Assembly: GCA_902774185.1 (NCBI GenBank)
Contig: CACYHE010000006.1
Span: 1-64,000, forward strand
DNA: 64,000 nt
Reading direction: 5' to 3'
DNA from: an uncultured Bacteroidales bacterium
GTDB lineage: Bacteria; Bacteroidota; Bacteroidia; Bacteroidales; Paludibacteraceae
The translations under genes were made by a program, and so were the position numbers. The notes beneath the pieces are model-generated. The model was not told where the DNA came from and ran no database searches. It saw only the letters and a list, made by a program, of their open reading frames with translations. Positions 1-64,000 of the stretch are shown here, piece by piece. The stretch's first letter is position 1. Each line of letters begins with the position of its first letter.

Positions 1-1332
1 GCAGATGTTATCATCCTTGTCTGCACTCAGACCTTCTGCGGCAGGAGCGGTCAAGTTACTGTAACCTCTTGCCTTACCTTCTGCCCATGTGCCGTCCAAC
101 GTCAGCTTCAATACATAGTCACCTGCTGCAAGATTCAGCTCAAGCGTGTCTGCCTCAGACTTGATAGCATTCGGCTGCCATGCTTTCATCTTATCTACAC
201 CTGCTGCTATTACCAATGCGGTGTCACCCGTTACATAATACTTAGCAGGTACTTCAGGAGCAGGGATATCAGCTTTTGCGTACCAAGTACCTTTGTATTT
301 GCCTTCGCTGTCCGTTTCACCCGGAACGAAGTACGGTTTGTCAGCGTCCCATTTCAAGTCAACGGTTTGTTTGTCTCCGTTATTGAAGATCACATTGACA
401 TAAGTAACAGGGAAGCTATATGCATAAACATCCTTACCATGTATCTGCTCAGTCTCTTTCTTTGCAGCCTGACCCGGCCAGTTTTTGTAAGCATTGCCAC
501 TTTCAGGCCAAACGAAGGTGTTTACTTTTGCCCAATCAAGACTGTTGAAGAAATAAACGGTCATTTGATCAACCAGATCATCTTCTGCCCACCAGTTATT
601 ACCGGCATAACCGTCACCGTCATCATAATAGTACGGAATGGTCGTATTCCACGCATAGTTACCTGTGTTTCTCTCACCATCTTTGGATACAAAACCAATC
701 ATGTTGTACTTCTCCGGGAACGTGTAAGAATAGACATCTTTGCCCTTCAGTTTCTTGTCGGTTTTAACCATTTCCTCACCGGGATAGTCTTTGTAGTAGC
801 CACCTTTGTCATAGACATACGCCATAACGCCGTTCCAGTCGTCCGGCTTCACGAAATAGAGGGTGACTTCTTGCTCTGAACCCACATTGAGGAACATGTC
901 TTCCGTCTGGTTTTTGTCACCCTCGTACTGCGCACGAACGATGATTCCCAACTTGCCGATTTTTGCCAAATCAGCTTCGGCTACATCAAAGAAATCCTTG
1001 ATGTTCATGTCAATGGTGTACACACCCTTGGAGACAAAAGTCATTTTCAGTTTAGCGTCCAAGGCTGCATAGTCTGCATCGCCATTACAACTTGCCCAGT
1101 CTGTACCATAGCTCTTAGAAAAGGTCTGTCCTTCTGCTGCTACCAGCCAAGCGTGTACAAAACACAACGGTTGCCAGTTTGCAAAATTGGTACCTGTACC
1201 ATCATAAGTCAATGTTACTGTCTCCGTCGGGCCGAACGAAGCCTTGGAAGGCGTAATTTTTCCTCCTTCTAACGCAAACGTCACCGACGTAGCGGTAAAC
1301 AGTACCATCATCAAAGAAATAAATTTTCTCAT
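1..1332 (-). CDS. Secreted starch-binding (CBM26-like) protein, N-terminal part
   Basis: The reading frame is open from an ATG at 1332 to the window edge (444 codons), so the C-terminus and any catalytic domain lie outside. Residues 1-20 (MRKFISLMMVLFTATSVTFA) are a signal peptide. Two or more modules around residues 165-340 look like starch-binding CBM26: each has 'TLYFVKPDDWN' or 'TVYFFNSLDWAKV', then a Tyr/Trp-Pro-Gly segment ('KNWPGQ', 'KDYPGEE') and 'KDVYAYSFP'. After these comes a SusE/CBM-like 'YYVTGDTALV...AWQPNAI' segment. In other Bacteroidales such modules usually sit on extracellular alpha-amylases, so a starch-degrading or starch-binding surface protein is inferred, not shown. 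A good promoter lies 84 nt upstream. Confidence 0.75.
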   Translation of the reverse strand, partial: MRKFISLMMVLFTATSVTFALEGGKITPSKASFGPTETVTLTYDGTGTNFANWQPLCFVHAWLVAAEGQTFSKSYGTDWASCNGDADYAALDAKLKMTFVSKGVYTIDMNIKDFFDVAEADLAKIGKLGIIVRAQYEGDKNQTEDMFLNVGSEQEVTLYFVKPDDWNGVMAYVYDKGGYYKDYPGEEMVKTDKKLKGKDVYSYTFPEKYNMIGFVSKDGERNTGNYAWNTTIPYYYDDGDGYAGNNWWAEDDLVDQMTVYFFNSLDWAKVNTFVWPESGNAYKNWPGQAAKKETEQIHGKDVYAYSFPVTYVNVIFNNGDKQTVDLKWDADKPYFVPGETDSEGKYKGTWYAKADIPAPEVPAKYYVTGDTALVIAAGVDKMKAWQPNAIKSEADTLELNLAAGDYVLKLTLDGTWAEGKARGYSNLTAPAAEGLSADKDDNIC

Positions 1333-1415
1333 GATAATTTGATTTTTAGTTAAACAATTAGTTAATTATATATATGTATGTATATATGTATATATATTAT
1401 ATACAAAATCGGCTA

Positions 1416-1447
1416 CAAAGTTACTACAATTTTTAGACATGTGCAAA
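1416..1447 (-). promoter_or_regulatory. Promoter for the CBM26 gene
   Basis: On the minus strand TTTG (1447-1444), 20 nt, TAACTTTG (1423-1416) matches the Bacteroidetes -33/-7 consensus exactly. The expected start is near 1409, giving a ~77-nt leader that contains an alternating TA/TATG tract. Confidence 0.8.
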
Positions 1448-1496
1448 TTTATTTTTATTTTTTTCATATTTTGGACATTTTAAGAAAATAAACATT

Positions 1497-1535
1497 AAAA
1501 AAACAACAAGGGTACCCATGCGGATACCCCTGTTG
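1497..1535 (-). terminator. Rho-independent terminator after the 1980-aa gene
   Basis: On the minus strand an 11-bp stem (CAACAGGGGTA pairing with TACCCTTGTTG, one G-T pair) is followed by seven T. It lies 20 nt past the stop of the gene ending at 1556. Confidence 0.85.
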
Positions 1536-1555
1536 AATAGAAGATCAGAGAGAGC

Positions 1556-4500
1556 TTATTTGACTAACAAGCCTGCTGCGTCATAGATCTTACCTCCACG
1601 GAGGATGAAGAGTTGACCGTCGATCAGTACTTTGCGAGCCGGCATCTCTGCCTCAACCTGCTCCATACCTGTGCCGGATCCTTCTACGAAGGAAGCAACT
1701 ACCTTGATCGCATACTTCGGCATCGTGAGAACGTTGTTCTCCAATACCGTAGTCGTTACGTCGCTGTCATCCGAAGCTTTCAGCACGGTAATGCCGTTTG
1801 CCTTATAGCCTTCATCCGGAGTAGCTTTGAGCGTGAACTCAGTATCAGGTTTCGCAACCTTAGGAGCCGCGTCATTATTGAAGGTAAGCGAACCATTCTC
1901 AGCCTGAACAGTGATAGCGTAAGCCTCTACAATGGTCATTGTAACCGTACCGACTTTCACATCTTCGAACAGACGCGTACCGGCTTGAGCTATCGAGATA
2001 TTTCTCTTATACGTACCACATGCCACTTCGGGCGTCAAGCCCATTGTGTAGGAACCCGGAACGATCGTCACATCCTGATCAATAACACCATCCCTATCGT
2101 TATCTACATAGTGGTTACTTGATGAAGCAGTCCAGAACTCGCTACCCGGACTAACAACGATCTCGTTGTACTCGCCTACGTTCAGATTCTCTATGTGCAG
2201 ATGGAAGCTCTTACCGTATTTAGCGGGATCATCACCCAGGAGCACTTCACCGAGGTCAAGGGCAACGGGGTTCGGGGTTACAGTAACGATACCTGCCGAT
2301 ACATTCAGCGTATAGCTTGCCTGGTCTGCCAGGTAGTCCTCCGTAGCTTCCGAAGAAGCGGTAATGGTAGTCGTACCGTTTGCCTTAAGCGAGATAGCAC
2401 CTGTCTCGGCATTGATGGTAGCAACCGACGTATTCGAACTGCTATAAGTTACCGTCAGATCTTCCGGTTTGGTCAACGTCGGATACGTATTGGTAGAACC
2501 ATAACGCGCATTCGCCGAAGTAGCACTCCAAGCCAAACCCGGATCTACTGCTTCTTTCGCATTGATGGTCAGGGTGTAGCTAGCGGTAGCCGGTTTGTAG
2601 GTGTAGTTACCGTCCACCTTAGCGGTGATGGTCGTGGTACCTGTTGCTTTCAGCGTGATCGTTCCGTCCGAAGCGATCGTAGCCTTGCTTTCGTCCGAGC
2701 TGGTATAAGCCGGTGTGAAACCACGCGGGTTATACAAGGTCGGGAAGACATTGCTGCTTCCACCTAATGTAACCGTAGCACCCTCAACATCTTTATTATC
2801 GATTCTCCATTTCAGCGTTGTACTGAAACGTCCATCATAAGCGTGAACCTTATAACTGATCTGAGCACCCTTGTATTTGGCATCCTCTGTATAGGTAGCC
2901 GTAACGACAGCATCTCCTTCTGCGTATTGTAATTCCGGATACTTGCTGGAAGTGTTGATCTTCACAACCTCTTCATTGCTACTGGTCACTACGACAGCAT
3001 CCAAAGGATCGTAAAGGTGCGGCAACTGACGGGCATCAACGCTTCCGTAGATATCAACAGAGATACTGTCATTCGTTATTGTTTTATTCCACTGGAGATG
3101 CGGATCACCTTTCGCCACATGGAGCACGTACTCTGCTGAGTCTTTTTCGTACTCAGTGGTACCCCAGAACCATGCCTTGATCGTAGCCTCGCCTCCACCT
3201 TGCAAAGAGATATAGCCGGATGTTAAGTTGATACGCGCTACGTCGGTATTCGAGCTATAGAAATACATACCCAAGCTGTGCGGGTTGCTCAAGGTCGGGA
3301 AGACATTGTCCTTCGCAGCATATGTTACATATACATCCTTAACAACCTCATCGCCTATCTTCCATTCGAAGTCCGGATTATCCTTGTGCTCCTCGAAGGT
3401 AGCAACGAGTTCGATATTCGACGTACCCATCGTGAACGCCTTGGTCGAAGTGATGTCTTCGTTATTAGCCTTCAGTGATTTCAGTTGATAACCACTATCC
3501 GCAGTAGTCTCTACCTTGAAGGTACGACCCTTGCGGAACTTGGTACCGCTTGCAAACGGGTTGTTGGTATCGTCATAAACGGTCATCGAACCATTGGACG
3601 GTTTTTCCCATGATACTGCATGGGTATTCATGGTAACGGATATCCATTTGTCATCTGTCTGGTAGCCATAGGTAACCACCACTTTCACACTACCGGATTT
3701 GGTAATCGTCTCCGGATCAATAGACCACTTCACTTTTTCGGTAATATCTGCCGTACCACCGTCATTGGTGTATGTAGCTGTAACCGTCAAGCCGGTACGA
3801 TCAAACGCATCGCCGTACTCATATGCGGTCTTCGCTAATGTACCACCCAAGCTTATAAAGTCCACACCGCATACATACAGCGTGTAGGTAGCCGAACCTG
3901 CCGAATAAACTTCGGTAGCTTTCGAGGTAGCGGTAATATGTACTACATTCTCGCTGAGCAGGGTGATAGCGCCGGTCGTCGGGTCGATCGTAATAATACC
4001 GTCGCCATCTGCACAGCTATAGGTGATCTCCAGACCCTCCGGGGCATTCAGCGTCGGGTAAACATTGGGTTTGCCTTCCATATATGCCCAAGCACGGTTC
4101 TTGCTGTCCACACCGCTCCAACTGAGTTTCGGATCCTGTTGTCCGGATTCGAAGGTGACATATACCTTAATCGCATAAGCCGGCATGGTAAGCACACCAT
4201 CCTTCAGCACGGTACTGGTGATATCCGTTTCATCAGCCGCTTTCACTACCTTGATCACGCCGTTCTTATAACCGAGCGCAGGAACAGCAGCCAGCGTGAA
4301 GGTTGCATTCTCTTTTGCTACCTTCGGTGCAGCGCCTCCATTCCAAGTGAGCGAACCACCGGTGATGTCTGCTACCGTAATGCCGTAAGCAGCCACAATG
4401 TTCATCGTAACGGTACCGACATTTGCGGCCGAGACAAGAGAAGAAGTGCTACTGGTTGGATTGATTTGAATAGTAGCTGTATGCGAGCCGGCAATCTTAT

Positions 4501-7498
4501 CAAAACCGTAAGTCATTCCAAAGTTGCTCGGAATAATCGTCACATCCCGATCAATAACACCATCCTGGTCATTGTCCGTAACAAAAGCATTACCATCAAT
4601 GTCAAATGCGAAGGAATCATCACCCAAGAAGTTTACTTTCACTTGGTTGTACTTTCCTTCTGCCAGGTTCTTGATGTTCAGATGGAACGACTTGCCGTAC
4701 TGCGTCAACTCATCTTTGTAGAGCACATCGCCCAGATCAATAGCAACCGGACTCGGCGTGGTCGTTATCACACCACCTACGGTCAGTTTGACAGGCACGA
4801 TGCTGTCTGCTGCCATTCCGTCCGAAGAGATCACTACATTACCGTCATAAACACCGGCTTTGCTCAGCGTTGTAGAGGACGGAATAATGAATATGTTTCC
4901 GTATTCACGCGTACCATCTTCACTATCAATTCCAAAGGAAGTAGTCGTTGCCGTAAAGCCGTCCGGAGCTTTAATATAAATCATATCTCCTTTCGTGAAA
5001 CCGGAGCACTTCAGAGTGAAGGCCTGATCTGTTACCGTGCCACCGACTTTTACAACACCATAGTTGATCTTATTCGGTGTAATCTCAAGTTTACCATAAC
5101 TGACTTTGGTAAAGCTTGCCGATACCTTGATCGCATAATTCGGCATCTTGAGGTCTTTACCATTGAGCACCTCTGATGTTATATCGCTGTCATCGGAAGC
5201 CTTGAGCACCGTAACCTTATCCAGCTTGTAACCGGTTGCCGGAGTAGCAAAGACGGTTAAGGGTTCAGTCTTCCAGAATTTATCACCGCTGGATTTCTCG
5301 TTGCCAAGCGCATCTTTGATAACCAAAGTACCGTTCGAAGGCGCAGAGAAGGTCAATGCATAGGTTTTGATTGTAGTAGCGATATCAAACCCAATAGATG
5401 TCTTTCCTCCGTAGCTTGCCTGTACATACGAGTTTCCGCCATAAACCAGGCTTTCCGAAAGTGCTTTTCCTTCCTTGGTCCAAACAAGACCCGGATCGTT
5501 CGTTATATCTACATCTGCGCCTACCGTGTAGTAAGCCGTTGCTTTGAGGCCGGCTACATTGAGTTGATCTCCGTAGTCATACTCGGTCTGGGTCAATTTA
5601 CCCGAAACACCTACTGCCTTCAGTTCTTTCTTAACATACTCAACGATATAGTTACCGCTGTTGAGCTCATATACACCGTTGTAGTTCTTTAACTGACCAT
5701 AGACAACTACACTGTCGCCTACCGCCAGATCGCTGACAGCCGAGAAGTCGGCATTGTTCAATCCCTTACCCTTGTAGATCTGGATACGATCCGTAGTGGT
5801 AGTACCGTCATCAACGGTGGATCCGTTATCCGAGATATAATAGGTCATCTGACCATTCGAAGGCTCACTTTCGCTAGCGGTGCAGACATAACCTACTACA
5901 AACTGATCATTCTCCGTATCTCCGGCATTGGGAACCAACGCCATTGCCTGAGCTACTGTCTTCGGCGTAGCCTTGGTGAAGGTCTTCGAGGCGATCTCAC
6001 TTACATCGGTATTCTTTATAGCAATCACCTTAACCGTTTTTGTTTCTGTAAGTGTAAACGGCTTGGAATACGTCTGGTCACCACCGGTAGGATCATCTCC
6101 ACTCGTTGTGTAATGCATCTCAGCGCCAGAAGTCTCACAACTCAAGGTTACAGTTGTGCTCGGATAGAACGGCGTTTGACCGGAAATAATCGGCAAACCT
6201 ACTTTCGGAGCTTTTACGATAGAAACCATTGCTTTGGAGATACGGTCCTGTGCTCCAAAATCAAAGGTAACACAACGGAAGGCACCGGACCATTCTTTCT
6301 TGGAATCATCATATTTACCGACATTCGCCTCTATTGTATTGTCGTTCCATGTTTCTCCGGGAGTAAATATAATCGTATCGATCACATAGCCCTCAGGAGC
6401 ACAAATCTTGAGGTACGAATCCTTATAGTAGCGCACATGTGCTGCATCATAATATGGTTTGGTCGAAGCCGTTGAAGCGCAACCAGAAACCAGCTCTATG
6501 CATTTTAAACTACCGCTTTGCTCTTCGGCATTATTGCCTTTCGCGACACCAAAGAAGGTATTATTCAAATTGATTTCATAGTCTCCGGGCTTCAATTCAA
6601 AGATATTCACCTTAAGATCGATATTAAAGGCGGTAAAGTCGGGGGTAGAAGCCTTGCTGCTTACTTTCAGTTTACCAGTTATGGTTCCTGTTGCATCCCA
6701 CGAACCTACATCCAAAACGAGACTTGTGTCAATCGCACCGTTTTTCGGTTTGAGCGTGAAATACGCAAAATATGCACTGGCATAACGAGGATCATAGATG
6801 TAATAATAATTACCGTCTGTATTATCGATTTGCAGATACACATCACCGGTCAGGTTGCTTGCCTTGACATCGATCGTTTGCGTAGTACCATTGTCATCAT
6901 CGGGGTCTGTTGAACGAGTTGGAATCTCACCGAAATCAACGGTAGTAACCGCACTTCCGTTCTGCTCGATAGAGATAGAAGGAGAAGTGGAACTGGACTC
7001 TCCATAAATCTCAATCTTGGTAATTTGCGTGTTAGCATTCGTCGTTACCTGCAATACATACACATTTCCTGCATCCTGATAACTGGAGTTAATGTTGTAG
7101 GTATTGGATCCTGCAGCTCCGGTAGTAGCCGTACTAACCTCAGTAGAACCGACATAAATGTTCTGGCCTACAGAAGCGGAAGCTCCGGCTCTACCTGTAA
7201 CCACAATCTTCGTGGTTTTCCAAGAGAACGCCGGCAACGTAAGTTTCGAACCCGTCTTTCCCAGCATCAGATAACCAGCAGTATTGTAATAATACTTGGT
7301 CGTAGCCGATAACTTGATCGTGTACGTACCGTTGGAGTACGAGTTTTCGTCTGTGAGACCAGCAGCACTTCCTTCCGGAAGATTCCAAGCAGTATTGGAC
7401 GTGAAATCCAATGTTGCTTTGAGCTCATCTGCCGCCCACGTTCCCATACTGAAGCACATCAGCATCAGCATGGAGAGAAGAAGTTTGAACTTTTTCAT
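1556..7498 (-). CDS. Giant secreted Ig-repeat surface protein with C-terminal sorting-like tail
   Basis: 1980 residues; signal peptide 1-22 (ends GTWA). In order: jelly-roll-like region (24-165); beta-sandwich; a chitobiase-C-like domain near 430-510 ('HYTTSGDDPTGGDQTYSKPF'); an OB-fold-like domain near 513-630 ('GDSVVVYGQLKNYNGVYELN'); a Big_3-like domain; at least three 'bacterial repeat' modules ending 'MPxYAIKVxxxF'; and about six Big_2-like domains with 'VFPTLxNP...TITLKATGTTTITA'. The last 26 residues (RKVLIDGQLFILRGGKIYDA...) are the tail shared with other secreted proteins here. The start lies 36 nt after the stop of the BspA-like gene, so the two are probably co-transcribed. No catalytic domain was recognised; an adhesin or scaffold is the best guess. 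Confidence 0.85.
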   Translation of the reverse strand: MKKFKLLLSMLMLMCFSMGTWAADELKATLDFTSNTAWNLPEGSAAGLTDENSYSNGTYTIKLSATTKYYYNTAGYLMLGKTGSKLTLPAFSWKTTKIVVTGRAGASASVGQNIYVGSTEVSTATTGAAGSNTYNINSSYQDAGNVYVLQVTTNANTQITKIEIYGESSSTSPSISIEQNGSAVTTVDFGEIPTRSTDPDDDNGTTQTIDVKASNLTGDVYLQIDNTDGNYYYIYDPRYASAYFAYFTLKPKNGAIDTSLVLDVGSWDATGTITGKLKVSSKASTPDFTAFNIDLKVNIFELKPGDYEINLNNTFFGVAKGNNAEEQSGSLKCIELVSGCASTASTKPYYDAAHVRYYKDSYLKICAPEGYVIDTIIFTPGETWNDNTIEANVGKYDDSKKEWSGAFRCVTFDFGAQDRISKAMVSIVKAPKVGLPIISGQTPFYPSTTVTLSCETSGAEMHYTTSGDDPTGGDQTYSKPFTLTETKTVKVIAIKNTDVSEIASKTFTKATPKTVAQAMALVPNAGDTENDQFVVGYVCTASESEPSNGQMTYYISDNGSTVDDGTTTTDRIQIYKGKGLNNADFSAVSDLAVGDSVVVYGQLKNYNGVYELNSGNYIVEYVKKELKAVGVSGKLTQTEYDYGDQLNVAGLKATAYYTVGADVDITNDPGLVWTKEGKALSESLVYGGNSYVQASYGGKTSIGFDIATTIKTYALTFSAPSNGTLVIKDALGNEKSSGDKFWKTEPLTVFATPATGYKLDKVTVLKASDDSDITSEVLNGKDLKMPNYAIKVSASFTKVSYGKLEITPNKINYGVVKVGGTVTDQAFTLKCSGFTKGDMIYIKAPDGFTATTTSFGIDSEDGTREYGNIFIIPSSTTLSKAGVYDGNVVISSDGMAADSIVPVKLTVGGVITTTPSPVAIDLGDVLYKDELTQYGKSFHLNIKNLAEGKYNQVKVNFLGDDSFAFDIDGNAFVTDNDQDGVIDRDVTIIPSNFGMTYGFDKIAGSHTATIQINPTSSTSSLVSAANVGTVTMNIVAAYGITVADITGGSLTWNGGAAPKVAKENATFTLAAVPALGYKNGVIKVVKAADETDITSTVLKDGVLTMPAYAIKVYVTFESGQQDPKLSWSGVDSKNRAWAYMEGKPNVYPTLNAPEGLEITYSCADGDGIITIDPTTGAITLLSENVVHITATSKATEVYSAGSATYTLYVCGVDFISLGGTLAKTAYEYGDAFDRTGLTVTATYTNDGGTADITEKVKWSIDPETITKSGSVKVVVTYGYQTDDKWISVTMNTHAVSWEKPSNGSMTVYDDTNNPFASGTKFRKGRTFKVETTADSGYQLKSLKANNEDITSTKAFTMGTSNIELVATFEEHKDNPDFEWKIGDEVVKDVYVTYAAKDNVFPTLSNPHSLGMYFYSSNTDVARINLTSGYISLQGGGEATIKAWFWGTTEYEKDSAEYVLHVAKGDPHLQWNKTITNDSISVDIYGSVDARQLPHLYDPLDAVVVTSSNEEVVKINTSSKYPELQYAEGDAVVTATYTEDAKYKGAQISYKVHAYDGRFSTTLKWRIDNKDVEGATVTLGGSSNVFPTLYNPRGFTPAYTSSDESKATIASDGTITLKATGTTTITAKVDGNYTYKPATASYTLTINAKEAVDPGLAWSATSANARYGSTNTYPTLTKPEDLTVTYSSSNTSVATINAETGAISLKANGTTTITASSEATEDYLADQASYTLNVSAGIVTVTPNPVALDLGEVLLGDDPAKYGKSFHLHIENLNVGEYNEIVVSPGSEFWTASSSNHYVDNDRDGVIDQDVTIVPGSYTMGLTPEVACGTYKRNISIAQAGTRLFEDVKVGTVTMTIVEAYAITVQAENGSLTFNNDAAPKVAKPDTEFTLKATPDEGYKANGITVLKASDDSDVTTTVLENNVLTMPKYAIKVVASFVEGSGTGMEQVEAEMPARKVLIDGQLFILRGGKIYDAAGLLVK

Positions 7499-7534
7499 AG
7501 GATATATTTTTAGTTAAACAATGTTTGTTCGTAA

Positions 7535-10500
7535 TTATTGTATCCGTACGCCTTGTGCGTTGTACATCTTTCCGTCACGAAGGATGTATAACTGACCGTC
7601 AATAATCAGCTTTCTGCTTTCGACTTTCGACTTTTGACTTTCGACTGTCTCAATACCGGTAGCCACTTGACCTTTCTCAATAATGTACAGTTGATAAGAC
7701 TGATTTAAACCTTTGTAGAAGGCGAAGAAGTCTTGGCCTGTCGTCTTATTAAGCGAAAGGTAACGGGTATCGCCTTTGGTATCCTCCAAAGAGAAGGTAT
7801 AATAGCCATCCGTTTTTTGGATAGTCAGTTCTCTTGCATTATTGAGAGTACCGAGGTTTGCCGTGTTGCTACTACCGCTATACATGCAGTATTTCTCACC
7901 TGTCTTAAGGTAATTGCCTTCAATCTCCCAATAGAATTTATCTTCCAGATTTTCCGAAGCAACCTCGCTAATATCGGTTGTCTGGGCATCTACTGCCATG
8001 TAGTGTTTGGTTGAAGACGTACCGAGATCCGAAGTCATGTAGAACCAGTTACCGTCGTTAAGATTCTTGCGAGCTACCACCACGAAGCGGGTCGGTTTTT
8101 TCTTAAAGACAGCTTCGATGGTCGAGAAATCAGAATTCTCCGTTACCTCGTAAGAGAGCGGACAAGTCGAACCTTCGCTCACGCCATCTATCTCCCAGTG
8201 GTCAAACAACCAATCGTCTTCAACGTCTTTGACATCAAGACTGAGCGTGGTACCTTCGGCTACATAATAACACGAGTCGCCCATATGGATGGATTTATGG
8301 ATACCATTCGTATCATAGATCGTACCATGATCGGATTTCAACATCACGTAGCGCTTGCCCAACTCTTTCTCCTCAAACATAGCGCGCATTACAAAATAAG
8401 AGGAGTTATCGTTTAGAGTTATTCCGCATATCTTGGAGAACTCCAACCACTCGCTTGGCTTGACAGAGAATTCTTTCTCTTCGAACCGCTTGAGCAGTTT
8501 GTATTCCGTTGAATTGGTGCCATCCAATTCCTCTATATACCCCTTGAGGTAGGTTGCAACCCGATATGCATCTTCTTCACTGCCGTATTGTTCCACCCAT
8601 TTATCCGGTATCCAACCAAGGAATTTGCCGTTCGATTTCTCCGTTGCAGTATAAGTCATCCGCCATGTATCCTCCGGGAATTTGTCCGGGTGTTCCAACA
8701 GCGTGATATTTCCTTTTCGATCGTCCGTGATAGAAGCGGAAACGGTTCCGTAATTGCCCTCCGATTGCGTAGCAGAAACGCCTACAAATACCCAGTCGTA
8801 CACCTCCAAGACGACATTCATACTCTCATTTACCGTTATCGTAAATTCCGTACCGTCGTGGTAACCGTCGCTGCCTGTCCAATATCCCATCATAAAGAAA
8901 TAATCCGATTTGAAATTGGAGAATTGGATCTGCGTACCTTTCTTGTGATACGTCGTGCGGTTGATGATATTCGGAATGGAAGTAGTCATGGAGCAATACT
9001 GGTTAATCGTATTTGCGTTCCATTTGTCCGTTCCGTTAGGCCAAGTTGCGTATGTGTCGTCAATCAACCAATAATAGACGGTGATAGAGAACCATTCGTC
9101 ACCGGTGTCATCGTGTCTCCAGAAATAACCTATATAGTTGATATAGTCCGGACAGGCATACTCCATACTGGTATATTTGGAATCGTACTTGTGTCCGTAT
9201 CCACCCATCAACTTCGTACTGCCGGTAAACACGTCATCCGGAATCGCCATTTGGCTGGAGAGATAACTCCACGATTTATCGCTATAGATTCGCTCCAGAT
9301 TATCGCAGGAGTAGAACATATGGGTGATAAAACGCACCTTGGACATTGAGAACGTATTCACATTCAATGTAGTCACGGCATCGCAGTCCTCAAACATAGC
9401 CTCCATGTCATATACGTTCGCCGTATTGAAATGGCTCAGGTCGATGGATTTGAGTTTTTTACATCCCTTGAACAATGCATGCATATTTGTCACCTTCTCG
9501 GTGTTGAGATAATCGAGATTCACGATCTGCTCGAGGCTGCTGAAACCGGAGAACCACTTGTTCATATCCGTCGGAGCCGCCCCGAGAACGGATTGGTCGA
9601 AAGTAACTTTCGTCACCTGTGCCCGCTGCGTACTGTAAGACGAGGTGGTCCAGTCTTGCGTACCGCCACGAGAACTTATCTTCTCATCATAATAGATCGT
9701 CATCGAGGTGCCGCTGAACACACCGTACAAGGTGGTACCGACAGCGGTGCGTTTGAAGTAATTCCAAGGCGCGATGTTATAGTTATCGCCGTACGCCTCC
9801 GGGATATCCAAGGTGATCGAACTCTGGTTGACACCCACAAAAGGATTCGTCTCTATATCTGGAGGCGTAGGATAGTTCATATAGATCACGGCGCCATCTT
9901 TGATACCGCCATAAAACGCCTGACTCTTGATACTACGGAGCTCCGTGTCGAAACGCAGGGAACGGATACCGCAGTTAACGAATGCTCTCTGATACACATT
10001 CACACAACCGCTCAAGTCAACATCTTGCAATGCCGAGCAGCCCATGAACGCCGAGTCCTTCACATTAGCGACCTTCTCCATGTTGATTGTCTTCAGACTG
10101 GAGCAGTTATAGAAGGCACTGTTGCCGATGTAATTATAACTGGAACGATAGTAATTGATATCCACCTTCTCCAGTTTCGTGAAATTGAGGAAGGCATTGT
10201 TGGAGATACCATACACCTCGTTATAGATATGCACTTCCTTCGCCTTCGATTTGAAAGAGCTCCAGTTGGCACCGGCTTTCGGGAAGTTCGGCATTCCGAT
10301 CTTATCGCAGTCAATAATCAGACTGTTGTCGCCGTTGATATACCAGTACGGAGCAGCGCCGTTCAAGGTCCAATAGGCGGCATTGTCACCCTGTACCACT
10401 TCACCATAGACGGTCTCTCTGTTGTTGGTATGACCGGCTTTCGGCGCGCCGCTGGCATTCATGGTGTTGTAATTGAACATTATCACCACATCGTACATCT

Positions 10501-11194
10501 TGCCGCTCGTTATCTCATAGATATCGGCACCGATGAGGTCGGTATTTTTCGGCAAGGTCATCGTCGCAAAATAGATAGACGGCTTTCGGTTGAGGATCGT
10601 GTTGCCGTTATCGTCTGTGCTTGCACGCAACAACTGCGGACAGCCGATGAACGGATAGTCACCCAACTCCGATACATACGGAAGCTCGATATAACTGAAA
10701 GCCGTTTGCATAAATGCTTGCGATCCGATATAGTCCACATGCGTGAAGTTAAACTCCTTCAACAACATACAATAAGCGAACGCTGCATCGCTCACGCGCA
10801 ATGGCCAGAAGGCAGTCGCCTTAGAATAATCGATCGTCACTTTTTCCACCCGCCACATACCGGTAAACGCACATTCGCCGATTTTCTTGAGGTTCGGATT
10901 GACGAAAGCAATCTCCTTAACCTGCGAAACGAACGCGCTCCAAGGAGCCGTGGTGATGTACATGTAATCCGCCGATCCGTAAGCCGAATAGACGGAAGAG
11001 GGACAACTGACATCCGAACAGTCCGCCAGCGTAGCCATGTAGTCCGGCACGGTGGTTGCATCAATGACCAGCTTACCGGTGGAATTGTCGAATCCCCAGG
11101 ATCCGCCACCCGGGAAAGTACCATTGGTAGATGCTGCCTGTACGCCCATTACTGCCATCAGCAGTACGGCAAAAAGAGTAAGAATTTTTTTCAT
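7535..11194 (-). CDS. BspA-like leucine-rich-repeat secreted protein
   Basis: 1219 residues from the ATG at 11194, chosen because MKKILTLFAVLLMAVMGVQA is a clean signal peptide; an ORF extending to 11266 would overlap the promoter. Residues ~100-470 hold LRR_5/BspA repeats ('IGNSAFYNCSSLKTINMEKV', 'IKSQAFYGG'). Residues ~560-650 match the DUF285-type repeat ('MHALFKGCKKLKSIDLSHFN', 'MEAMFEDCDAVTTLNVNTF'). Then follow an InlB-like repeat region and a beta-trefoil-like C-terminal region (~1045-1170). The linker before the tail (VESQKSKVESRK, 7611-7647) is encoded by the 7-bp repeat found throughout this genome. The tail is RKLIIDGQLYILRDGKMYNA. BspA-type proteins bind host or bacterial surface proteins; the role here is inferred. 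Confidence 0.85.
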   Translation of the reverse strand: MKKILTLFAVLLMAVMGVQAASTNGTFPGGGSWGFDNSTGKLVIDATTVPDYMATLADCSDVSCPSSVYSAYGSADYMYITTAPWSAFVSQVKEIAFVNPNLKKIGECAFTGMWRVEKVTIDYSKATAFWPLRVSDAAFAYCMLLKEFNFTHVDYIGSQAFMQTAFSYIELPYVSELGDYPFIGCPQLLRASTDDNGNTILNRKPSIYFATMTLPKNTDLIGADIYEITSGKMYDVVIMFNYNTMNASGAPKAGHTNNRETVYGEVVQGDNAAYWTLNGAAPYWYINGDNSLIIDCDKIGMPNFPKAGANWSSFKSKAKEVHIYNEVYGISNNAFLNFTKLEKVDINYYRSSYNYIGNSAFYNCSSLKTINMEKVANVKDSAFMGCSALQDVDLSGCVNVYQRAFVNCGIRSLRFDTELRSIKSQAFYGGIKDGAVIYMNYPTPPDIETNPFVGVNQSSITLDIPEAYGDNYNIAPWNYFKRTAVGTTLYGVFSGTSMTIYYDEKISSRGGTQDWTTSSYSTQRAQVTKVTFDQSVLGAAPTDMNKWFSGFSSLEQIVNLDYLNTEKVTNMHALFKGCKKLKSIDLSHFNTANVYDMEAMFEDCDAVTTLNVNTFSMSKVRFITHMFYSCDNLERIYSDKSWSYLSSQMAIPDDVFTGSTKLMGGYGHKYDSKYTSMEYACPDYINYIGYFWRHDDTGDEWFSITVYYWLIDDTYATWPNGTDKWNANTINQYCSMTTSIPNIINRTTYHKKGTQIQFSNFKSDYFFMMGYWTGSDGYHDGTEFTITVNESMNVVLEVYDWVFVGVSATQSEGNYGTVSASITDDRKGNITLLEHPDKFPEDTWRMTYTATEKSNGKFLGWIPDKWVEQYGSEEDAYRVATYLKGYIEELDGTNSTEYKLLKRFEEKEFSVKPSEWLEFSKICGITLNDNSSYFVMRAMFEEKELGKRYVMLKSDHGTIYDTNGIHKSIHMGDSCYYVAEGTTLSLDVKDVEDDWLFDHWEIDGVSEGSTCPLSYEVTENSDFSTIEAVFKKKPTRFVVVARKNLNDGNWFYMTSDLGTSSTKHYMAVDAQTTDISEVASENLEDKFYWEIEGNYLKTGEKYCMYSGSSNTANLGTLNNARELTIQKTDGYYTFSLEDTKGDTRYLSLNKTTGQDFFAFYKGLNQSYQLYIIEKGQVATGIETVESQKSKVESRKLIIDGQLYILRDGKMYNAQGVRIQ

Positions 11195-11244
11195 AAACAT
11201 TGTATTTAGAGATTTGTTAAATAATGTGGCTTTCAATTCGGGCG

Positions 11245-11275
11245 CAAAGGTAAAAAAAAAAATCACATATGCAAG
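11245..11275 (-). promoter_or_regulatory. Promoter for the BspA-like gene
   Basis: Minus strand: CTTG (11275-11272), 19 nt, TACCTTTG (11252-11245). The -33 box has the CTTGCATAT extension seen at several other promoters here. Confidence 0.75.
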
Positions 11276-11370
11276 AAAAAATATATTTTTTTTTCGTTTT
11301 TTGCGTTTTTTTGTGATTTTAATCCGATTAGAACGTTTGACAATGGTGGTAAGATGATAGAGATAATCAC

Positions 11371-11440
11371 CTACTAATAACCTACTAATAACCTACTAAT
11401 CACATACTAATATCGTACTAATCGTGTACTATTGTATGGT
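11371..11440. repeat. Tandem ACTAAT-type repeat
   Basis: About six degenerate units of the form 'aaCCTACTAAT / acaTACTAAT / cgTACTAAT', unit length 10-11 bp, in the gap between the 11606 gene's terminator and the 11194 promoter. No function is visible. Confidence 0.7.
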
Positions 11441-11469
11441 CATGGGTATTTAAATGGAGTTATCGTGAA

Positions 11470-11510
11470 TGGGAGGGGAAATTGGGAGGGAGGGGAAATT
11501 GGGAGGGAGG
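11470..11510 (+). repeat. G-rich 19-bp tandem repeat, possible G-quadruplex
   Basis: Two copies of a 19-bp unit (GGGAGGGGAAATTGGGAGG), giving at least six runs of three or more G on the plus strand. Four runs are enough for a G-quadruplex. It lies just downstream of the minus-strand terminator, on the template strand for leftward transcription. Confidence 0.6.
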
Positions 11511-11536
11511 ATAAAAAAGAGGGGCACCGAAGGAGA

Positions 11537-11565
11537 TAAAAAAGAGGGGCACCGAAGTGTCCCTC
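11537..11565 (-). terminator. Rho-independent terminator with TTCG loop, half duplicated
   Basis: On the minus strand GAGGGACAC-TTCG-GTGCCCCTC is followed by TTTTTTAT. The 3' arm plus T-run is repeated once more directly downstream (11510-11536). A second perfect hairpin (ATCAGCCAA-TT-TTGGCTGAT, 11572-11591) sits between this and the stop codon at 11606. Confidence 0.85.
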
Positions 11566-11605
11566 TGATGAATCAGCCAATTTTGGCTGATGTATAGCGT
11601 CCGGA

Positions 11606-13543
11606 TTAGCGGATACGTACGCCGGTCATGTTGAAGGTCTTGTTGCCCTTCATAATAAGCAGTTGACCGTCCTTAATGGTCTTGACCGCCTTGGTGTTTG
11701 CGTTGACATCCTCAATGCCGGTTCCTGAACCCGGAACAGTCATCACGATATTGTACTGCACATTGTTGTAGCCAAGAAGCGTAACCGTGATGGTATAGCC
11801 TCCGTCATTCGCTTTTGCAATAACTACAGTCGCCTTGTAGTATTCAATTTCGCCTTCCTTGTTCAAAAATTCGGTACCGATATACTCGTTATCAAAATCA
11901 TACTCGGTGTATGTACCTTCCACGTCTCCATCAACCCAGAGACCGATTTGAACATAAAATTCATCCTCATACAAACCGTAAATACCATACAAGCCATCTT
12001 CCGCATAATCGTCATCCAACTCAGCGTCCGGAATAGTTACGTTTTTCGTTTCTTTTGCCTTCGGCTCAACGAATACCAAATTGAAGACATAGTTGTTGTT
12101 ATCCTTGCCAACCAGCGTACCGGTGATCGTCACATTCCCGTTCTCTGCGATAGAAAGGGTAACCGAACCACTTTTGAATTCGACATAGGTAGTATCCGTA
12201 CCCTCGATAATACCCACGTAGGTAAAGTCTGCATCGAGTTGATCCATCGTATAGGTACCCTCGGTGTAATCATCCGATATGTTAGAAACAGAAACAACAA
12301 ATTTGTCATCTGCCCCATATAATTGCCACCAATCCTCTTCGTCATAGTTCAAGAAACGCAGACCTTCGCTCATGGTAACATTGATTGTTTCCGGCTCCGG
12401 TTTTTCGCCTTCGATGATCTCAACGATGTAGCAGTTTTGTTGCAATTCGTGCGTGGATGAATAGTAATCGTATTTACCGTACGCAACTACGGTATCGCCC
12501 ACTGCTACAGTGTAGGTACCATCCGAAACCGCATCAAACTCCTCCACCGTTGTGCTACTTGCATCATAAGCCGGATCGGTTGTGGTGTATTTAGCGCCTT
12601 TAATCGAGTAGGAGTTATAGAACTCAAACTCACCCGTTGCACCGGTAGCGTCTTTTACATAGATGTTAGCGGAACCATAATTCTTGAAGTTAGAACCCTT
12701 GATCTCAATCTTGGTAACAACACCACGAACAAACATCTCATCGTCCTTGCTCGGATCAGCTGCGATAGCCTCTGCTACGTTGTAAAGCGGGCAATTTGCC
12801 TTAACCGGCTCAAAATAGGTATAGCCCCATTGCTGGTTACCTTCCGGACGGAAATAAACGGTGTATTTACCGGTCTCGTTAATGATGTATTCATTGCCGA
12901 TACCATCTTTATACCATGTGGTGTCTTGACCTAACACACCTATTACTTTGATTCCCTCTTTCGCAGCTAAAACAGCATCAATCATATACTCACCTTCCTG
13001 TCCGGGATTTGCTTTGAGTCGGTAATCTGCATTCGGTTTCCAACCGATCAAGGAACCTACGAGATAGTATTTGGGAGTGGACGTACCGCCTTCAAGCGTT
13101 ACCTCAATCCCGGTAAAACAAAGTTGTCCGGCTTTGGTATCTTCCGTTCCATAATCCGCCTTGTCGCCAACCGTCAGGGTAACCGATTTAGCAGAACCGG
13201 TCCATACAGCCGAAAAATCCGGAGTACCTTTCACTTCGACACTACCGGTATTAGCGGTCAGCGGAGCCAGACGCTTTTGTCCCTGCGTAGAAATCACGAA
13301 AGAGATAGCGGTAATGTTTGTCTCCGCCTCAATGGTGATCGAACCTTTCGCATACACGCGAAGGTCTTTACCATTCGCATTGTAAGCCGGATTAGTAGAA
13401 CCTGTGTTTTTAGCCGTTGAAACGGAAATACCTTCCGCCTCAAAAGAAGTAGCAGCGTAGTCCGCCATCGTCAACGTCACGTCCGTTGCCATCATACTGC
13501 CGGCAAAAAGCACAGCAGCGAAAAGAGCGAAGAATTTTCTCAT
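11606..13543 (-). CDS. Secreted beta-rich protein with OB-fold and repeated barrel-like domains
   Basis: 645 residues; signal peptide 1-19 (MRKFFALFAAVLFAGSMMA). Domains: beta-sandwich (20-150); CBM/SusE-like region near 158-250 ('KYYLVGSLIGWKPNADYRLK'); OB-fold-like domain near 255-390 ('VAVGDTVVAYGKYDYYSSTHELQ'); then two copies (~395-500 and 505-610) of an unnamed domain with 'EGTYTxxxxD...YxxGxVTxxxxxNGxVTITGTL...YNIV'. The same domain occurs in the proteins at 57565 and 62273. The tail (VKTIKDGQLLIMKGNKTFNM) is the most divergent of the family. The gene is monocistronic, with its own promoter and terminator. Function unknown; surface carbohydrate binding is possible. Confidence 0.8.
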   Translation of the reverse strand: MRKFFALFAAVLFAGSMMATDVTLTMADYAATSFEAEGISVSTAKNTGSTNPAYNANGKDLRVYAKGSITIEAETNITAISFVISTQGQKRLAPLTANTGSVEVKGTPDFSAVWTGSAKSVTLTVGDKADYGTEDTKAGQLCFTGIEVTLEGGTSTPKYYLVGSLIGWKPNADYRLKANPGQEGEYMIDAVLAAKEGIKVIGVLGQDTTWYKDGIGNEYIINETGKYTVYFRPEGNQQWGYTYFEPVKANCPLYNVAEAIAADPSKDDEMFVRGVVTKIEIKGSNFKNYGSANIYVKDATGATGEFEFYNSYSIKGAKYTTTDPAYDASSTTVEEFDAVSDGTYTVAVGDTVVAYGKYDYYSSTHELQQNCYIVEIIEGEKPEPETINVTMSEGLRFLNYDEEDWWQLYGADDKFVVSVSNISDDYTEGTYTMDQLDADFTYVGIIEGTDTTYVEFKSGSVTLSIAENGNVTITGTLVGKDNNNYVFNLVFVEPKAKETKNVTIPDAELDDDYAEDGLYGIYGLYEDEFYVQIGLWVDGDVEGTYTEYDFDNEYIGTEFLNKEGEIEYYKATVVIAKANDGGYTITVTLLGYNNVQYNIVMTVPGSGTGIEDVNANTKAVKTIKDGQLLIMKGNKTFNMTGVRIR

Positions 13544-13641
13544 GATTGTAAGTTTTTTTAAAATGTTATTTTGTTGTTATGGTTTTCTAGATATTCCAGG
13601 TTCACTAGATGCCCTAGATACTATTCCATCCAAAAACGCGA

Positions 13642-13673
13642 CAAAGTTACTGCAAATTTTTCAAATATGCAAA
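13642..13673 (-). promoter_or_regulatory. Promoter for the 645-aa secreted protein
   Basis: Minus strand: TTTG (13673-13670), 20 nt, TAACTTTG (13649-13642). It carries the TTTGCATAT extension and GCAG before the -7 box. The leader is ~90 nt. Confidence 0.8.
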
Positions 13674-13687
13674 TAAATTTGCAAAAT

Positions 13688-14674
13688 TTATGATTTTTTA
13701 TGCGCCACGACGAAAAGTTGAACAGAATTAAAGAGATTTTGCCAAATGATGTATGCCGCAGCTCCAAGAGAGGACATCGGATCCAAGAACGTATTCGCCA
13801 TCCAGACACCCAGCGACGTGTTCTTCTGTCCGAAAGCCTGACCGGCAGTGATGGACGAGACACCCGCCATCGTCTTCGGTGCTGCAGCAGGGTTTATGAG
13901 CACATCCTGATAGTCCTTTCCCTTACTCGGCGCCGGAAGATAGTAACCGATCAACTTACCAAGACCGAACTGCAACAGACAGATAAAGAACGAACATACT
14001 AATAAAATTAGTATATTTGTCATTTGTGATTGGAAATTTGTTATTGTTGTTTCGGTAACGACGGAGGTCAACACAATAATCGAACAAACCCACAAATAGA
14101 ACGGAGCAACGGCTATCTTAACCGGCAATACAAACTCTTTTTTCGTTCGCCATTTATAAATAAGTCGCAGACACCATGCTGCCACAAAAGGGCCCAACAA
14201 CAGAGGTGCCACACGTGACAAGATAAGCAGGAAGGCCGACCAGAAAGACATATCCGCTGCAGGATAGATCAACGGGAAGGTTGCCGGCACAATGATCGCT
14301 GTCGCGAAATTAGAAAGCAAAGTAAATGTCGTAAGATTCTGAATCGAGCCTCCCATCTTTCCGGCAATGATCGGTGCAGCGGTAGCCGTAGGCATAATGA
14401 AACACATCAGCAGACCTTGCGCAAGGATAGGATCACCGGAGATACGCAGCGCAAGCATATAGGCAGCAAAACTAAAGATGAGTTGAACGGACAACACTAC
14501 CCAATGCCATTTATGCAAACGAAGATCCAAGGGGTTGACCTTACAGAACGTGAAAAAGAGCATAAAAAAGATCAACCACGGCAATATCGGCGCAAGGGGA
14601 AGGAGATATTTATAGCCGAGGGCTCCGATAACCATCGAAAGCCATAAAGCGTTGGAATCAAAGAATTTTCTCAT
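13688..14674 (-). CDS. BASS-family (bile acid:Na+ symporter-like) transporter
   Basis: 328 residues from the ATG at 14674 (MRKFFDSNALWLSM). An upstream ATG at 14698 would add MVNDQMVN, which is encoded by the 'ccatttggtcattta' repeat and is probably not translated. There are about nine hydrophobic segments and BASS-type motifs: 'CFIMPTATAAPIIAGKMGG' in the middle and 'NPAAAPKTMAGVSSITAGQAFG' near the end. Residues 'TTITNFQSQMTN' (around 14010-14040) look like a repeat-derived insertion in a cytoplasmic loop. BASS proteins carry bile acids, pyruvate, pantoate or similar organic anions with sodium; the substrate cannot be told. Last gene of the gldD operon. Confidence 0.8.
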   Translation of the reverse strand: MRKFFDSNALWLSMVIGALGYKYLLPLAPILPWLIFFMLFFTFCKVNPLDLRLHKWHWVVLSVQLIFSFAAYMLALRISGDPILAQGLLMCFIMPTATAAPIIAGKMGGSIQNLTTFTLLSNFATAIIVPATFPLIYPAADMSFWSAFLLILSRVAPLLLGPFVAAWCLRLIYKWRTKKEFVLPVKIAVAPFYLWVCSIIVLTSVVTETTITNFQSQMTNILILLVCSFFICLLQFGLGKLIGYYLPAPSKGKDYQDVLINPAAAPKTMAGVSSITAGQAFGQKNTSLGVWMANTFLDPMSSLGAAAYIIWQNLFNSVQLFVVAHKKS

Positions 14675-14709
14675 ATTTACCATTTGGTCATTTACCATGT
14701 ACCATTTAT

Positions 14710-15819
14710 TTAGTCATTGGACCATTTAGCGACAATGTCATCCATGATGGCAAAAACATCAGTGACGGTTTCGGCGCGGAGAAGGGCAATGCGTGTTTGC
14801 TTGAAATCAAAGAGCCCTTTGAAGACGGGCGATGCCGCAAAATGTCTTCTCGAATGCACGATACCCTTCCGCTCGTCATTACCACACCACTGTATGGAGG
14901 AAAGGACGTGCTCTTTAAGAACATTTACCTTTTCCTCCATAGACCGCGGCAGAGCCGCTGACAGAGCACAGACCGTTTCACTGACAGACCGTCCTTCGGA
15001 CTGACAGACCGAATTACCAGCAAGATATTCTTTCATCTCCGCAAAGAGCCAGGGGGCACCAAAGGTGGCACGTCCGATCATGATCGCATCGACTCCGTAT
15101 TTATCAAAACATTCCTTCGCGCGTTCAGGGGTACACACGTCCCCGTTCCCGATAATAGGAATATGCATACGCGGGTTATTCTTCACTTCCCCGATAAGGG
15201 TCCAATCGGCTTCGCCTCGATACATCTGACTGCGCGTTCTGCCATGAATCGCCAACTCCTGTATTCCGCAGTCCTGTAATCGTTCCGCCAAATCGACAAT
15301 AAAAGTTGAGGGTTGAGAGTTTAGAGTTGAGAGAAGTGGAGAGTTAAAAGTATAAAGTTTGTCAAGCCCAAGCGGATTGATTCTAGGTCTCAAATCATTC
15401 TCATCCCATCCCAGACGCGTCTTACAGGTAACGGGTGTCTTCACTGCGTTCACTACCGCCTTCGTGATTTCCAACATCTTGGGGACGTCTCGAAGAAGAC
15501 CGGCACCGGCTCCTTTGCCGGCTACTTTTTTTACCGGGCAACCGAAATTTATATCGATGAAATCGGGCTTTGCTGTCTCTACGATACGGGCCGCGTCCGC
15601 CATCGATTCCGGGTCACGACCATAGATCTGGATGGCTACGGGACGCTCGGCATCGTTGATCGTAAGTTTGCGTGTCGTAGAGGCGATATCCCTCACCAAT
15701 GCATCGGCGTTCACAAATTCCGTATATACTCTATCCGCTCCGTAACGCTTACATAACGCCCTAAACGCAGGGTCCGTTACGTCTTCCATCGGTGCTAAAT
15801 ATAATTGGTGATTGGTCAT
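14710..15819 (-). CDS. dus: tRNA-dihydrouridine synthase
   Basis: FMN-dependent reduction of uridine to dihydrouridine in tRNA D-loops. 369 residues starting MTNHQLYLAPMEDVTDPAFR. Seen: the N-terminal FMN motif 'LAPMEDVTDPAF', 'FINFGCPVKKVAGKGAGAGLL' with the catalytic Cys, 'CKTRLGWDEND', 'ELAIHGRTRSQMY', 'PIIGNGDVCTPE' and 'MIGRATFGAPWLF'. Two stretches are not enzyme-like and are encoded by genome repeats: 'FNSPLLSTLNSQPSTF' (15303-15352) and the Ser/Val-rich stretch at 14940-15011. Both are in frame and the TIM barrel is otherwise intact, so the enzyme is probably active. The start lies 3 nt after the stop of the HDIG gene. Confidence 0.92.
   Translation of the reverse strand: MTNHQLYLAPMEDVTDPAFRALCKRYGADRVYTEFVNADALVRDIASTTRKLTINDAERPVAIQIYGRDPESMADAARIVETAKPDFIDINFGCPVKKVAGKGAGAGLLRDVPKMLEITKAVVNAVKTPVTCKTRLGWDENDLRPRINPLGLDKLYTFNSPLLSTLNSQPSTFIVDLAERLQDCGIQELAIHGRTRSQMYRGEADWTLIGEVKNNPRMHIPIIGNGDVCTPERAKECFDKYGVDAIMIGRATFGAPWLFAEMKEYLAGNSVCQSEGRSVSETVCALSAALPRSMEEKVNVLKEHVLSSIQWCGNDERKGIVHSRRHFAASPVFKGLFDFKQTRIALLRAETVTDVFAIMDDIVAKWSND
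14940..15011. repeat. Palindromic GACAGACCG element array inside dus
   Basis: Successive short hairpins (CGGC-AGA-GCCG, GTCC-TTC-GGAC) are joined by 'TGACAGACC' linkers. It is read in frame in dus and related to two elements in the RNase gene at 33141-33178 and 33489-33540. 'CTGACAGAGCACAGA' is identical in dus and, on the other strand, at 33141-33178. Confidence 0.75.
15303..15360. repeat. 7-bp-period repeat array inside dus
   Basis: Degenerate AGTTGAG / AGTTTAG heptamers of the type found between genes, here read on the other strand as 'TFNSPLLSTLNSQPSTF'. It keeps the dus frame open. Confidence 0.8.
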
Positions 15820-15822
15820 TGG

Positions 15823-17712
15823 TCATTTATTGAGCGTCGGGTACGAGATACGATGATGGTTCATGGCAGTCAGACGATTCACAAAGACCCGACGGATATC
15901 TTCCACATCCTTGAAAGAGAGCGGTGTCTCGGAGAACTGACCATCTGCTATCTGACTATCTATCATCAGGTTGACCGCCTTCGCGATAGAAGCCTCCGAA
16001 TAGTCATTCAGGCTGCGGGAACGGGCTTCTACGGCGTCCGCCATCATGAGAATCGCCCCCTCTTTGGTTGTCGGTTTGGCACCCGGGTAACGGAACAAAG
16101 ACTCATCGATTTTCTCATTCGGGTGCGCGTTACAATAGGTATTATAGAAATAGCGCACAAGCGACGTGCCGTGGTGGGTCGTGATAAAGTTGATGATTGC
16201 CTCCGGCAGATGGTTACGCCGCGCAATCTTCTCGCCTTCGGTGACATGCGCGATGACCACTTGAGCGGCATCACGGGGATCCATTTGCAAGAGCGGGTTC
16301 TCTGCGCCCTGTTGGTTCTCTACATAGTAGAGCGGGTCGGCTATCTTACCGATATCGTGATAGAGGGCACCTGTTCGAACCAACAAGGCGTTCGCTCCGA
16401 TAGTCTTCGCCGCTTCGGTAGCCAGATTAGACACCTGCATCGAGTGTTGGAAGGTGCCCGGTGCACGTTCGGCAAGAGTATGCAGTAACTCCGAGTTGAT
16501 ATCCGTCAATTCAACCAGCGTGATAGATGAGATGAAATGGAAGATCTTCTCAAACAGATAAATCAGTCCGTAACAACCGACGGTAAGGATGGCGCTGATG
16601 AAGAAGTATAGATAGTTCCAGGGGTCGATGGACGAGATATCACCGGTATGCGCGAAGGTGATAGCCGTATAAGCGATTGTCTGCGCAAAGAGGATCCAAC
16701 CGGCCGTCTGTACCAGTTGGGCACGGCGAGTCATATCCGAGAGAGAGGACACGGCAACCATTCCCGCAACGATCTGGATGAAGAAGAACTCCACCGGAGC
16801 GGGTACGATGACAGAGGTGATCAAGATGGTGGTAAAATGCAGAAAGAGCGCAGTACGGGAATCCAAGAAGACGCGTGTCAAGATCGGTACCCAGACAAAA
16901 GGAATGAGATAGACCGAGAGGTTAAACCGCAACGCCATACATGCCAACGCGATAACGATAAGCATCTGCAGGCAGAAGAAAAGGACAGTCGAAGTCTTGC
17001 GGACATATGCCTGCCGGAAGACATAAAGATACACCACAAAAAGGCAAAGGAAAAGCAGCACAAGGAGTGACTCACCGATGGTGGTAAGCGTTCGTTGCCG
17101 GTTTCCGACCGTCTCATCTTCATAGGCACGGGAGAGCGACTGAAGGATCTGGAAAGTGCGTTCCGTAACCAGTTCGCCTTTCTCAATAATCTTCTCATCT
17201 TTCTGTATCATACCCTGCGAAGGCGAAAGGGTTGCCAGCAGTTTATCGCGCATGGAGGTAGTGAGCGCAGTGTCCCGCACAAGGTTCTGGGCGCACTCGT
17301 AACCGAAATGTTCGTACGCCGATTTAGGCGTATAGATATTAGAGAGGGTGTAGTTCTTCGCCACTTTATTCTGCATCACGGCAATGCGGGTATAGTTCTC
17401 CGTCTTAAGCCATTCCATCTCTTGCAAGGAGATAACCATCACCTGGCGTTGCGCGCTACGGATATATTTGTAACTGGGCACGAATGTGGAGAGCAGTTGT
17501 TGCTGCTCTTTTGCCAACTGGTCCTCCGTCTTAAAGATCGGGAAGTCGAAATCCGCCGTAAGGGTGTTATACCCCCAAGGTTTTCCTACTTCATAATGAT
17601 AGCGGAAAGAGTTGTTGTAACGCGGAAACATCAAGACGATGATTGCCGCAAGAATCGCAAAAATGCTCAGGCGAAAAATGGTCTGCGCCATTTTCGAGTT
17701 GGAAGATTTCAT
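15823..17712 (-). CDS. 7TM-HD / HDIG cyclic-di-AMP phosphodiesterase (PgpH type)
   Basis: 629 residues. One N-terminal membrane segment (~12-30), an extracytoplasmic 7TMR-HDED-type region (~45-255), about seven membrane helices (~265-420), then a cytoplasmic HD domain (~430-600) with the metal-binding motifs 'FQHSMQVS', 'ALYHDIGKI' and 'VVIAHVTEGEKIA'. Family knowledge: PgpH proteins hydrolyse c-di-AMP to pApA and affect osmotic and cell-wall homeostasis. No diadenylate cyclase gene is in the window. The ATG follows directly on the stop of the GGGPS-TadA gene, so translation may be coupled. Confidence 0.88.
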   Translation of the reverse strand: MKSSNSKMAQTIFRLSIFAILAAIIVLMFPRYNNSFRYHYEVGKPWGYNTLTADFDFPIFKTEDQLAKEQQQLLSTFVPSYKYIRSAQRQVMVISLQEMEWLKTENYTRIAVMQNKVAKNYTLSNIYTPKSAYEHFGYECAQNLVRDTALTTSMRDKLLATLSPSQGMIQKDEKIIEKGELVTERTFQILQSLSRAYEDETVGNRQRTLTTIGESLLVLLFLCLFVVYLYVFRQAYVRKTSTVLFFCLQMLIVIALACMALRFNLSVYLIPFVWVPILTRVFLDSRTALFLHFTTILITSVIVPAPVEFFFIQIVAGMVAVSSLSDMTRRAQLVQTAGWILFAQTIAYTAITFAHTGDISSIDPWNYLYFFISAILTVGCYGLIYLFEKIFHFISSITLVELTDINSELLHTLAERAPGTFQHSMQVSNLATEAAKTIGANALLVRTGALYHDIGKIADPLYYVENQQGAENPLLQMDPRDAAQVVIAHVTEGEKIARRNHLPEAIINFITTHHGTSLVRYFYNTYCNAHPNEKIDESLFRYPGAKPTTKEGAILMMADAVEARSRSLNDYSEASIAKAVNLMIDSQIADGQFSETPLSFKDVEDIRRVFVNRLTAMNHHRISYPTLNK

Positions 17713-18921
17713 TTATCTTTTCGTTTTAAAAAATTCTTGTATCAATGTACGGCATTCGGTTTCCAAAACCCCAGCCGTGACGGTTGCTTTAGGATGAAAG
17801 ACACGCGGTGCGTAAGTTTGATAACCTCGCTTGGGATCCGGTGCGCCATAAACGATCCGGCATATCTGCGCCCAACCGATAGCGCCGGCACACATCGGAC
17901 AAGGTTCGACGGTGACATACAGCGTTGCGTCCGGCAGATATTTGCCGCCAAGGGTTTGGGTAGCGGCGGTTATGGCTTGCATCTCCGCGTGGGCTGTGAC
18001 GTCCGCAAGGGTCTCTGTGAGGTTATGTCCCCGACCGATAATCCGGTTCTGACTAACGATGACACAACCGATAGGAATCTCATCCGCCTCCAGCGCTTTC
18101 TCGGCTTCCAGGAGGGCGATGCGCATGTATTTTTCGTCTTCGGAATTCATCCGATTAAATCCGAATTTATCTGATTTTATCCGACAGAAATTGCCGATTT
18201 CATCGGGGTTTTCTTCGAAATGATTACCGATGACGACGATGTCTGCACCGGCATTATACGCGGCATTCATCGCTTCGGGTGTACGGATCCCTCCGCCTAC
18301 GATCAGGGTGAGGGATGTATGGGCACGCACCGCCTTAATTATCTCCGATGAAATCGGGGTTTTTGCCCCACTTCCCGCCTCCAAATAGATTGCCTGTTTC
18401 CCCATCAGTTCTGCCGCAATACAAGTATCTATTATGGTTTGAAGGTTGGATGGTTTGAGGGGCCTGGTGCCCGTTACTTTCATCGTTGAAGTCTCTACAC
18501 CTCCGTCAATCAATATATATGCCGTTGAAATCGAAGGAATCTGCGATTCTTGGATCGCCCGTGCTGACTTGATCTGCTGCCCTACCAAATACTCCGGATT
18601 ATCGCCGGACAAGAGGGACAAGAAAAGTATTCCATCCGCTTCCGGAGAGAACTGCGCTGCATTACCGGGGAAGAGGATGATGGGGATTTGGCATTTATGA
18701 TTTATGATTTCAAATTTCAAATTTCGGACAAAATCTGTCGTATCCCCACCGGTGGAACCGCCTACAAAAATATAGTCAGGATGAGCGGACTCCGTAAGAC
18801 GGAGCGCCTCCAGATTTGCTTTCTCCGGATCCAACAAAAGGGCGAGTTTTTTTCTATTTACCATTTGGTCATTTACCATTTTGTCATTTATTTGTCCATT
18901 TGGACATTTAGTCATTTCCAT
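17713..18921 (-). CDS. GGGP synthase fused to tRNA adenosine deaminase (TadA)
   Basis: One uninterrupted 402-codon frame with two unrelated enzymes. Residues ~20-245 are a geranylgeranylglyceryl phosphate synthase of the Bacteroidetes group: 'LALLLDPEKAN', 'FVGGSTGGD', 'IPIILFPGNAAQ', 'AIYLEAGSGAKTP', 'LIVGGGIRTPEAM', 'GADIVVIGNHFEENPD'. Residues 258-402 are TadA: zinc/catalytic 'TAHAEMQAI' and 'PCPMCAGAI'; this enzyme makes inosine in tRNA-Arg(ACG). The linker (NFCRIKSDKFGFNR) comes from an 'atccgattaaatccgaattt' repeat. An in-frame ATG at 18150 could start a free TadA of 145 aa. The N-terminus (MEMTKCPNGQINDKMVNDQMVN) is also repeat-encoded; a start near 18864 is possible. 'FEIINHKCQI' at 18690-18725 looks like a third repeat insertion. 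Confidence 0.88.
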   Translation of the reverse strand: MEMTKCPNGQINDKMVNDQMVNRKKLALLLDPEKANLEALRLTESAHPDYIFVGGSTGGDTTDFVRNLKFEIINHKCQIPIILFPGNAAQFSPEADGILFLSLLSGDNPEYLVGQQIKSARAIQESQIPSISTAYILIDGGVETSTMKVTGTRPLKPSNLQTIIDTCIAAELMGKQAIYLEAGSGAKTPISSEIIKAVRAHTSLTLIVGGGIRTPEAMNAAYNAGADIVVIGNHFEENPDEIGNFCRIKSDKFGFNRMNSEDEKYMRIALLEAEKALEADEIPIGCVIVSQNRIIGRGHNLTETLADVTAHAEMQAITAATQTLGGKYLPDATLYVTVEPCPMCAGAIGWAQICRIVYGAPDPKRGYQTYAPRVFHPKATVTAGVLETECRTLIQEFFKTKR

Positions 18922-19478
18922 TCAAAAGATTCGACCATGCGGATAACGTCGGTGCGGAGGTAGTTATATACCGGTGCCAAGGAGTCGGCATTAGGCGGAC
19001 AATTACAATAGACGGAAGCACGGAAGAAATGGCGGGTTGAGTCGGTTACAAAGAACTGACAGGACGAGGCGGTGTTTCCTTCGAGATTGAAGAGCACACC
19101 ATGCACATTCGCTTCCGGATGGCTATATTCCCGTTCCGGAATGGACGTAGCAAACGACGCATTCCGATAGACAAAATCAAGGGCATCGTTGGTCAGATCG
19201 CGTAAGTTCTTACGAACGGGTTTGTACGAACAATGGATAGTAGCGTCCAGCGACGGATAGTAAATGTTTATCCAATAGGGTTCCGCCTTTTGCGGTCTGA
19301 CCACGGCGTTTGCGGACAAATCAAAGGTATAAGGATACGCCGGATACTGCTGCTCGAACGGTACATAGGCCGTATCGGGCACCGTGATCCGATAGTACCC
19401 GTAAGGTTTGGGTATGGACACTTTATTACATGCCATACACATTATTCCCACTATGCCGATAAATACGATTTTTCGCAT
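18912..19478 (-). CDS. gldD: Gliding motility / type IX secretion lipoprotein GldD
   Basis: 188 residues from the ATG at 19478, chosen because MRKIVFIGIVGIMCMAC is a lipoprotein signal with the lipobox ending at Cys17; an earlier ATG at 19508 would run into the promoter. GldD hallmarks: 'IPKPYGYYRITVPD', 'YPYTFDLS', 'YWINIYYPSLDATIHCSYKP', 'GNTASSCQFFVTDSTRHFFRASVY', 'NADSLAPVYNYLRTDV' and a final 'SFEW'. GldD is an accessory lipoprotein associated with gliding and T9SS in Bacteroidota. First gene of a five-gene minus operon; its last 10 nt overlap the longest form of the GGGPS frame. It fits the many tail-bearing proteins encoded nearby. Confidence 0.9.
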   Translation of the reverse strand: MRKIVFIGIVGIMCMACNKVSIPKPYGYYRITVPDTAYVPFEQQYPAYPYTFDLSANAVVRPQKAEPYWINIYYPSLDATIHCSYKPVRKNLRDLTNDALDFVYRNASFATSIPEREYSHPEANVHGVLFNLEGNTASSCQFFVTDSTRHFFRASVYCNCPPNADSLAPVYNYLRTDVIRMVESFEWK

Positions 19479-19497
19479 TTTACTCCAAATTACGGTG

Positions 19498-19529
19498 CAA
19501 AGATACAACTTTTAGTTGAAAGTTGAAAG
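19498..19529 (-). promoter_or_regulatory. Promoter of the gldD operon
   Basis: Minus strand: -7 box TATCTTTG (19505-19498) with CTTT 20 nt upstream instead of TTTG. The -33 region is made of the 7-bp repeat, which may have replaced the original box. Leader ~13 nt. Confidence 0.65.
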
Positions 19530-19544
19530 TTGAAAGTTGAAAGA
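19511..19544. repeat. 7-bp-period repeat (GTTGAAA) between divergent operons
   Basis: Four near-perfect AGTTGAA units between the gldD and manC promoters, overlapping the upstream part of the gldD promoter. Confidence 0.85.
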
Positions 19545-19596
19545 AGTGCATTTTTAGGGCAAAAATGCTATTTTTTTGTAAAAAAGTTCGCGCGCA

Positions 19597-19628
19597 CTTG
19601 TGTATATGTAAAAAAAGTTGTATATTTG
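19597..19628 (+). promoter_or_regulatory. Promoter of the manC-glycogen operon
   Basis: CTTG (19597-19600), 20 nt, TATATTTG (19621-19628). The expected start is near 19635, only ~10 nt before the manC ATG. Confidence 0.75.
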
Positions 19629-19644
19629 CACGCTTTTTGGATAA

Positions 19645-20778
19645 ATGAGTATGTTAGAGAACAAAAATAACTATTGTGTGATCATGGCGGGCGGTGTCGG
19701 AAGTCGATTCTGGCCGTTCAGTAGGGAGAGCAAACCGAAGCAGTTTTTGGACTTCTTCGGTACGGGTAGAAGTTTGCTGCAGATGACGGTCGATCGGTTC
19801 CGACCGATTATTCCGATCGAGAACATGGTGATCGTGACGAACGTAGCCTACAGGGATATGATTCTGGAGCAGATACCGGACATGAAAGCCGAGCAGATTC
19901 TCTGCGAACCGGCAAGACGGAATACGGCGCCGTGCATTGCTTACGCGACGGCGTGGATAAAGTCAAGAGTCAAGAGTCAAGAGTCAAGAGTCAAGACTAA
20001 TATTGTGGTTGCGGCGAGTGATCATCTTATCTTGGAGGAAGAGAAATTCCGGCAAGTTATTTTGAAGGCATTTGAGTTTGTGGGTAAGAACGAGGCGATT
20101 TGTACATTGGGAATGCAGCCGACAAGACCGGAGACGGGGTATGGATATATCCAATTTGTCGCGGACAAATCGGATGAGTTGAAAGTTGAAAGTTTAAAGT
20201 TGAAAGAAGACGGTATTTTCCCGGTTAAGCAGTTCAAAGAGAAGCCGAACTTGGAGACGGCAAAGAAGTATCTGGAGAGCGGAGATTATCTATGGAACAG
20301 CGGAATCTTCATTTGGAGTTTGGATATCATCTGCAAAGCAATAGAGACCTATTTGCCGGAAGTGGCAGCGATATTTGCGAAAAGTGAAGGCTTGATCGGA
20401 ACCGATAAAGAGGCCGATTTCATCGGGGAATATTTTCCAAAATGCCCGAATATTTCCGTCGATTACGGTATCCTGGAGAAGGCAGATAATGTGTTCGTGA
20501 TTCCGTCATCTTTCGGATGGTCCGACTTGGGCACCTGGGGCAGTCTGTATGAGTTGAGCGAGAAAGATGAGCAGGGGAATGTCAGTCTGCACAGCGAGAC
20601 GCATTATTATGAGGCGCAAGGCAATATCGTTGTTCTGGAACCGGGAAAAGTTGCGATTGTACAAGGCGTGAACGATATGATCATTGTGGAGGAAAAAGGA
20701 GCCTTGTTAGTTTGCAAGAAAAGCGAAGAACAACGGATCAAGCAATTTGTCAATGAATTGACAATTGATAATTATTGA
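19645..20778 (+). CDS. manC: Mannose-1-phosphate guanylyltransferase
   Basis: Makes GDP-mannose from GTP and mannose-1-phosphate. 377 residues. Seen: the nucleotidyltransferase signature 'MAGGVGSRFWPFSRESKPKQF', 'EPARRNTAPCIAYA', 'VAASDHLI', 'PETGYGYIQF', 'QFKEKP', 'LWNSGIFIW', 'VDYGILEKADNVFVIPSSFGWSDLGTW'. Two inserts are encoded by 7-bp repeats: 'KSRVKSQESRVKTN' (19961-19997) and 'DELKVESLKLKE' (20175-20208), both in likely surface loops between conserved blocks. First gene of a plus-strand run with glycogen genes. Monofunctional: no PMI domain follows. Confidence 0.94.
   Translation: MSMLENKNNYCVIMAGGVGSRFWPFSRESKPKQFLDFFGTGRSLLQMTVDRFRPIIPIENMVIVTNVAYRDMILEQIPDMKAEQILCEPARRNTAPCIAYATAWIKSRVKSQESRVKTNIVVAASDHLILEEEKFRQVILKAFEFVGKNEAICTLGMQPTRPETGYGYIQFVADKSDELKVESLKLKEDGIFPVKQFKEKPNLETAKKYLESGDYLWNSGIFIWSLDIICKAIETYLPEVAAIFAKSEGLIGTDKEADFIGEYFPKCPNISVDYGILEKADNVFVIPSSFGWSDLGTWGSLYELSEKDEQGNVSLHSETHYYEAQGNIVVLEPGKVAIVQGVNDMIIVEEKGALLVCKKSEEQRIKQFVNELTIDNY
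19961..19997. repeat. GTCAAGA heptamer array inside manC
   Basis: Five tandem copies of AGTCAAG, nearly identical to one another, translated as RVKSQESRVK. Identity between units suggests recent expansion. Confidence 0.85.
20175..20208. repeat. GTTGAAA heptamer array inside manC
   Basis: Units AGTTGAA / AGTTTAA in frame, translated as ELKVESLKLKE. The same array and translation occur at the 3' end of the debranching enzyme gene (22746-22779, VESLKLKVES). Confidence 0.85.
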
Positions 20779-20809
20779 TAATTATTACTTAATAATACTT
20801 AAACACATC

Positions 20810-22795
20810 ATGAGTTATCTGAATTTTGACAAGACAGTGCTTGTTAATCTGGAGCGGTCGCTTCAGAAAGAGATGATTCGAACCAACCGGGCCGGTGTGT
20901 ACAGTTCATCTACCATTGTGGATTGTAACACGCGTAAGTACCACGGTCAGTTGGTGATGCCTATTCCTACCTTGGGTGACGACAACTTCGTGTTGCTCAG
21001 TTCTCTGGACGAGACGGTGATCCAACACGGAGCGGAGTTCAACTTGGGTCTGCACGAGTACGGCGAGAATCATTTCAGTCCGAACGGACACAAGTACATT
21101 CGCGAGTTTGACTGCGAAGTAATCTCCCGCACGACCTATCGTGTCGGTGCGGTGATCTTGCAGAAAGAGCGGTTACTGGTTAGTTTTGAACCGCGTGTGC
21201 TGATTCGCTACACCCTGCTGGAGAGCGGTAGTCCGACAACGCTTCGTTTTCGTCCGTTCCTGGCATTCAGGAATGTGAACGAGTTGACACACGAGAACCC
21301 CCTGGCGAACCCCGACATGAATGACTGCGAGAACGGTCGTTTCAACCGCATGTATCCGGGTTTCCCGAGTCTGTATATGCAGTTCAGCAAGGCGGTTGAG
21401 TACCACCATGACCCGCAGTGGTATAAAGATATCACATACCGCAAAGAGCGCGAACGCGGTTATGCATACCAAGAGGACTTGCTGGTTCCGGGTTATTTCG
21501 AGTTACCGATGAAGAAAGGTGAGAGTATCATCTTCGCCGCCGGTGTAACGGAATGCAAGACGAGTCAGTTGAAGACCGTTTGGAAGAAAGAGTTGGAGCG
21601 CCGTAACCGTCGGGACGATATGTTCAGTACGTTAAAGAATAGTGCGAGTCAGTTCTACAAACGCGAAGGAGACAAGTGCTATCTGTTAGCCGGTTTCCCG
21701 TGGTTCAAAGCGGACGCTCGAAGCACGTTCTTCTCCGTTGCCAGCTGTACGCTGGACATCAACCGTCCAGAATACTGGGATGCCATCATGAACAAGACCG
21801 CTATTGAAGAGGTATTACGGTTCATGAACGGCAGAGGAAATGAAAACAAGATGACAGGAATGGACGAACCGGATGTGTTACTTTGGTTCATTCGTGCTTG
21901 TCAGAAATACGCACATAAATACACGGTTCGTGAGGCAGCCGATCTATATGGTCAACTTTGCTTGGATATCATCACCTGGTATCGCAAGCAGAACCATCCC
22001 CGCGCACGACTGCATCAGAACGGTCTGATCTGGGTAGATGGTACCCAACGTCCCGCTACCTGGATGAACGCCACGGAGAACGGTTGGCCTATCACACCGC
22101 GTACGGGCTATGTGATAGAAGTGAACGCCTTGTGGTATAACGCGATGCGGTTCACCGCAGAGATGCTTCGCGAGATGGGGAAAGAGACGAGTGCCGATCT
22201 CATGGAATATCAGGCAGAGATCACGAAAGATGCGTTCGTCAAGACTTTCTGGAACGGTCTTTACCTCAATGACTACGTTGTAGATAACTACGAAAACAAG
22301 GAGGTTCGTCCGAATATGATCTGGGCAGTAGGTCTGCCGTACAGTCCGCTGGACCGCAAACAACAGAAAGCGGTTGTCGATATCTGTACGAAGGAATTGC
22401 TGACGCCGAAAGGTCTTCGTTCCTTAAGTCCGAAGAGCGGTATGTACTATCCTATCTACAACAGCAATGCTGCCGATCGCGAACGTGCGCTGCATAACGG
22501 TATCGTTTGGCCGTCCACTATCACCGCTTATTCGCGTGCTTATATGAACGTGTACAAATACAGCGGTACCAGTTTCATGGAGCGCTTGTTGGTTGGTTTC
22601 GAAGCGGAGATGGACGAATTGACCATCGGTACGCTGAACGAGTTCTACGACGGTTACCCACCCTATAAGGGTCGTGGCGGCATGAGTAGTGCGCCGAGTG
22701 TAGCAGCTGTCATCAGTCTGATGGATACGCTCAAGAAATACCAGGAAGTTGAAAGTTTAAAGTTGAAAGTTGAAAGTGAGGAGGTACAACAATGA
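20810..22795 (+). CDS. Glycogen debranching enzyme (amylo-alpha-1,6-glucosidase)
   Basis: 661 residues from the ATG at 20810 (MSYLNFDKTVLVNLERSLQKEM); the longer frame upstream is low-complexity and unlikely. N-terminal GDE_N-type region ('NRAGVYSSSTIVDCNTRKYHGQLV'), then an (alpha/alpha)6 catalytic region ('GFPWFKADARSTFFSVA', 'GMDEPDVLLWFIRA', 'HQNGLIWVDG', 'RTGYVIEVNALWYNAM', 'HNGIVWPSTITAYSRAY', 'GMSSAPSVAAV'). It removes alpha-1,6 branches in glycogen, cytoplasmic. The last residues (VESLKLKVESEEVQQ) are encoded by the genome's 7-bp repeat and extend the native C-terminus. The stop overlaps the next ATG (ATGA). Confidence 0.92.
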   Translation: MSYLNFDKTVLVNLERSLQKEMIRTNRAGVYSSSTIVDCNTRKYHGQLVMPIPTLGDDNFVLLSSLDETVIQHGAEFNLGLHEYGENHFSPNGHKYIREFDCEVISRTTYRVGAVILQKERLLVSFEPRVLIRYTLLESGSPTTLRFRPFLAFRNVNELTHENPLANPDMNDCENGRFNRMYPGFPSLYMQFSKAVEYHHDPQWYKDITYRKERERGYAYQEDLLVPGYFELPMKKGESIIFAAGVTECKTSQLKTVWKKELERRNRRDDMFSTLKNSASQFYKREGDKCYLLAGFPWFKADARSTFFSVASCTLDINRPEYWDAIMNKTAIEEVLRFMNGRGNENKMTGMDEPDVLLWFIRACQKYAHKYTVREAADLYGQLCLDIITWYRKQNHPRARLHQNGLIWVDGTQRPATWMNATENGWPITPRTGYVIEVNALWYNAMRFTAEMLREMGKETSADLMEYQAEITKDAFVKTFWNGLYLNDYVVDNYENKEVRPNMIWAVGLPYSPLDRKQQKAVVDICTKELLTPKGLRSLSPKSGMYYPIYNSNAADRERALHNGIVWPSTITAYSRAYMNVYKYSGTSFMERLLVGFEAEMDELTIGTLNEFYDGYPPYKGRGGMSSAPSVAAVISLMDTLKKYQEVESLKLKVESEEVQQ

Positions 22796-24054
22796 AAGCG
22801 TTAATGTTCGGTTGGGAGTTTCCTCCCCACATCTTAGGCGGTTTAGGTACAGCCAGCTACGGTCTGACACGCGGAATGAGTGAACAGAAAGACTTGGAGA
22901 TCACCTTCGTCATCCCCAAACCATGGGGCGATGAAGATCAGTCGTTCTTGAAGATCATCGGTGCCAATAGTATTCCTGTGGTATGGAAAGATGTCAACTA
23001 CGACTATGTCAAGTCCCGCATGGAAGGTAGAATGAGTCCGGAAGAGTACTATCACTATCGTGACGGTATTAGGTATGACTACCGCCGTATCGGTACGGAC
23101 GACTTGGGTTGCATCGGTTTCTCCGGCCGTTATCCGGATAACCTGATTGAAGAGATCGGTAACTACGAAGCGGTAGCCAGTGTACTGGCGCACAGTCTGG
23201 ACTTCGATATCATCCACAGTCATGACTGGTTGACATACCCGGCAGGTGTATTTGCCAAGAAGATCAGCGGTAAGCCGCTGGTTATCCACGTACACGCAAC
23301 CGATTTTGACCGTAGTCGCGGAAACGTAAACCCGACGGTATATGCCATCGAGAAACGCGGTATGGACGAAGCGGATCATATCATGTGCGTTAGTAACCTG
23401 ACACGCCGGACGGTGATCGAGAAATACGGTCAAGACCCGCGTAAGGTAAGTACGGTTCACAACGCCGTAGAGCCGTTGGCGCATCCCGAAGAGTTCACGA
23501 AGCCTGAGCGAAAAGACAAGCTTGTCACTTTCCTGGGTCGTATCACGATGCAGAAAGGTCCGGAGTATTTCGTAGAGGCCGCAGCAAGGGTATTGAGCAA
23601 GACGGACGGCGTACGATTTGTGATGGCCGGAAGCGGTGACAAGATGGCGGAGATGATCGATCTCGTAGCCAAACGCGGCATCGCGGATAAGTTCCACTTC
23701 CCGGGCTTCATGCGCGGCAAGCAGGTACAGGAGATGTTAGCAATGAGCGACGTATATATCATGCCGTCTGTGAGCGAGCCTTTCGGTATCAGTCCGCTGG
23801 AAGCGATGCAGGTAGGCTGTCCGTCGATCATCAGCCACCAGTCCGGCTGCGCAGAGATTCTGCAGCACGCCATCAAGACCGACTACTGGGATATCGACGC
23901 CATGGCGGACGCTATCTACGCGATTGTCAAGTATCCGGCGATGTACAAGAGTCTGCATGAGTTAGGCATGGCGGAGGTCAACAATATCAAGTGGTCCGAC
24001 GCCGGACTCAAAGTACGCGCAATTTATGACGGTGTGATAAATCACACCTTATAA
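22792..24054 (+). CDS. GT4-family glycosyltransferase, glycogen synthesis
   Basis: 420 residues. GT-B fold: N-terminal 'MFGWEFPPHILGGLGTASYGLTRG', 'FDIIHSHDWLTYPAGVFAKK', C-terminal 'LVTFLGRITMQKGPEYFVEAA', and the sugar-nucleotide motif 'MPSVSEPFGISPLEAMQVGCPSI'. Lying between debranching enzyme and GH57, as in other Bacteroidales, it is most likely the alpha-1,4-glucan (glycogen/maltose-1-P type) synthase of the cluster; donor not determined. The start overlaps the previous stop by 4 nt, so translation is coupled. Confidence 0.85.
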   Translation: MKALMFGWEFPPHILGGLGTASYGLTRGMSEQKDLEITFVIPKPWGDEDQSFLKIIGANSIPVVWKDVNYDYVKSRMEGRMSPEEYYHYRDGIRYDYRRIGTDDLGCIGFSGRYPDNLIEEIGNYEAVASVLAHSLDFDIIHSHDWLTYPAGVFAKKISGKPLVIHVHATDFDRSRGNVNPTVYAIEKRGMDEADHIMCVSNLTRRTVIEKYGQDPRKVSTVHNAVEPLAHPEEFTKPERKDKLVTFLGRITMQKGPEYFVEAAARVLSKTDGVRFVMAGSGDKMAEMIDLVAKRGIADKFHFPGFMRGKQVQEMLAMSDVYIMPSVSEPFGISPLEAMQVGCPSIISHQSGCAEILQHAIKTDYWDIDAMADAIYAIVKYPAMYKSLHELGMAEVNNIKWSDAGLKVRAIYDGVINHTL

Positions 24055-24088
24055 AGTTTAAAGTTGAAAGTTTAAAGTTTAGAGAATT

Positions 24089-25357
24089 ATGAAAAATATA
24101 TGTTTATGCTTCCAGATGCATAGTCCGTATCGTCTGAAGCGTTATCGTTTCTTTGAAATCGGTCATGACCATTACTATTATGACGACATGGCCACGGAGG
24201 AACATGTAAACTGGTTGGTAGAGACCTCTTATCTGCCGTTGTGCCGCACGATTAAAGACATGATCAACCTGAGTAAGGGTAAATTCCACTGCGCCATCAG
24301 CATCAGCGGAACGATGATTGAGATGTTCGAGCAGTTCAACCCCGAGATGATCGATATCCTCAAGGAGTTGGCAGCCACAAAGGCAGTTGAGTTTCTGGCT
24401 ACGCCGTACGCTTATTCGTTGGCTTCGGAGTATAACGAGACGGAGTTCAAGAAGCAGTTGAAATTCCAAGGCGAGTTACTGGGAACCATCTTGGGTGTCA
24501 AAGCGCAGACCGTTTGGAACACCGAGTTACTGTACACCGATGAGTTCGCCTATAACCTGAGCAAGATGGGTTACAAAGCTATCATGACGGAAGGTGCGAA
24601 ACATGTGCTGAGTTGGAAGAGTCCGAACCGCGTGTTCCAGTCTGCGGCTTCGCCGAAGATGAAAGTGCTGCTTCGTAACACCGGTTTGAGTGACGAACTG
24701 AGCTTCCATTTCTCAGATCCCAACTGGGCGAACTTCCCGATGGACGCAGAGAAATATGCGAACATGCTGCAAGCACTGCCTGAAGGAGAGGACATCATCA
24801 ATATTTGGGTAGGCGCAGAGACCTTCGGTATTCGCCAGAATGCCGGAACGGGTATCTTCGACTTCCTCAAAGCTTTGCCGTACTACGCATTGGAACGTGA
24901 GATGGGCTTCATGACTCCTGCGGAGGCGGTTAAGAAACTGTCTGCTGAGGATGTATTGTCCAGTCCGTATCCCTTGACTTGGAGCGGTGAGGCGAAGGAT
25001 CTGAGCGTCTATACCGGCAATGACCTGCAACAAGAGGCATTGAATAAACTGTACGCCGTAGCGGAGCGTGTTCATCTGTGTCAGGACAAGGCACTGAAGA
25101 CGAACTGGCTGCGTCTGCAAGATGTCAACTACCTCCATTACATGAACCATATCGATCAGGGCGAGACGCAGTATGAGTCGGCTTATGACGCGTTCATCAA
25201 CTATATGAACGTGCTGTCTGACTTCCTGCAGACCGTAGAGGAGCAGTATCCGACCACGATTGAGAACGAGGAGTTGAATGAGCTTTTGAAGACCATCCGC
25301 AATCAGGAGGAAGAGATTCAGGCGCTCAACGAGAAATTGAAGAAAGCAAAAAAATAA
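24089..25357 (+). CDS. GH57 alpha-amylase / glucan-acting enzyme
   Basis: 422 residues, no signal peptide, so cytoplasmic. GH57 features: 'CLCFQMHSPYRLKRY' at the N-terminus, 'FHCAISISGTMIEMFEQF', the nucleophile region 'QTVWNTELLYTDEF', and 'GYKAIMTEGAKHVL'. The last ~35 residues form a charged coiled coil (ENEELNELLKTIRNQEEEIQ). GH57 members are amylases, 4-alpha-glucanotransferases or branching enzymes; with debranching enzyme and GT4 beside it, a role in glycogen turnover is inferred. A 34-nt gap made of 7-bp-type repeat precedes it. Confidence 0.88.
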   Translation: MKNICLCFQMHSPYRLKRYRFFEIGHDHYYYDDMATEEHVNWLVETSYLPLCRTIKDMINLSKGKFHCAISISGTMIEMFEQFNPEMIDILKELAATKAVEFLATPYAYSLASEYNETEFKKQLKFQGELLGTILGVKAQTVWNTELLYTDEFAYNLSKMGYKAIMTEGAKHVLSWKSPNRVFQSAASPKMKVLLRNTGLSDELSFHFSDPNWANFPMDAEKYANMLQALPEGEDIINIWVGAETFGIRQNAGTGIFDFLKALPYYALEREMGFMTPAEAVKKLSAEDVLSSPYPLTWSGEAKDLSVYTGNDLQQEALNKLYAVAERVHLCQDKALKTNWLRLQDVNYLHYMNHIDQGETQYESAYDAFINYMNVLSDFLQTVEEQYPTTIENEELNELLKTIRNQEEEIQALNEKLKKAKK

Positions 25358-25393
25358 ATCTTCAATCTCAAATCTAAAATCACAAATAATCTT

Positions 25394-27334
25394 TTGTCAA
25401 AAAGATTGTCTATAGTATTAGTGCTGTTGGCAGCGACCCTTGTGGCCGCTGCCAAACCGCCGCGTACCAAGACGGTGGTGAAGACCTGGCAGATGCCGGG
25501 TTACAGTGCGGTAGCGGACACGATAGCGTTCAACGATACGGTGATGCTGAACTACCATGATGTAGATGTGCAGCATCAGTATTCGCTTAGTAGTGCGATG
25601 AACGGAAACGTATTGGTTTCCCCTATCGAGAGCCGTATCATCAATGACCGCAAGCATACTATTGACGATCCTTTTGCGTGGAGTCTGACGCCTTACGTGG
25701 TGACGCCGCAGGAACAACGGTTTTTCAACACCACCACCCCCTTCTCCACCGTTGCCTACAAGAAAGGATTTATCACCGGACATGAAGAGAACGATATCGA
25801 TTTTCTTTTTACCGGTAACCTCAACCGACGAATGAACGTTGGCGTGGAGATGGATTATCTGAGTTCGGTGGGTCACTACGCCAACACGGCCGGCAAACTG
25901 TTCCGGGGTAGTGTCTGGGCAAGTTATACGGGCGGGCACTACAGCGTACACGGTGCATTCGGATGGAGTCAACTCCGTTCGTTTGACAACGGTGGTTTGC
26001 AAGACGTGTCGCAGCTGAACAGTAGTCTCAATGCCGAAGACCTGCCGGTACGGTTGAACGCCATGACCGCGTACCGATACCTGAGCGGGTACCTGCATAA
26101 TCAGTACGCTATCACCATGGATCGGGAGTATCATGATTCGATTGAGGTGATAGAAGACGGTCATCGCGTGTTCCGAGATACGGTGAAAGTAGAATACATC
26201 CCGTTGATGACGTTCAGTCATATATTTGAGACCAATAACTCGAACAGACGTTATCTGGAGAAGACTGCCAACCAAGGGTTCTACGACAATATCTACTGCG
26301 ACAGTACCAAGACGAACGACACGACCGATGTGCTGACAATTCGGAACACGGTAGCGGTGACGTTCTGCGAGGCGTATAACACGAAGTTGAAGTTCGGTGC
26401 TACCGTATATGCAATGAATGAGTGCCAACGATTCCTGCGTGACAGTATTCCGTACGATAGTATCTACGATTATAAATGGACCAACAACACCTATGTAGGC
26501 GGAGCGATTCACAAACATAGCGGAGCGAATGTGCATTTCGGAGTAGAAGGACAGGTTTGCGTACTGGGCTATAAGATCGGTGAGTTCGATGTACACGGTA
26601 AGTTGGAGACGAAGTTCAAGGCGGGTAAGTACCCTTTGATTCTGGCAGCACGGGCTTACGCAAAGAGCGAGGCACCGAGTTGGTACTTGCAGCATTACCA
26701 TGCAAACCATGTGCAGTGGGATAATAACTTCGGATTTACCTACCGGTTCTTAGGCGGAGCGACGGTGGCCTATCCGACCCAATGGATCAAACCGCGTGTG
26801 GACTTCAGTTTTGAGAACCAGACGAATCCGATCTACGTATCGACTTCGGACTGGAAACCCTATCAGTATAAAGGGAGCGTGCAGATACTTACCGGTAATG
26901 TAGGACTGGACCTGACCACTCCTTGGATCAATTTGGAGAACTGCGCTGTGATCCAGCACAGTACGAATGACAGCGTGTTACCGGTTCCGCTGGTGATCTT
27001 ACAGCATCGCTTGTATTACCACGGTACATGGTTCCGGGCATTAGATGCCCAGATCGGTGTGGATCTGCGCTATTTCACACGTTATCACGCGCCGGTATTA
27101 TGTCCGGCAACGGGTATGTTTGCTACCCAACAACAGACAGAGATTGGTAACTATCCGTGGATTAACGTATATGCCAATTTCTATGTGCGGTCGATCCGGT
27201 TACGGTTCTTCGCACATTACCAACACCTAAACCATTTGTTTATGGGCAAGAGTACAGACTATCTGACTATGCCGGGCTACCCGACGAACAGGGATGTGTT
27301 CCGGGCCGGTTTGGCATGGCACTTCTATAACTAA
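25394..27334 (+). CDS. Putative outer-membrane porin (Porin_10-like)
   Basis: 646 residues with signal peptide (SKRLSIVLVLLAATLVAAA). Porin_10-like features: 'DTVMLNYHDVDVQHQYSLS', 'FFNTTTPFSTVAYKKG', 'NDIDFLFTGNLNRRMNVGVEMDYLSS', alternating aromatic strands, and a final aromatic residue pattern 'FRAGLAWHFYN' as in beta-barrels. The start is TTG at 25394: there is no in-frame ATG or GTG between the GH57 stop and the signal peptide, and both genes are in the same frame. Substrate unknown. Confidence 0.78.
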   Translation: MSKRLSIVLVLLAATLVAAAKPPRTKTVVKTWQMPGYSAVADTIAFNDTVMLNYHDVDVQHQYSLSSAMNGNVLVSPIESRIINDRKHTIDDPFAWSLTPYVVTPQEQRFFNTTTPFSTVAYKKGFITGHEENDIDFLFTGNLNRRMNVGVEMDYLSSVGHYANTAGKLFRGSVWASYTGGHYSVHGAFGWSQLRSFDNGGLQDVSQLNSSLNAEDLPVRLNAMTAYRYLSGYLHNQYAITMDREYHDSIEVIEDGHRVFRDTVKVEYIPLMTFSHIFETNNSNRRYLEKTANQGFYDNIYCDSTKTNDTTDVLTIRNTVAVTFCEAYNTKLKFGATVYAMNECQRFLRDSIPYDSIYDYKWTNNTYVGGAIHKHSGANVHFGVEGQVCVLGYKIGEFDVHGKLETKFKAGKYPLILAARAYAKSEAPSWYLQHYHANHVQWDNNFGFTYRFLGGATVAYPTQWIKPRVDFSFENQTNPIYVSTSDWKPYQYKGSVQILTGNVGLDLTTPWINLENCAVIQHSTNDSVLPVPLVILQHRLYYHGTWFRALDAQIGVDLRYFTRYHAPVLCPATGMFATQQQTEIGNYPWINVYANFYVRSIRLRFFAHYQHLNHLFMGKSTDYLTMPGYPTNRDVFRAGLAWHFYN

Positions 27335-27361
27335 AGTTGAGAGTTGAAAGTTGAGAGATAT

Positions 27362-29647
27362 ATGGTTATAACACAGAATTTAAATGCGATATTGGAGTAC
27401 GCGCAAGGCGAAGCGGAACGACTGATGAGTAAGCGGGTAGAACCGGCTCACTTGTTGTTGGCGATCCTTCGTCTGGGTAAAGGTTCGGCGTACGAAGTAC
27501 TGCAGAAGACATCGCTGAAAGCGGAAGAGGCGAAATCCTATCTGGAGAAAGAGATGCAGGGAACGGATCAGATGGTTGAACCCGTGACGCGCAGTCCGCA
27601 AACGGACCGTATCTTACGTATCGCAGAAGGTATCAGCAGAGAGTATCAAGCGGAGGCGGTAGGTTCAATCCATGTGCTGTTAGCGATTATGCGGGAGCGC
27701 ATCAACACAACAGCCGCTTACTTGGAGCGCGAATGGGAGATCAGTTTCGGTTTGCTGGTGGACTTATACGGTTTACCGCATTTTGAACAGATAGAAGCAT
27801 CGCAAACCAATGCGGAGCAACCAAATGACGTGAACGAGAGCAACTGGCAACCTCAACGCGGCGCACAGAAGAGCGGTAAGAAAAGCAAGACGACCGCATT
27901 GGATAAGTACGGACGTGACTTGACCAAGCAGGCAGAGGAAGGAAGACTGGATCCGATGGTAGGACGCGAAGTGGAAATAGAGCGCGTCGTGCAGATTCTG
28001 AGTAGAAGAAAGAAGAACAACCCGATCTTGATCGGTGAACCCGGTGTGGGTAAATCGGCTATCGTGGAAGGTCTGGCTCTGCGTATCGTGCATAACGAGG
28101 CAGGAGCGTTGACAGGCAAACGTATTATCAGTCTCGATATGGCCTCGATGGTTGCCGGTACTACGTACCGCGGTCAGTTCGAAGAGCGAATGAAACAGGT
28201 GCTTACCGAGTTACAGAACCATCCCGAAGTGATCTTGTTTGTAGATGAGATACATACCTTGATCGGTGCAGGTAACGCGTCGGGTTCGTTGGACGCTGCC
28301 AACATCCTCAAACCGGCATTGGCACGAGGAGAGGTTCAGTGTATCGGTGCTACCACTACGGCAGAATACGCGAAGTCGATAGAGAAAGACGGGGCATTGG
28401 AACGTCGTTTCCAGAAAGTGCAGGTTCGACCGACAACCACGGAAGAGACCCTGGATATCCTGGAGCGCCTCAGTGCCCATTACGCGCAGTACCACCATGT
28501 GGTTTATCCGGATGAGGTACTGAAGGCCTGTGTAAACTTAAGCGAACGCTACTTGACCGACCGTGCTTTCCCAGACAAGGCGATCGATGTGATGGACGAG
28601 GTAGGAGCCCGCAGTCACGCCCGTCAACAAGCCATCGGTGATACCGATGCCGCTCCGTACATGATCACCCGGGACGATGTGGCAGGCGTAGTGAGTATGA
28701 TGAGCGGCGTACCCGTGCAACGTGTGGCTACCGCAGAGAACGAGCGTTTACGTACGATGGGCGATGTGCTCAAGAAACGAATCATCGGTCAAGACAAAGC
28801 GGTAGATACCGTCGTACGGGCTATCCAACGAAGCCGGTTGGGATTACGGGATCCCAAACGACCGATCGGTACGTTCTTCTTCTTGGGTCAGACGGGTGTC
28901 GGTAAGACCTATCTGGCACAATGTCTGGCAGAGGAACTATTCGGTAGCAAAGATGCAATGATACGCTTCGATATGTCGGAGTTCATGGAGAAACATGCGG
29001 TGAGCCTGTTGGTTGGCGCACCTCCGGGATATGTAGCGCACGAAGACGGCGGTAAGTTGACCGAGGCAGTACGCAGAAAACCCTACTCCATTGTGCTGTT
29101 CGATGAGATAGAGAAAGCGCACCCGGATATCTTCAATGTGTTGCTGCAGGTGTTGGACGAAGGTCGGTTGACCGACCGGCAGGGACATATCGTCGATTTC
29201 CGAAACACGATCATCGTGCTGACGAGTAACGTAGGTACACGCCAATTACAGGAGTTCGGCAGCGGTGTCGGGTTCAGCGCAAGCGAGATGGACCAGAAAC
29301 AGGTAAACGCTACGTTGCTGAAAGCCTTGCAGAAACAATTCCCGCCAGAGTTCGTGAACCGTATCGACAATGTGGTGACCTTTGAACCGCTGAGCAAAGA
29401 TACGATTGCACAGATCGTACGTATTGAGATCAGTCTGTTGCAGCAACGACTGAAAGCACAGGGTCGCCACCTGAGTGTGTCCACGCAGGTGAACGAGCAG
29501 TTAGTGGATAAGAGTTTTGACAGAAAGAACGGAGCACGTCCGGTCAAACGGGCTGTACAGACCTATCTGGAAGACCCCTTGACGGACATCTTACTTCGTA
29601 AACCAAATCAGAAAAAAATAATCATTAAACAAATACAACAAGTATGA
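27362..29647 (+). CDS. Clp protease ATP-binding subunit (ClpA/ClpC type)
   Basis: AAA+ unfoldase feeding ClpP. 761 residues from the ATG at 27362; an upstream TTG inside the 7-bp repeat is less likely. N-domain (~1-140, two Clp_N repeats: 'RVEPAHLLLAILR', 'GSIHVLLAIMR'), D1 with Walker A 'GEPGVGKSA' and Walker B 'ILFVDEIHTLIG', D2 with Walker A 'GQTGVGKT' and Walker B 'IVLFDEIEKAHPD'. A 'SGVGF' loop near 640 is the ClpP-docking tripeptide position. After 'AIDVMDEVGARSHAR' the chain goes almost directly to D2, so the coiled-coil M domain typical of ClpC is missing and the layout is ClpA-like. The stop overlaps trxA by 4 nt. Confidence 0.92.
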   Translation: MVITQNLNAILEYAQGEAERLMSKRVEPAHLLLAILRLGKGSAYEVLQKTSLKAEEAKSYLEKEMQGTDQMVEPVTRSPQTDRILRIAEGISREYQAEAVGSIHVLLAIMRERINTTAAYLEREWEISFGLLVDLYGLPHFEQIEASQTNAEQPNDVNESNWQPQRGAQKSGKKSKTTALDKYGRDLTKQAEEGRLDPMVGREVEIERVVQILSRRKKNNPILIGEPGVGKSAIVEGLALRIVHNEAGALTGKRIISLDMASMVAGTTYRGQFEERMKQVLTELQNHPEVILFVDEIHTLIGAGNASGSLDAANILKPALARGEVQCIGATTTAEYAKSIEKDGALERRFQKVQVRPTTTEETLDILERLSAHYAQYHHVVYPDEVLKACVNLSERYLTDRAFPDKAIDVMDEVGARSHARQQAIGDTDAAPYMITRDDVAGVVSMMSGVPVQRVATAENERLRTMGDVLKKRIIGQDKAVDTVVRAIQRSRLGLRDPKRPIGTFFFLGQTGVGKTYLAQCLAEELFGSKDAMIRFDMSEFMEKHAVSLLVGAPPGYVAHEDGGKLTEAVRRKPYSIVLFDEIEKAHPDIFNVLLQVLDEGRLTDRQGHIVDFRNTIIVLTSNVGTRQLQEFGSGVGFSASEMDQKQVNATLLKALQKQFPPEFVNRIDNVVTFEPLSKDTIAQIVRIEISLLQQRLKAQGRHLSVSTQVNEQLVDKSFDRKNGARPVKRAVQTYLEDPLTDILLRKPNQKKIIIKQIQQV

Positions 29648-29958
29648 CAGTAGAAATTACAGACGCTAACATCCAGGATGTGATTGCGTCGGGCAAACCG
29701 GTAGTCGTTGATTTCTGGGCAGCATGGTGTGGTCCCTGCAAGATGATGTTACCGATTTTGGAAGAACTCTCGAATGAGTATGAAGGTCGTGTAGTGGTTG
29801 GCAAACTGAACGTGGACGAGAATCCGGACACCTGTGAGCAGTACGGCATCATGAATATTCCGACGATGCTGTTCTTCAATAACGGTGAGTTGGTAAACCG
29901 TCACGTAGGAGCCTGCCGCAAGCAGGATTTGGCACAGCTTTTTGACAGTCTGTTGTAA
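29644..29958 (+). CDS. trxA: Thioredoxin
   Basis: 104 residues with the redox motif 'FWAAWCGPCKMMLPILEELS', 'KLNVDENPDTCEQYGIMNIPTMLFF' containing the conserved cis-Pro, and 'NGELVNRHVGA'. A normal-length cytoplasmic thioredoxin. The start overlaps the clp stop (ATGA). Cys at 'DTC' is an extra cysteine. Last protein gene before the tRNA promoter. Confidence 0.95.
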   Translation: MTVEITDANIQDVIASGKPVVVDFWAAWCGPCKMMLPILEELSNEYEGRVVVGKLNVDENPDTCEQYGIMNIPTMLFFNNGELVNRHVGACRKQDLAQLFDSLL

Positions 29959-29993
29959 AAAAGCAGACAAAATGTCATAAAAATGCAATTTTA

Positions 29994-30025
29994 TTTGCAT
30001 ATTTCAAAAAAAAGCAGTAATTTTG
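29994..30025 (+). promoter_or_regulatory. Promoter for tRNA-Arg
   Basis: TTTG (29994-29997), 20 nt, TAATTTTG (30018-30025). The spacer is almost identical to those of the promoters at 49620, 53623 and 56922 (CATAT, TCA, A-run, GCAG or GCAC). Confidence 0.88.
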
Positions 30026-30042
30026 CAGCCAATTTTTGCCTA

Positions 30043-30097
30043 AAGGGTAGCTTATACCCTTATAGGCGGAAGCCGCTCCTCCCGTTCCGTCGGGAGG
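30043..30097 (+). other. Three consecutive hairpins in the tRNA-Arg 5' leader
   Basis: AAGGGTA/TACCCTT (30043-30061), GCGG-AAG-CCGC (30066-30076) and CCTCCCG/CGGGAGG (30078-30097) lie between the promoter and the tRNA. They could guide 5' processing or be a small stable leader RNA. Confidence 0.6.
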
Positions 30098-30105
30098 ACG
30101 CTCCG

Positions 30106-30179
30106 GGTCCGGTAGCTCAGTTGGATAGAGCAACAGCCTTCTAAGCTGTGGGTCTCGGGTTCGAATCCCGACCGGATCA
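30106..30179 (+). tRNA. tRNA-Arg (anticodon TCT)
   Basis: 74 nt fold as a cloverleaf: acceptor GGTCCGG pairing with CCGGATC (one G-T), D-loop 'AGCTCAGTTGGATAGAGC', anticodon stem ACAGC/GCTGT with loop CTTCTAA (anticodon TCT), T-arm 'CGGGTTCGAATCCCG'. CCA is not encoded (CAC follows). Reads AGA and AGG. Confidence 0.95.
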
Positions 30180-30186
30180 CTGAATA

Positions 30187-30338
30187 CAGTTGAAAGTGGA
30201 AAGTTGAAAGTTGAGAGAAGTCTTCCAGTGGAAAGTGGAAAGTTATATAGGTATTAATCTACATAACTTGCTACTATAAACTCACAAACTTCTCTAAACT
30301 CTAAACTTTAAACTCAAAACTCTTAACTTAAGTTAAGA
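30187..30338. repeat. Opposed 7-bp repeat arrays and 18-bp palindrome before rpoD
   Basis: Forward AGTTGAAA/AGTGGAA units (30187-30247) face reverse units (AACTTCTCTAAACTCTAAACTTT type, 30289-30321), so the transcript could form a long imperfect hairpin. It ends in the perfect palindrome TCTTAACTTAAGTTAAGA (30321-30338), one base before the rpoD ATG. No match to the sigma consensus was found in this stretch. Confidence 0.8.
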
Positions 30339-30339
30339 C

Positions 30340-31200
30340 ATGCGTCAATTAAAAATTACAAAATCAATCACCAATCGTGAGTCGGCAAGTCTCGACAAGT
30401 ATCTGCAAGAGATCGGTCGGGAGGAGTTGATATCGGTGGAAGAAGAAGTAGAATTGGCCGGCCGTATCCGTAATGGAGACCGGGCCGCATTGGAGAAACT
30501 GACCAAAAGCAACCTACGTTTTGTAGTTTCTGTGGCCAAGCAGTATCAGAATCAAGGTCTGAGCCTTCCGGATTTGATTAACGAAGGTAACCTGGGACTG
30601 ATCAAAGCTGCAGAGAAATTCGATGAGACTCGTGGTTTTAAGTTCATCTCCTATGCCGTTTGGTGGATTCGTCAATCTATTCTTCAGGCGCTGGCGGAGC
30701 AGAGTCGTATCGTACGTCTTCCGCTCAATCAGGTTGGCTCCATGAACAAGATCAACAAGGCTTTTCAGCGCTTCGAGCAAGAGAACGAGCGCAAGCCGAG
30801 TGCAGAAGAGTTAGCCGAGATGCTGGACATCCCCATCGATAAGATTGCGGAGACTCTGAAGATGTCCGGTCGTCACGTAAGTGTAGATGCTCCGTTCGTA
30901 GAGGGCGAAGACAACAGTCTGATTGATGTGATGGTGAATGAAGATTCGCCGAACGCAGACAGAGGACTGATGAACGAATCTTTATCTACGGAGATCAGTC
31001 GCGCTTTAGCAACGCTGACGCCGCGTGAAGCGGACATCTTACGTAAGTTTTTCGGTATCGGAATGCCGGAGAAGACCCTGGAAGAGATCGGCGATGAACT
31101 GCACCTTACGCGTGAGCGTGTACGTCAGATCAAAGAGAAAGCGATCCATAAGTTAGAGTCCGGCAATCGCAGCAGAATTCTGCAGACTTACTTAGGGTGA
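30340..31200 (+). CDS. rpoD: Primary RNA polymerase sigma factor (RpoD/SigA)
   Basis: 286 residues, the short form typical of Bacteroidetes (no large non-conserved region). Region 1.2 '[21 protein letters not shown]', region 2 '[44 protein letters not shown]' with '[15 protein letters not shown]', region 3 '[14 protein letters not shown]', region 4 '[16 protein letters not shown]' and the helix-turn-helix '[23 protein letters not shown]'. It is the factor expected to read the TTTG/TANNTTTG promoters in this window. Its own promoter is not evident; transcription may come through from the tRNA promoter. Confidence 0.96.
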
Positions 31201-31239
31201 TAACGAGTTAACGAATGAACGAGTTAATGAGTTAATGAT

Positions 31240-31267
31240 AACGCCTCCTTGACGGGAGGCGTTTTTT
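31240..31267 (+). terminator. Rho-independent terminator of rpoD
   Basis: AACGCCTCC (31240-31248), 6-nt loop, GGAGGCGTT followed by T-run to 31267. It sits directly beside the stop of the convergent RHH gene. Confidence 0.9.
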
Positions 31268-31268
31268 A

Positions 31269-31448
31269 TTAATCGAATAATGTAGGTTGATCTTTGTCCA
31301 TCTGTTTGAGGATGGCGCGCATAAGGGTCTCACGAATGAGGCGACTTCGATTCGCCACACCGTATCTATCACAGAAACGATCCAGCATTCGCTGTTCGCT
31401 CTCATTGAGTAAGATAGATACCCTGAATTCGCGAGGTTGTTTTTTCAT
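31269..31448 (-). CDS. Small ribbon-helix-helix-like protein
   Basis: A 59-residue frame: MKKQPREFRVSILLNESEQR, then 'MLDRFCDRYGVANRSRLIRETLMRAIL' and an acidic end. A short beta strand (EFRVSILLN) followed by two helices with 'NRSRLIRETL' is the pattern of Arc/MetJ/CopG-type DNA-binding proteins, which act as dimers. The ATG begins one base after the TGA of the upstream barrel-like gene (TGATATG), so the two are co-translated. Target unknown; autoregulation of the pair is a reasonable guess. Confidence 0.75.
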   Translation of the reverse strand: MKKQPREFRVSILLNESEQRMLDRFCDRYGVANRSRLIRETLMRAILKQMDKDQPTLFD

Positions 31449-31449
31449 A

Positions 31450-32196
31450 TCAGAAATATAAACAGAGTTTAATACCGGACGTCACCAGGTTTCTTCCCGT
31501 TTTGGATTCGAACGAGTCTTCTTCGATAACAGTGGTGGTCGTTATTTTCGCTTGTTGGAATTGCGCATAAGCAACCAACGCGAGTGCAGTTTTGGGATTG
31601 ATTTGGCAACGGTATCCAAGGTCCATACCGGCGTATATACCTCCCAGATAATTCTTACTGAGCGCCACTCCGTAACCGGCAGAGAAACCGAAGACAGGTG
31701 CATGTTTCGTTTCCATAAACGGCATTCGGACCGCTACCTGAATGGGGAGGAAGTTATATTTCTCGGCGCCAAGGAACAAACCATGGTAACCAAGTCCTCC
31801 TCCGACAAACACATGTTTATCGCCTATATGATGACTTCCGACGAGCAGATCGACACCTGCAGCTCCGCCTGTCGCTGTACCGAGATTCACTGCAGCTCCT
31901 CCGGAGAGTTCAAGAAGGATAGATGCCTTCTTCGAAGTAGTGATCTCTTCTACAGCGTTCCCCGGTTCTTGAGATGCCGAATCGCCCGCTTCCTCGTCTG
32001 ACAGCACAACTTCTATATCGGCACGCGGATACTGGAAACGCGCTCCGGACTCCGCCTCCCGCACGATAACCACCTCTTCATTCTGGAAGACGATGGTTCC
32101 TTTTACGCGTGCGCCTGTACGAAGTACTATTGTTTCTGCGTGCGCGCAAAAGGCGCACAGGCAAAAAAAGACGAATATGTAGAGCGATTTTCTCAT
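31450..32196 (-). CDS. Exported protein with small N-terminal beta domain and predicted outer-membrane barrel
   Basis: 248 residues. Signal peptide 1-20 (MRKSLYIFVFFCLCAFCAHA). Residues 21-65 ('ETIVLRTGARVKGTIVFQNEEVVIVRE') look like an Sm/SH3-like strand set, followed by an acidic linker. From ~88 on, alternating strands ('LELSGGAAVNLG', 'HVFVGGGLGYHGLFLG', 'FGFSAGYGVALSKNYLGGIYAGMDLGYRC') end in 'SGIKLCLYF', the aromatic C-terminal signature of outer-membrane barrels. Not assigned to a named family. The promoter lies so close that the mRNA may be nearly leaderless. Confidence 0.75.
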   Translation of the reverse strand: MRKSLYIFVFFCLCAFCAHAETIVLRTGARVKGTIVFQNEEVVIVREAESGARFQYPRADIEVVLSDEEAGDSASQEPGNAVEEITTSKKASILLELSGGAAVNLGTATGGAAGVDLLVGSHHIGDKHVFVGGGLGYHGLFLGAEKYNFLPIQVAVRMPFMETKHAPVFGFSAGYGVALSKNYLGGIYAGMDLGYRCQINPKTALALVAYAQFQQAKITTTTVIEEDSFESKTGRNLVTSGIKLCLYF

Positions 32197-32204
32197 ATCG
32201 GGTG

Positions 32205-32236
32205 CAAAATTACTACTTTTTTTTCAATTATGCAAA
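32205..32236 (-). promoter_or_regulatory. Promoter of the barrel-RHH pair
   Basis: Minus strand: TTTG (32236-32233), 20 nt, TAATTTTG (32212-32205). The -7 box ends only 8 nt before the ATG at 32196. Confidence 0.82.
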
Positions 32237-32282
32237 TTTATGCAAAATATCTGAATGATTTTCTTAGAAATTCTTGAATTTC

Positions 32283-33701
32283 CTACGAAAACTCAAAATC
32301 AATTAGATTTCGATTTTCATCCACTTTTACCACTTTTATTGTGACTGCGTCGCCCAAAGTATAGCGTTTTATGTCTCCGATCTTGGAAATATGAATCAGC
32401 CCTTCGCAGCGAGTCTCGTCCAATTGGACAAAGAGTCCAAAGTCCGTGATACCGGAAACATAACCGGTATAGACTTCCCCCAGATGATCTTTTAGCCATA
32501 GGGCTTGGTACAGTTTGATGGAATCCCGTTCAGCTTGTGCCGCTTCCTGTTCACAGGCGGAGCAATGTTCGCACATCAGTTCCATCTCTTCGCGTGTCAT
32601 CGTCACCTTCTTGCCTGTTAGGATGTATTTTTCAACGAGACGGTGAACCATCAAGTCCGGGTAACGGCGGATAGGAGACGTGAAATGGGTATAATGGGTA
32701 AATGCAAGACCGTAATGACCTATGTTATAGGTGGAATAGACGGCTTTCGCTTGTGCGCGAATAGTGAGGATATTGATGGCACGCTGAAATCCTTCGGTCG
32801 ATTTGGCGGCATATCGGGATCCCGGTTTTCCGGTATATCGTTTTTTGAAGGTTTCCACTTCCGCCAGTTTGTCGGCATCGGGCAGGTCGTGTACACGATA
32901 GACGAAGGGCCTGCCGGAACCGACGGCTTTAGCGACCGTACGATTGGCAAGGAGCATAAATTCTTCAATCAGATGATGGGCTTCGTTGGGTTGCTCGAAG
33001 TAGATGTCGGTAGGGTGACCGTGTTCGTCCAGATGAAAACGCATCTCGTCCTGTTCAATCGTGAGAGCTCCGTTAGCGATGCGCTCTGCACGAAGTTTTT
33101 TTGCCATTTCGTTCAATGTCGTTAGGGCCTCGGTAATTAAGTCTGTGTTCTGTGCTCTGTCAGCGAAGCGGTCTGAGTTCTTGATTATCTTCTGCGCCTC
33201 GTCATAGTTCAGGCGGACATTGGAGCGGATAACGGTGCGACAAATCTTATATTTGAGTACACGTGCGTCGGAGTCCATGGTGAAGACAACAGACATGCAG
33301 AGTTTGTCTTCGTTGGGTCGGAGGGAACATTTGTCATTGCACAATTCTTCCGGTAACATCGGTAATACTTTGTCCACCAGATAGACAGATGTGCCTCGTT
33401 GATAGGCTTCGTCGTCCACTTTCGTACCCGGTCGTACATAAAAAGAAACATCTGCGATGTGGACGCCGATGCGATAGACCGGCTGAGCCTGACAGACCGT
33501 TTCACTGTCAGACCGCTCACTTTCGTTCGCTGACAGACCGGCTTCTTTGCCAAAGGGCACGATTAACGCTTCGCGATTTTCGCCTGACAGACATTCGAAA
33601 GAGATAGCATCATCAAAGTCCTTGGCGTCGGCAGGGTCGATGGTGAAAGTGAATACATCGCGCATGTCACGTCGGCGTAATATTTCGAGTTTTTCGATCA
33701 T
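32283..33701 (-). CDS. RNase R/II-type exoribonuclease lacking N-terminal cold-shock domains
   Basis: 472 residues from the ATG at 33701 (MIEKLEILRRRDMRDVFTF). It starts right at the RNB catalytic domain: 'TIDPADAKDFDDAISF' with the catalytic Asp residues, 'YRIGVHIADVSFYVRPGT', 'LPEELCNDKCSLRPNEDKLCMSV', 'HHLIEEFMLLANRTVA', 'HYTHFTSPIRRYPDLMVHRL'. A C-terminal S1 domain follows ('GEVYTGYVSGITDFGLFVQLD'). Typical Bacteroidetes RNase R is roughly 700 residues with two cold-shock domains before RNB; these are absent and a promoter lies just upstream, so the short form looks genuine. Two in-frame palindromic elements lie within the gene. Confidence 0.88.
   Translation of the reverse strand: MIEKLEILRRRDMRDVFTFTIDPADAKDFDDAISFECLSGENREALIVPFGKEAGLSANESERSDSETVCQAQPVYRIGVHIADVSFYVRPGTKVDDEAYQRGTSVYLVDKVLPMLPEELCNDKCSLRPNEDKLCMSVVFTMDSDARVLKYKICRTVIRSNVRLNYDEAQKIIKNSDRFADRAQNTDLITEALTTLNEMAKKLRAERIANGALTIEQDEMRFHLDEHGHPTDIYFEQPNEAHHLIEEFMLLANRTVAKAVGSGRPFVYRVHDLPDADKLAEVETFKKRYTGKPGSRYAAKSTEGFQRAINILTIRAQAKAVYSTYNIGHYGLAFTHYTHFTSPIRRYPDLMVHRLVEKYILTGKKVTMTREEMELMCEHCSACEQEAAQAERDSIKLYQALWLKDHLGEVYTGYVSGITDFGLFVQLDETRCEGLIHISKIGDIKRYTLGDAVTIKVVKVDENRNLIDFEFS
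33141..33178. repeat. Palindromic element in the RNase gene (copy 1)
   Basis: On the coding strand it has 'CAGACCGCTTCGCTGACAG' followed by AGCACAGA, translated NSDRFADRAQNTD. It shares 15 identical bases with the element in dus, in the opposite orientation to the gene. Confidence 0.65.
33489..33540. repeat. Palindromic element in the RNase gene (copy 2)
   Basis: Two hairpin units linked by TGACAGACC, translated LSANESERSDSETVCQ. The dus copy is translated ...EGRSVSETVCA, so the two unrelated proteins share 'SETVC'. It sits between 'IVPFG' and 'VYRIGVHIADVS', a loop position in RNB enzymes. Confidence 0.8.
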
Positions 33702-33775
33702 TCTTTTTGTTGGATTTCTGAATACAAATTGCTGATTTCTGATAACTATAGTACACAAATTCTTAAAATCGACTG

Positions 33776-33806
33776 CAAAATTACGAAAATTCTTGCACAT
33801 ATCAAA
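33776..33806 (-). promoter_or_regulatory. Promoter of the RNase gene
   Basis: Minus strand: TTTG (33806-33803), 19 nt, TAATTTTG (33783-33776). Overlaps the divergent glgP promoter. Confidence 0.72.
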
Positions 33807-33823
33807 ATTTTTCTGTAACTTTG
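33792..33823 (+). promoter_or_regulatory. Promoter of glgP
   Basis: CTTG (33792-33795), 20 nt, TAACTTTG (33816-33823). The start of the transcript contains the hairpin CACGC-TTTTTT-GCGTG. Leader ~72 nt. Confidence 0.8.
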
Positions 33824-33902
33824 CACGCTTTTTTGCGTGAAAAGTCGGTATTCCGATATTCGCGAATCCCGTTATAATGAAAAATTAAAATAAAAATATA
33901 TT

Positions 33903-36458
33903 ATGAAAGTAAAAGTAAGTAATGTGAATCAGCCGACTTGGAAAGAGTGTAACGTACACGCTACCCTTCCGACCGAGTTGAGCAAACTGCAAGAGATTGC
34001 GTACAATGTATGGTGGAGTTGGTACGGCGATGCCAAGGACCTGTTCCGCTACATTGACAATGATGCATGGCATCGCGCAGGTTCCAATCCGATTGTGCTG
34101 CTGAATACGATCAGTTATGACCGCATGGTGGAGTTGACCAAGGATGAGAAGTTCATGAAGAAGTTGAACGACGTATATGCTGAGTTCCGCAAATACATGG
34201 ACACTCCGAAGGATAAGAAAAAACCGACTATTGCTTATTTCTCCATGGAATATGGTCTAACGCACGTGCTGAAGATCTATTCGGGTGGTCTGGGTATTCT
34301 CGCCGGAGACTATATCAAAGAGGCATCTGACTGCAATGTCGATATGACCGCTATCGGTTTCCTCTATCGCTACGGTTATTTCACCCAGACGCTGAGTCCG
34401 GAAGGACAGCAGATTGCCAACTACGAGGCGCAGAACTTCAGCAACCTGCCTATCACGCAAGTGAAGGAGAAGGACGGAAGTAACATGGTTGTTGAGGTTC
34501 CGTATCCGGGTCGTACGGTGAAGGCATATCTGTGGAAAGTAGCTGTAGGTCGTATGGATCTGTATCTATTGGACACGGATAACGAACTCAACAGCGAATG
34601 GGATCGTCAGATCACCCACCAGCTCTACGGTGGTGACTGGGAGAACCGTATCAAACAAGAGATTATGTTGGGTATCGGTGGTATGCTGGCTCTCAAGAAG
34701 TTAGGTATCAAGAAAGATGTCTATCACTGCAACGAGGGTCACGCAGCCTTGATGGGTCTGCAACGTCTGGTGGACTTGGTAGCCGAGGGTCTGACCTTCA
34801 ACCAAGCGAAGGAAGTGGTTCGCGCAAGCGGTCTTTACACTTGCCACACGCCGGTACCGGCAGGACACGACTATTTCGAAGAGGGTCTGTTCTACAAGTA
34901 CATGAGCGAATACGCTGATAAGTTGGGCATTGAATGGCACGATTTGATCGGTATGGGTCGTACGAACCCGGAGGACAACACCGAGAAATTCTCGATGTCT
35001 GTCTTTGCACTGAACACCTGCCAGGAGGCAAACGGTGTGAGCTGGTTGCACGGCGAGGTAAGTAAGAAGATGTTCAGCCCTGTTTGGCCGGGTTATTTCC
35101 CGGAGGAGTTGCATGTGGACTATGTCACCAACGGTGTGCATATGCCGACTTGGGCAGCTTCCGACTGGAAGAAAGTATATCTGAAATACCTGCCGAAGGA
35201 GTGGATGAATGATCAATCGAACCTCGATATGTGGAAGGCTTATAACGATATTCCGGACGCTGAGATCTGGGCTACCCGTATGAACCTGAAACGTAAGTTG
35301 ATCGACTATATCAAGGATAAGTTCCGTGACGACTGGATGCAGAGTCAAGGTGATCCGGGTCGTATCATCCAAGCACTGAGCGAGATGAACCCGAACAACC
35401 TCATTATCGGTTTCGGTCGTCGTTTCGCAACCTACAAACGTGCGCACTTGCTCTTCACCGACCTTGAGCGTCTCGACAAGATTGTGAACAACCCGAATTA
35501 TCCGGTTCAGTTCCTCTTCACCGGTAAGGCGCACCCTGCTGATGGCGGCGGACAAGGCCTGATCAAGCGTATCATCGAGATCAGTCGTATGCCGCAGTTC
35601 TTGGGTAAGATCATCTTCCTGGAGAACTACGATATGCGTCTGGCGAAACGTCTTGTATCCGGTGTGGATATCTGGCTCAACACCCCGACCCGTCCGTTGG
35701 AGGCTTCCGGTACATCCGGTGAGAAAGCGCAGATGAACGGCGTGCTTAACTTCTCCGTCAAAGACGGTTGGTGGTACGAGGGTTATGTAGAGGGCGCAGG
35801 CTGGGCATTGACCGAGCATCGCACTTACGAGAACCAGGCGCACCAGGATCAGCTCGACGCGGCTACAATCTACACCATGCTCGAGCGCGAGATCATTCCG
35901 CTCTATTACGCAAAGAACTCCAAGGGTTACAGTCCGGAATGGATCCAGTATATCAAGAACAGCGTAACGAAGATCACGCCGCGTTTCACGATGAAGCGTA
36001 TGATGGACGATTACTTCAGCAAGTTCTATTTCAAACTCGCTAAACGCCATAACCTGCTGTTGGCCGACAACTACAAAGTAGCCAAAGAGATCGCTGCTTG
36101 GAAGGAGAATATGGTTGCTCACTGGGATGAGATCGAGGTTGTGAAGAAAGAGGCTCCGGATTTGAGTACGCTCACCGTAGGTGACAAGATCCGTATCGCT
36201 GTTGAGTTAGACACCAAGAGTCTGAACGACAAGGGTATCGGTGTTGAGTTGGTAGCTGTTCGTACTTCGACGCATAACAACGACAAACTCTACGAAGTAG
36301 AGCCGTTGAAGTTAGTGAAAGCAGAAGGCAGTCATTTGTTCTTTGAGAATACGTACCAAGTGGATTATGCCGGTGGTATGAAGTTCTGCTTGCGTATGTA
36401 TCCGTACAACGAGCTCCTGCCTCACCGCATGGACTTCTGCTACGTTCGCTGGATTTAA
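33903..36458 (+). CDS. glgP: Alpha-glucan (glycogen) phosphorylase
   Basis: Releases glucose-1-phosphate from glycogen using PLP. 851 residues of the long 'alpha-glucan phosphorylase' type, with an N-terminal extension domain ('[20 protein letters not shown]'). Conserved blocks: '[25 protein letters not shown]', 'HCNEGHAAL', '[13 protein letters not shown]', '[14 protein letters not shown]', '[15 protein letters not shown]', '[11 protein letters not shown]', and the PLP region '[25 protein letters not shown]' containing the Lys. It complements the debranching enzyme, GT4 and GH57 genes at 20-25 kb. First gene of a four-gene run with panD, tgt and lptF/G. Confidence 0.93.
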
Positions 36459-36459
36459 T

Positions 36460-36801
36460 ATGCTGCTAAATATATTAAAATCCAAGATCCATCGAGTTCG
36501 GGTAACCGAATCGAACCTCGAGTACATTGGGTCCATCACTATTGACGAGGCGCTCATGGAAGCGGCGAATATCTTCGCCGGAGAGCGCGTCCAGGTGGTG
36601 GATAACACCAATGGCGCTCGAATAGAGACCTATGTGATACCGGGTAAGCGCGGCAGCGGGTGCATCTGCATCAACGGCGCCGCAGCGCACCTGGTGAACG
36701 TAGGGGACACGGTCATTATCATGGCCTATGCGCTGATGGAACCGCAGGAAGCGAAAGGCTTCAAACCATCGATTGTTTTTCCGACGAATAACAAACTATG
36801 A
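36460..36801 (+). CDS. panD: Aspartate 1-decarboxylase precursor
   Basis: Makes beta-alanine for pantothenate. 113 residues. The self-cleavage site '[10 protein letters not shown]' is present, with Ser25 becoming the pyruvoyl group. Also '[14 protein letters not shown]', '[17 protein letters not shown]', '[21 protein letters not shown]'. Starts one base after the glgP stop and overlaps tgt by 4 nt. Confidence 0.95.
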
Positions 36802-37931
36802 CATTCTTCGAATTACATAGCAAAGCAAAAGGCGTTGGGGCTCGTGCCGGGGTCATTCATACCGACCATGGCGATATCCTGACGCCTATTTTTATGCCGG
36901 TAGGTACGGTAGGAACGGTGAAGGGTGTACAACGGAAAGAGTTGGAGGACGACATCAAAGCCCAGATCATCTTGGGCAACACCTACCATCTGTATCTGCG
37001 ACCGGGCACGGAGATTCTTCGCAAGGCAGGCGGTTTGCATCAATTTGAGGGATGGAACCGACCTATCTTAACGGACAGCGGAGGTTTTCAGGTATTCTCT
37101 TTGACCGACATCCGCAAGATGAACGAAGAGGGTGTACGGTTCAGCAGTCATATTGACGGTCGTAAATTACTATTCACACCGGAGAGTGTGATGGATATCG
37201 AGCGGGAGATAGGCGCCGATATCATGATGGCATTTGACGAGTGCTGTCCCGGTACGGCAGATAAGAAATACGCCAAAGATTCGATGGACCGCACGCACCG
37301 ATGGTTAGACCGCTGTATCGCCCGATTTGATGGAACGGAGGACTTATACGGGTATAAGCAACACCTGTTCCCGATTGTGCAGGGTTGCACCTATACGGAT
37401 CTGCGGCAAGAGGCGTGCAAGCGTCTGAGGGATTTAGATCGGGACGGTTACGCGATAGGCGGTCTGGCGGTAGGCGAACCAACGGAAGTGATGTATGAGA
37501 TGATCGAGGTTTGCAACGACATCTTACCGCAAGAGAAACCGCGTTATCTGATGGGTGTAGGTACGCCGTGGAACATACTGGAAGCGATAGAGCGAGGCGT
37601 AGATATGTTCGACTGTGTGATGCCGACACGTAACGGAAGAAACGGTATGATCTTCACGTGGCAAGGTGTGATGAATCTTCGCAATAAGAAATGGGAGGAT
37701 GACTTCACGGAGTTGGATCCGTACGGTACGAGTTATGTAGATCACGCTTATACACGTGCTTACGCAAGACATCTAATACACGCGCAGGAGATGTTGGGCT
37801 TGGAGATTCTGTCCATTCATAACTTGGCGTTTTATCTGGATCTGGTGACGCAGGCGAGAGAGCATATCTTGGCAGGAGACTTCGCTTCATGGAAAGCGAG
37901 TGTGATGCCAAACCTAATGAATAGGTTATAA
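36798..37931 (+). CDS. tgt: tRNA-guanine transglycosylase
   Basis: Exchanges guanine-34 for a queuine precursor in GUN tRNAs. 377 residues with '[13 protein letters not shown]', '[13 protein letters not shown]', '[12 protein letters not shown]', '[13 protein letters not shown]', '[19 protein letters not shown]', '[34 protein letters not shown]'. The usual CxCxxC zinc motif near the C-terminus is replaced by '[21 protein letters not shown]'; from memory, other Bacteroidetes Tgt proteins also lack these cysteines, but the family should be aligned. Overlaps panD by ATGA. Confidence 0.93.
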
Positions 37932-37950
37932 TTAAGAATTAAGAATTGGC

Positions 37951-39024
37951 GTGAAACGCCTGGATTTCTATATTATCAGGAAGTTTTTGGGCACGTTTTT
38001 CTTTAGTATCGTGCTCATTTTGTCTATCGCTATCGTCTTTGACTTGACGGAAAAGATGGACGATTTCTTTGAGAATCAGGTTCCGCTGAAAGAGATCCTG
38101 CTGGATTACTATGTTCCTTTCATTCCGTATTACATGAATATGTTCAGTTCGCTGTTCATCTTCATCTCGGTCATCTATTTCACCAGTAAGTTAGCCGGTA
38201 ACTCGGAGATCATCGCCATGCAGGCGGCAGGAATGAGTTACCATCGTCTGATGGTACCTTATGCCATCTCTGCCACGATCTTGTTTGTCTTGGGCATGGT
38301 GTTAGGCGGTTGGGTGATTCCGAAGAGCAGTGAGCGGATGTTGCATTTCACGGACAAGTACATTGAGCATTTTACAAGCGAGAATGCGCGTAATATCCAG
38401 CTGGAAGTGGAACCGGGCACGATCTTACATATCGAATCATTCCAACGCCGTGCAGGTATCGGTTATAGGTGCTCGATAGAGAAATTCGAGGACAAGACCT
38501 TGGTAATGCGTATTACAGCGGACCGTATCTACTATGATTCCGAAGAGAACTGGCACTTGGATACCTATACCCAACGCACGTTCACCGGAATGAAAGAGAG
38601 TCTGGAGCGTGGCAGGCGCAAGAATATCACATTACCGATTATACCGGACGAGTTATTCATCACCGCACAACAGGCGCAACAGATGACAACGCCGGAGTTA
38701 CGGCATTATATGGACCGACAACGACAACGCGGTAGCGGTAATGTGAAAGCGTTTGAAGTGGAGTATCACAAACGCTGGGCAAGTCCGTTAGGTGCCTTTA
38801 TTATGACGCTTCTTGGCGTGACGATGTCCAGCCGGAAGGTTCGTGGCGGTATGGGTAAGAACTTAGGTTTGGGCATTGTGCTGACAGCTGCCTATATCTT
38901 ATTCTCGACGGTCAGTACGACTTTCTCCGTCAATAATGTGATGAGTCCGTTCATGGCCGCATGGATACCGAACTTCGTCTTCTTAGCGATATCCATTCCG
39001 CTGTATAAGCGTGCGAGTCGATAA
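37951..39024 (+). CDS. LptF/LptG family lipopolysaccharide-export permease
   Basis: 357 residues starting with GTG (VKRLDFYIIRKFLGTFFFSI). YjgP/YjgQ fold: three membrane helices at the N-terminus, a periplasmic beta-jelly-roll region (~130-270), and three helices at the C-terminus ('RWASPLGAFIMTLLGVTMSSRKVRGGMGKNLGLGIVLTAAYILF'). It is the membrane part of the ABC system lifting LPS to the outer membrane. A 19-nt gap separates it from tgt. Confidence 0.9.
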   Translation: MKRLDFYIIRKFLGTFFFSIVLILSIAIVFDLTEKMDDFFENQVPLKEILLDYYVPFIPYYMNMFSSLFIFISVIYFTSKLAGNSEIIAMQAAGMSYHRLMVPYAISATILFVLGMVLGGWVIPKSSERMLHFTDKYIEHFTSENARNIQLEVEPGTILHIESFQRRAGIGYRCSIEKFEDKTLVMRITADRIYYDSEENWHLDTYTQRTFTGMKESLERGRRKNITLPIIPDELFITAQQAQQMTTPELRHYMDRQRQRGSGNVKAFEVEYHKRWASPLGAFIMTLLGVTMSSRKVRGGMGKNLGLGIVLTAAYILFSTVSTTFSVNNVMSPFMAAWIPNFVFLAISIPLYKRASR

Positions 39025-39026
39025 AC

Positions 39027-39056
39027 AAAAAAAAGAGCCGTGTGGCTCTTTTTTTT
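39027..39056. terminator. Bidirectional terminator
   Basis: A8-GAGCC-GTGT-GGCTC-T8: perfect stem with A and T runs on both sides, between the convergent lptF/G and the gene ending at 39058. Confidence 0.93.
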
Positions 39057-39057
39057 G

Positions 39058-39342
39058 TTAGCGTAACTCTACCCGACGTTGGATCGTTTGTCCGCCTACT
39101 ACGGCTTCGAGGCGGTATTTACCGCGTTCGAGTTCAAACTCTGCTACGGTTCCTTGCTTCTCACGAAGCAGTTTGCCTTGCATCGAATAGATTTTAGCTT
39201 CCTCCATCTGAGTGGAACTTACCACCAGTGTATTCTCGCGGAAGCGAATTGTAAAGTTATCATTGCTTTTTGCAGCGTCCGCTACGAATACTCCTGTTAC
39301 CAGTGCAACCATTGTTGCTACAGTTAAAAAGACACGTCTCAT
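39058..39342 (-). CDS. Small exported protein made almost only of a T9SS C-terminal-domain-like module
   Basis: 94 residues. Signal peptide 1-23 (MRRVFLTVATMVALVTGVFVADA), a ~20-residue spacer, then 'EEAKIYSMQGKLLREKQGTVAEFELERGKYRLEAVVGGQTIQRRVELR', which has the order of a classical Por-secretion tail: IYxxxGKLL, then the L..GxYxLxVxxGG..xxxRVxL strands. It carries no cargo domain. It could be a decoy or competitor for sorting, a stand-alone beta-sandwich, or the remnant of a larger gene; its own promoter (39453-39484) argues against simple decay. Confidence 0.75.
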   Translation of the reverse strand: MRRVFLTVATMVALVTGVFVADAAKSNDNFTIRFRENTLVVSSTQMEEAKIYSMQGKLLREKQGTVAEFELERGKYRLEAVVGGQTIQRRVELR

Positions 39343-39452
39343 AATTTTGTCCTTTCTTTTACAGTACTAATACCTGTTTTTCGTTCGCGCCAATGCGTGG
39401 GCATCCCGCGATTTTCGCGTACCTTGAGAGCAGGCGTCATCGAAAAACGATG

Positions 39453-39484
39453 CAAAGGTACTGTCTTTTTAGGAGACGTGCAAA
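39453..39484 (-). promoter_or_regulatory. Promoter of the 94-aa exported protein
   Basis: Minus strand: TTTG (39484-39481), 20 nt, TACCTTTG (39460-39453). Leader ~105 nt. Confidence 0.82.
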
Positions 39485-39540
39485 TAAACGCAACAAAAAG
39501 TGTTAAATTTCTACAAATTGAGCAATGCAGTTTACAAAAT

Positions 39541-39566
39541 GTCAGCAACCATTTCCGATTGCTGAC
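39541..39566 (-). terminator. Terminator-like hairpin after the 1008-aa gene
   Basis: GTCAGCAA/TTGCTGAC stem with 10-nt loop, followed on the minus strand by ATTTTG. The short T-run makes it a weak candidate. Confidence 0.55.
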
Positions 39567-39607
39567 ACTTTGTAAATTTACGATTGAACGATTTACGATT
39601 GGACGAA

Positions 39608-42600
39608 TTATTTTACCAAAGCGCCCTGAGCGTTATAGATTCGTCCTTCACGCAGGATGAACAGTTGTCCGTTAACAATGAATTTCTTTCCGTTTTCACC
39701 GGTAGCGATGACATTGTCGATAGCCAAGGGGGCGACAGCCTCTTCATCCCACATACCATGGTGGTCACGAATGGAAGTATAAGTAGAGTAGTTGAAGGAG
39801 TTACAGAACTGCTCCATGAACTTACCTACATAGGTGTTACCGTCTTCGGCTACAATGCGGAAGGAACCGGTGTAGTAACCATAAGCGTAACCTTTCGCGA
39901 AATAATCCTCGTCAAAGCCATCGAACTGGAGACGCAATTCTCCGTCCTTAGCCATGATACAACCAGCCTGCGTACCATTCGAATTGATATAGGTTGATTC
40001 GAGGTCGATGTTTGCACGTGCTACATTATATACGCCGGAGATAGCATCTTCCTTCGTAGTATAGATGAGGAACCAAGGTTGCGGATAACCCGTACCATCT
40101 TCTTCGCCGGTAGCGAACATAACCATCCAAGCGTACATTCCTTCGGGGAATTGATCTTCAAATTGATCCAGATAAGCTGCTTCCATACCCCATACATTCA
40201 AAACGATAGCATCTTCAGGAACATCAGCCGCTTTGGTAATGAAACTATTACCCGGGATAGCGTTAGAAACCTCGAAGTAGTTACCATTGGAACCCTCGTT
40301 GAAGGCTTGTACAGTCCAAGACCAAGTAGCGTCAACCGGCATGGTCGTTGTTTTGATAAAGCCGTTCACCGTAAGGGTAGCATAGAAATTGCCATCGGCA
40401 TAGAGCGTGATCAGATAGCGGTCCGCTTGCGTGGTTGCACTCCAAGTGAAGGTGACGTTATCTCCACTGAAGACGGTAGCAGTCGGGTTCTGCGGCTCAT
40501 AGGTATTGACACCCACGGTGAAGTTCGTCTCCACCTCCGGACCCTGCGGATCTTGATACCTATCGATTACCTGCACGACAGCTGTATAACTCTTACCCTC
40601 TAATACATTGACTGTCAGTGGACTTTCCGGACGATCCTTGGTGTCGAAGTTATCATAAGCGACCGTATCGCCGGACCATACGCGAACGTAGAGACGTTCT
40701 CCCGAAGCGAGCTCCGGAGCTTGCCATGTGAGCGTAGCGGTTTGATGATCTGCTGCGACAACAGCCTGCAGATTAGTCACCTTTTTAGCTACGATCTCAA
40801 ACGTAATGGTAGCCAGCAGATCGCCTTTGGCGTAGCTGTCGTCATTTACGATCAGCTCATATATCTGGACTTGGTACTTACCCGGAGCCAAGCCTAACAT
40901 CGAACCTACGTTGATAACGCTGGTTGCCCAAGCATCACCCTTCGCAAGACCTTCTTCGTCCGCATTGAGGATCCACTTCGTGGAGCAGTAATAGTGGTTC
41001 TCATAGTCATCATCCTCCGAGAAGCCGCTGAACTCACCGTTCTGCTGATCATTGTAAGCAAAACGCTCGCACTCTTCGGTAGTTACAGTTATACCTGCCA
41101 CCAGACTCTCGCTTTCCACATTGAAGAGACCGATAGCGAAAGCCGATGCGTTGTACGAGTACCACGTGAATTGCGCTTGGCAATAAGAGATGGCATAGAT
41201 CTCTGAATCAGGAAGAATCTCCTGCGAAGGATCCACCTCATCAGAATGACCGATACCGGCAATTATAAAGTTATCCATTGACACTCTGCCGAAATCATTG
41301 GTACCTCCGGCATAGCGGAATGCGATATGCTCTATTCCTGCGGGCAGGCCATTCAAGGCAAACACCACGTGTTGGCTGGTCGTAGTCTGCGCAAACGTCT
41401 TTAAGGAGACGAAAGTAGAAGTGTCTGCGGCGTTTGTCATGTAGCCAATTTCCAACGAACCGTATTCGTCGCCGGTCAGGATGGTATAGTAGTCAAATGC
41501 AATTTCGCAGGTGTCAAGCTTCGCATTGAAAAGAGGAAGCGCAAATACCTGAGCCGTAGCGGCGCTACCTCCACGCGCTTGGAGAAATTGTTGACCGGTA
41601 GCTACCTGATTACCGTTACCGTCATCCTGTTTCTCTGATACGATCGTTACTGCAGGAACAGCAGAGGAAATGACCCAGCACTCAGGGGGCACATCACCAA
41701 TTGTCACGCTACCGGAAGCATCGCGTGTGAACGTCTCTATCCAGGGCACGTTCAGACGGGCACAAGCAGTCTTGAAAGTAACTTTTACGGTCTCGCTCAC
41801 TTCTGTTGCGGAGCAATAGGAGCGTACGTAGAGATAATATTTCTGTTCGTCATAGAGACCGGTCACCGTGACTGATTTTTGGCTCGTCAGTTGAGCAGCT
41901 GTCCAGTCGGGCTGGTCGCCTTCGAATTCGACGCAATACTGATATTGCGAAGCGTCGCCTTGCCATGAAATAGTGGCCGTTGACTCCGTTACCGATTCTA
42001 TCTTAGCCGCTGTAGGCGCATGGCAGTCTTGGCTGACGGGATCATCACCGCCCCCAGCTATGACCAGCGTGACTTTCGGCTGTTTGGCCTCACGGGAAGA
42101 GCCACTATTAGCGTACTTAATCAGGTAATCCGTATTCGCTACGGAATAGAAAGAAGACGCCGTATAAGTGCCTGCACGAGATATCTCCACCTGAATAAGC
42201 AGATTACCTCCCTCGTAGGCGTACGGTTTGGTGAAATTGATCGTCAACTCTCCGTCCGCTACAGACAGAGTTCCTTCGTACACTTTGGTAAGCGCGCTTC
42301 CATCCGAGGGAGTAGCATAAGCACCTTGGGCATTCTGGAAGTAGGTATAATCCGTCTTGGCGAGAGAGACCTTGAACTCAGCCTTACCCCAATCTTGGGT
42401 TTGTTTGGAGGAGTAGAAGGTCAGAGCCTTGATCTCACTGCCTACAGTAATGCCTTTGAGTTGGTCTGCCAGGTAGATGGCTTGCACCTTGTGTCCCTCA
42501 GAGTCGGCGTTATTGCCATAAACAGGGAAATGGCCTTGTGTGGCATTTCCGTTGCCGTTAATGGTGACTGCCTGATCGGCGTTGATGTTCGCGCAGAACA

Positions 42601-42634
42601 GAACTGAAGCGAGGAATAAGAAAAATTTTTTCAT
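39608..42634 (-). CDS. Large secreted FN3 / cleaved-adhesin protein
   Basis: 1008 residues; signal peptide 1-19 (MKKFFLFLASVLFCANINA). Residues ~20-200 share a domain with the N-terminus of the 2006-aa protein ('IKALTFYSSKQTQDWGKAEFKVSLA', 'GGNLLIQVEIS'). Then FN3 ('CHAPTAAKIESVTESTATISWQ'), a cleaved-adhesin/MAM-like domain (~295-460, 'VPWIETF...PPECW', 'MDNFIIAGIG'), a middle region with FN3-like strands, and a lipocalin-like C-terminal domain ('ILNVWGMEAAYLDQF', 'GVYNVARANIDLESTYI'). Tail: KKFIVNGQLFILREGRIYNA. Surface adhesin or binding protein inferred; no enzyme motif. Confidence 0.82.
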   Translation of the reverse strand: MKKFFLFLASVLFCANINADQAVTINGNGNATQGHFPVYGNNADSEGHKVQAIYLADQLKGITVGSEIKALTFYSSKQTQDWGKAEFKVSLAKTDYTYFQNAQGAYATPSDGSALTKVYEGTLSVADGELTINFTKPYAYEGGNLLIQVEISRAGTYTASSFYSVANTDYLIKYANSGSSREAKQPKVTLVIAGGGDDPVSQDCHAPTAAKIESVTESTATISWQGDASQYQYCVEFEGDQPDWTAAQLTSQKSVTVTGLYDEQKYYLYVRSYCSATEVSETVKVTFKTACARLNVPWIETFTRDASGSVTIGDVPPECWVISSAVPAVTIVSEKQDDGNGNQVATGQQFLQARGGSAATAQVFALPLFNAKLDTCEIAFDYYTILTGDEYGSLEIGYMTNAADTSTFVSLKTFAQTTTSQHVVFALNGLPAGIEHIAFRYAGGTNDFGRVSMDNFIIAGIGHSDEVDPSQEILPDSEIYAISYCQAQFTWYSYNASAFAIGLFNVESESLVAGITVTTEECERFAYNDQQNGEFSGFSEDDDYENHYYCSTKWILNADEEGLAKGDAWATSVINVGSMLGLAPGKYQVQIYELIVNDDSYAKGDLLATITFEIVAKKVTNLQAVVAADHQTATLTWQAPELASGERLYVRVWSGDTVAYDNFDTKDRPESPLTVNVLEGKSYTAVVQVIDRYQDPQGPEVETNFTVGVNTYEPQNPTATVFSGDNVTFTWSATTQADRYLITLYADGNFYATLTVNGFIKTTTMPVDATWSWTVQAFNEGSNGNYFEVSNAIPGNSFITKAADVPEDAIVLNVWGMEAAYLDQFEDQFPEGMYAWMVMFATGEEDGTGYPQPWFLIYTTKEDAISGVYNVARANIDLESTYINSNGTQAGCIMAKDGELRLQFDGFDEDYFAKGYAYGYYTGSFRIVAEDGNTYVGKFMEQFCNSFNYSTYTSIRDHHGMWDEEAVAPLAIDNVIATGENGKKFIVNGQLFILREGRIYNAQGALVK

Positions 42635-42709
42635 TATAAATAGTTATTAATGGTTTTGCCAAGTTCACTTTTCATAACAAAATGTTCATGAAAAAAGAGA
42701 AAAAGCATG

Positions 42710-42741
42710 CAAAGGTACATAAATTTTTCCGAACCACCAAA
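42710..42741 (-). promoter_or_regulatory. Promoter of the 1008-aa gene
   Basis: Minus strand: TTTG (42741-42738), 20 nt, TACCTTTG (42717-42710). Leader ~70 nt. Confidence 0.82.
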
Positions 42742-42865
42742 TTTTCGAAAGAAAAATACAACAAAAGTACACAATTCGTGAAAAAATGAATACTTTTTAA
42801 GCATTAAATAAGACGTAATGAACGTTTTATATTACGCGCGCGTACGCTATTTATTTAGATAAAAG

Positions 42866-42905
42866 AGAAAAGACCGCTGCGCTCAAAGACAAAAGACAAA
42901 AGACA
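42866..42905. repeat. Intergenic repeat: AGACCGCTGCGCT plus AAAGACA heptamers
   Basis: 'AGACCGCTGCGCT' resembles half of the palindromic element in dus and the RNase gene. It runs into three AAAGACA units (7-bp period). This lies in the 230-bp gap between promoter 42741 and terminator 42921, where no gene is seen. Confidence 0.5.
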
Positions 42906-42920
42906 TCATTATTATATAAA

Positions 42921-42948
42921 CAGCGGCAGGCCAAAAGGTCTGCCGCTG
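42921..42948 (-). terminator. Terminator after the 50-aa peptide gene
   Basis: 12-bp GC-rich stem (CAGCGGCAGACC type) with TTTT loop, followed on the minus strand by TTTATATAAT. Confidence 0.8.
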
Positions 42949-42972
42949 AAGGAATACGCTATAAAGCGAGGG

Positions 42973-43125
42973 TTATCTTCCGTCACCCGGATCGCTTACG
43001 GGATCTCCGGGAGTTCCGGTGTTACCCGGAATGATGCTAAACGTTTCATTGGAAACGGCGCAGATAGTGCCTGCTATTTGCACAGTCATAACCTCCGTAG
43101 CGGGGCAATTATAATTCTTTTTCAT
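42973..43125 (-). CDS. Tiny peptide of the MK-Y-P family (50 aa)
   Basis: MKKNYNCPATEVMTVQIAGT, then ICAVSNETFS and a Gly/Pro/Asp-rich end 'GNTGTPGDPVSDPGDGR'. It lies 42 nt downstream of the stop of the 2006-aa protein and upstream of a strong terminator, so it is the last gene of that transcript. It shares with the ORFs at 50638 and 62119 the start MK(K)xY--P, a [VT][IL]C-S motif near residue 20 and a Gly/Asp-rich tail. No signal peptide. Short ORFs of this look are, from memory, frequent in Bacteroidales but have no known function. Confidence 0.72.
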   Translation of the reverse strand: MKKNYNCPATEVMTVQIAGTICAVSNETFSIIPGNTGTPGDPVSDPGDGR

Positions 43126-43167
43126 ATTGCAATAATCTTTAAACATTCAACATTAAACATTCAATCA

Positions 43168-46100
43168 TTATTGTATAACTTGTCCTTGGATGTTATACTT
43201 CACGCCGTTGCGGATGATGATAACCTGGTTGTTCTCCAAACGCTTGATAGTCTCATCGTTGAACTTAGCGTTGTCGATGCCGGTCGGCATGTTCTGACGT
43301 TCAACGATACGTGCGTTCATTCCGCGGCGTACCGGCGAACCTGCAGGTACATTATCCAATTGGAAGTAAGCACGGAAGCCCTTGAGATAGTTGGTTACAC
43401 CCGCCCAAGACAGTTTGTTCTCGCCAAGGAGGAAGAGCATGTCTTCGTTACCAGCGGTGAACGGTTCCGGTTTGAGGATACCCTTAACGATGATTCCGTT
43501 GCCAAGGTTAGCATTGCTACCGATTGTTGCGCTGATGGTAACATTGGTGAAGGTCGGGTTAACGATATTCTCACCAGCCGGGAAGCTGATGAGGTACGGA
43601 ACACCGGCTTCGATGCTGGTAGCGTACTCATAAACGAGTTGGAGTTCATCGCTTCCACTTTCAACCGTAGCTTCGGTGAACTTAGCGAGTCTTGCGTAAC
43701 CTGCTAACGGGCTTGCTGCAAGAGCTGCTGCGTCCAAGTCGAACGGCAAGCAGAGGGTGTTGAAGTAACCATCACAGAAGATAGTACGTTTGATTGTGAT
43801 CGTCACAGGCTGAGCCTGTTCTACCAATTCACCCAGAACTTTCGTATTATCCTTTTTCTCATCCAGAGCCAAGGCGCTCTTATCCATTACGACAATATTG
43901 TCAATCGTATTGGCAGCATATTGGCTGAGGGAGTAGTAGCGGAATGCAAGGTAACCTGCGAATGCCGGAGCAGTAGTCAAGTCTGCTTCGAATGCAGTAC
44001 CTTCCAACTCAGCGAGCGAATGGAACTCACCCTCAATAGTCTCTACATAACCGAACTGCATGCTTGCATTGTTGAGCGTGTAGTCGAACGATACAGACAG
44101 TTTGTTCAGAGCCACGTCATAACCCGGCAGAACAACGATTTGCTCGTCAGCGCCACGGAAGAAGAGTTTTTCGCTCTCTACGTGAGCCGTAGCACTCTCC
44201 CAACATGCGGGCAGTGCATCATCAGCTATACCGGTGAAGTCTTCACTAAACGGCAGCTCAGCAGCAGAACGCATTGCGCAGACAGTAGTGAACTCAACAA
44301 CGTTCGAGAAGTCGCTACCACAAGCAGCTTGGATCTTAGCTTGGTATGTTTGACCTGCGGTCAGATTATTCAGTGTGTACGGATTAGCATTTACGTTCTC
44401 GCTCTCCCAATTCTCTCCGTCAACGGAGTACTGGAGTACCCAAGCGCTCTCAGAGCTGATCCAACTGAAGGTAGCGGAAGTCATCGTGCGAGCCGTTACA
44501 GTCAGAGCAGAAGGAGCGTTGCAAGCCGGAGTAAACTCTGCCGAAGCAGACCACTCGCTCTCGTCATTCTCACCACAGTAAGCACGAACTTGTACCTCGT
44601 AGGTAACATCCAGGCTCAGACCGGTGAGGGTATAGCCGTTTGTCGCAATCTCATTGATCGTTGTCCATGTGTCAGCATCTTTCACGCTGTAGCGTACGTT
44701 CCACTCGTTTTCATCCTTACCTGCAGTCCAAGTCAGCACAGCACCATCAGAGGTTTCAGCAGCTGCGAGAGCAGTCGGAACATAGCAAGTCGGCTTCAAG
44801 CTAACCTGAATGTCATCCACATAAACGGTTGTTGTGTAGCTGCTTCCTTTAGTACTACCGACACAACGGATTGCAATACGTGCGCCATCAGGAGCATCGT
44901 TTGGCATTTCGCGTTCTACCAAAGTATAATCCTCTACTTGTGCCAGCAACTCACCTACTTGTGTAAACGCATCGCCTACTACATAACCGATAGCCAACTG
45001 TCCGTAGTTAGAAGTGGTACCAGCATTGAAATACGAGAACGATACTTTCAAGTTCTTGATTTCCGTATTGAATACCGGCAGGATAGCATCCTCGGTATAA
45101 GCCAATCCGCCATTACGTCCCGGAGTTCTGAGATAGAGGTATTTGTCACCGCTTTGTGCATAGTACGAATACTCGGCTACAACCGGATAGCCATAGTTAG
45201 CATAAGGCTCTGTACGCTCCCAGCAGGAAGGCATGAATCCGTCATTCGTATCTTCGAAATCATAGTTCCACGGAGAAGCTTTACTTACAGCCTTCGGATC
45301 GCAGTCTGTCGGGAAGGAGAATGCCTCGTCACCTGTCCAGTCACCTGTGCCATCACCTGCGCAGTCAGCTTGAACCTTTACAAAATATACAGTATTTTCT
45401 GCAAGACCTGCCAAGTCATAAGACGGAGTCGTTGCAACAGGAATAACTGCGCTCCACTCGCCGCCTGCAGCCTTGTATTGGAGGTTCCAAGCCGTCTCTT
45501 CGCCGGCTGTCCAAGAAACGGTAGCCGTATGAGCGGTAACATTGCTTTCTGCGAGCGTTGCAGCACTAACTGCCGGACATGCCGGAGCGATGTACTCTGT
45601 TACAGAGAAGTTGTCGATGTAGAGATAGTACTGGTCATCCGATGTATGCATAATTGCCACATACTTAACTCCTACCGGCAGATTTTCTGAATATCTCAAT
45701 GCACTCGTATTGGTTGCTGTTTGTTCTGCACCCCATGTAAAGGCAGAAACCTCTTTAGTCGTAGTAGAATAACCTACCTTAAAGGTTTCAGTACCGCTAT
45801 ACATGTAGTAATCAAATTCTACAGTTACAGGTTTACTTTCCGTATCAATCTCAGGTGAAATCAGATATTGAGGAGGAACTTCACTTGCCCAAGTATTATT
45901 ATAATAGAATCTAAATGTTCCATTATACAATCCTGTACTTGCGTAACAATTCTCTTTCGTCCAGCAACCGAGGTCAGCGCCGCCAAAGTTATCGCTAAAC
46001 GGCAAAGCAACAGCGCCACATTCGGTTTCGAACGGATCAGATGCCTCACTATACGGGCTCTCGTCACCAACGCCGCAAATAGCTTTCACGCGTACATAAT

Positions 46101-49100
46101 ACGTAGTGTGGTTCGGAGTCAGACCGGTGAGTTGGTACGGATTAGCGTTTACATCAATTGCGTCACCCCATGTAGAGCCATCATTCGAGAGCTGGATCTT
46201 CCATGCGGTTGCACCGTTATTTTCTGTCCAAGCAACATCAGCCGTAGTAGCGGTTTCATTAGAAACAGTTACACCGGTCGGAGCAAGACAGTTCGGCGTC
46301 GGATAAACGCGTACGTTGTCAATATAGCCATATGCGGAATATTCACCGCCTGCGAAACGGATAGCTAAGCATTTTGCATCCGCAGGAAGAGCTGCCAAAT
46401 CTTTCGTATATTTCGTGTAGTTGTTTGCATAATCCAGAGTCTCAACAGGAACGAACGTCGTGCCATCAGCAGCGATGTAACCTACCGTGAATTTCGCATA
46501 CGTGTACCAACCACTTTCTGCCGCTTTATAGTAGAACTCAAGCGTCAAATTGTTCAAAGGCTGATCCATCTCTGGCAAGAGAACACTCTGCTCCGAAGAT
46601 TCATCAACACCGCCTTGGAAATAGAGGCACTGGCTACCTGCATACGCATAATAACTACCATTGTAAACATACGGAATGCCGGAACCATATTTTTCTCTAT
46701 ATTGCCAGCAGTCAGGCAGGTTGCCTATGTTGATAGCAGAATTCTCCATTGTCTCGCTATAGTCGCTTGCATCAACAGGTTGGCAAGGAGTCGGGAACGG
46801 AGCAGAAGAACCACTCCAATCGCTCACATCTTCACCGCCGCAAAGAGCTTTCACCTGTACAATATAATCAGTATTAGCGCTTAATCCGGTCAAGGTGAAC
46901 GGATTCGTGTTTGCATCAATTTCAGCGCTCCATGTAGCACCGTTGTTCGATGAATACTGGAGCTTCCATGCACTCTCACCGCTGTTAGCAGTCCAAGAGA
47001 TAGATGCTTGGTTATATGCAGTAGCAGCACCGTTTACATTAGACGGAGCCACACATGAAGGAATTGCAGAAATCGAGATATTATCTACAAACAAATATCC
47101 TGCACTTGAACCTCCTGAATATCGAATTGCAACACGCGAACCTACTGGTGCATTGGTCAATGCCACACTTGCAGTAGCGTATGCACTAACTCGTGGCAAA
47201 GATTCTTGCGCGGTAAATATAGAATTAATTACGTATCCTATTGACAACTGGCCATAATTGTCACCAGAATAGTCATATGTCTCCTCCCAATAACTATCAT
47301 AATACGCATTATTATAGTCCAAAGTTACATACAATGTATTAGTAGCCTCTGTAAACGGCGGCAAAATAGTGATTTGCTCAGAAGTTCCTGTTACTCCACC
47401 ATAGAAGTATAAACATTTTGTACTACCCGTCTTCTGGTAGGAAGCAGTACTACTAATCTGCGGATAGGAGTTGTTGTTGGTTATTTTCTGCCAGCAATCA
47501 GGGATTTTGCCGCTACCGGCAGTAGCGTCCTCAAAGTCTTCACTCCAGCCAATACCATTTACAGCTTCGCAAGGAGTCGGGAATGCAGCAGAAGCGATCC
47601 AATCGCTCTGCTCACCACCGCAATCTGCTTGTACGCGTACTTTGTAGGTAGTGTTTGCAGTGAGACCTTCCAATGTAAAAGGATTCTCAGAAATACCGCT
47701 TACAGTAGTAGAGGTAGCAAAATTATCAGTAGAATATTGCAGATTCCATGTAGTAGCCGAACCGTTCTCAGTCCACGAAACGGTAGCAGAAGTAGCCGAA
47801 GCTGCTACAGCGTTCACGTCCGAAGGATCGGTACAAGACGAAGGAAGAGAAACTTTAATATTATCAAGATAGAAGTATGAAGAATAAGAACCGCCTGTAA
47901 ACTTGATAGCAATTAACGAGTTTGCAGGAGCTCCTGTCATTGCAAATTTATTTACTTCTACTCCACTCGTATTTTTTGTGAGCGGATTACCTAATTGATG
48001 GAATGTAGAAGCATCTTCCGGGTCAGTTATGTAACCGATTATTCCCTGTCCATACGAAGTCGAAGAGTTCTTATACCAGAACGAGAGAAGCAAATTGCCG
48101 GTTGCTTCCTCAAACGGAGGAAGAATAGCAATCTGTTCGGAAGTACCAGTTACACCTCCATAGAAACGCATGGATTTGGAACCACTTTCACCATTAGAGT
48201 TATATATAGTAGGATAAGAAGTCGTTCCGCTAACAAACGCTACTTTCGACCAGCAATCGGGGTAAGAGCCGCTTGCTTTGTCGTTGAAATTCTCTTCGTA
48301 CGGAAGAGCGGTTGTGGCATAAGCGTTGCAAGGAGTCTTGAAAGCTTTAGAAATCTCACCGCTTTGATCGGTTGCACCGCAATAAGCACGAACATAGAAC
48401 TTATAGTTTTCTTCTGGGCTCAAACCGGTAACCGTAGCAGAAGTAGAAGTCGCAGTCTCAGCACCAGACCAATCCAAAGTAGAAGTAGCCGGCAAACAAA
48501 CCCACTGCCAAGAAGCTTCCGAACCGCCTGCAGTCCATGCAAAAGTTGCCGAATTTGCCGATACTGCTTCTTTTGTCAGATCTTTAGGTTTCGGACATGT
48601 TGGCGCAACCCCGGGAGTATAGGTAAAAGTCGCTTTCGGCAATACGTTACAAACAGCAGCACCTCCATAGTTGACTTTGTTACTATAACCAGCGCCTGAT
48701 TGGCTTATTCCATAGAAATTAGCATTCACCCACGCGCTCTTCTTAACAGTAACTTCTATGTCAAGCAACAAGTTATTTTCTCCGCTGTATTCAAAAGGAG
48801 TGTCGAAGGTTATTTCCATTTCACTACCAGAAAGTACTAAACTTCCGGTATAAACCACTGTACCTCCGTCCGTATTAAATCCACTCAACGTAGAAGCACT
48901 GATCTCAGACAAGCGGACCTCAAAAGTAGAGGAAAATGTCTTGGATGCCGTAGAGGAATAGAACTTAACCTTGGAGATTGTTCCATTTGCCAATTCCGAC
49001 AACAATGAAGCTGGATAAACAACCTGAGAACGCATACCTTTCGTATCCGCATAGTTACCACAGATTGGGACACCGGCATTTGTCGCTGTTCCATCCGCAA

Positions 49101-49188
49101 CGGTCAGCTCATCAGCCCACATCGTACCTGATCCCAGCCATAGCAAGGCGGTGAGGGTTAAAATTGATAAGTAAAATTTTTTAATCAT
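43168..49188 (-). CDS. Giant secreted adhesin with seven FN3 and six cleaved-adhesin domains
   Basis: 2006 residues; signal peptide 1-25 (ends GTMWA). Residues ~26-190: domain shared with the 39608 protein. Then FN3 modules (each starting 'C-x-P' and containing 'TVSWT') alternate with MAM-like cleaved-adhesin modules (each with 'xF(E/N)...PxCW', 'LPxF', 'YxDNIxV'): seven FN3 and six adhesin modules counted, the first two adhesin modules sharing 'YGGVTGTSEQI'. Residues ~1790-1970 are the 'CLPF' domain ('FNTLCLPFDLDAAAL', 'EAGVPYLISF', 'DMLFLLGENKLSWAGVTNYLKGFRAYF'). Tail: NNQVIIIRNGVKYNIQ. Six-fold modularity suggests growth by internal duplication. Followed by a 50-aa peptide gene and preceded by a 43-aa ORF. 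Confidence 0.85.
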   Translation of the reverse strand: MIKKFYLSILTLTALLWLGSGTMWADELTVADGTATNAGVPICGNYADTKGMRSQVVYPASLLSELANGTISKVKFYSSTASKTFSSTFEVRLSEISASTLSGFNTDGGTVVYTGSLVLSGSEMEITFDTPFEYSGENNLLLDIEVTVKKSAWVNANFYGISQSGAGYSNKVNYGGAAVCNVLPKATFTYTPGVAPTCPKPKDLTKEAVSANSATFAWTAGGSEASWQWVCLPATSTLDWSGAETATSTSATVTGLSPEENYKFYVRAYCGATDQSGEISKAFKTPCNAYATTALPYEENFNDKASGSYPDCWSKVAFVSGTTSYPTIYNSNGESGSKSMRFYGGVTGTSEQIAILPPFEEATGNLLLSFWYKNSSTSYGQGIIGYITDPEDASTFHQLGNPLTKNTSGVEVNKFAMTGAPANSLIAIKFTGGSYSSYFYLDNIKVSLPSSCTDPSDVNAVAASATSATVSWTENGSATTWNLQYSTDNFATSTTVSGISENPFTLEGLTANTTYKVRVQADCGGEQSDWIASAAFPTPCEAVNGIGWSEDFEDATAGSGKIPDCWQKITNNNSYPQISSTASYQKTGSTKCLYFYGGVTGTSEQITILPPFTEATNTLYVTLDYNNAYYDSYWEETYDYSGDNYGQLSIGYVINSIFTAQESLPRVSAYATASVALTNAPVGSRVAIRYSGGSSAGYLFVDNISISAIPSCVAPSNVNGAATAYNQASISWTANSGESAWKLQYSSNNGATWSAEIDANTNPFTLTGLSANTDYIVQVKALCGGEDVSDWSGSSAPFPTPCQPVDASDYSETMENSAINIGNLPDCWQYREKYGSGIPYVYNGSYYAYAGSQCLYFQGGVDESSEQSVLLPEMDQPLNNLTLEFYYKAAESGWYTYAKFTVGYIAADGTTFVPVETLDYANNYTKYTKDLAALPADAKCLAIRFAGGEYSAYGYIDNVRVYPTPNCLAPTGVTVSNETATTADVAWTENNGATAWKIQLSNDGSTWGDAIDVNANPYQLTGLTPNHTTYYVRVKAICGVGDESPYSEASDPFETECGAVALPFSDNFGGADLGCWTKENCYASTGLYNGTFRFYYNNTWASEVPPQYLISPEIDTESKPVTVEFDYYMYSGTETFKVGYSTTTKEVSAFTWGAEQTATNTSALRYSENLPVGVKYVAIMHTSDDQYYLYIDNFSVTEYIAPACPAVSAATLAESNVTAHTATVSWTAGEETAWNLQYKAAGGEWSAVIPVATTPSYDLAGLAENTVYFVKVQADCAGDGTGDWTGDEAFSFPTDCDPKAVSKASPWNYDFEDTNDGFMPSCWERTEPYANYGYPVVAEYSYYAQSGDKYLYLRTPGRNGGLAYTEDAILPVFNTEIKNLKVSFSYFNAGTTSNYGQLAIGYVVGDAFTQVGELLAQVEDYTLVEREMPNDAPDGARIAIRCVGSTKGSSYTTTVYVDDIQVSLKPTCYVPTALAAAETSDGAVLTWTAGKDENEWNVRYSVKDADTWTTINEIATNGYTLTGLSLDVTYEVQVRAYCGENDESEWSASAEFTPACNAPSALTVTARTMTSATFSWISSESAWVLQYSVDGENWESENVNANPYTLNNLTAGQTYQAKIQAACGSDFSNVVEFTTVCAMRSAAELPFSEDFTGIADDALPACWESATAHVESEKLFFRGADEQIVVLPGYDVALNKLSVSFDYTLNNASMQFGYVETIEGEFHSLAELEGTAFEADLTTAPAFAGYLAFRYYSLSQYAANTIDNIVVMDKSALALDEKKDNTKVLGELVEQAQPVTITIKRTIFCDGYFNTLCLPFDLDAAALAASPLAGYARLAKFTEATVESGSDELQLVYEYATSIEAGVPYLISFPAGENIVNPTFTNVTISATIGSNANLGNGIIVKGILKPEPFTAGNEDMLFLLGENKLSWAGVTNYLKGFRAYFQLDNVPAGSPVRRGMNARIVERQNMPTGIDNAKFNDETIKRLENNQVIIIRNGVKYNIQGQVIQ

Positions 49189-49224
49189 AATACTTAAAAT
49201 TTAATTTAACAATATATTTTTGAT

Positions 49225-49356
49225 TTATTTTGATGCTTCTTGCTGTTTTTTCTTTCGTTCCACTTCGTAGCGGGCTTCCGTTGCAGCAAAGCCTACTGCA
49301 TTTATCGCCTCCCCAACTTGAGGTGCCATTTTGGCTATGTCAGTTTTCTTAGGCAT
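49225..49356 (-). CDS. Small basic protein (43 aa) leading the giant-adhesin transcript
   Basis: MPKKTDIAKMAPQVGEAINA followed by a mixed-charge helix rich in Ala, Glu and Lys ('ATEARYEVERKKKQQ'). It is the first ORF after a perfect promoter (start ~58 nt upstream) and ends 36 nt before the 2006-aa gene. No signal peptide and no recognised family. It could be a small helical protein or a leader ORF controlling the adhesin. Confidence 0.55.
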   Translation of the reverse strand: MPKKTDIAKMAPQVGEAINAVGFAATEARYEVERKKKQQEASK

Positions 49357-49420
49357 TCCCTATGGTGTATTTGTTACACATATGCACGTGTACGCGTGTA
49401 AAAAATAACAATTCAGCCCG

Positions 49421-49452
49421 CAAAGATACAAAAAAAACGGCAATTGGACAAA
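49421..49452 (-). promoter_or_regulatory. Promoter of the 43-aa ORF / giant adhesin / 50-aa peptide operon
   Basis: Minus strand: TTTG (49452-49449), 20 nt, TATCTTTG (49428-49421). A CACGTGTACGCGTG-type palindromic stretch lies in the leader (49386-49399). Confidence 0.83.
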
Positions 49453-49619
49453 TATCCCATAAAAAACGTGACTAAAAAACTTGATTTTGCAAAGTCAATT
49501 TTACAATAAAATATTGAAAAATTAACGAGTCTCTCTCATTCGCATCTGTTCTTATCTCTCTTCGTTCGAACGATTATTTCGCATTACGGACATCGAAATT
49601 CCATATTTCTTCCTAATTA

Positions 49620-49651
49620 TTTGCATATGTCAAAAAAAAGCAGTACTTTTG
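49620..49651 (+). promoter_or_regulatory. Promoter of asnA
   Basis: TTTG (49620-49623), 20 nt, TACTTTTG (49644-49651). Leader ~12 nt, which supports the ATG at 49670. Confidence 0.88.
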
Positions 49652-49669
49652 CACTCAAATTTCAACATT

Positions 49670-50632
49670 ATGAATACAGAACATGCGATAAAGTTGGTGA
49701 AGGATACGTTCCAGCAGGAGCTGTCTTCGGCCTTGCGGTTAAGACGCGTTACGGCGCCGTTATTTGTGGAGTCCGGTCATGGTTTGAACGATGATTTGAC
49801 GGGTGTAGAGAAGCCTGTTTCGTTCTTTGTACCGGCCTTGAACAGGCATTGCGAGATCGTTCATTCGCTCGCCAAATGGAAGCGAATGAAGCTTTGGCGG
49901 ATAAACGCCCAGCCCGGGTACGGTATCTATACCGATATGAACGCCATCCGCACTTTCGAGACGCCCGATACTATCCATAGTCTGTATGTGGACCAGTGGG
50001 ATTGGTGCAAAGTGCTGCAAAAGGAAGACCGTACTCGCGAGTATTTGCACGCGACCATACAGGATATCTATAAGGTGCTGCTGAATGTGGAATATGTGGT
50101 TTGCGAGCGTTGTCCGGAGATAGAGGCTTTTTTGCCGAAAGAGATTGTTTTTATCAAGTCTGAGGAGTTGCTGCAGCGTTATCCCGATAAGTCGCCCAAA
50201 GAGCGCGAAAACGCTATTTGCGAAGAATACGGAGCGGTTTTTATCGAGGGAATCGGAGCGCCGCTTTCGAACGGACAGAAACATGACGACCGGGCTGCGG
50301 ACTATGATGATTGGAACCTGAACGGCGATATATTGGTATGGTATCCGATCTTAGGCAAAGCGATTGAGTTATCATCGATGGGTATCCGCGTTGATGCCGA
50401 GTCGATGGAGCGTCAGTTAGCGGCAGCAGGACATTCGGATTGGAGTAAGTTGGAGTATCATCAGTTGGTATTGGATGGCACTTTACCACTTACAATAGGC
50501 GGCGGTATCGGTCAGTCTCGGCTGTGTATGATTTTGCTGCATAAGCGGCATATAGGGGAGGTACAAGTAAGCGAGTGGTCCCAAGAGGAACTCACTCGCT
50601 GTGCTCAAGAAGGTATCACCCTGCTGCAATAA
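49670..50632 (+). CDS. asnA: Aspartate-ammonia ligase (asparagine synthetase A)
   Basis: Makes asparagine from aspartate, ammonia and ATP (AMP-forming). 320 residues from the ATG at 49670; an upstream ATG at 49649 lies at the -7 box. Class II tRNA-synthetase-like fold: 'VTAPLFVESGHGLNDDLTG', 'EIVHSLAKWKRMKLWR', 'GYGIYTDMNAIR', 'SLYVDQWDWCKVL', 'ICEEYGAVFIEGIGAPLSNGQKHDDRAADYDDWNLNGDILVWYP', 'PLTIGGGIGQSRLCM'. A stand-alone biosynthetic gene inside the surface-protein island. Confidence 0.95.
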   Translation: MNTEHAIKLVKDTFQQELSSALRLRRVTAPLFVESGHGLNDDLTGVEKPVSFFVPALNRHCEIVHSLAKWKRMKLWRINAQPGYGIYTDMNAIRTFETPDTIHSLYVDQWDWCKVLQKEDRTREYLHATIQDIYKVLLNVEYVVCERCPEIEAFLPKEIVFIKSEELLQRYPDKSPKERENAICEEYGAVFIEGIGAPLSNGQKHDDRAADYDDWNLNGDILVWYPILGKAIELSSMGIRVDAESMERQLAAAGHSDWSKLEYHQLVLDGTLPLTIGGGIGQSRLCMILLHKRHIGEVQVSEWSQEELTRCAQEGITLLQ

Positions 50633-50637
50633 GGGCA

Positions 50638-50775
50638 TCAAAAGGCAGCGGCTTGATCACCGGATTCGTCTCCGCCGTGAAGACCGATGTCAGAGGAGAC
50701 ACGGTCACTACCACAGAGGACGCTGAGATTTTGGATATGTTGCTCCGTAACGGAGGGGGATATATAGTGTTTCAT
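50638..50775 (-). CDS. Tiny peptide of the MK-Y-P family (45 aa)
   Basis: MKHYISPSVTEQHIQNLSVL followed by CGSDRVSSDI and the Gly/Asp-rich end 'GLHGGDESGDQAAAF'. It ends 6 nt from the convergent asnA stop. It lies 53 nt downstream of the 803-aa secreted protein, separated only by an 'accatttt/atcattta' repeat. Its middle ('LSVLCGSD') matches 'MHVICGSN' of the ORF at 62119; see also 42973. Function unknown. Two of the three members end in Phe. Confidence 0.7.
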   Translation of the reverse strand: MKHYISPSVTEQHIQNLSVLCGSDRVSSDIGLHGGDESGDQAAAF

Positions 50776-50828
50776 AAAGCTATTTACCATTTTATCATTT
50801 ACAATTTACCATTTATTGCGCCATTTCG

Positions 50829-53240
50829 TTATTTAACCATTTGACCAATGACGTTGTAGGTCTTGCCGTCACGGAGAATGAGGATTTCGCCGTTACGGAG
50901 GATCTTATTTGTCATTGGTAATTTGTCATTGGTGATTTGATCAACGCCGGTTGCTGCGTCTTCCTTTTTGACGATACGGGCACGTTTGGCTGCTTTTTGG
51001 GCATCGCCCTTCACTTCGAAGTACGCACGGAAGGCTTTGATGTTTGCCGTGGTCGAAGGATAGAAGAGTTCGTTACCGGCACCGAGGAAGAGCGTGTTCT
51101 TGTCACCTCCGGTTAATTCGGTCGGGGCATAAACCGGTTTGAAATCGATGCAAGAAGTAGTTACGTTAACAGGACTGGTCGCTGTAATGGTCACTCCTTC
51201 GAACGAGGGATCTGCTACGTTAGATGCAGGTTGGAGCAAGTAGGGTTTACCGGATTCGAGCTCATATACGCGATTGAAGACAAGGGTCAACAATTCGCCA
51301 TCGAGCGAAGAGCTTGACAACTCCTCCAAGTCGTAGCCCGCACCAAAGAACTCCTGTAGTTGGTCATCGTCCAACGCGAACGGCAGACAGAAAGTATTGT
51401 ACTGCGAGGAGACGAGGGAACGAACAAAGGAGATATTTGACAACTCACCTGAATAAGTTGCGATATCTGAATTGTTTGAGTTCTCGGACAAGGTGAACGC
51501 AGAAACGATTTGTCCTTCTCCACTTGCGCCAAGACAAACGCTTCTATTGGATGCGGAAGAAACGAAATAGTCACCCGGTTTCTCACCGCCCATATTTGCC
51601 CAACCGGCAGTAAACACGCCGGATAAGCGGAACACCTTATACGGAGTAGTATTGGTTAACGGTTTCCCGCTTTCAATAGTAATTGCATTAGAATTCAGAT
51701 AAATATCTGTCTTCACACCGGAAATATTCGGTGCTCCGGATAGTTTTATCGTACCGGCATTGTTGTCAATGGCTGCGTTATAGTCATTCGAATCATCTGC
51801 CAGATTGAGCACTGCTCCTTCGCCTATTACCAACGTACCGCCTTCTTTCACTGAGATAAGTGCTTTGTCCAAGAAATCACCAGGATAACCTCCCGTGATT
51901 ACGCCATCACCGGCATCATCGTAAATAGTAAGCGTTTTACCGCTTGGCACAATAATATGCGTGCCATACAGGAATATCTGCTTTCCGTGCAGATTGAGCG
52001 TCAAGTTGCCTGTGAGAGTCACATTATTGTACTCCACTACATTCTTTGCAAGAAAGACCTGACCGGAAGTAGGCATTGCATCTTGAGTGGAATATTTATC
52101 GAATGAAATATCTTTATAGACGAGCATATCAGGCTCGGAGGAAGTGTTGAAATTGATTGTAGCCCATTCGCTGGCTTCTTCTCCTACTATAGTTTTTACG
52201 CGCACGAAATATTTGGTCTCGCTTTCCAGCCCGCTCATTGAATAGGAGCGAACATCTTTGTTGATAGCGATATCATCACTATAAGAGCCTCCGTTCACTT
52301 TCCATTGGAGTGTATAAGAATCTGCGTCTTCAACGGCATCCCAAGAGATAGTTGCAGAACTGAGGGTTATAGACGAAGCCGCGGGTTCGGGTACACCAAT
52401 CGGATCCGGTTCGGGTTCCGGATCAGGATCTTCACCTTCTTCCCACAGGTCTGCCCAATCGGTAACAACTTTGAGTTCGTCAATGAGGCAAGCCGCCTGT
52501 GAAGTATTAGATGAATAAAGAACAACGCTACCAAATGACGCGGCATCATTTTTTGCGCTAGCTTGTGTCGGTTTTGGAACGCATGTAGCACTTTCTGGTT
52601 TAGCCCCCTTAGTTGGATTGATGTACATCTTAATGACATCGTTTTTATCGCCGTCAACCCATGTATATTCTACGACAATCAAATATGTGCCATAAGCATA
52701 TTCATTTGCTGTATAGTCAATATATGTCGCAGTACTAGTTTCATCTAATTTGGCAATTCCAAACTTAAATCCACTACCGGATTGCATTACATATGGACGA
52801 GCATAGTGTTTTGTACTTGCTCCATTAAGCCCTGATGTACCAACACCCAATGCCCACAAATAATCTTTCCCACTTGATTTCATAGAGGATATTTTTACAA
52901 TACCTGCCATATAAACAGAACCGGAATTGACAGATTTAGTAAGAGGAGATGCTACACGTTTCCCATAATCCGCCTTAAATTCTGCTGTTTTTGTACCATC
53001 CGTTGCTGATTTATATCCGGAGTAAGTCAAATCATTAGAGCTATTCACATAAACATAACCACTTGCACCCATAATATTTGTCCATCCTGAAGCTGCAATT
53101 TCACCAGAATATGGCATTGCATCCGTATTTGTTGCCAGAGTTTCTGTTGTTTGTGCAAAATGCTCGATCAAAAGCACTTCCGCATTGACGGATGCGGAAA
53201 GGAGAATAAAAGAAAATAATGTGAGTAAAATCTTTCTCAT
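50829..53240 (-). CDS. Secreted lectin-like / FN3 protein with CLPF domain
   Basis: 803 residues; signal peptide 1-20 (MRKILLTLFSFILLSASVNA). Residues ~21-270: a concanavalin-like domain shared with the divergent 917-aa protein ('VYMAGIVKISSM...', 'FKFGIAKLDETSTATYIDYT', 'YLIVVEYTWVDGDKNDVIKMYINPTKG'). An acidic Pro/Glu/Asp linker, one FN3 (~285-365), a beta-helix-like region ('NLTLNLHGKQIFLYGTHIIV'), then the CLPF domain ('YNTFCLPFALDDDQLQ', 'ESGKPYLLQP', 'NTLFLGAGNELFYP', 'IKAFRAYFEV'). The linker before the tail, VDQITNDKLPMTNK (50907-50941), is repeat-encoded. Tail: NKILRNGEILILRDGKTYNV. Followed by a 45-aa peptide gene. Confidence 0.83.
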   Translation of the reverse strand: MRKILLTLFSFILLSASVNAEVLLIEHFAQTTETLATNTDAMPYSGEIAASGWTNIMGASGYVYVNSSNDLTYSGYKSATDGTKTAEFKADYGKRVASPLTKSVNSGSVYMAGIVKISSMKSSGKDYLWALGVGTSGLNGASTKHYARPYVMQSGSGFKFGIAKLDETSTATYIDYTANEYAYGTYLIVVEYTWVDGDKNDVIKMYINPTKGAKPESATCVPKPTQASAKNDAASFGSVVLYSSNTSQAACLIDELKVVTDWADLWEEGEDPDPEPEPDPIGVPEPAASSITLSSATISWDAVEDADSYTLQWKVNGGSYSDDIAINKDVRSYSMSGLESETKYFVRVKTIVGEEASEWATINFNTSSEPDMLVYKDISFDKYSTQDAMPTSGQVFLAKNVVEYNNVTLTGNLTLNLHGKQIFLYGTHIIVPSGKTLTIYDDAGDGVITGGYPGDFLDKALISVKEGGTLVIGEGAVLNLADDSNDYNAAIDNNAGTIKLSGAPNISGVKTDIYLNSNAITIESGKPLTNTTPYKVFRLSGVFTAGWANMGGEKPGDYFVSSASNRSVCLGASGEGQIVSAFTLSENSNNSDIATYSGELSNISFVRSLVSSQYNTFCLPFALDDDQLQEFFGAGYDLEELSSSSLDGELLTLVFNRVYELESGKPYLLQPASNVADPSFEGVTITATSPVNVTTSCIDFKPVYAPTELTGGDKNTLFLGAGNELFYPSTTANIKAFRAYFEVKGDAQKAAKRARIVKKEDAATGVDQITNDKLPMTNKILRNGEILILRDGKTYNVIGQMVK

Positions 53241-53394
53241 AACTAATACCTTTTTAATTTATGATTTCAAATTTAAAATTTCAATTTTATGATTTGTGAT
53301 TTTGGGGCATGTGCGATTTAAGACATAATCTTAAAAATCGTACATTCGTTTTACAACATTTAGGCGATTTTTGGGCGTTTCTAGGGGGTTCGAC

Positions 53395-53440
53395 CATAGC
53401 TATTGACCACGTGATGACCACGTAATGACTACGTTCCGCA
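53395..53440. repeat. Tandem TGACCACG-type repeat in the long leader of the 803-aa gene
   Basis: Three degenerate 10-11 bp units (TTGACCACG, TGATGACCACG, TAATGACTACG). They lie in the ~308-nt leader of the 803-aa gene, which otherwise shows a duplicated 'AATCTTAAxAATCGT' (53331, 53458). Confidence 0.6.
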
Positions 53441-53554
53441 CCCGTCGAAACCTCTAAATCTTAATAATCGTGTATGTTTTGGATCGCACGATTTGAGAGA
53501 TTCTGCAATGCAACATTTGGATGTTCTATTTAGCAAAATGTCCAAAAATCGGGG

Positions 53555-53586
53555 CAAAGGTACGCAAAAATTTACAAATACGCAAA
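53555..53586 (-). promoter_or_regulatory. Promoter of the 803-aa gene
   Basis: Minus strand: TTTG (53586-53583), 20 nt, TACCTTTG (53562-53555). Gives an unusually long leader of ~308 nt. Confidence 0.78.
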
Positions 53587-53622
53587 TTTTTAGTGCATTT
53601 TTTTGTATTTTTTGCATTTTTT

Positions 53623-53654
53623 CTTGCATATGTCAAAAAAAAGCAGTACTTTTG
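53623..53654 (+). promoter_or_regulatory. Promoter upstream of structured leader A
   Basis: CTTG (53623-53626), 20 nt, TACTTTTG (53647-53654). The spacer is nearly identical to the asnA promoter spacer. Leader ~398 nt to the ATG at 54059. Confidence 0.85.
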
Positions 53655-53675
53655 CACGCGATTTTAGTATTTGTG

Positions 53676-53697
53676 GTAAATAAATATAGATAAATAC
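53676..53697 (+). repeat. 22-bp direct repeat, left copy
   Basis: Identical over 22 bp to 56809-56830. The two copies flank the whole leader-plus-gene unit. Confidence 0.8.
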
Positions 53698-54047
53698 TGA
53701 ATAGTTGTTTAGATACTGCGTACCATGCGTATTATTTTGCCAAGCTGCTCTTTTAAATAGATTTAACGATCACCTTATCAAAATAATCCTCATCTCATCG
53801 AGATAAAACAACTATTCAGCGATAAACAAAGATAAAATTTTTCAACGCATAGTGTAATTTTTTATCAATGATCCGCAACAAATTTATCTATGTTTATTGC
53901 TTTTGAATGATTTTGACACGAAGGTGTGTGGATTAGAGCGATTGAGCAGATAGGAAAGCTTGTTTTCATAGATGATCAAGCGGTCTAATACACAAGGAGC
54001 AAAGCTCTAAAATCATTTAAAAGTGTTTATCTTGGTTTATATACAAA
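53682..54047 (+). ncRNA. Structured 5' leader A (candidate regulatory RNA)
   Basis: Long-range helices visible by eye: P1 53682-53695 with 53882-53895 (14 pairs, one G-U), P2 53697-53710 with 53806-53819 (14 pairs), P3 53906-53914 with 54009-54017 (9 pairs). P3 encloses small hairpins ACAC-GAAG-GTGT, GCTTG...CAAGC and GAGC-AAA-GCTC. The part from 53820 on is repeated upstream of the 1506-aa gene (57196-57424): about 94% identity over the last 165 nt, although the genes that follow are unrelated at their start. It ends ~12 nt before the ATG. No match to a riboswitch class known to me. Confidence 0.6.
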
Positions 54048-54058
54048 TAATAAATACA

Positions 54059-56812
54059 ATGAAAAAGATTTTTACGTTATTATGTGCGGCGATGATGGTC
54101 GCAGCAGTGGAGGCGAAGGTCATTCTGACCGAGAGTTTTGAGCAAAGTGCAGGTACGCTGCATGCAGGTCTCAATACCGAAATGGGTTCGAACACCAGCG
54201 ATTGGTGGACGTTCAGCGGAGGTACCGGTTCTACGCCTAAATTTATCGAAGTGGTAAACGGTTCGCTTTCCTATCCGGGTTATGCCACCGCAGGCAAGGG
54301 AAACAAAGCGCATTTATGGTCCACAGACGCAGACGATTTGCGGCAATTTTCAAAAGAATACACGAGCGGAAAAGTATATCTGGCTGCAATCATCAATATA
54401 GATACCCTCAGACAAGGTACGAGTCCGGACTATTTCTTAAGTTTTGGCGACGCGTCTGCCAGCAACCATTGTGCACGACTCTATGCTAAATCGGTGAAGG
54501 AAAGCGGGCAATATATTGGATTCCGCTTAGGTGTTGCTAAGAAAGATGAAAATAGCACATATATCCGTTACACGAGCGATGTACTCAGCGCCGAGACGAA
54601 CTACTTGGTGGTTATCGAGTACGAGTTTGTAGATGGCGACAATAATGATATCGTTCGTCTGTATGTCAACCCGACCAAGGCAACCACTCAACCGACTTTC
54701 GAGTGCGTACAAGATACGGTGAATAGTAACAGTACTTCTTGCGGTGCTAACACCAAGAAAGATGCTGCCAAACTGGCGTCGGTTAACTTGCGCCAAGGCA
54801 CCAACACGCCAAGAAACGTTTTTGTAGACGAGATCACAGTTGCCACCACCTGGGATGAGTTGTTTGCAGACGAAGGCGGAGACACACCGGGCGGAGGTGA
54901 TCAGGACGAAGACGATGCTTTGGTGATCGACTCCGAGGACAACCTGATTGCGAACAGCAGTTTTGAGGAGTACAGCTGTAATGCTGTCTTCGGTTGCTCA
55001 TTCGATGATTGGAGCTTACCGCTGAACACGGCGAGTGCCAACTCGTCCGACAAACTGTTAGGCAGTACCTCGATTATGATGAACCCGACGATGGTTGCAA
55101 CAATCGACCAAGGCGTGCAGTTGACTGATGCCAGTTATGCGGCAGGCACTAAGTTCACCTTGACGCTCAACTATAAGATCATCACTATGCCGGAAGGCGG
55201 TGCGCTGAAAATGGATTGCTACTGGGAAGCCGCAGCAGGTGGTGACTCCGAGGCGATTGAGGCACACGATGCCGAAGTGCTACGGGGCGAACTGGCAAGC
55301 GGTAACGCATGGAAGCATAAGGTAGTAACGACCACCAAGCCGGCCAAGTCCGCATACCTGCGTGTACGCGTGACCATCCCGAAGGGCGCTAAAGTGCTGT
55401 TCGACGCTTGGTGTCTGCTCAAAGAGACTGCCGCTCCGGACGAGCCGTTCATTGAGGTATCGCCGGTTCAGCTATCGTCGGTAGAGACGACTCTGGGTAA
55501 CACGGTGAACTTCCAGACCGTTCATATCCACCAAGGCAACCTGACGAGCAATACGACGTTCTACGTAGGCGGCAATGATAAAGGCCATTTCCAACTCTCG
55601 GCAAACGAGTTAGCAGCCGACCAGAGCGATTTAGACCTTATTATAACATACGCACCTACGAGCGCAGGCACGCACACGGCATCGCTCATCTTCGATAATG
55701 CCAACCACACGACGATTCTGCCGGATATGATCTCGCTTAAGGGAACCTGTACCGACCCGAGTGCAAAACCCGTGCTTACCGTCACGCCGAGTACCTTACC
55801 TGATTTTGAGGTGCTGGAAGGCAAGCAGCAGAAGATGACCGTAACGCTGAGCAGCGTAAACTGCACGGATTACGTCTATGCACGCGTAGATCATATCAGT
55901 CCGGAGGAGCACGGTACGTTCACTATCGACGGTACGATGTTCAGCAAGAACAGCGAGGCAACGGTGACGATCACTTTCTCGCCGCTACAGGCCGGTACGT
56001 ACCAATCGAAGATCACCTTCTACTCGCAAGACGCAGAGAGCGTCGTGCTGACCGTAAACGGAAAGGGTATCGCGAAGACGCCTGAGACGATCGATTGGCA
56101 GACCGATTTTGTATGGGACGAGAGTAATCCGTTGACCTATATGGATGAACCGTTCGACAATATCAAGCATAACGAGACCTTGCTCTTGAGCGGTTGGCAG
56201 AACGTAGCAGCTGCCGAAGCTCGTCCTTGGTGGGGCTTTGACGAGTCGAAGACCACTCCGGCACGCGGTACCGGCAAGTACGCCAAGGCGACCGCTTACC
56301 AGTTCGGCAAGGATTCGACGGCGCTCTGGGACATGTGGCTCGTGACACCGGCACTCGACTACAAGAACGCCGAGAAAAAAGTGTTTGCATTCAATGTGAT
56401 GGCAGAGTACCTGGCGGACGAAGGTAACAAACCGCAGTTGGGCATCTATTATATCGACGCGACAGGCGCTGAGCTGTTCGTGCAAGACCTCACGTCCAGT
56501 TTCGAACTGCCGTCCACCAGTGACGAGAACCTCGTTTGGTACTCCTACATCCTGGATCTCACGCCGTACGCTCAGACGATGGCAGATGTGTTCCATATGG
56601 CATTCCGCTACACCGGCCCGAACGGCAATGAAGGGGTTGTGACCTATTATATTGACAATGTCAGCTGGGGTAAGGAAGATCCTGTAGAGGGTATTGAAAC
56701 GATTAGCGATGAGGGATTATCGATTAGCGGACGCAAGCTTCTCCGTAACGGCCAACTCCTCATCCTCCGTGACGGCAAGACCTATAACGTGCTGGGTACA
56801 CGGGTTGAGTAA
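54059..56812 (+). CDS. Secreted multi-domain surface protein (lectin-like, ASH-like, cleaved adhesin)
   Basis: 917 residues from the ATG at 54059 (MKKIFTLLCAAMMVAAVEA, signal peptide); the longer frame from 54023 lies inside the structured leader. Residues ~20-270: lectin-like domain shared with the divergent 803-aa protein ('GKVYLAAIINIDTL', 'GFRLGVAKKDENSTYIRYTSD', 'YLVVIEYEFVDGDNNDIVRLYVNPTKA'). An acidic Gly linker, a CBM-like jelly roll (~290-465, 'NLIANSSFEEYSC'), two ASH-type domains (~470-675, 'TFYVGGNDKGHFQLS...', 'LIITYAPTSAGTHTASLIF'), and a cleaved-adhesin domain (~685-880). Tail: GRKLLRNGQLLILRDGKTYN. Role inferred as surface binding. Confidence 0.83.
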   Translation: MKKIFTLLCAAMMVAAVEAKVILTESFEQSAGTLHAGLNTEMGSNTSDWWTFSGGTGSTPKFIEVVNGSLSYPGYATAGKGNKAHLWSTDADDLRQFSKEYTSGKVYLAAIINIDTLRQGTSPDYFLSFGDASASNHCARLYAKSVKESGQYIGFRLGVAKKDENSTYIRYTSDVLSAETNYLVVIEYEFVDGDNNDIVRLYVNPTKATTQPTFECVQDTVNSNSTSCGANTKKDAAKLASVNLRQGTNTPRNVFVDEITVATTWDELFADEGGDTPGGGDQDEDDALVIDSEDNLIANSSFEEYSCNAVFGCSFDDWSLPLNTASANSSDKLLGSTSIMMNPTMVATIDQGVQLTDASYAAGTKFTLTLNYKIITMPEGGALKMDCYWEAAAGGDSEAIEAHDAEVLRGELASGNAWKHKVVTTTKPAKSAYLRVRVTIPKGAKVLFDAWCLLKETAAPDEPFIEVSPVQLSSVETTLGNTVNFQTVHIHQGNLTSNTTFYVGGNDKGHFQLSANELAADQSDLDLIITYAPTSAGTHTASLIFDNANHTTILPDMISLKGTCTDPSAKPVLTVTPSTLPDFEVLEGKQQKMTVTLSSVNCTDYVYARVDHISPEEHGTFTIDGTMFSKNSEATVTITFSPLQAGTYQSKITFYSQDAESVVLTVNGKGIAKTPETIDWQTDFVWDESNPLTYMDEPFDNIKHNETLLLSGWQNVAAAEARPWWGFDESKTTPARGTGKYAKATAYQFGKDSTALWDMWLVTPALDYKNAEKKVFAFNVMAEYLADEGNKPQLGIYYIDATGAELFVQDLTSSFELPSTSDENLVWYSYILDLTPYAQTMADVFHMAFRYTGPNGNEGVVTYYIDNVSWGKEDPVEGIETISDEGLSISGRKLLRNGQLLILRDGKTYNVLGTRVE

Positions 56813-56830
56813 ATAAATATAGATAAATAC
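56809..56830 (+). repeat. 22-bp direct repeat, right copy
   Basis: Overlaps the stop codon of the 917-aa gene (TAA at 56810-56812); identical to 53676-53697. Confidence 0.8.
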
Positions 56831-56921
56831 AACAAAGGATGTTGCAAATAGCGGATTAAGAGGTCAAAATGCAAAATAAAATGTACAAAACGTAATTTTT
56901 TAAGAAATTATATACATTTTG

Positions 56922-56953
56922 TTTGCATATATCAGAAAAAAGCACTACTTTTG
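56922..56953 (+). promoter_or_regulatory. Promoter upstream of structured leader B
   Basis: TTTG (56922-56925), 20 nt, TACTTTTG (56946-56953). The transcript would begin near 56960, ~600 nt before the ATG at 57565. Confidence 0.83.
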
Positions 56954-56994
56954 CAGCGATTTTGATATTTACTTACTCACAGCATGTGAGGATT

Positions 56995-57041
56995 CGATTT
57001 CTTGGATCGGGTCTCGGCCCATCCAAGAATCGTTTTTTTTT
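56995..57041 (+). terminator. Strong terminator early in leader B (attenuator-like)
   Basis: CGATTTCTTGGATCGGG, loop, CCC-ATCCAAGAATCG, then nine T. It begins only ~35 nt after the predicted start, so it would stop most transcripts from promoter 56922 unless it is prevented from forming. Leader A lacks it. Alternatively it ends the 917-aa transcript. Confidence 0.82.
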
Positions 57042-57058
57042 AAAATCTGATAGTAAAA

Positions 57059-57424
57059 AAACATAGATAAACACTGAATAATAATTTTATCACTACGTGA
57101 TTACGAATCTTTGTTCTGATAACTTATTTTTGAATACATTCAACATAACTTATCCGATCAAACATTCATCTCTTAAAGATACAAATTATTATTCTGCGAT
57201 AAACAAAGATAAATTTTTTCAAAGCATAGTGTAACTTTTTATACACTGATCCGCTATGAATTTTATCTATGTTTATTGCTTTTGAATGATTTTGACACGA
57301 AAGTGCGTGGATTAGAGCGATTGAGCAGATAGAAAAGCTTGTTTTCATAGATGATCAAGCGGTCTGAGACACAAGGAGCAAAGCTCTAAAATCATTTAAA
57401 AGGTTTTATCTTAATTTATATACG
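57059..57424 (+). ncRNA. Structured 5' leader B (candidate regulatory RNA)
   Basis: Same layout as leader A: P1 57059-57071 with 57262-57274 (13 pairs), P2 57076-57087 with 57183-57194 (12 pairs), P3 57285-57293 with 57388-57396. P2 differs in sequence from leader A on both sides yet still pairs. In P1 a U-G of A becomes C-G here, and the small hairpin has a GAAA loop instead of GAAG. Another 140 nt follow before the ATG, with hairpins TAGGCA-T-TGCCTA (57463-57475) and ATATATACT-TAT-AGTATATAT (57500-57520). Confidence 0.6.
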
Positions 57425-57564
57425 AAAAGAAGGCGAAACGGGACAGGAACGGATCGATTACGTAGGCATTGCCTATGAATCACGTATCCTACCCACCTTA
57501 TATATACTTATAGTATATATCCCGTGATTTTGAAAATTGATAATTATTAAGTAGGTATTAGTAT

Positions 57565-60500
57565 ATGAAAAAATCTTTACTTTATTCATTTTTCATCACC
57601 GCTATGCTTTGCATAGTTGGTATCAATAATGCGTGGGCTTTGGACTACAACTGCATAATTACTAACATTAGTATTGAGCAATCGGATGCTATCACGATTA
57701 ATCGCTTCAAATTGACGATTAACCAGAGTGCAGTAGCTACCGCTTCAGGTAATACCGCATATACAAACAGCATTGAACTCTATCTCGACTCTGATGATCG
57801 TACAATTGAGGGATCATATTCTTCAGCTAATGCTGCTACCAACAAAATTAACAAGGATTTAACTTCTTTTAATAATGGTAGTCGGGAAATTCGTACCAAT
57901 GCGACTTCTACTTTCGTCATAAACAAAGTTAGCGATGGTGTATATAAGATTAAACCATGTACTTTATGTCTTCAGAACACATCTACTCATTCTGGAACCT
58001 ACAACTATCGCTATGCATATGCCAACAAAACTAATGCAATATCCGGTACCACCACTGATTATCAATTTGAATTTACTCCGCAGTATGCTGTTGCGCCTAC
58101 AAGTTTAAGTACTAGTTCTGTAGGTGCGACGACTGCAACAGTAAGCTGGACAAGTAGTGAGAGTGCATGGCAGTATGTTTGTTTGCCATCATCGACTACT
58201 TTAACAGAAGAATTATGGACAAGTAATGCGGTTTCTACAAATACTAAATCGGTAAATCTTACAGGGCTGACACCTGCTACCAAATACAAATTCTATGTCA
58301 TCTCTGATCGTGGTGCAAATGGTACGAGTGTTATCTCCTCGAAAGAATTCACGACCGAATGTGCTACTGTTTCTTCTTTCCCTTGGAATGAAGGTTTTGA
58401 AAGTGCAACTTCTGCTGAATTACCCTTATGCTGGCAGAAAATCACAGCAGGTACAGCTAATGTAATGGCAAGTTCTTCGTACCAAAAATCGGGAAGTAAT
58501 TCTGTTTGTTTAGTAGGAGGCGGTAGTTCTACAGATGTTATTGCTGTACTCCCTGAATTTACAACAAACATTAGCAATCTTGCTATTTCCTTCTGGTACA
58601 AAACTCCTGTTGATGATGAATTTTACGATTATGGAGACACTAAAGTCGGATATGTTACCAACACAAGCAGTGCATCGAGTTTCGTTGCAACGAGCGGCAA
58701 TTTAACACAGACTGAAAGTTTCGACGAAGTAGAGAACATTTCGTTTGACGGAGCTCCTTCAGGTGCACGTATGGCTATACGCTTTACCGGAGGTGTTTCC
58801 AATGGTCGTGTATACATCGATGACATCACTGTTACCGAGAAACCGACTTGCAACAAGCCGACAGGAGTTGCAGTAACAGCAGACAGCGAGACGGCTGAAG
58901 GCGCAACAATTACTTGGAACGCGAATAGCATGAGCGCGTGGGTAATGCAGGTTTCGGAAGGCGACGCTGCAAGTTGGGGCGACGATATCAATGTGGCTAC
59001 CAACTCCAAAGTGCTGACCGGCTTGAAGGCACATACCTTATATTATGTTCGCGTAAAAGCAACTTGCGGCGTGTATGGAGATAGTGAGTGGAGCGATAAT
59101 GCTTCCTTCACCACCCTCTGCGGTACGGTTAGCGTAAGCGCTTCTTCCTCTTGGAACAACGATTTCGAGGGTCTGGGCGATCATGTTATCCCTGAATGTT
59201 GGGACAACTCCGCTTCCACAACGACCTCTTCATGGGGCAGCGGCTATATCTGGGGTACGTATGAGCGTAGCAGCAATAAGTCGCTGGCTATGGACAACGC
59301 CGTTTGCGATAACGGTACCTCTCTTATCAACACGCCGGATATCGCTATTCCGGATGACGGTAGAGAGTATGAGTTGACCTTCGACTACTCGAACATGGCA
59401 ATCGCCGGTAATAATCTATATGTAAAAATCTCCGCAAACGGCGGTGCATTCGTAGAAAAGGGTGTATATTACCCCTCCGGCAATGTGTCTTCCTATCCGG
59501 GCGAGTTTGTACCCGCTACCATCAGCCTTGCCGACTACAGCGGTCAAACCATCAAGATTCAGTTCTTCGCGAACCCCACAAGCGGTACTGCTTCCACCGG
59601 AGGTGCGATGTTCATCGACAACGTCAGCGTACACAAAGCGACAACTTGCTTCCAACCGACCGCATTAGCAGCATCTAACTTGACCGCTAACAGCGCTCAC
59701 ATGACTTGGACTGCCGGTGGTAGCGAGACCGCTTGGCGTCTCCAGTACCGCACAGATGGCGGTTCATGGAGCGCAGAGCAAGCGGTAAGCACAACTCCGG
59801 CATTTGACATTGAGAGCCTCAGCGCAAACACGGAGTACTTTGTACGCATAAAAGCATACTGCGGTGTAGAAGACCAGAGCGAATGGAGCGAAGTTGCTTC
59901 CTTTACTACCCTCTGCGCAGCAGAAAGCATGCCGTTCAGCGAGTCGTTCAGCAGTGCATCGGCTCTGCCCTCTTGCTGGGAAGCAACTCCTGCTTCGGGT
60001 ACCTACAAATGGGGCGCATATGAGAACAGCGGTGCGTATAGTGTACAACTTCGTACCGGTTCGAGCGGTAGCGCTGAACTGCGTATGCCGCCTGTTGCGT
60101 TGAGCGAGGACGCTATCTTGCGCTTCGAGTGGAAGAACGTCAACGGTGCGTCCGTAAACATCTATGTTTCCACGGACGGCGGTTCAAGCAGAACCATGAT
60201 TCCGACCGACCTGTCCGGTATTCATGCCGATTGGGCAACGAAAGTCTTTGACCTCTCCGCTTACACCGGCGAGACAGCATTGATCTACTTCGTAGCCAAC
60301 TTCTCGACCGCTAACCAATACGCATACTTGGACGACGTGGAAGTAGTAGCCCGTCCGTGCGAGATGATTCTCAATATCGCCGCAGCTCCGATCACCGGTG
60401 GCGGTACCCTCTCTTGGAGCGGTAACGTGAAGAAAATCCGTTATAAGAAAGGCTCGGACGAATGGAGTTATGCAACTCCTGCTAACAACGCCGGTCCGCA

Positions 60501-62085
60501 CACGTTGAGCGGTTTGACACCTGCCACCTCGTATCAGTTCTGCTTACTGCCGACTTGTTTGGGTGAGGAAGAGTCGAATTGGACCACACCGGTATTCTTC
60601 ACCACCAAAGCAACTGAACTCATCCCCTATAGCAATGATTTCGAAGCAGAGACGCCGGGTGAAGTACCGTTTAACTGGAGCCGTATCTCCGCTTCGGAAT
60701 ACCCGCAGGTAAGCCACGATTCCTATGCCTACAGAGATGGTGGCAGCTTCGGTGACCAAGGCAACAGCGTGAAGTTCTACGGTGTTAATGACCAGATCTT
60801 AGTATTCCCCGAGTTTGATGCAAATCTTGGCGACTTGATTGTTTCCTTCCACTACCGTAACCGCGACTGTACCATGCAGTTGGGTTATATAGAAGAAGAC
60901 GGTACAACCTTCGTAGCTCTTGAGACATTGTCTAACCAAACCGGTTACGGTGAGTACCCGTTCGAGAAAGACCTCTACGGCATCAGCAGCGATGCAGCGA
61001 ACCTCGCTATCCGTTACTCCAATGCCGGTGGTACGGCTCAAGCTTGGGTGGATAATGTGGAAGTAAAAGAGGCTACTTGTGGTCAACCGACCGACTTGGC
61101 GTTTGATAATGTTACGGCAAACTCCGTACACATTAGTTGGTCGGCTTCGGCTCGTGGTACTGAGTCTAACTATCAGTATATCCGTCAAGTATGGAGCGAA
61201 GACGATCCTAACTGGGCAAGCGCTACCTTGATCGGAAGCGATGTGACAGAACTGAACATTACCGGTTTGAACGCCAACACCAGATATGAGTTCTATCTGC
61301 GCTCCTACTGCGGTGTAAGCGACCAGAGCACACCGGTGAAAGTAGAGTTCACTACGCTGATGAAGGACGAAGTATTCGAAGACCTGCCTACTGCAACGGA
61401 CAACGAGAGCCGTCTGGCGGCCTTGGCAGGACAAACGATTAACATGACTATCAAGCGTCCGTTGTTGCTCAACGGTGATTACTGCACACTCTGCTTGCCA
61501 TTCGACCTGAGTGCTTCAGAAATAGCAAATCCCGAGTGCCCGCTGCACGGCTTCGTCATTAAAGAGTTTGAGATGTCACAAGCAGCTTCGGGTGCAGTGA
61601 ACATCTACCTGAATCAGGTAACCTCTATTGAGGCGGGTAAGGCATACTTCGTACGCTACGCCGGAGAGCCTTCTGAAGATCGACTGACACCGATGACTTT
61701 CCGTAGCGTAGAGATCGTACTTAGCACACCGCTGGACGAAGAGTTGACCGATGATTGCACACCGCATGGCGTCTTCAACCCGTACGCTTTGGTTGCTAAC
61801 GATGTGACTACACTCTTCCTCTCATCGAACAACACGCTTTATTACCCAAGTGCGAACGGTACGATGAACGGTTTCCGTGCCTACATCAAGGTAGGCGACG
61901 CACTCAGTGCTCCTATCCGTCGCGGCGCTCCGATCCGTATCGTGGAGAAAGAGAATACGACTACAAGCTTGGATCAACTCACCAATGACAAATCACCAAT
62001 GACAAATAAAGTCCTCCGTGACGGACAGATCATCATCATTCGTGACGGCAAAGAATACAATATAATGGGTATTATGGTGAAATGA
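57565..62085 (+). CDS. Giant secreted adhesin with FN3, cleaved-adhesin and CLPF domains
   Basis: 1506 residues; signal peptide 1-26 (ends NAWA). Residues ~27-170: the unnamed beta domain ('IELYLDSDDRTIEGSYSS', 'YKIKPCTLCLQN') that is repeated in the 62273 protein. Then five FN3 modules (e.g. 'APTSLSTSSVGATTATVSWT', 'CFQPTALAASNLTANSAHMTW') alternate with four cleaved-adhesin modules ('FPWNEGFESATSAELPLCW', 'MPFSESFSSASALPSCW'). The CLPF domain is at ~1295-1480 ('YCTLCLPFDLSASEI', 'EAGKAYFVRY', 'TLFLSSNNTLYYP', 'MNGFRAYIKV'). The linker LDQLTNDKSPMTNK is repeat-encoded. Tail: NKVLRDGQIIIIRDGKEYNI. The first ~800 bp are visibly richer in A+T than the rest. A paralogue of the 2006-aa protein; followed by a 42-aa peptide gene. 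Confidence 0.85.
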   Translation: MKKSLLYSFFITAMLCIVGINNAWALDYNCIITNISIEQSDAITINRFKLTINQSAVATASGNTAYTNSIELYLDSDDRTIEGSYSSANAATNKINKDLTSFNNGSREIRTNATSTFVINKVSDGVYKIKPCTLCLQNTSTHSGTYNYRYAYANKTNAISGTTTDYQFEFTPQYAVAPTSLSTSSVGATTATVSWTSSESAWQYVCLPSSTTLTEELWTSNAVSTNTKSVNLTGLTPATKYKFYVISDRGANGTSVISSKEFTTECATVSSFPWNEGFESATSAELPLCWQKITAGTANVMASSSYQKSGSNSVCLVGGGSSTDVIAVLPEFTTNISNLAISFWYKTPVDDEFYDYGDTKVGYVTNTSSASSFVATSGNLTQTESFDEVENISFDGAPSGARMAIRFTGGVSNGRVYIDDITVTEKPTCNKPTGVAVTADSETAEGATITWNANSMSAWVMQVSEGDAASWGDDINVATNSKVLTGLKAHTLYYVRVKATCGVYGDSEWSDNASFTTLCGTVSVSASSSWNNDFEGLGDHVIPECWDNSASTTTSSWGSGYIWGTYERSSNKSLAMDNAVCDNGTSLINTPDIAIPDDGREYELTFDYSNMAIAGNNLYVKISANGGAFVEKGVYYPSGNVSSYPGEFVPATISLADYSGQTIKIQFFANPTSGTASTGGAMFIDNVSVHKATTCFQPTALAASNLTANSAHMTWTAGGSETAWRLQYRTDGGSWSAEQAVSTTPAFDIESLSANTEYFVRIKAYCGVEDQSEWSEVASFTTLCAAESMPFSESFSSASALPSCWEATPASGTYKWGAYENSGAYSVQLRTGSSGSAELRMPPVALSEDAILRFEWKNVNGASVNIYVSTDGGSSRTMIPTDLSGIHADWATKVFDLSAYTGETALIYFVANFSTANQYAYLDDVEVVARPCEMILNIAAAPITGGGTLSWSGNVKKIRYKKGSDEWSYATPANNAGPHTLSGLTPATSYQFCLLPTCLGEEESNWTTPVFFTTKATELIPYSNDFEAETPGEVPFNWSRISASEYPQVSHDSYAYRDGGSFGDQGNSVKFYGVNDQILVFPEFDANLGDLIVSFHYRNRDCTMQLGYIEEDGTTFVALETLSNQTGYGEYPFEKDLYGISSDAANLAIRYSNAGGTAQAWVDNVEVKEATCGQPTDLAFDNVTANSVHISWSASARGTESNYQYIRQVWSEDDPNWASATLIGSDVTELNITGLNANTRYEFYLRSYCGVSDQSTPVKVEFTTLMKDEVFEDLPTATDNESRLAALAGQTINMTIKRPLLLNGDYCTLCLPFDLSASEIANPECPLHGFVIKEFEMSQAASGAVNIYLNQVTSIEAGKAYFVRYAGEPSEDRLTPMTFRSVEIVLSTPLDEELTDDCTPHGVFNPYALVANDVTTLFLSSNNTLYYPSANGTMNGFRAYIKVGDALSAPIRRGAPIRIVEKENTTTSLDQLTNDKSPMTNKVLRDGQIIIIRDGKEYNIMGIMVK

Positions 62086-62118
62086 TGCATATGATGGAAT
62101 GATTTAATGGTTTTGATT

Positions 62119-62247
62119 ATGAAAAAGAACTATATACAGCCTCAAACGATGGCACAGTTTTTGCAAGGAATGCATGTGATTTGCGGTAGTAATCCGGATC
62201 TTATTTCAGGAGGCCCCGGAGACCCGAACGATAAGGAAGTATTCTGA
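62119..62247 (+). CDS. Tiny peptide of the MK-Y-P family (42 aa)
   Basis: MKKNYIQPQTMAQFLQGMHV, then ICGSNPDLIS and the end 'GGPGDPNDKEVF'. It starts 33 nt after the stop of the 1506-aa adhesin and ends 25 nt before the next secreted-protein gene, so it is probably in the same transcript. Closest in the window to the 45-aa ORF at 50638 ([VL][IL]CGS, Gly-rich end, final Phe). No signal peptide by eye. Function unknown. Confidence 0.72.
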   Translation: MKKNYIQPQTMAQFLQGMHVICGSNPDLISGGPGDPNDKEVF

Positions 62248-62272
62248 TGGACTGATTTAAATGATGATACAT

Positions 62273-63766
62273 ATGAAAAAGATCTTTTTAGCTGTCGCAC
62301 TATGTGCGATGACGTTAGTTGCAAATGCAGCAACTTACAATTATCTGTGTGCGATCACAGAGTTGACAATTGATACCCTGCAGAGTAACACAAAAAACCA
62401 GTTTACGCTGAACTGGACGCAGAAATGCAAGAACACGGCAGAGTACAGTACCAAACCGAATACCACCTATACCACAACGGTGAAGTTGGTTCTCAATTCC
62501 GATGACCGTACCCTCGAAGGAGTCTATACCACCGAAGGGGCAAGTGCTACCAGCAGTAGTGCTAACGTCAACGACCAGACGATTAACCTCGTGACCTCGG
62601 AGTTATACTACGGTTCTACCCGTCGTCTGCTTCGTACGGACTCTATCTCCACCTTCACCATTATCAAGTTGGATGACACCCATTACGGCATCAGTATCGG
62701 TCGCCTGTGTTTCACAGCCGCCGCACTGGCTGACCGCAACAAGAACACCTATAACTACAATTTATGCTACGCGGAGGAAGATATCCTTACCCAAGGCATC
62801 GAACCTACGCCCTACATCTTCGGTTATACCGGTGAGTATGAGGAGGCCGTTTATAACTACGACATGACCGTTAATGGTATCAGTGTAGTTCGCGACGACA
62901 GCGAATATGACGCTATCCGCTATTTCCTGACGCTTAGTTGCGTAGGTAAGAACCGCGAAAACAACATCGAGCGTAATTACGAAGTACAGTTGGCCATTTA
63001 CCCCACTTCGGAGTCCATCGTGGGTACGTTTGCCACGCAAGGCGGTAACCTGCTCTATTCGTCCAACAGCTACGTCAAGGACCTCAAGATTAACAAGACC
63101 CGTTACCTTGCCAATGACTCGATCAGCAGTATTCAGATCAAGTCAAAGGGCGTGAACCAATATAGTTTCTATGGCGGTACGCTTATCTGTACAGATATTG
63201 ATGCCAACTACATGGCTATTTATGGCAAAAAACGCGTAGAAGCTGTGCATTATTACCACTTCAGCGATAATGACGGTCAGGGGATCCCCTTCGGTTACAA
63301 CGAAACAAGCACAGAGATTGAGTTAACGGCAAATAACATCGCTATCGAGAGCACTATTAACGGACTTGAACTCACGCTCCAGACTACCGATGTCAATAAC
63401 GTCGCTTATACGGTTTATCTGATTTTGGACAGCGAATCGCTTGCCGGCACGTTTACCTACACCAGCGGTTTGAGCGCTTGGTCCAAAGTGGAGCGTGGTA
63501 CCATCAGCAGTTCGTACGTCGCAAGCGGCGCGACCGTCACCATCAACGCGAAGGGTAACAACGCTTACACGATCTCCGGTAGTTTGCTTTGCGAGAACGG
63601 CAATACGTATATCCTCAAGGCGTACGATTTTAACAACGGAACTGTCGGAATTGATCAAATCACCAATGACAAATCACCAATGACAAATAAGGTCATCCGT
63701 GACGGACAGTTGATTATCATCAATGACGGTAAGATCTTCAACGCTCAAGGTGCACAGCTTCAATAA
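62273..63766 (+). CDS. Secreted protein with three copies of an unnamed beta domain
   Basis: 497 residues from the ATG at 62273 (signal peptide MKKIFLAVALCAMTLVANA). Three related domains follow: ~20-175 ('VKLVLNSDDRTLEGVYTTEG', 'YGISIGRLCF'), ~178-320 ('VQLAIYPTSESIVGTFATQGG', 'YSFYGGTLIC') and ~325-465 ('VYLILDSESLAGTFTYTSG', 'YTISGSLLC'). Each has a strand of the form [VL]xLxLxSx(D/E)xxxGxY/F, then later YxIxxGxLxC. The same module is in the 57565 and 11606 proteins and probably starts the next gene. Pre-tail linker IDQITNDKSPMTNK is repeat-encoded; tail NKVIRDGQLIIINDGKIFNA. A strong terminator follows. Function unknown; a lipocalin-like binding barrel is one possibility. Confidence 0.82.
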   Translation: MKKIFLAVALCAMTLVANAATYNYLCAITELTIDTLQSNTKNQFTLNWTQKCKNTAEYSTKPNTTYTTTVKLVLNSDDRTLEGVYTTEGASATSSSANVNDQTINLVTSELYYGSTRRLLRTDSISTFTIIKLDDTHYGISIGRLCFTAAALADRNKNTYNYNLCYAEEDILTQGIEPTPYIFGYTGEYEEAVYNYDMTVNGISVVRDDSEYDAIRYFLTLSCVGKNRENNIERNYEVQLAIYPTSESIVGTFATQGGNLLYSSNSYVKDLKINKTRYLANDSISSIQIKSKGVNQYSFYGGTLICTDIDANYMAIYGKKRVEAVHYYHFSDNDGQGIPFGYNETSTEIELTANNIAIESTINGLELTLQTTDVNNVAYTVYLILDSESLAGTFTYTSGLSAWSKVERGTISSSYVASGATVTINAKGNNAYTISGSLLCENGNTYILKAYDFNNGTVGIDQITNDKSPMTNKVIRDGQLIIINDGKIFNAQGAQLQ

Positions 63767-63791
63767 GCCGTTTTTGAACATAAAAAGAAAG

Positions 63792-63829
63792 AAAATCTCA
63801 CGTACATTTGCGTATGTGAGATTTTTTTT
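63792..63829 (+). terminator. Rho-independent terminator overlapping the next promoter
   Basis: 14-bp stem (AAAATCTCACGTAC / GTATGTGAGATTTT, one G-T) with ATTTGC loop and T-run. The loop contains the -33 box of the following promoter. Confidence 0.92.
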
Positions 63830-63838
63830 GTACCTTTG
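63807..63838 (+). promoter_or_regulatory. Promoter of the right-edge gene
   Basis: TTTG (63807-63810), 20 nt, TACCTTTG (63831-63838). Leader ~17 nt to the ATG at 63863. Confidence 0.85.
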
Positions 63839-63862
63839 CAGCCGATTTGATTGTATAGCACT

Positions 63863-64000
63863 ATGAAAAGAGGATTGTTATGTTTGATGCTGTGCGTGAT
63901 GGCGGTCATCAAAGCCGTTGCAGCTTATACGCTTACAGCAAGCAGTGTGACTATCACCGACGTGACGGTCGATAAGAATAACTTCTTCGTTTTGGTCAAA
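63863..64000 (+). CDS. Secreted protein, N-terminal 46 residues only
   Basis: MKRGLLCLMLCVMAVIKAVA is a signal peptide. The mature start 'YTLTASSVTITDVTVDKNNFFVLVK' resembles the first strands of the unnamed beta domain in the 62273 protein ('YNYDMTVNGISVVRDD...'). The frame is open to the window edge. Own promoter at 63807. Confidence 0.7.
   Translation, partial: MKRGLLCLMLCVMAVIKAVAAYTLTASSVTITDVTVDKNNFFVLVK

Follow-up and report, generated by a model that had tools for sequence, protein, structure and literature searches.

Three giant secreted proteins encoded by an uncultured Bacteroidales bacterium of the family Paludibacteraceae are each followed by a tiny open reading frame, which raises the question of whether these ORFs encode functional peptides and what, if anything, acts upon them. 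A first-pass annotation of the window (the whole 64,000-nucleotide stretch analysed, from contig CACYHE010000006.1) had described them as a family paired one-to-one with a surface-protein domain termed CLPF. The three ORFs are real, with coordinates, strands, lengths and same-strand spacing behind the upstream stop codon as described there (Table 1), and the MK(K)xYxxP start is present in all three. The internal motif proposed for the family, [VT][IL]C-S, was found in two ORFs (as LCGS or ICGS), whilst the third reads ICAVS, that is C--S, so this part of the description was slightly overstated. Within the window a peptide ORF lies no more than 400 nt downstream of 3/3 CLPF genes versus 0/6 of the other complete tailed secreted protein genes, the ninth tailed protein having just 234 nt of window left behind it for this count.

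Table 1. Peptide genes of the window and the secreted-protein genes that surround them
Feature	Position	Strand	Basis and remarks
YxxP peptide, 50 aa	42973..43125	-	Translation and profile matches; stop of CLPF gene at 43168, gap 42 nt
YxxP peptide, 45 aa	50638..50775	-	Translation; stop of CLPF gene at 50829, gap 53 nt
YxxP peptide, 42 aa	62119..62247	+	Translation; 33 nt past stop of CLPF gene 57565-62085
Secreted protein, 2006 aa, seven fn3 stretches, CLPF domain and C-terminal tail	43168..49188	-	Pfam
CLPF domain	43300..43866	-	Profile A3
Secreted protein, 803 aa, fn3, CLPF domain and tail	50829..53240	-	Pfam
CLPF domain	50967..51485	-	Profile A3
Secreted protein, 1506 aa, four fn3 stretches, CLPF domain and tail	57565..62085	+	Pfam
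CLPF domain	61384..61947	+	Profile A3
Next tailed secreted protein, 501 aa	62261..63766	+	Position after peptide conserved in four other genomes

The CLPF domain matched no Pfam or NCBIfam model, and sequence comparison with the PDB gave no more than a weak and partial resemblance to an adhesin chain (8f9l, E 0.0025). No T9SS tail model of Pfam or NCBIfam was matched by the five window proteins scanned. Four other genomes (L042, L116, L119 and L129) show the same arrangement around the 42 aa peptide, with a CLPF gene, the peptide and then the next tailed gene, this last gene being 65-78% identical and one copy of it cut.

Beyond the window the association of peptide and CLPF gene was confirmed and is wider than the first-pass annotation had seen. 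In the same genome 12 of 14 CLPF loci have a peptide behind them and two have none. A strict pattern found a peptide behind the CLPF gene in 20/25 loci of congeners, a tally that omits two loci cut by contig ends and one unparsed locus; by eye a peptide-like ORF is present in four of the five strict-pattern failures and in the unparsed locus, one of these ORFs being without the Pro. For the genomes of the named set the count was 38/66 loci (seven cut loci omitted), compared with 3/101 for the other ORF-called genes of the same loci, where none of the ORFs that passed was family-like by eye. The sets of CLPF loci overlap, with three identical peptide pairs. A looser pattern, superseded by the strict tally, gave 39/66 for CLPF genes versus 10/86 for controls, and the two tallies disagree at L138 (which starts MAKK), L166 (a chance ORF) and L150 (gene choice). 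Counting ORF by ORF misses peptides whose frame opens upstream of the stop of the preceding gene, and L048 has such a peptide. Where named CLPF genes carry a Prevotella-type tail a peptide lies behind just 13/31, and L120 and L177 hold related CLPF genes without one. Given these absences and the other partners described below, a strict one-to-one pairing does not hold. The same genome contains a duplicated cassette that extends from the CLP domain to just past the peptide stop and whose flanks differ where they were compared; this duplication, the homologues in other genomes, the CLPF association and the coding constraint on the peptides support the earlier suggestion of a functional unit.

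This constraint was seen as pN<pS in 28/28 peptide pairs from eight groups (pooled pN/pS 0.44), the peptide at 50638..50775 being compared with those of L126 and L138. Such short ORFs could in principle be annotation noise, or act in cis at the 3' end of a very long mRNA, affecting its stability or translation, and their location right behind a stop codon, with a 4 nt overlap of that stop in some cases (L052, L055, L097, L107 and L111), would suit this. Amino-acid constraint, the rarity of such ORFs behind control genes and the occurrence of family members in front of lipoproteins and next to RRE genes all argue against this reading, which is already disfavoured and must be considered very improbable.

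Across 65 non-redundant peptides, for which Y and P formed part of the selection, the N-terminal half is conserved and leader-like (MKKxYxxPx[TV]ExVxxL...LCxxS), and the C-terminal half is variable, Gly/Asp-rich and almost Cys-free. The YxxP motif is invariant in the 41 rows of profile A5, partly through selection, and hydrophobic residues alternate along the peptides. No signal peptide was apparent by eye, no Pfam or NCBIfam family was significant for the 41 members scanned (best E 0.035, for one member) and no convincing relative was found in the PDB by sequence (best E 0.072). A match of profile A5 in G500, inside a long frame, is apparently due to chance.

The genome under study encodes about 19 divergent candidate precursor peptides. 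In addition to those behind CLPF genes, five lie behind tailed proteins whose C-terminal domains are of other types, one is upstream of a lipoprotein-like gene and one is behind a gene that appears HipA-like by eye. Because peptides also occur behind tailed proteins of other kinds and in front of lipoproteins, CLPF was rejected as the sole determinant of their presence. At L103 (G557) a peptide frame runs on without a stop into a lipoprotein-like ORF; since a lost stop codon would explain this fusion, it was kept out of the evidence.

SprF-type partners are encoded behind type B T9SS cargo, and by comparison the peptides might be unmodified structural or secretion partners of the neighbouring surface protein, supplying a beta strand that completes its C-terminal domain or serving as a dedicated chaperone. 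The tight adjacency of the two genes, the alternating hydrophobic residues, duplication of CLP domain, tail and peptide as one, and the presence of the T9SS translocon gene SprA in 10/10 genomes checked are consistent with such a role. It is nevertheless an unlikely one, as a single peptide family occurs alongside several types of domain and is also found upstream of lipoproteins, some related CLPF genes have no peptide and the peptides have no apparent signal sequence; it would also leave unexplained the peptides inside an RRE cluster and the co-occurrence with an S26 peptidase and a kinase, which are described next.

When 393 genomes of the order were surveyed with profile A6 (E<=0.01), constructed because profile A5 (7/393 genomes) is narrow outside the genus, 18 genomes in 11 families were peptide-positive. 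An S26-type peptidase of the kind that adjoins RRE genes (profile A7, E<=1e-6) was present in 17/18 of these versus 41/375 other genomes (Fisher 1.3e-14), and at E<=1e-20 in 16/18 versus 13/375, the latter thirteen genomes, with a strong S26 match and no A6 match, lacking either the peptide or sufficient sensitivity of detection. Seven of the 18 positives had contributed rows to A6 and some to A7, a row from G179 having been found beside an RRE locus. With the seed genomes of both profiles removed, the peptidase was present in 8/8 positives (seven families) versus 39/373 (p 3e-8), although the surveyed genomes are related and therefore not independent. PqqD was present in 17/18 peptide-positive genomes, and with a base rate of 242/393 its presence alone is weak as proof. 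An HprK-like kinase was likewise found in 17/18, and in 9/9 peptide-bearing genomes tested within the genus (three of these also count among the 18); one of six genomes without known peptides was positive (G002), three of the six having been profile-searched for peptides and three searched for CLPF only. The single exception, G604 (89% complete), is without S26 peptidase, PqqD and kinase. The co-occurrence draws its weight from the S26 peptidase and, though few negatives were tested, from the kinase. Because peptide-bearing genomes nearly always carry this enzyme kit, the peptides are probably precursors of processed peptides and not stray reading frames, and of the roles initially proposed (peptide cargo, modified peptide, or partner in export or anchoring) it is the modified peptide that the co-occurrence of RRE, S26 peptidase and kinase favours.

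The RRE, peptidase and kinase are likely partners of the peptides, and their genes lie outside the window. In a few genomes they adjoin a peptide gene. The cluster of G659 reads kinase-S26-RRE-nucleotidyltransferase-peptide and that of G337 peptide-kinase-S26-RRE-nucleotidyltransferase-ABC, whilst G344 has secreted protein-RRE-peptide (the peptide being found by pattern, not by profile) and G007 has CLPF gene-peptide-RRE with FxxP in the peptide; in these four genomes RRE and peptide genes are neighbours. In G649 the contig ends within a peptide-like ORF that lies beside ABC, nucleotidyltransferase, RRE, S26 and kinase genes on the other strand. A directly adjoining peptide was found at 2 of 51 scanned RRE loci (L204 and L237), many of these RREs being of other kinds. 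In the genome under study the kinase gene (C7) is unlinked to the S26-RRE pair (C10), and the 19.9 kb around that pair contain no YxxP ORF. The S26 gene of the pair occupies L198:10065-10538 and the RRE gene L198:9779-10045, both on the - strand, and the kinase gene spans C7:6541-7404. The S26 gene is directly upstream of the RRE gene in 10/11 loci, and its products keep G.SM.P, HR and GD[GN][NQ] in 17/17 cases, with weak PDB matches to SEC11 subunits (E 9e-4). The Ser-His motifs and weak profile matches resemble the S26B branch of signal peptidase I (archaeal, SEC11); in contrast to that branch, no N-terminal membrane helix is apparent by eye and the gene adjoins an RRE gene. The conserved Ser-His motifs, with the ABC transporter genes in the loci of G337, G371, G649 and G179, would also fit a pheromone-type signalling peptide, cut by the S26 enzyme and exported with no further chemistry, for which the surface protein would be a receptor or would merely share its promoter. 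Such a function is improbable, since it leaves the kinase and nucleotidyltransferase unexplained and about 19 divergent copies in one genome would be odd for one signal.

The same gene content recalls lasso peptide biosynthesis, for which YxxP is a characterized RRE recognition motif (PMC12710340), and the MKKxYxxP start of the peptides contains this motif. Lasso systems with split B1/B2 proteins, of the paeninodin and pseudomycoidin type, share with the present system a discrete PqqD-like RRE, YxxP near the leader start, an HPr-kinase homologue and a nucleotidyltransferase, the last two being tailoring enzymes of lasso peptides (PMC8498205), and also an ABC transporter, which several of the present loci encode. 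Unlike lasso clusters, which encode a transglutaminase-like B2, the system described here has an S26B-type peptidase in its place, and Pfam detected neither such a B2 nor an asparagine-synthetase-like cyclase in the cluster and flanking genes of G424, G659, G337 and G371. The precursors are mostly far from the enzymes and next to surface-protein genes. Lasso kinases known so far act on a C-terminal Ser according to the same source (PMC8498205), whereas the last residue here is most often Phe (16/65) and never Ser (0/65). The NCBIfam 'HPr-rel-A system' also combines a PqqD family chaperone (TIGR04353) with an HprK-related kinase (TIGR04352); scores of 37.3 (G424) and 17.6 (G016) against a kinase cut-off of 200 bits, and of 26.1 for the RRE of the genome under study against 35 bits, place these proteins outside that system by this test. 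About half of almost 8,000 discrete lasso-type RREs collected by RRE-Finder are without leader peptidase and cyclase, and were suggested by its authors to be DNA-binding proteins or RREs of uncharacterized RiPP classes (PMC7470986). The RREs described here resemble these orphans in being discrete, although the account of them in that paper names no precursor or peptidase.

Like RiPP-type precursors, the YxxP peptides are short, with a conserved leader and a variable core, and are associated with an RRE protein. The enzyme kit looks able to recognize, cut and phosphorylate them. It is therefore considered probable that the YxxP peptides are dispersed precursors of an RRE-dependent, RiPP-like maturation system. 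Gene order, the short gap and the duplicated cassette suggest that surface-protein gene and peptide would be co-expressed, and motif and co-occurrence that the YxxP strand of the N-terminal leader would then be bound by the discrete PqqD/RRE protein encoded elsewhere. The S26B-type Ser-His peptidase, to judge from its conserved catalytic residues and its adjacency to the RRE, may cut near the conserved hydrophobic-C/L/A-x-S stretch. Cluster content points to subsequent action of the HprK-like kinase, in some genomes also of an NTP_transf_5 nucleotidyltransferase, and to export by the ABC transporter. Most speculatively, the Gly/Asp-rich remainder might function on the cell surface together with the tailed protein or lipoprotein encoded next to it. 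A more specific version, put forward tentatively, is that in Bacteroidota every adhesin-like protein comes with a precursor of its own, that a single set of enzymes per genome (RRE, S26-type peptidase, HprK-like kinase and sometimes nucleotidyltransferase and exporter) matures all precursors in trans, and that the mature peptide becomes attached to, or cooperates with, the C-terminal domain of its cognate protein.

No such peptide-enzyme system was named in the titles or abstract openings searched, a coverage outside which most subscription journals lie, and HPr, S24 and YxxP are absent from the main text of a survey of Bacteroidales RiPPs (PMC10352776). What is new here is the link of YxxP peptides to an RRE, an S26-type peptidase and an HprK-like kinase. 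It is directly testable, as a single genome encodes the RRE, the peptidase, the kinase and about 19 candidate precursors, all of them located. Within a major order of gut bacteria, the link could supply a substrate and a peptidase for a group of discrete PqqD-like proteins that have no pathway assigned to them, and it would tie peptide maturation to surface-protein diversity. Should each surface protein indeed be equipped with its own matured peptide, the system would constitute a RiPP class that yields components of cell-surface proteins and not free small molecules.

The three short ORFs reported in the first-pass annotation of the window (contig C6:1-64000, GC 47%, from a genome of 2.19 Mb in 35 contigs, 87% complete) were all present with the same translations, 33–53 nt behind large secreted proteins that have in common fn3 repeats, the 'CLPF' domain and a C-terminal tail. 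The coincidence of CLPF domain and short ORF claimed there was likewise observed, the same three of nine complete tailed secreted proteins, and no others, having both. Relatives identified by the CLPF profile, mainly rumen and gut MAGs, are labelled Paludibacteraceae, Bacteroidales, Bacteroidaceae, Prevotella and the like. Searching the window's own genome with that profile gave 14 CLPF loci, and 12/14 were followed by a peptide at gaps of 19–252 nt. A strict peptide pattern was found at 20/25 CLPF genes of congeners (two loci cut, one unparsed) and 38/66 of named genomes (seven loci cut), the own, congener and named sets not being disjoint (three identical peptide pairs). Five further congener loci had a peptide-like ORF by eye, one without Pro. 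By tail, the named genomes gave 23/31 for the own type, 13/31 for the Prevotella-type GxYIxNGKK and 2/4 for others. As a control, 3/101 other ORF-called genes of the same loci had an ORF that fits the pattern, none resembling the peptide family by eye. The CLPF-peptide pairing is real. Two relatives of the window gene at 50829 (loci L120 and L177, 56% identity over the C-terminal 260 residues) lack the peptide and are counter-examples. At loci L044 and L174 one CLPF gene is followed by a tandem pair of different YxxP peptides, 34 and 258 nt past the stop.

The proposal that this pairing is one-to-one held within the window but not beyond it, peptides also lying beside other proteins. Peptide profiles added own-genome copies on contigs C29, C20, C8, C10 and C5 that follow tailed proteins having different C-terminal domains, and on C20 also one after a gene that is HipA-like by eye and one shortly before a lipoprotein-like gene (L315); the total is approximately 19, excluding chance matches on C9 and C11. 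A broad search found a peptide at 27/29 loci and, with neighbour classes assigned by eye, 14 of these 27 follow a tailed or secreted protein at 11–45 nt, one follows a tailed protein at 220 nt, six immediately precede a lipoprotein-like gene (at −14 to 37 nt, measured from listed ORF starts) and six are in neither class. The shared partner of the peptides is a surface or secreted protein rather than a single domain. The arrangement at own-genome locus L315 (table) also occurs at the distant loci L071 and L073.

Positions of features and gene orders of peptide and enzyme clusters (G, genome; C, contig; L, extracted locus)
Location	Position	Feature or gene order	Remark
Window	42973-43125 (-)	peptide	CLPF gene 43168-49188 (-)
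Window	50638-50775 (-)	peptide	CLPF gene 50829-53240 (-)
Window	62119-62247 (+)	peptide	CLPF gene 57565-62085 (+)
Window	13688-14698; 17713-18921; upstream of 50775	MVNDxMVN-like ORF starts	
Own genome	C20:40716; C18:53745	CLPF loci	no peptide
L315	3995-4153 (G000:C20:46006)	YxxP peptide	shortly before lipoprotein-like gene
L103	ORF 1501-2610 (G557:C10:153447)	YxxP peptide in frame with 370-aa lipoprotein-like ORF	natural fusion or lost stop codon
L013	G000:C3:8846-9241	cassette copy	recent duplicate of L012
L012	G000:C22:16664-17047	cassette copy	recent duplicate of L013
G659		kinase, S26, RRE, nucleotidyltransferase, peptide, lipoprotein-like gene	single strand
G337		peptide, kinase, S26, RRE, nucleotidyltransferase, ABC transporter	single strand
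G649		peptide-like ORF; then ABC, nucleotidyltransferase, RRE, S26, kinase on opposite strand	ORF cut by contig end
G344		secreted protein, RRE, peptide	peptide by pattern, not by profile
G007		CLPF gene, peptide, RRE	peptide MKKFIAP, Phe replacing Tyr

Among 65 non-redundant CLPF-linked peptides length was 36–69 aa (median 47), and the median gap to the upstream gene was 34 nt for all 70. Conservation is seen in the N-terminal half: positions −3 and −2 are K/R, position 0 is Y and +3 is P (these last two belong to the peptide selection), +5 is T/V/I, +6 is E and +7 is V/I; +10 (89%) and +16 (97%) are hydrophobic, +17 is C in 25/65 and S stands at +19 or +20. What follows varies, with 18% Gly and 18% Asp/Glu, and is nearly Cys-free. 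A hydrophobic-small-Ser motif occurs in 46/65 peptides versus a shuffled mean of 5.3 and maximum of 13. This pattern resembles a leader plus core. Prevotella-type peptides of loci L118, L128, L139, L145 and L149 have a common second block, approximately YGGGSxxxARVKxxxxYNVWDDDW, which looks like that lineage's common core.

pN was below pS in 28/28 peptide pairs (pooled ratio 0.44; pairs from eight groups of related peptides, partly non-independent), and on this sequence constraint the peptides are proteins. Four other genomes keep the succession of CLPF gene, peptide and tailed gene seen around 62119, the third gene being 65–78% identical. Own-genome contigs C22 and C3 share three aligned DNA blocks of 370, 95 and 163 nt (91, 96 and 95% identity) that start with the CLP domain, extend over tail and peptide, and finish a few bases past the peptide stop, with no other match within the compared 2.5-kb stretches (approximately 1.2 kb preceding and 0.6 kb following the blocks). 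Given these limits and the unlike flanks, domain, tail and peptide appear to have moved as one. In the C3 copy a 34-nt insertion puts the tail out of frame, the peptide frame still being open. Tailed proteins of the window, e.g. 57565-62085, end in [NG]GQLIIIRDGKxYNxxGxxV, which may be a shortened sorting signal; no T9SS tail model matched it in five window proteins scanned, SprA nonetheless being present. MVNDxMVN-like residues open several window ORFs and also lie close before some peptides, suggesting a dispersed short intergenic DNA repeat.

YxxP is given as the lasso-peptide entry among characterised RRE recognition motifs in PMC12710340. PF05402 matches were present in 10/10 peptide-bearing genomes first examined, and an S26-type peptidase gene (S26) lies directly upstream of the discrete PqqD-like protein (RRE) at 10/11 loci, the exception being the second RRE of genome G007. 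Since PqqD alone is widespread in the order (242/393 genomes), specific profiles were made. The broad peptide profile was positive in 18/393 genomes (11 families) and the S26 profile in 58/393, with S26 in 17/18 peptide-positive versus 41/375 other genomes (Fisher 1.3e-14), or 16/18 versus 13/375 at a stricter threshold. Because some of the 18 had supplied profile rows, the count was repeated with seed genomes removed, giving 8/8 peptide-positive genomes (7 families) versus 39/373 (p 3e-8). PqqD was present in 17/18, as was an HprK-like kinase, whose profile included several rows from the 18; the kinase occurred in 9/9 peptide-bearing own-genus genomes tested, three of them within the 18, and in 1/6 genomes without known peptides. 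Genome G604 (89% complete) was the sole peptide-positive genome lacking S26, PqqD and kinase. The own genome has its RRE and S26 on C10 amid tailed secreted-protein genes, with no peptide in the surroundings of the pair, and its kinase on C7.

Physical clusters are listed in the table; a convincing peptide lay directly beside the RRE at only 2/51 scanned RRE loci. A second peptide in G337 is 20 nt behind a secreted protein. The S26 proteins retain G.SM.P, HR and GD[GN][NQ] in 17/17, and in the PDB they weakly match SEC11 signal peptidase subunits; the cluster nucleotidyltransferases are PF14907. Neither a lasso cyclase nor a transglutaminase-type peptidase was found among the G424, G659, G337 and G371 genes given to Pfam.

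These data favour the peptides as precursors for an RRE-dependent maturation system. Such a system would share its tailoring enzymes with lasso clusters, show no sign of a cyclase nearby, and have precursors that spread beside surface-protein genes. No family model was found covering the peptides or CLPF domain, and kinase and PqqD both score below the NCBIfam HPr-rel-A cut-offs. RRE-Finder reported peptidase and cyclase to be missing for approximately half of its nearly 8,000 lasso-type discrete RREs, for which its authors suggest DNA-binding relatives or uncharacterised RiPP classes (PMC7470986). A literature search of incomplete coverage found no paper on a peptide-RRE-S26-kinase system. 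We infer that the RRE would bind the peptides, the S26 protein cut them and the kinase modify them, and our guess is that at the surface the product could serve the neighbouring protein as ligand or cargo.
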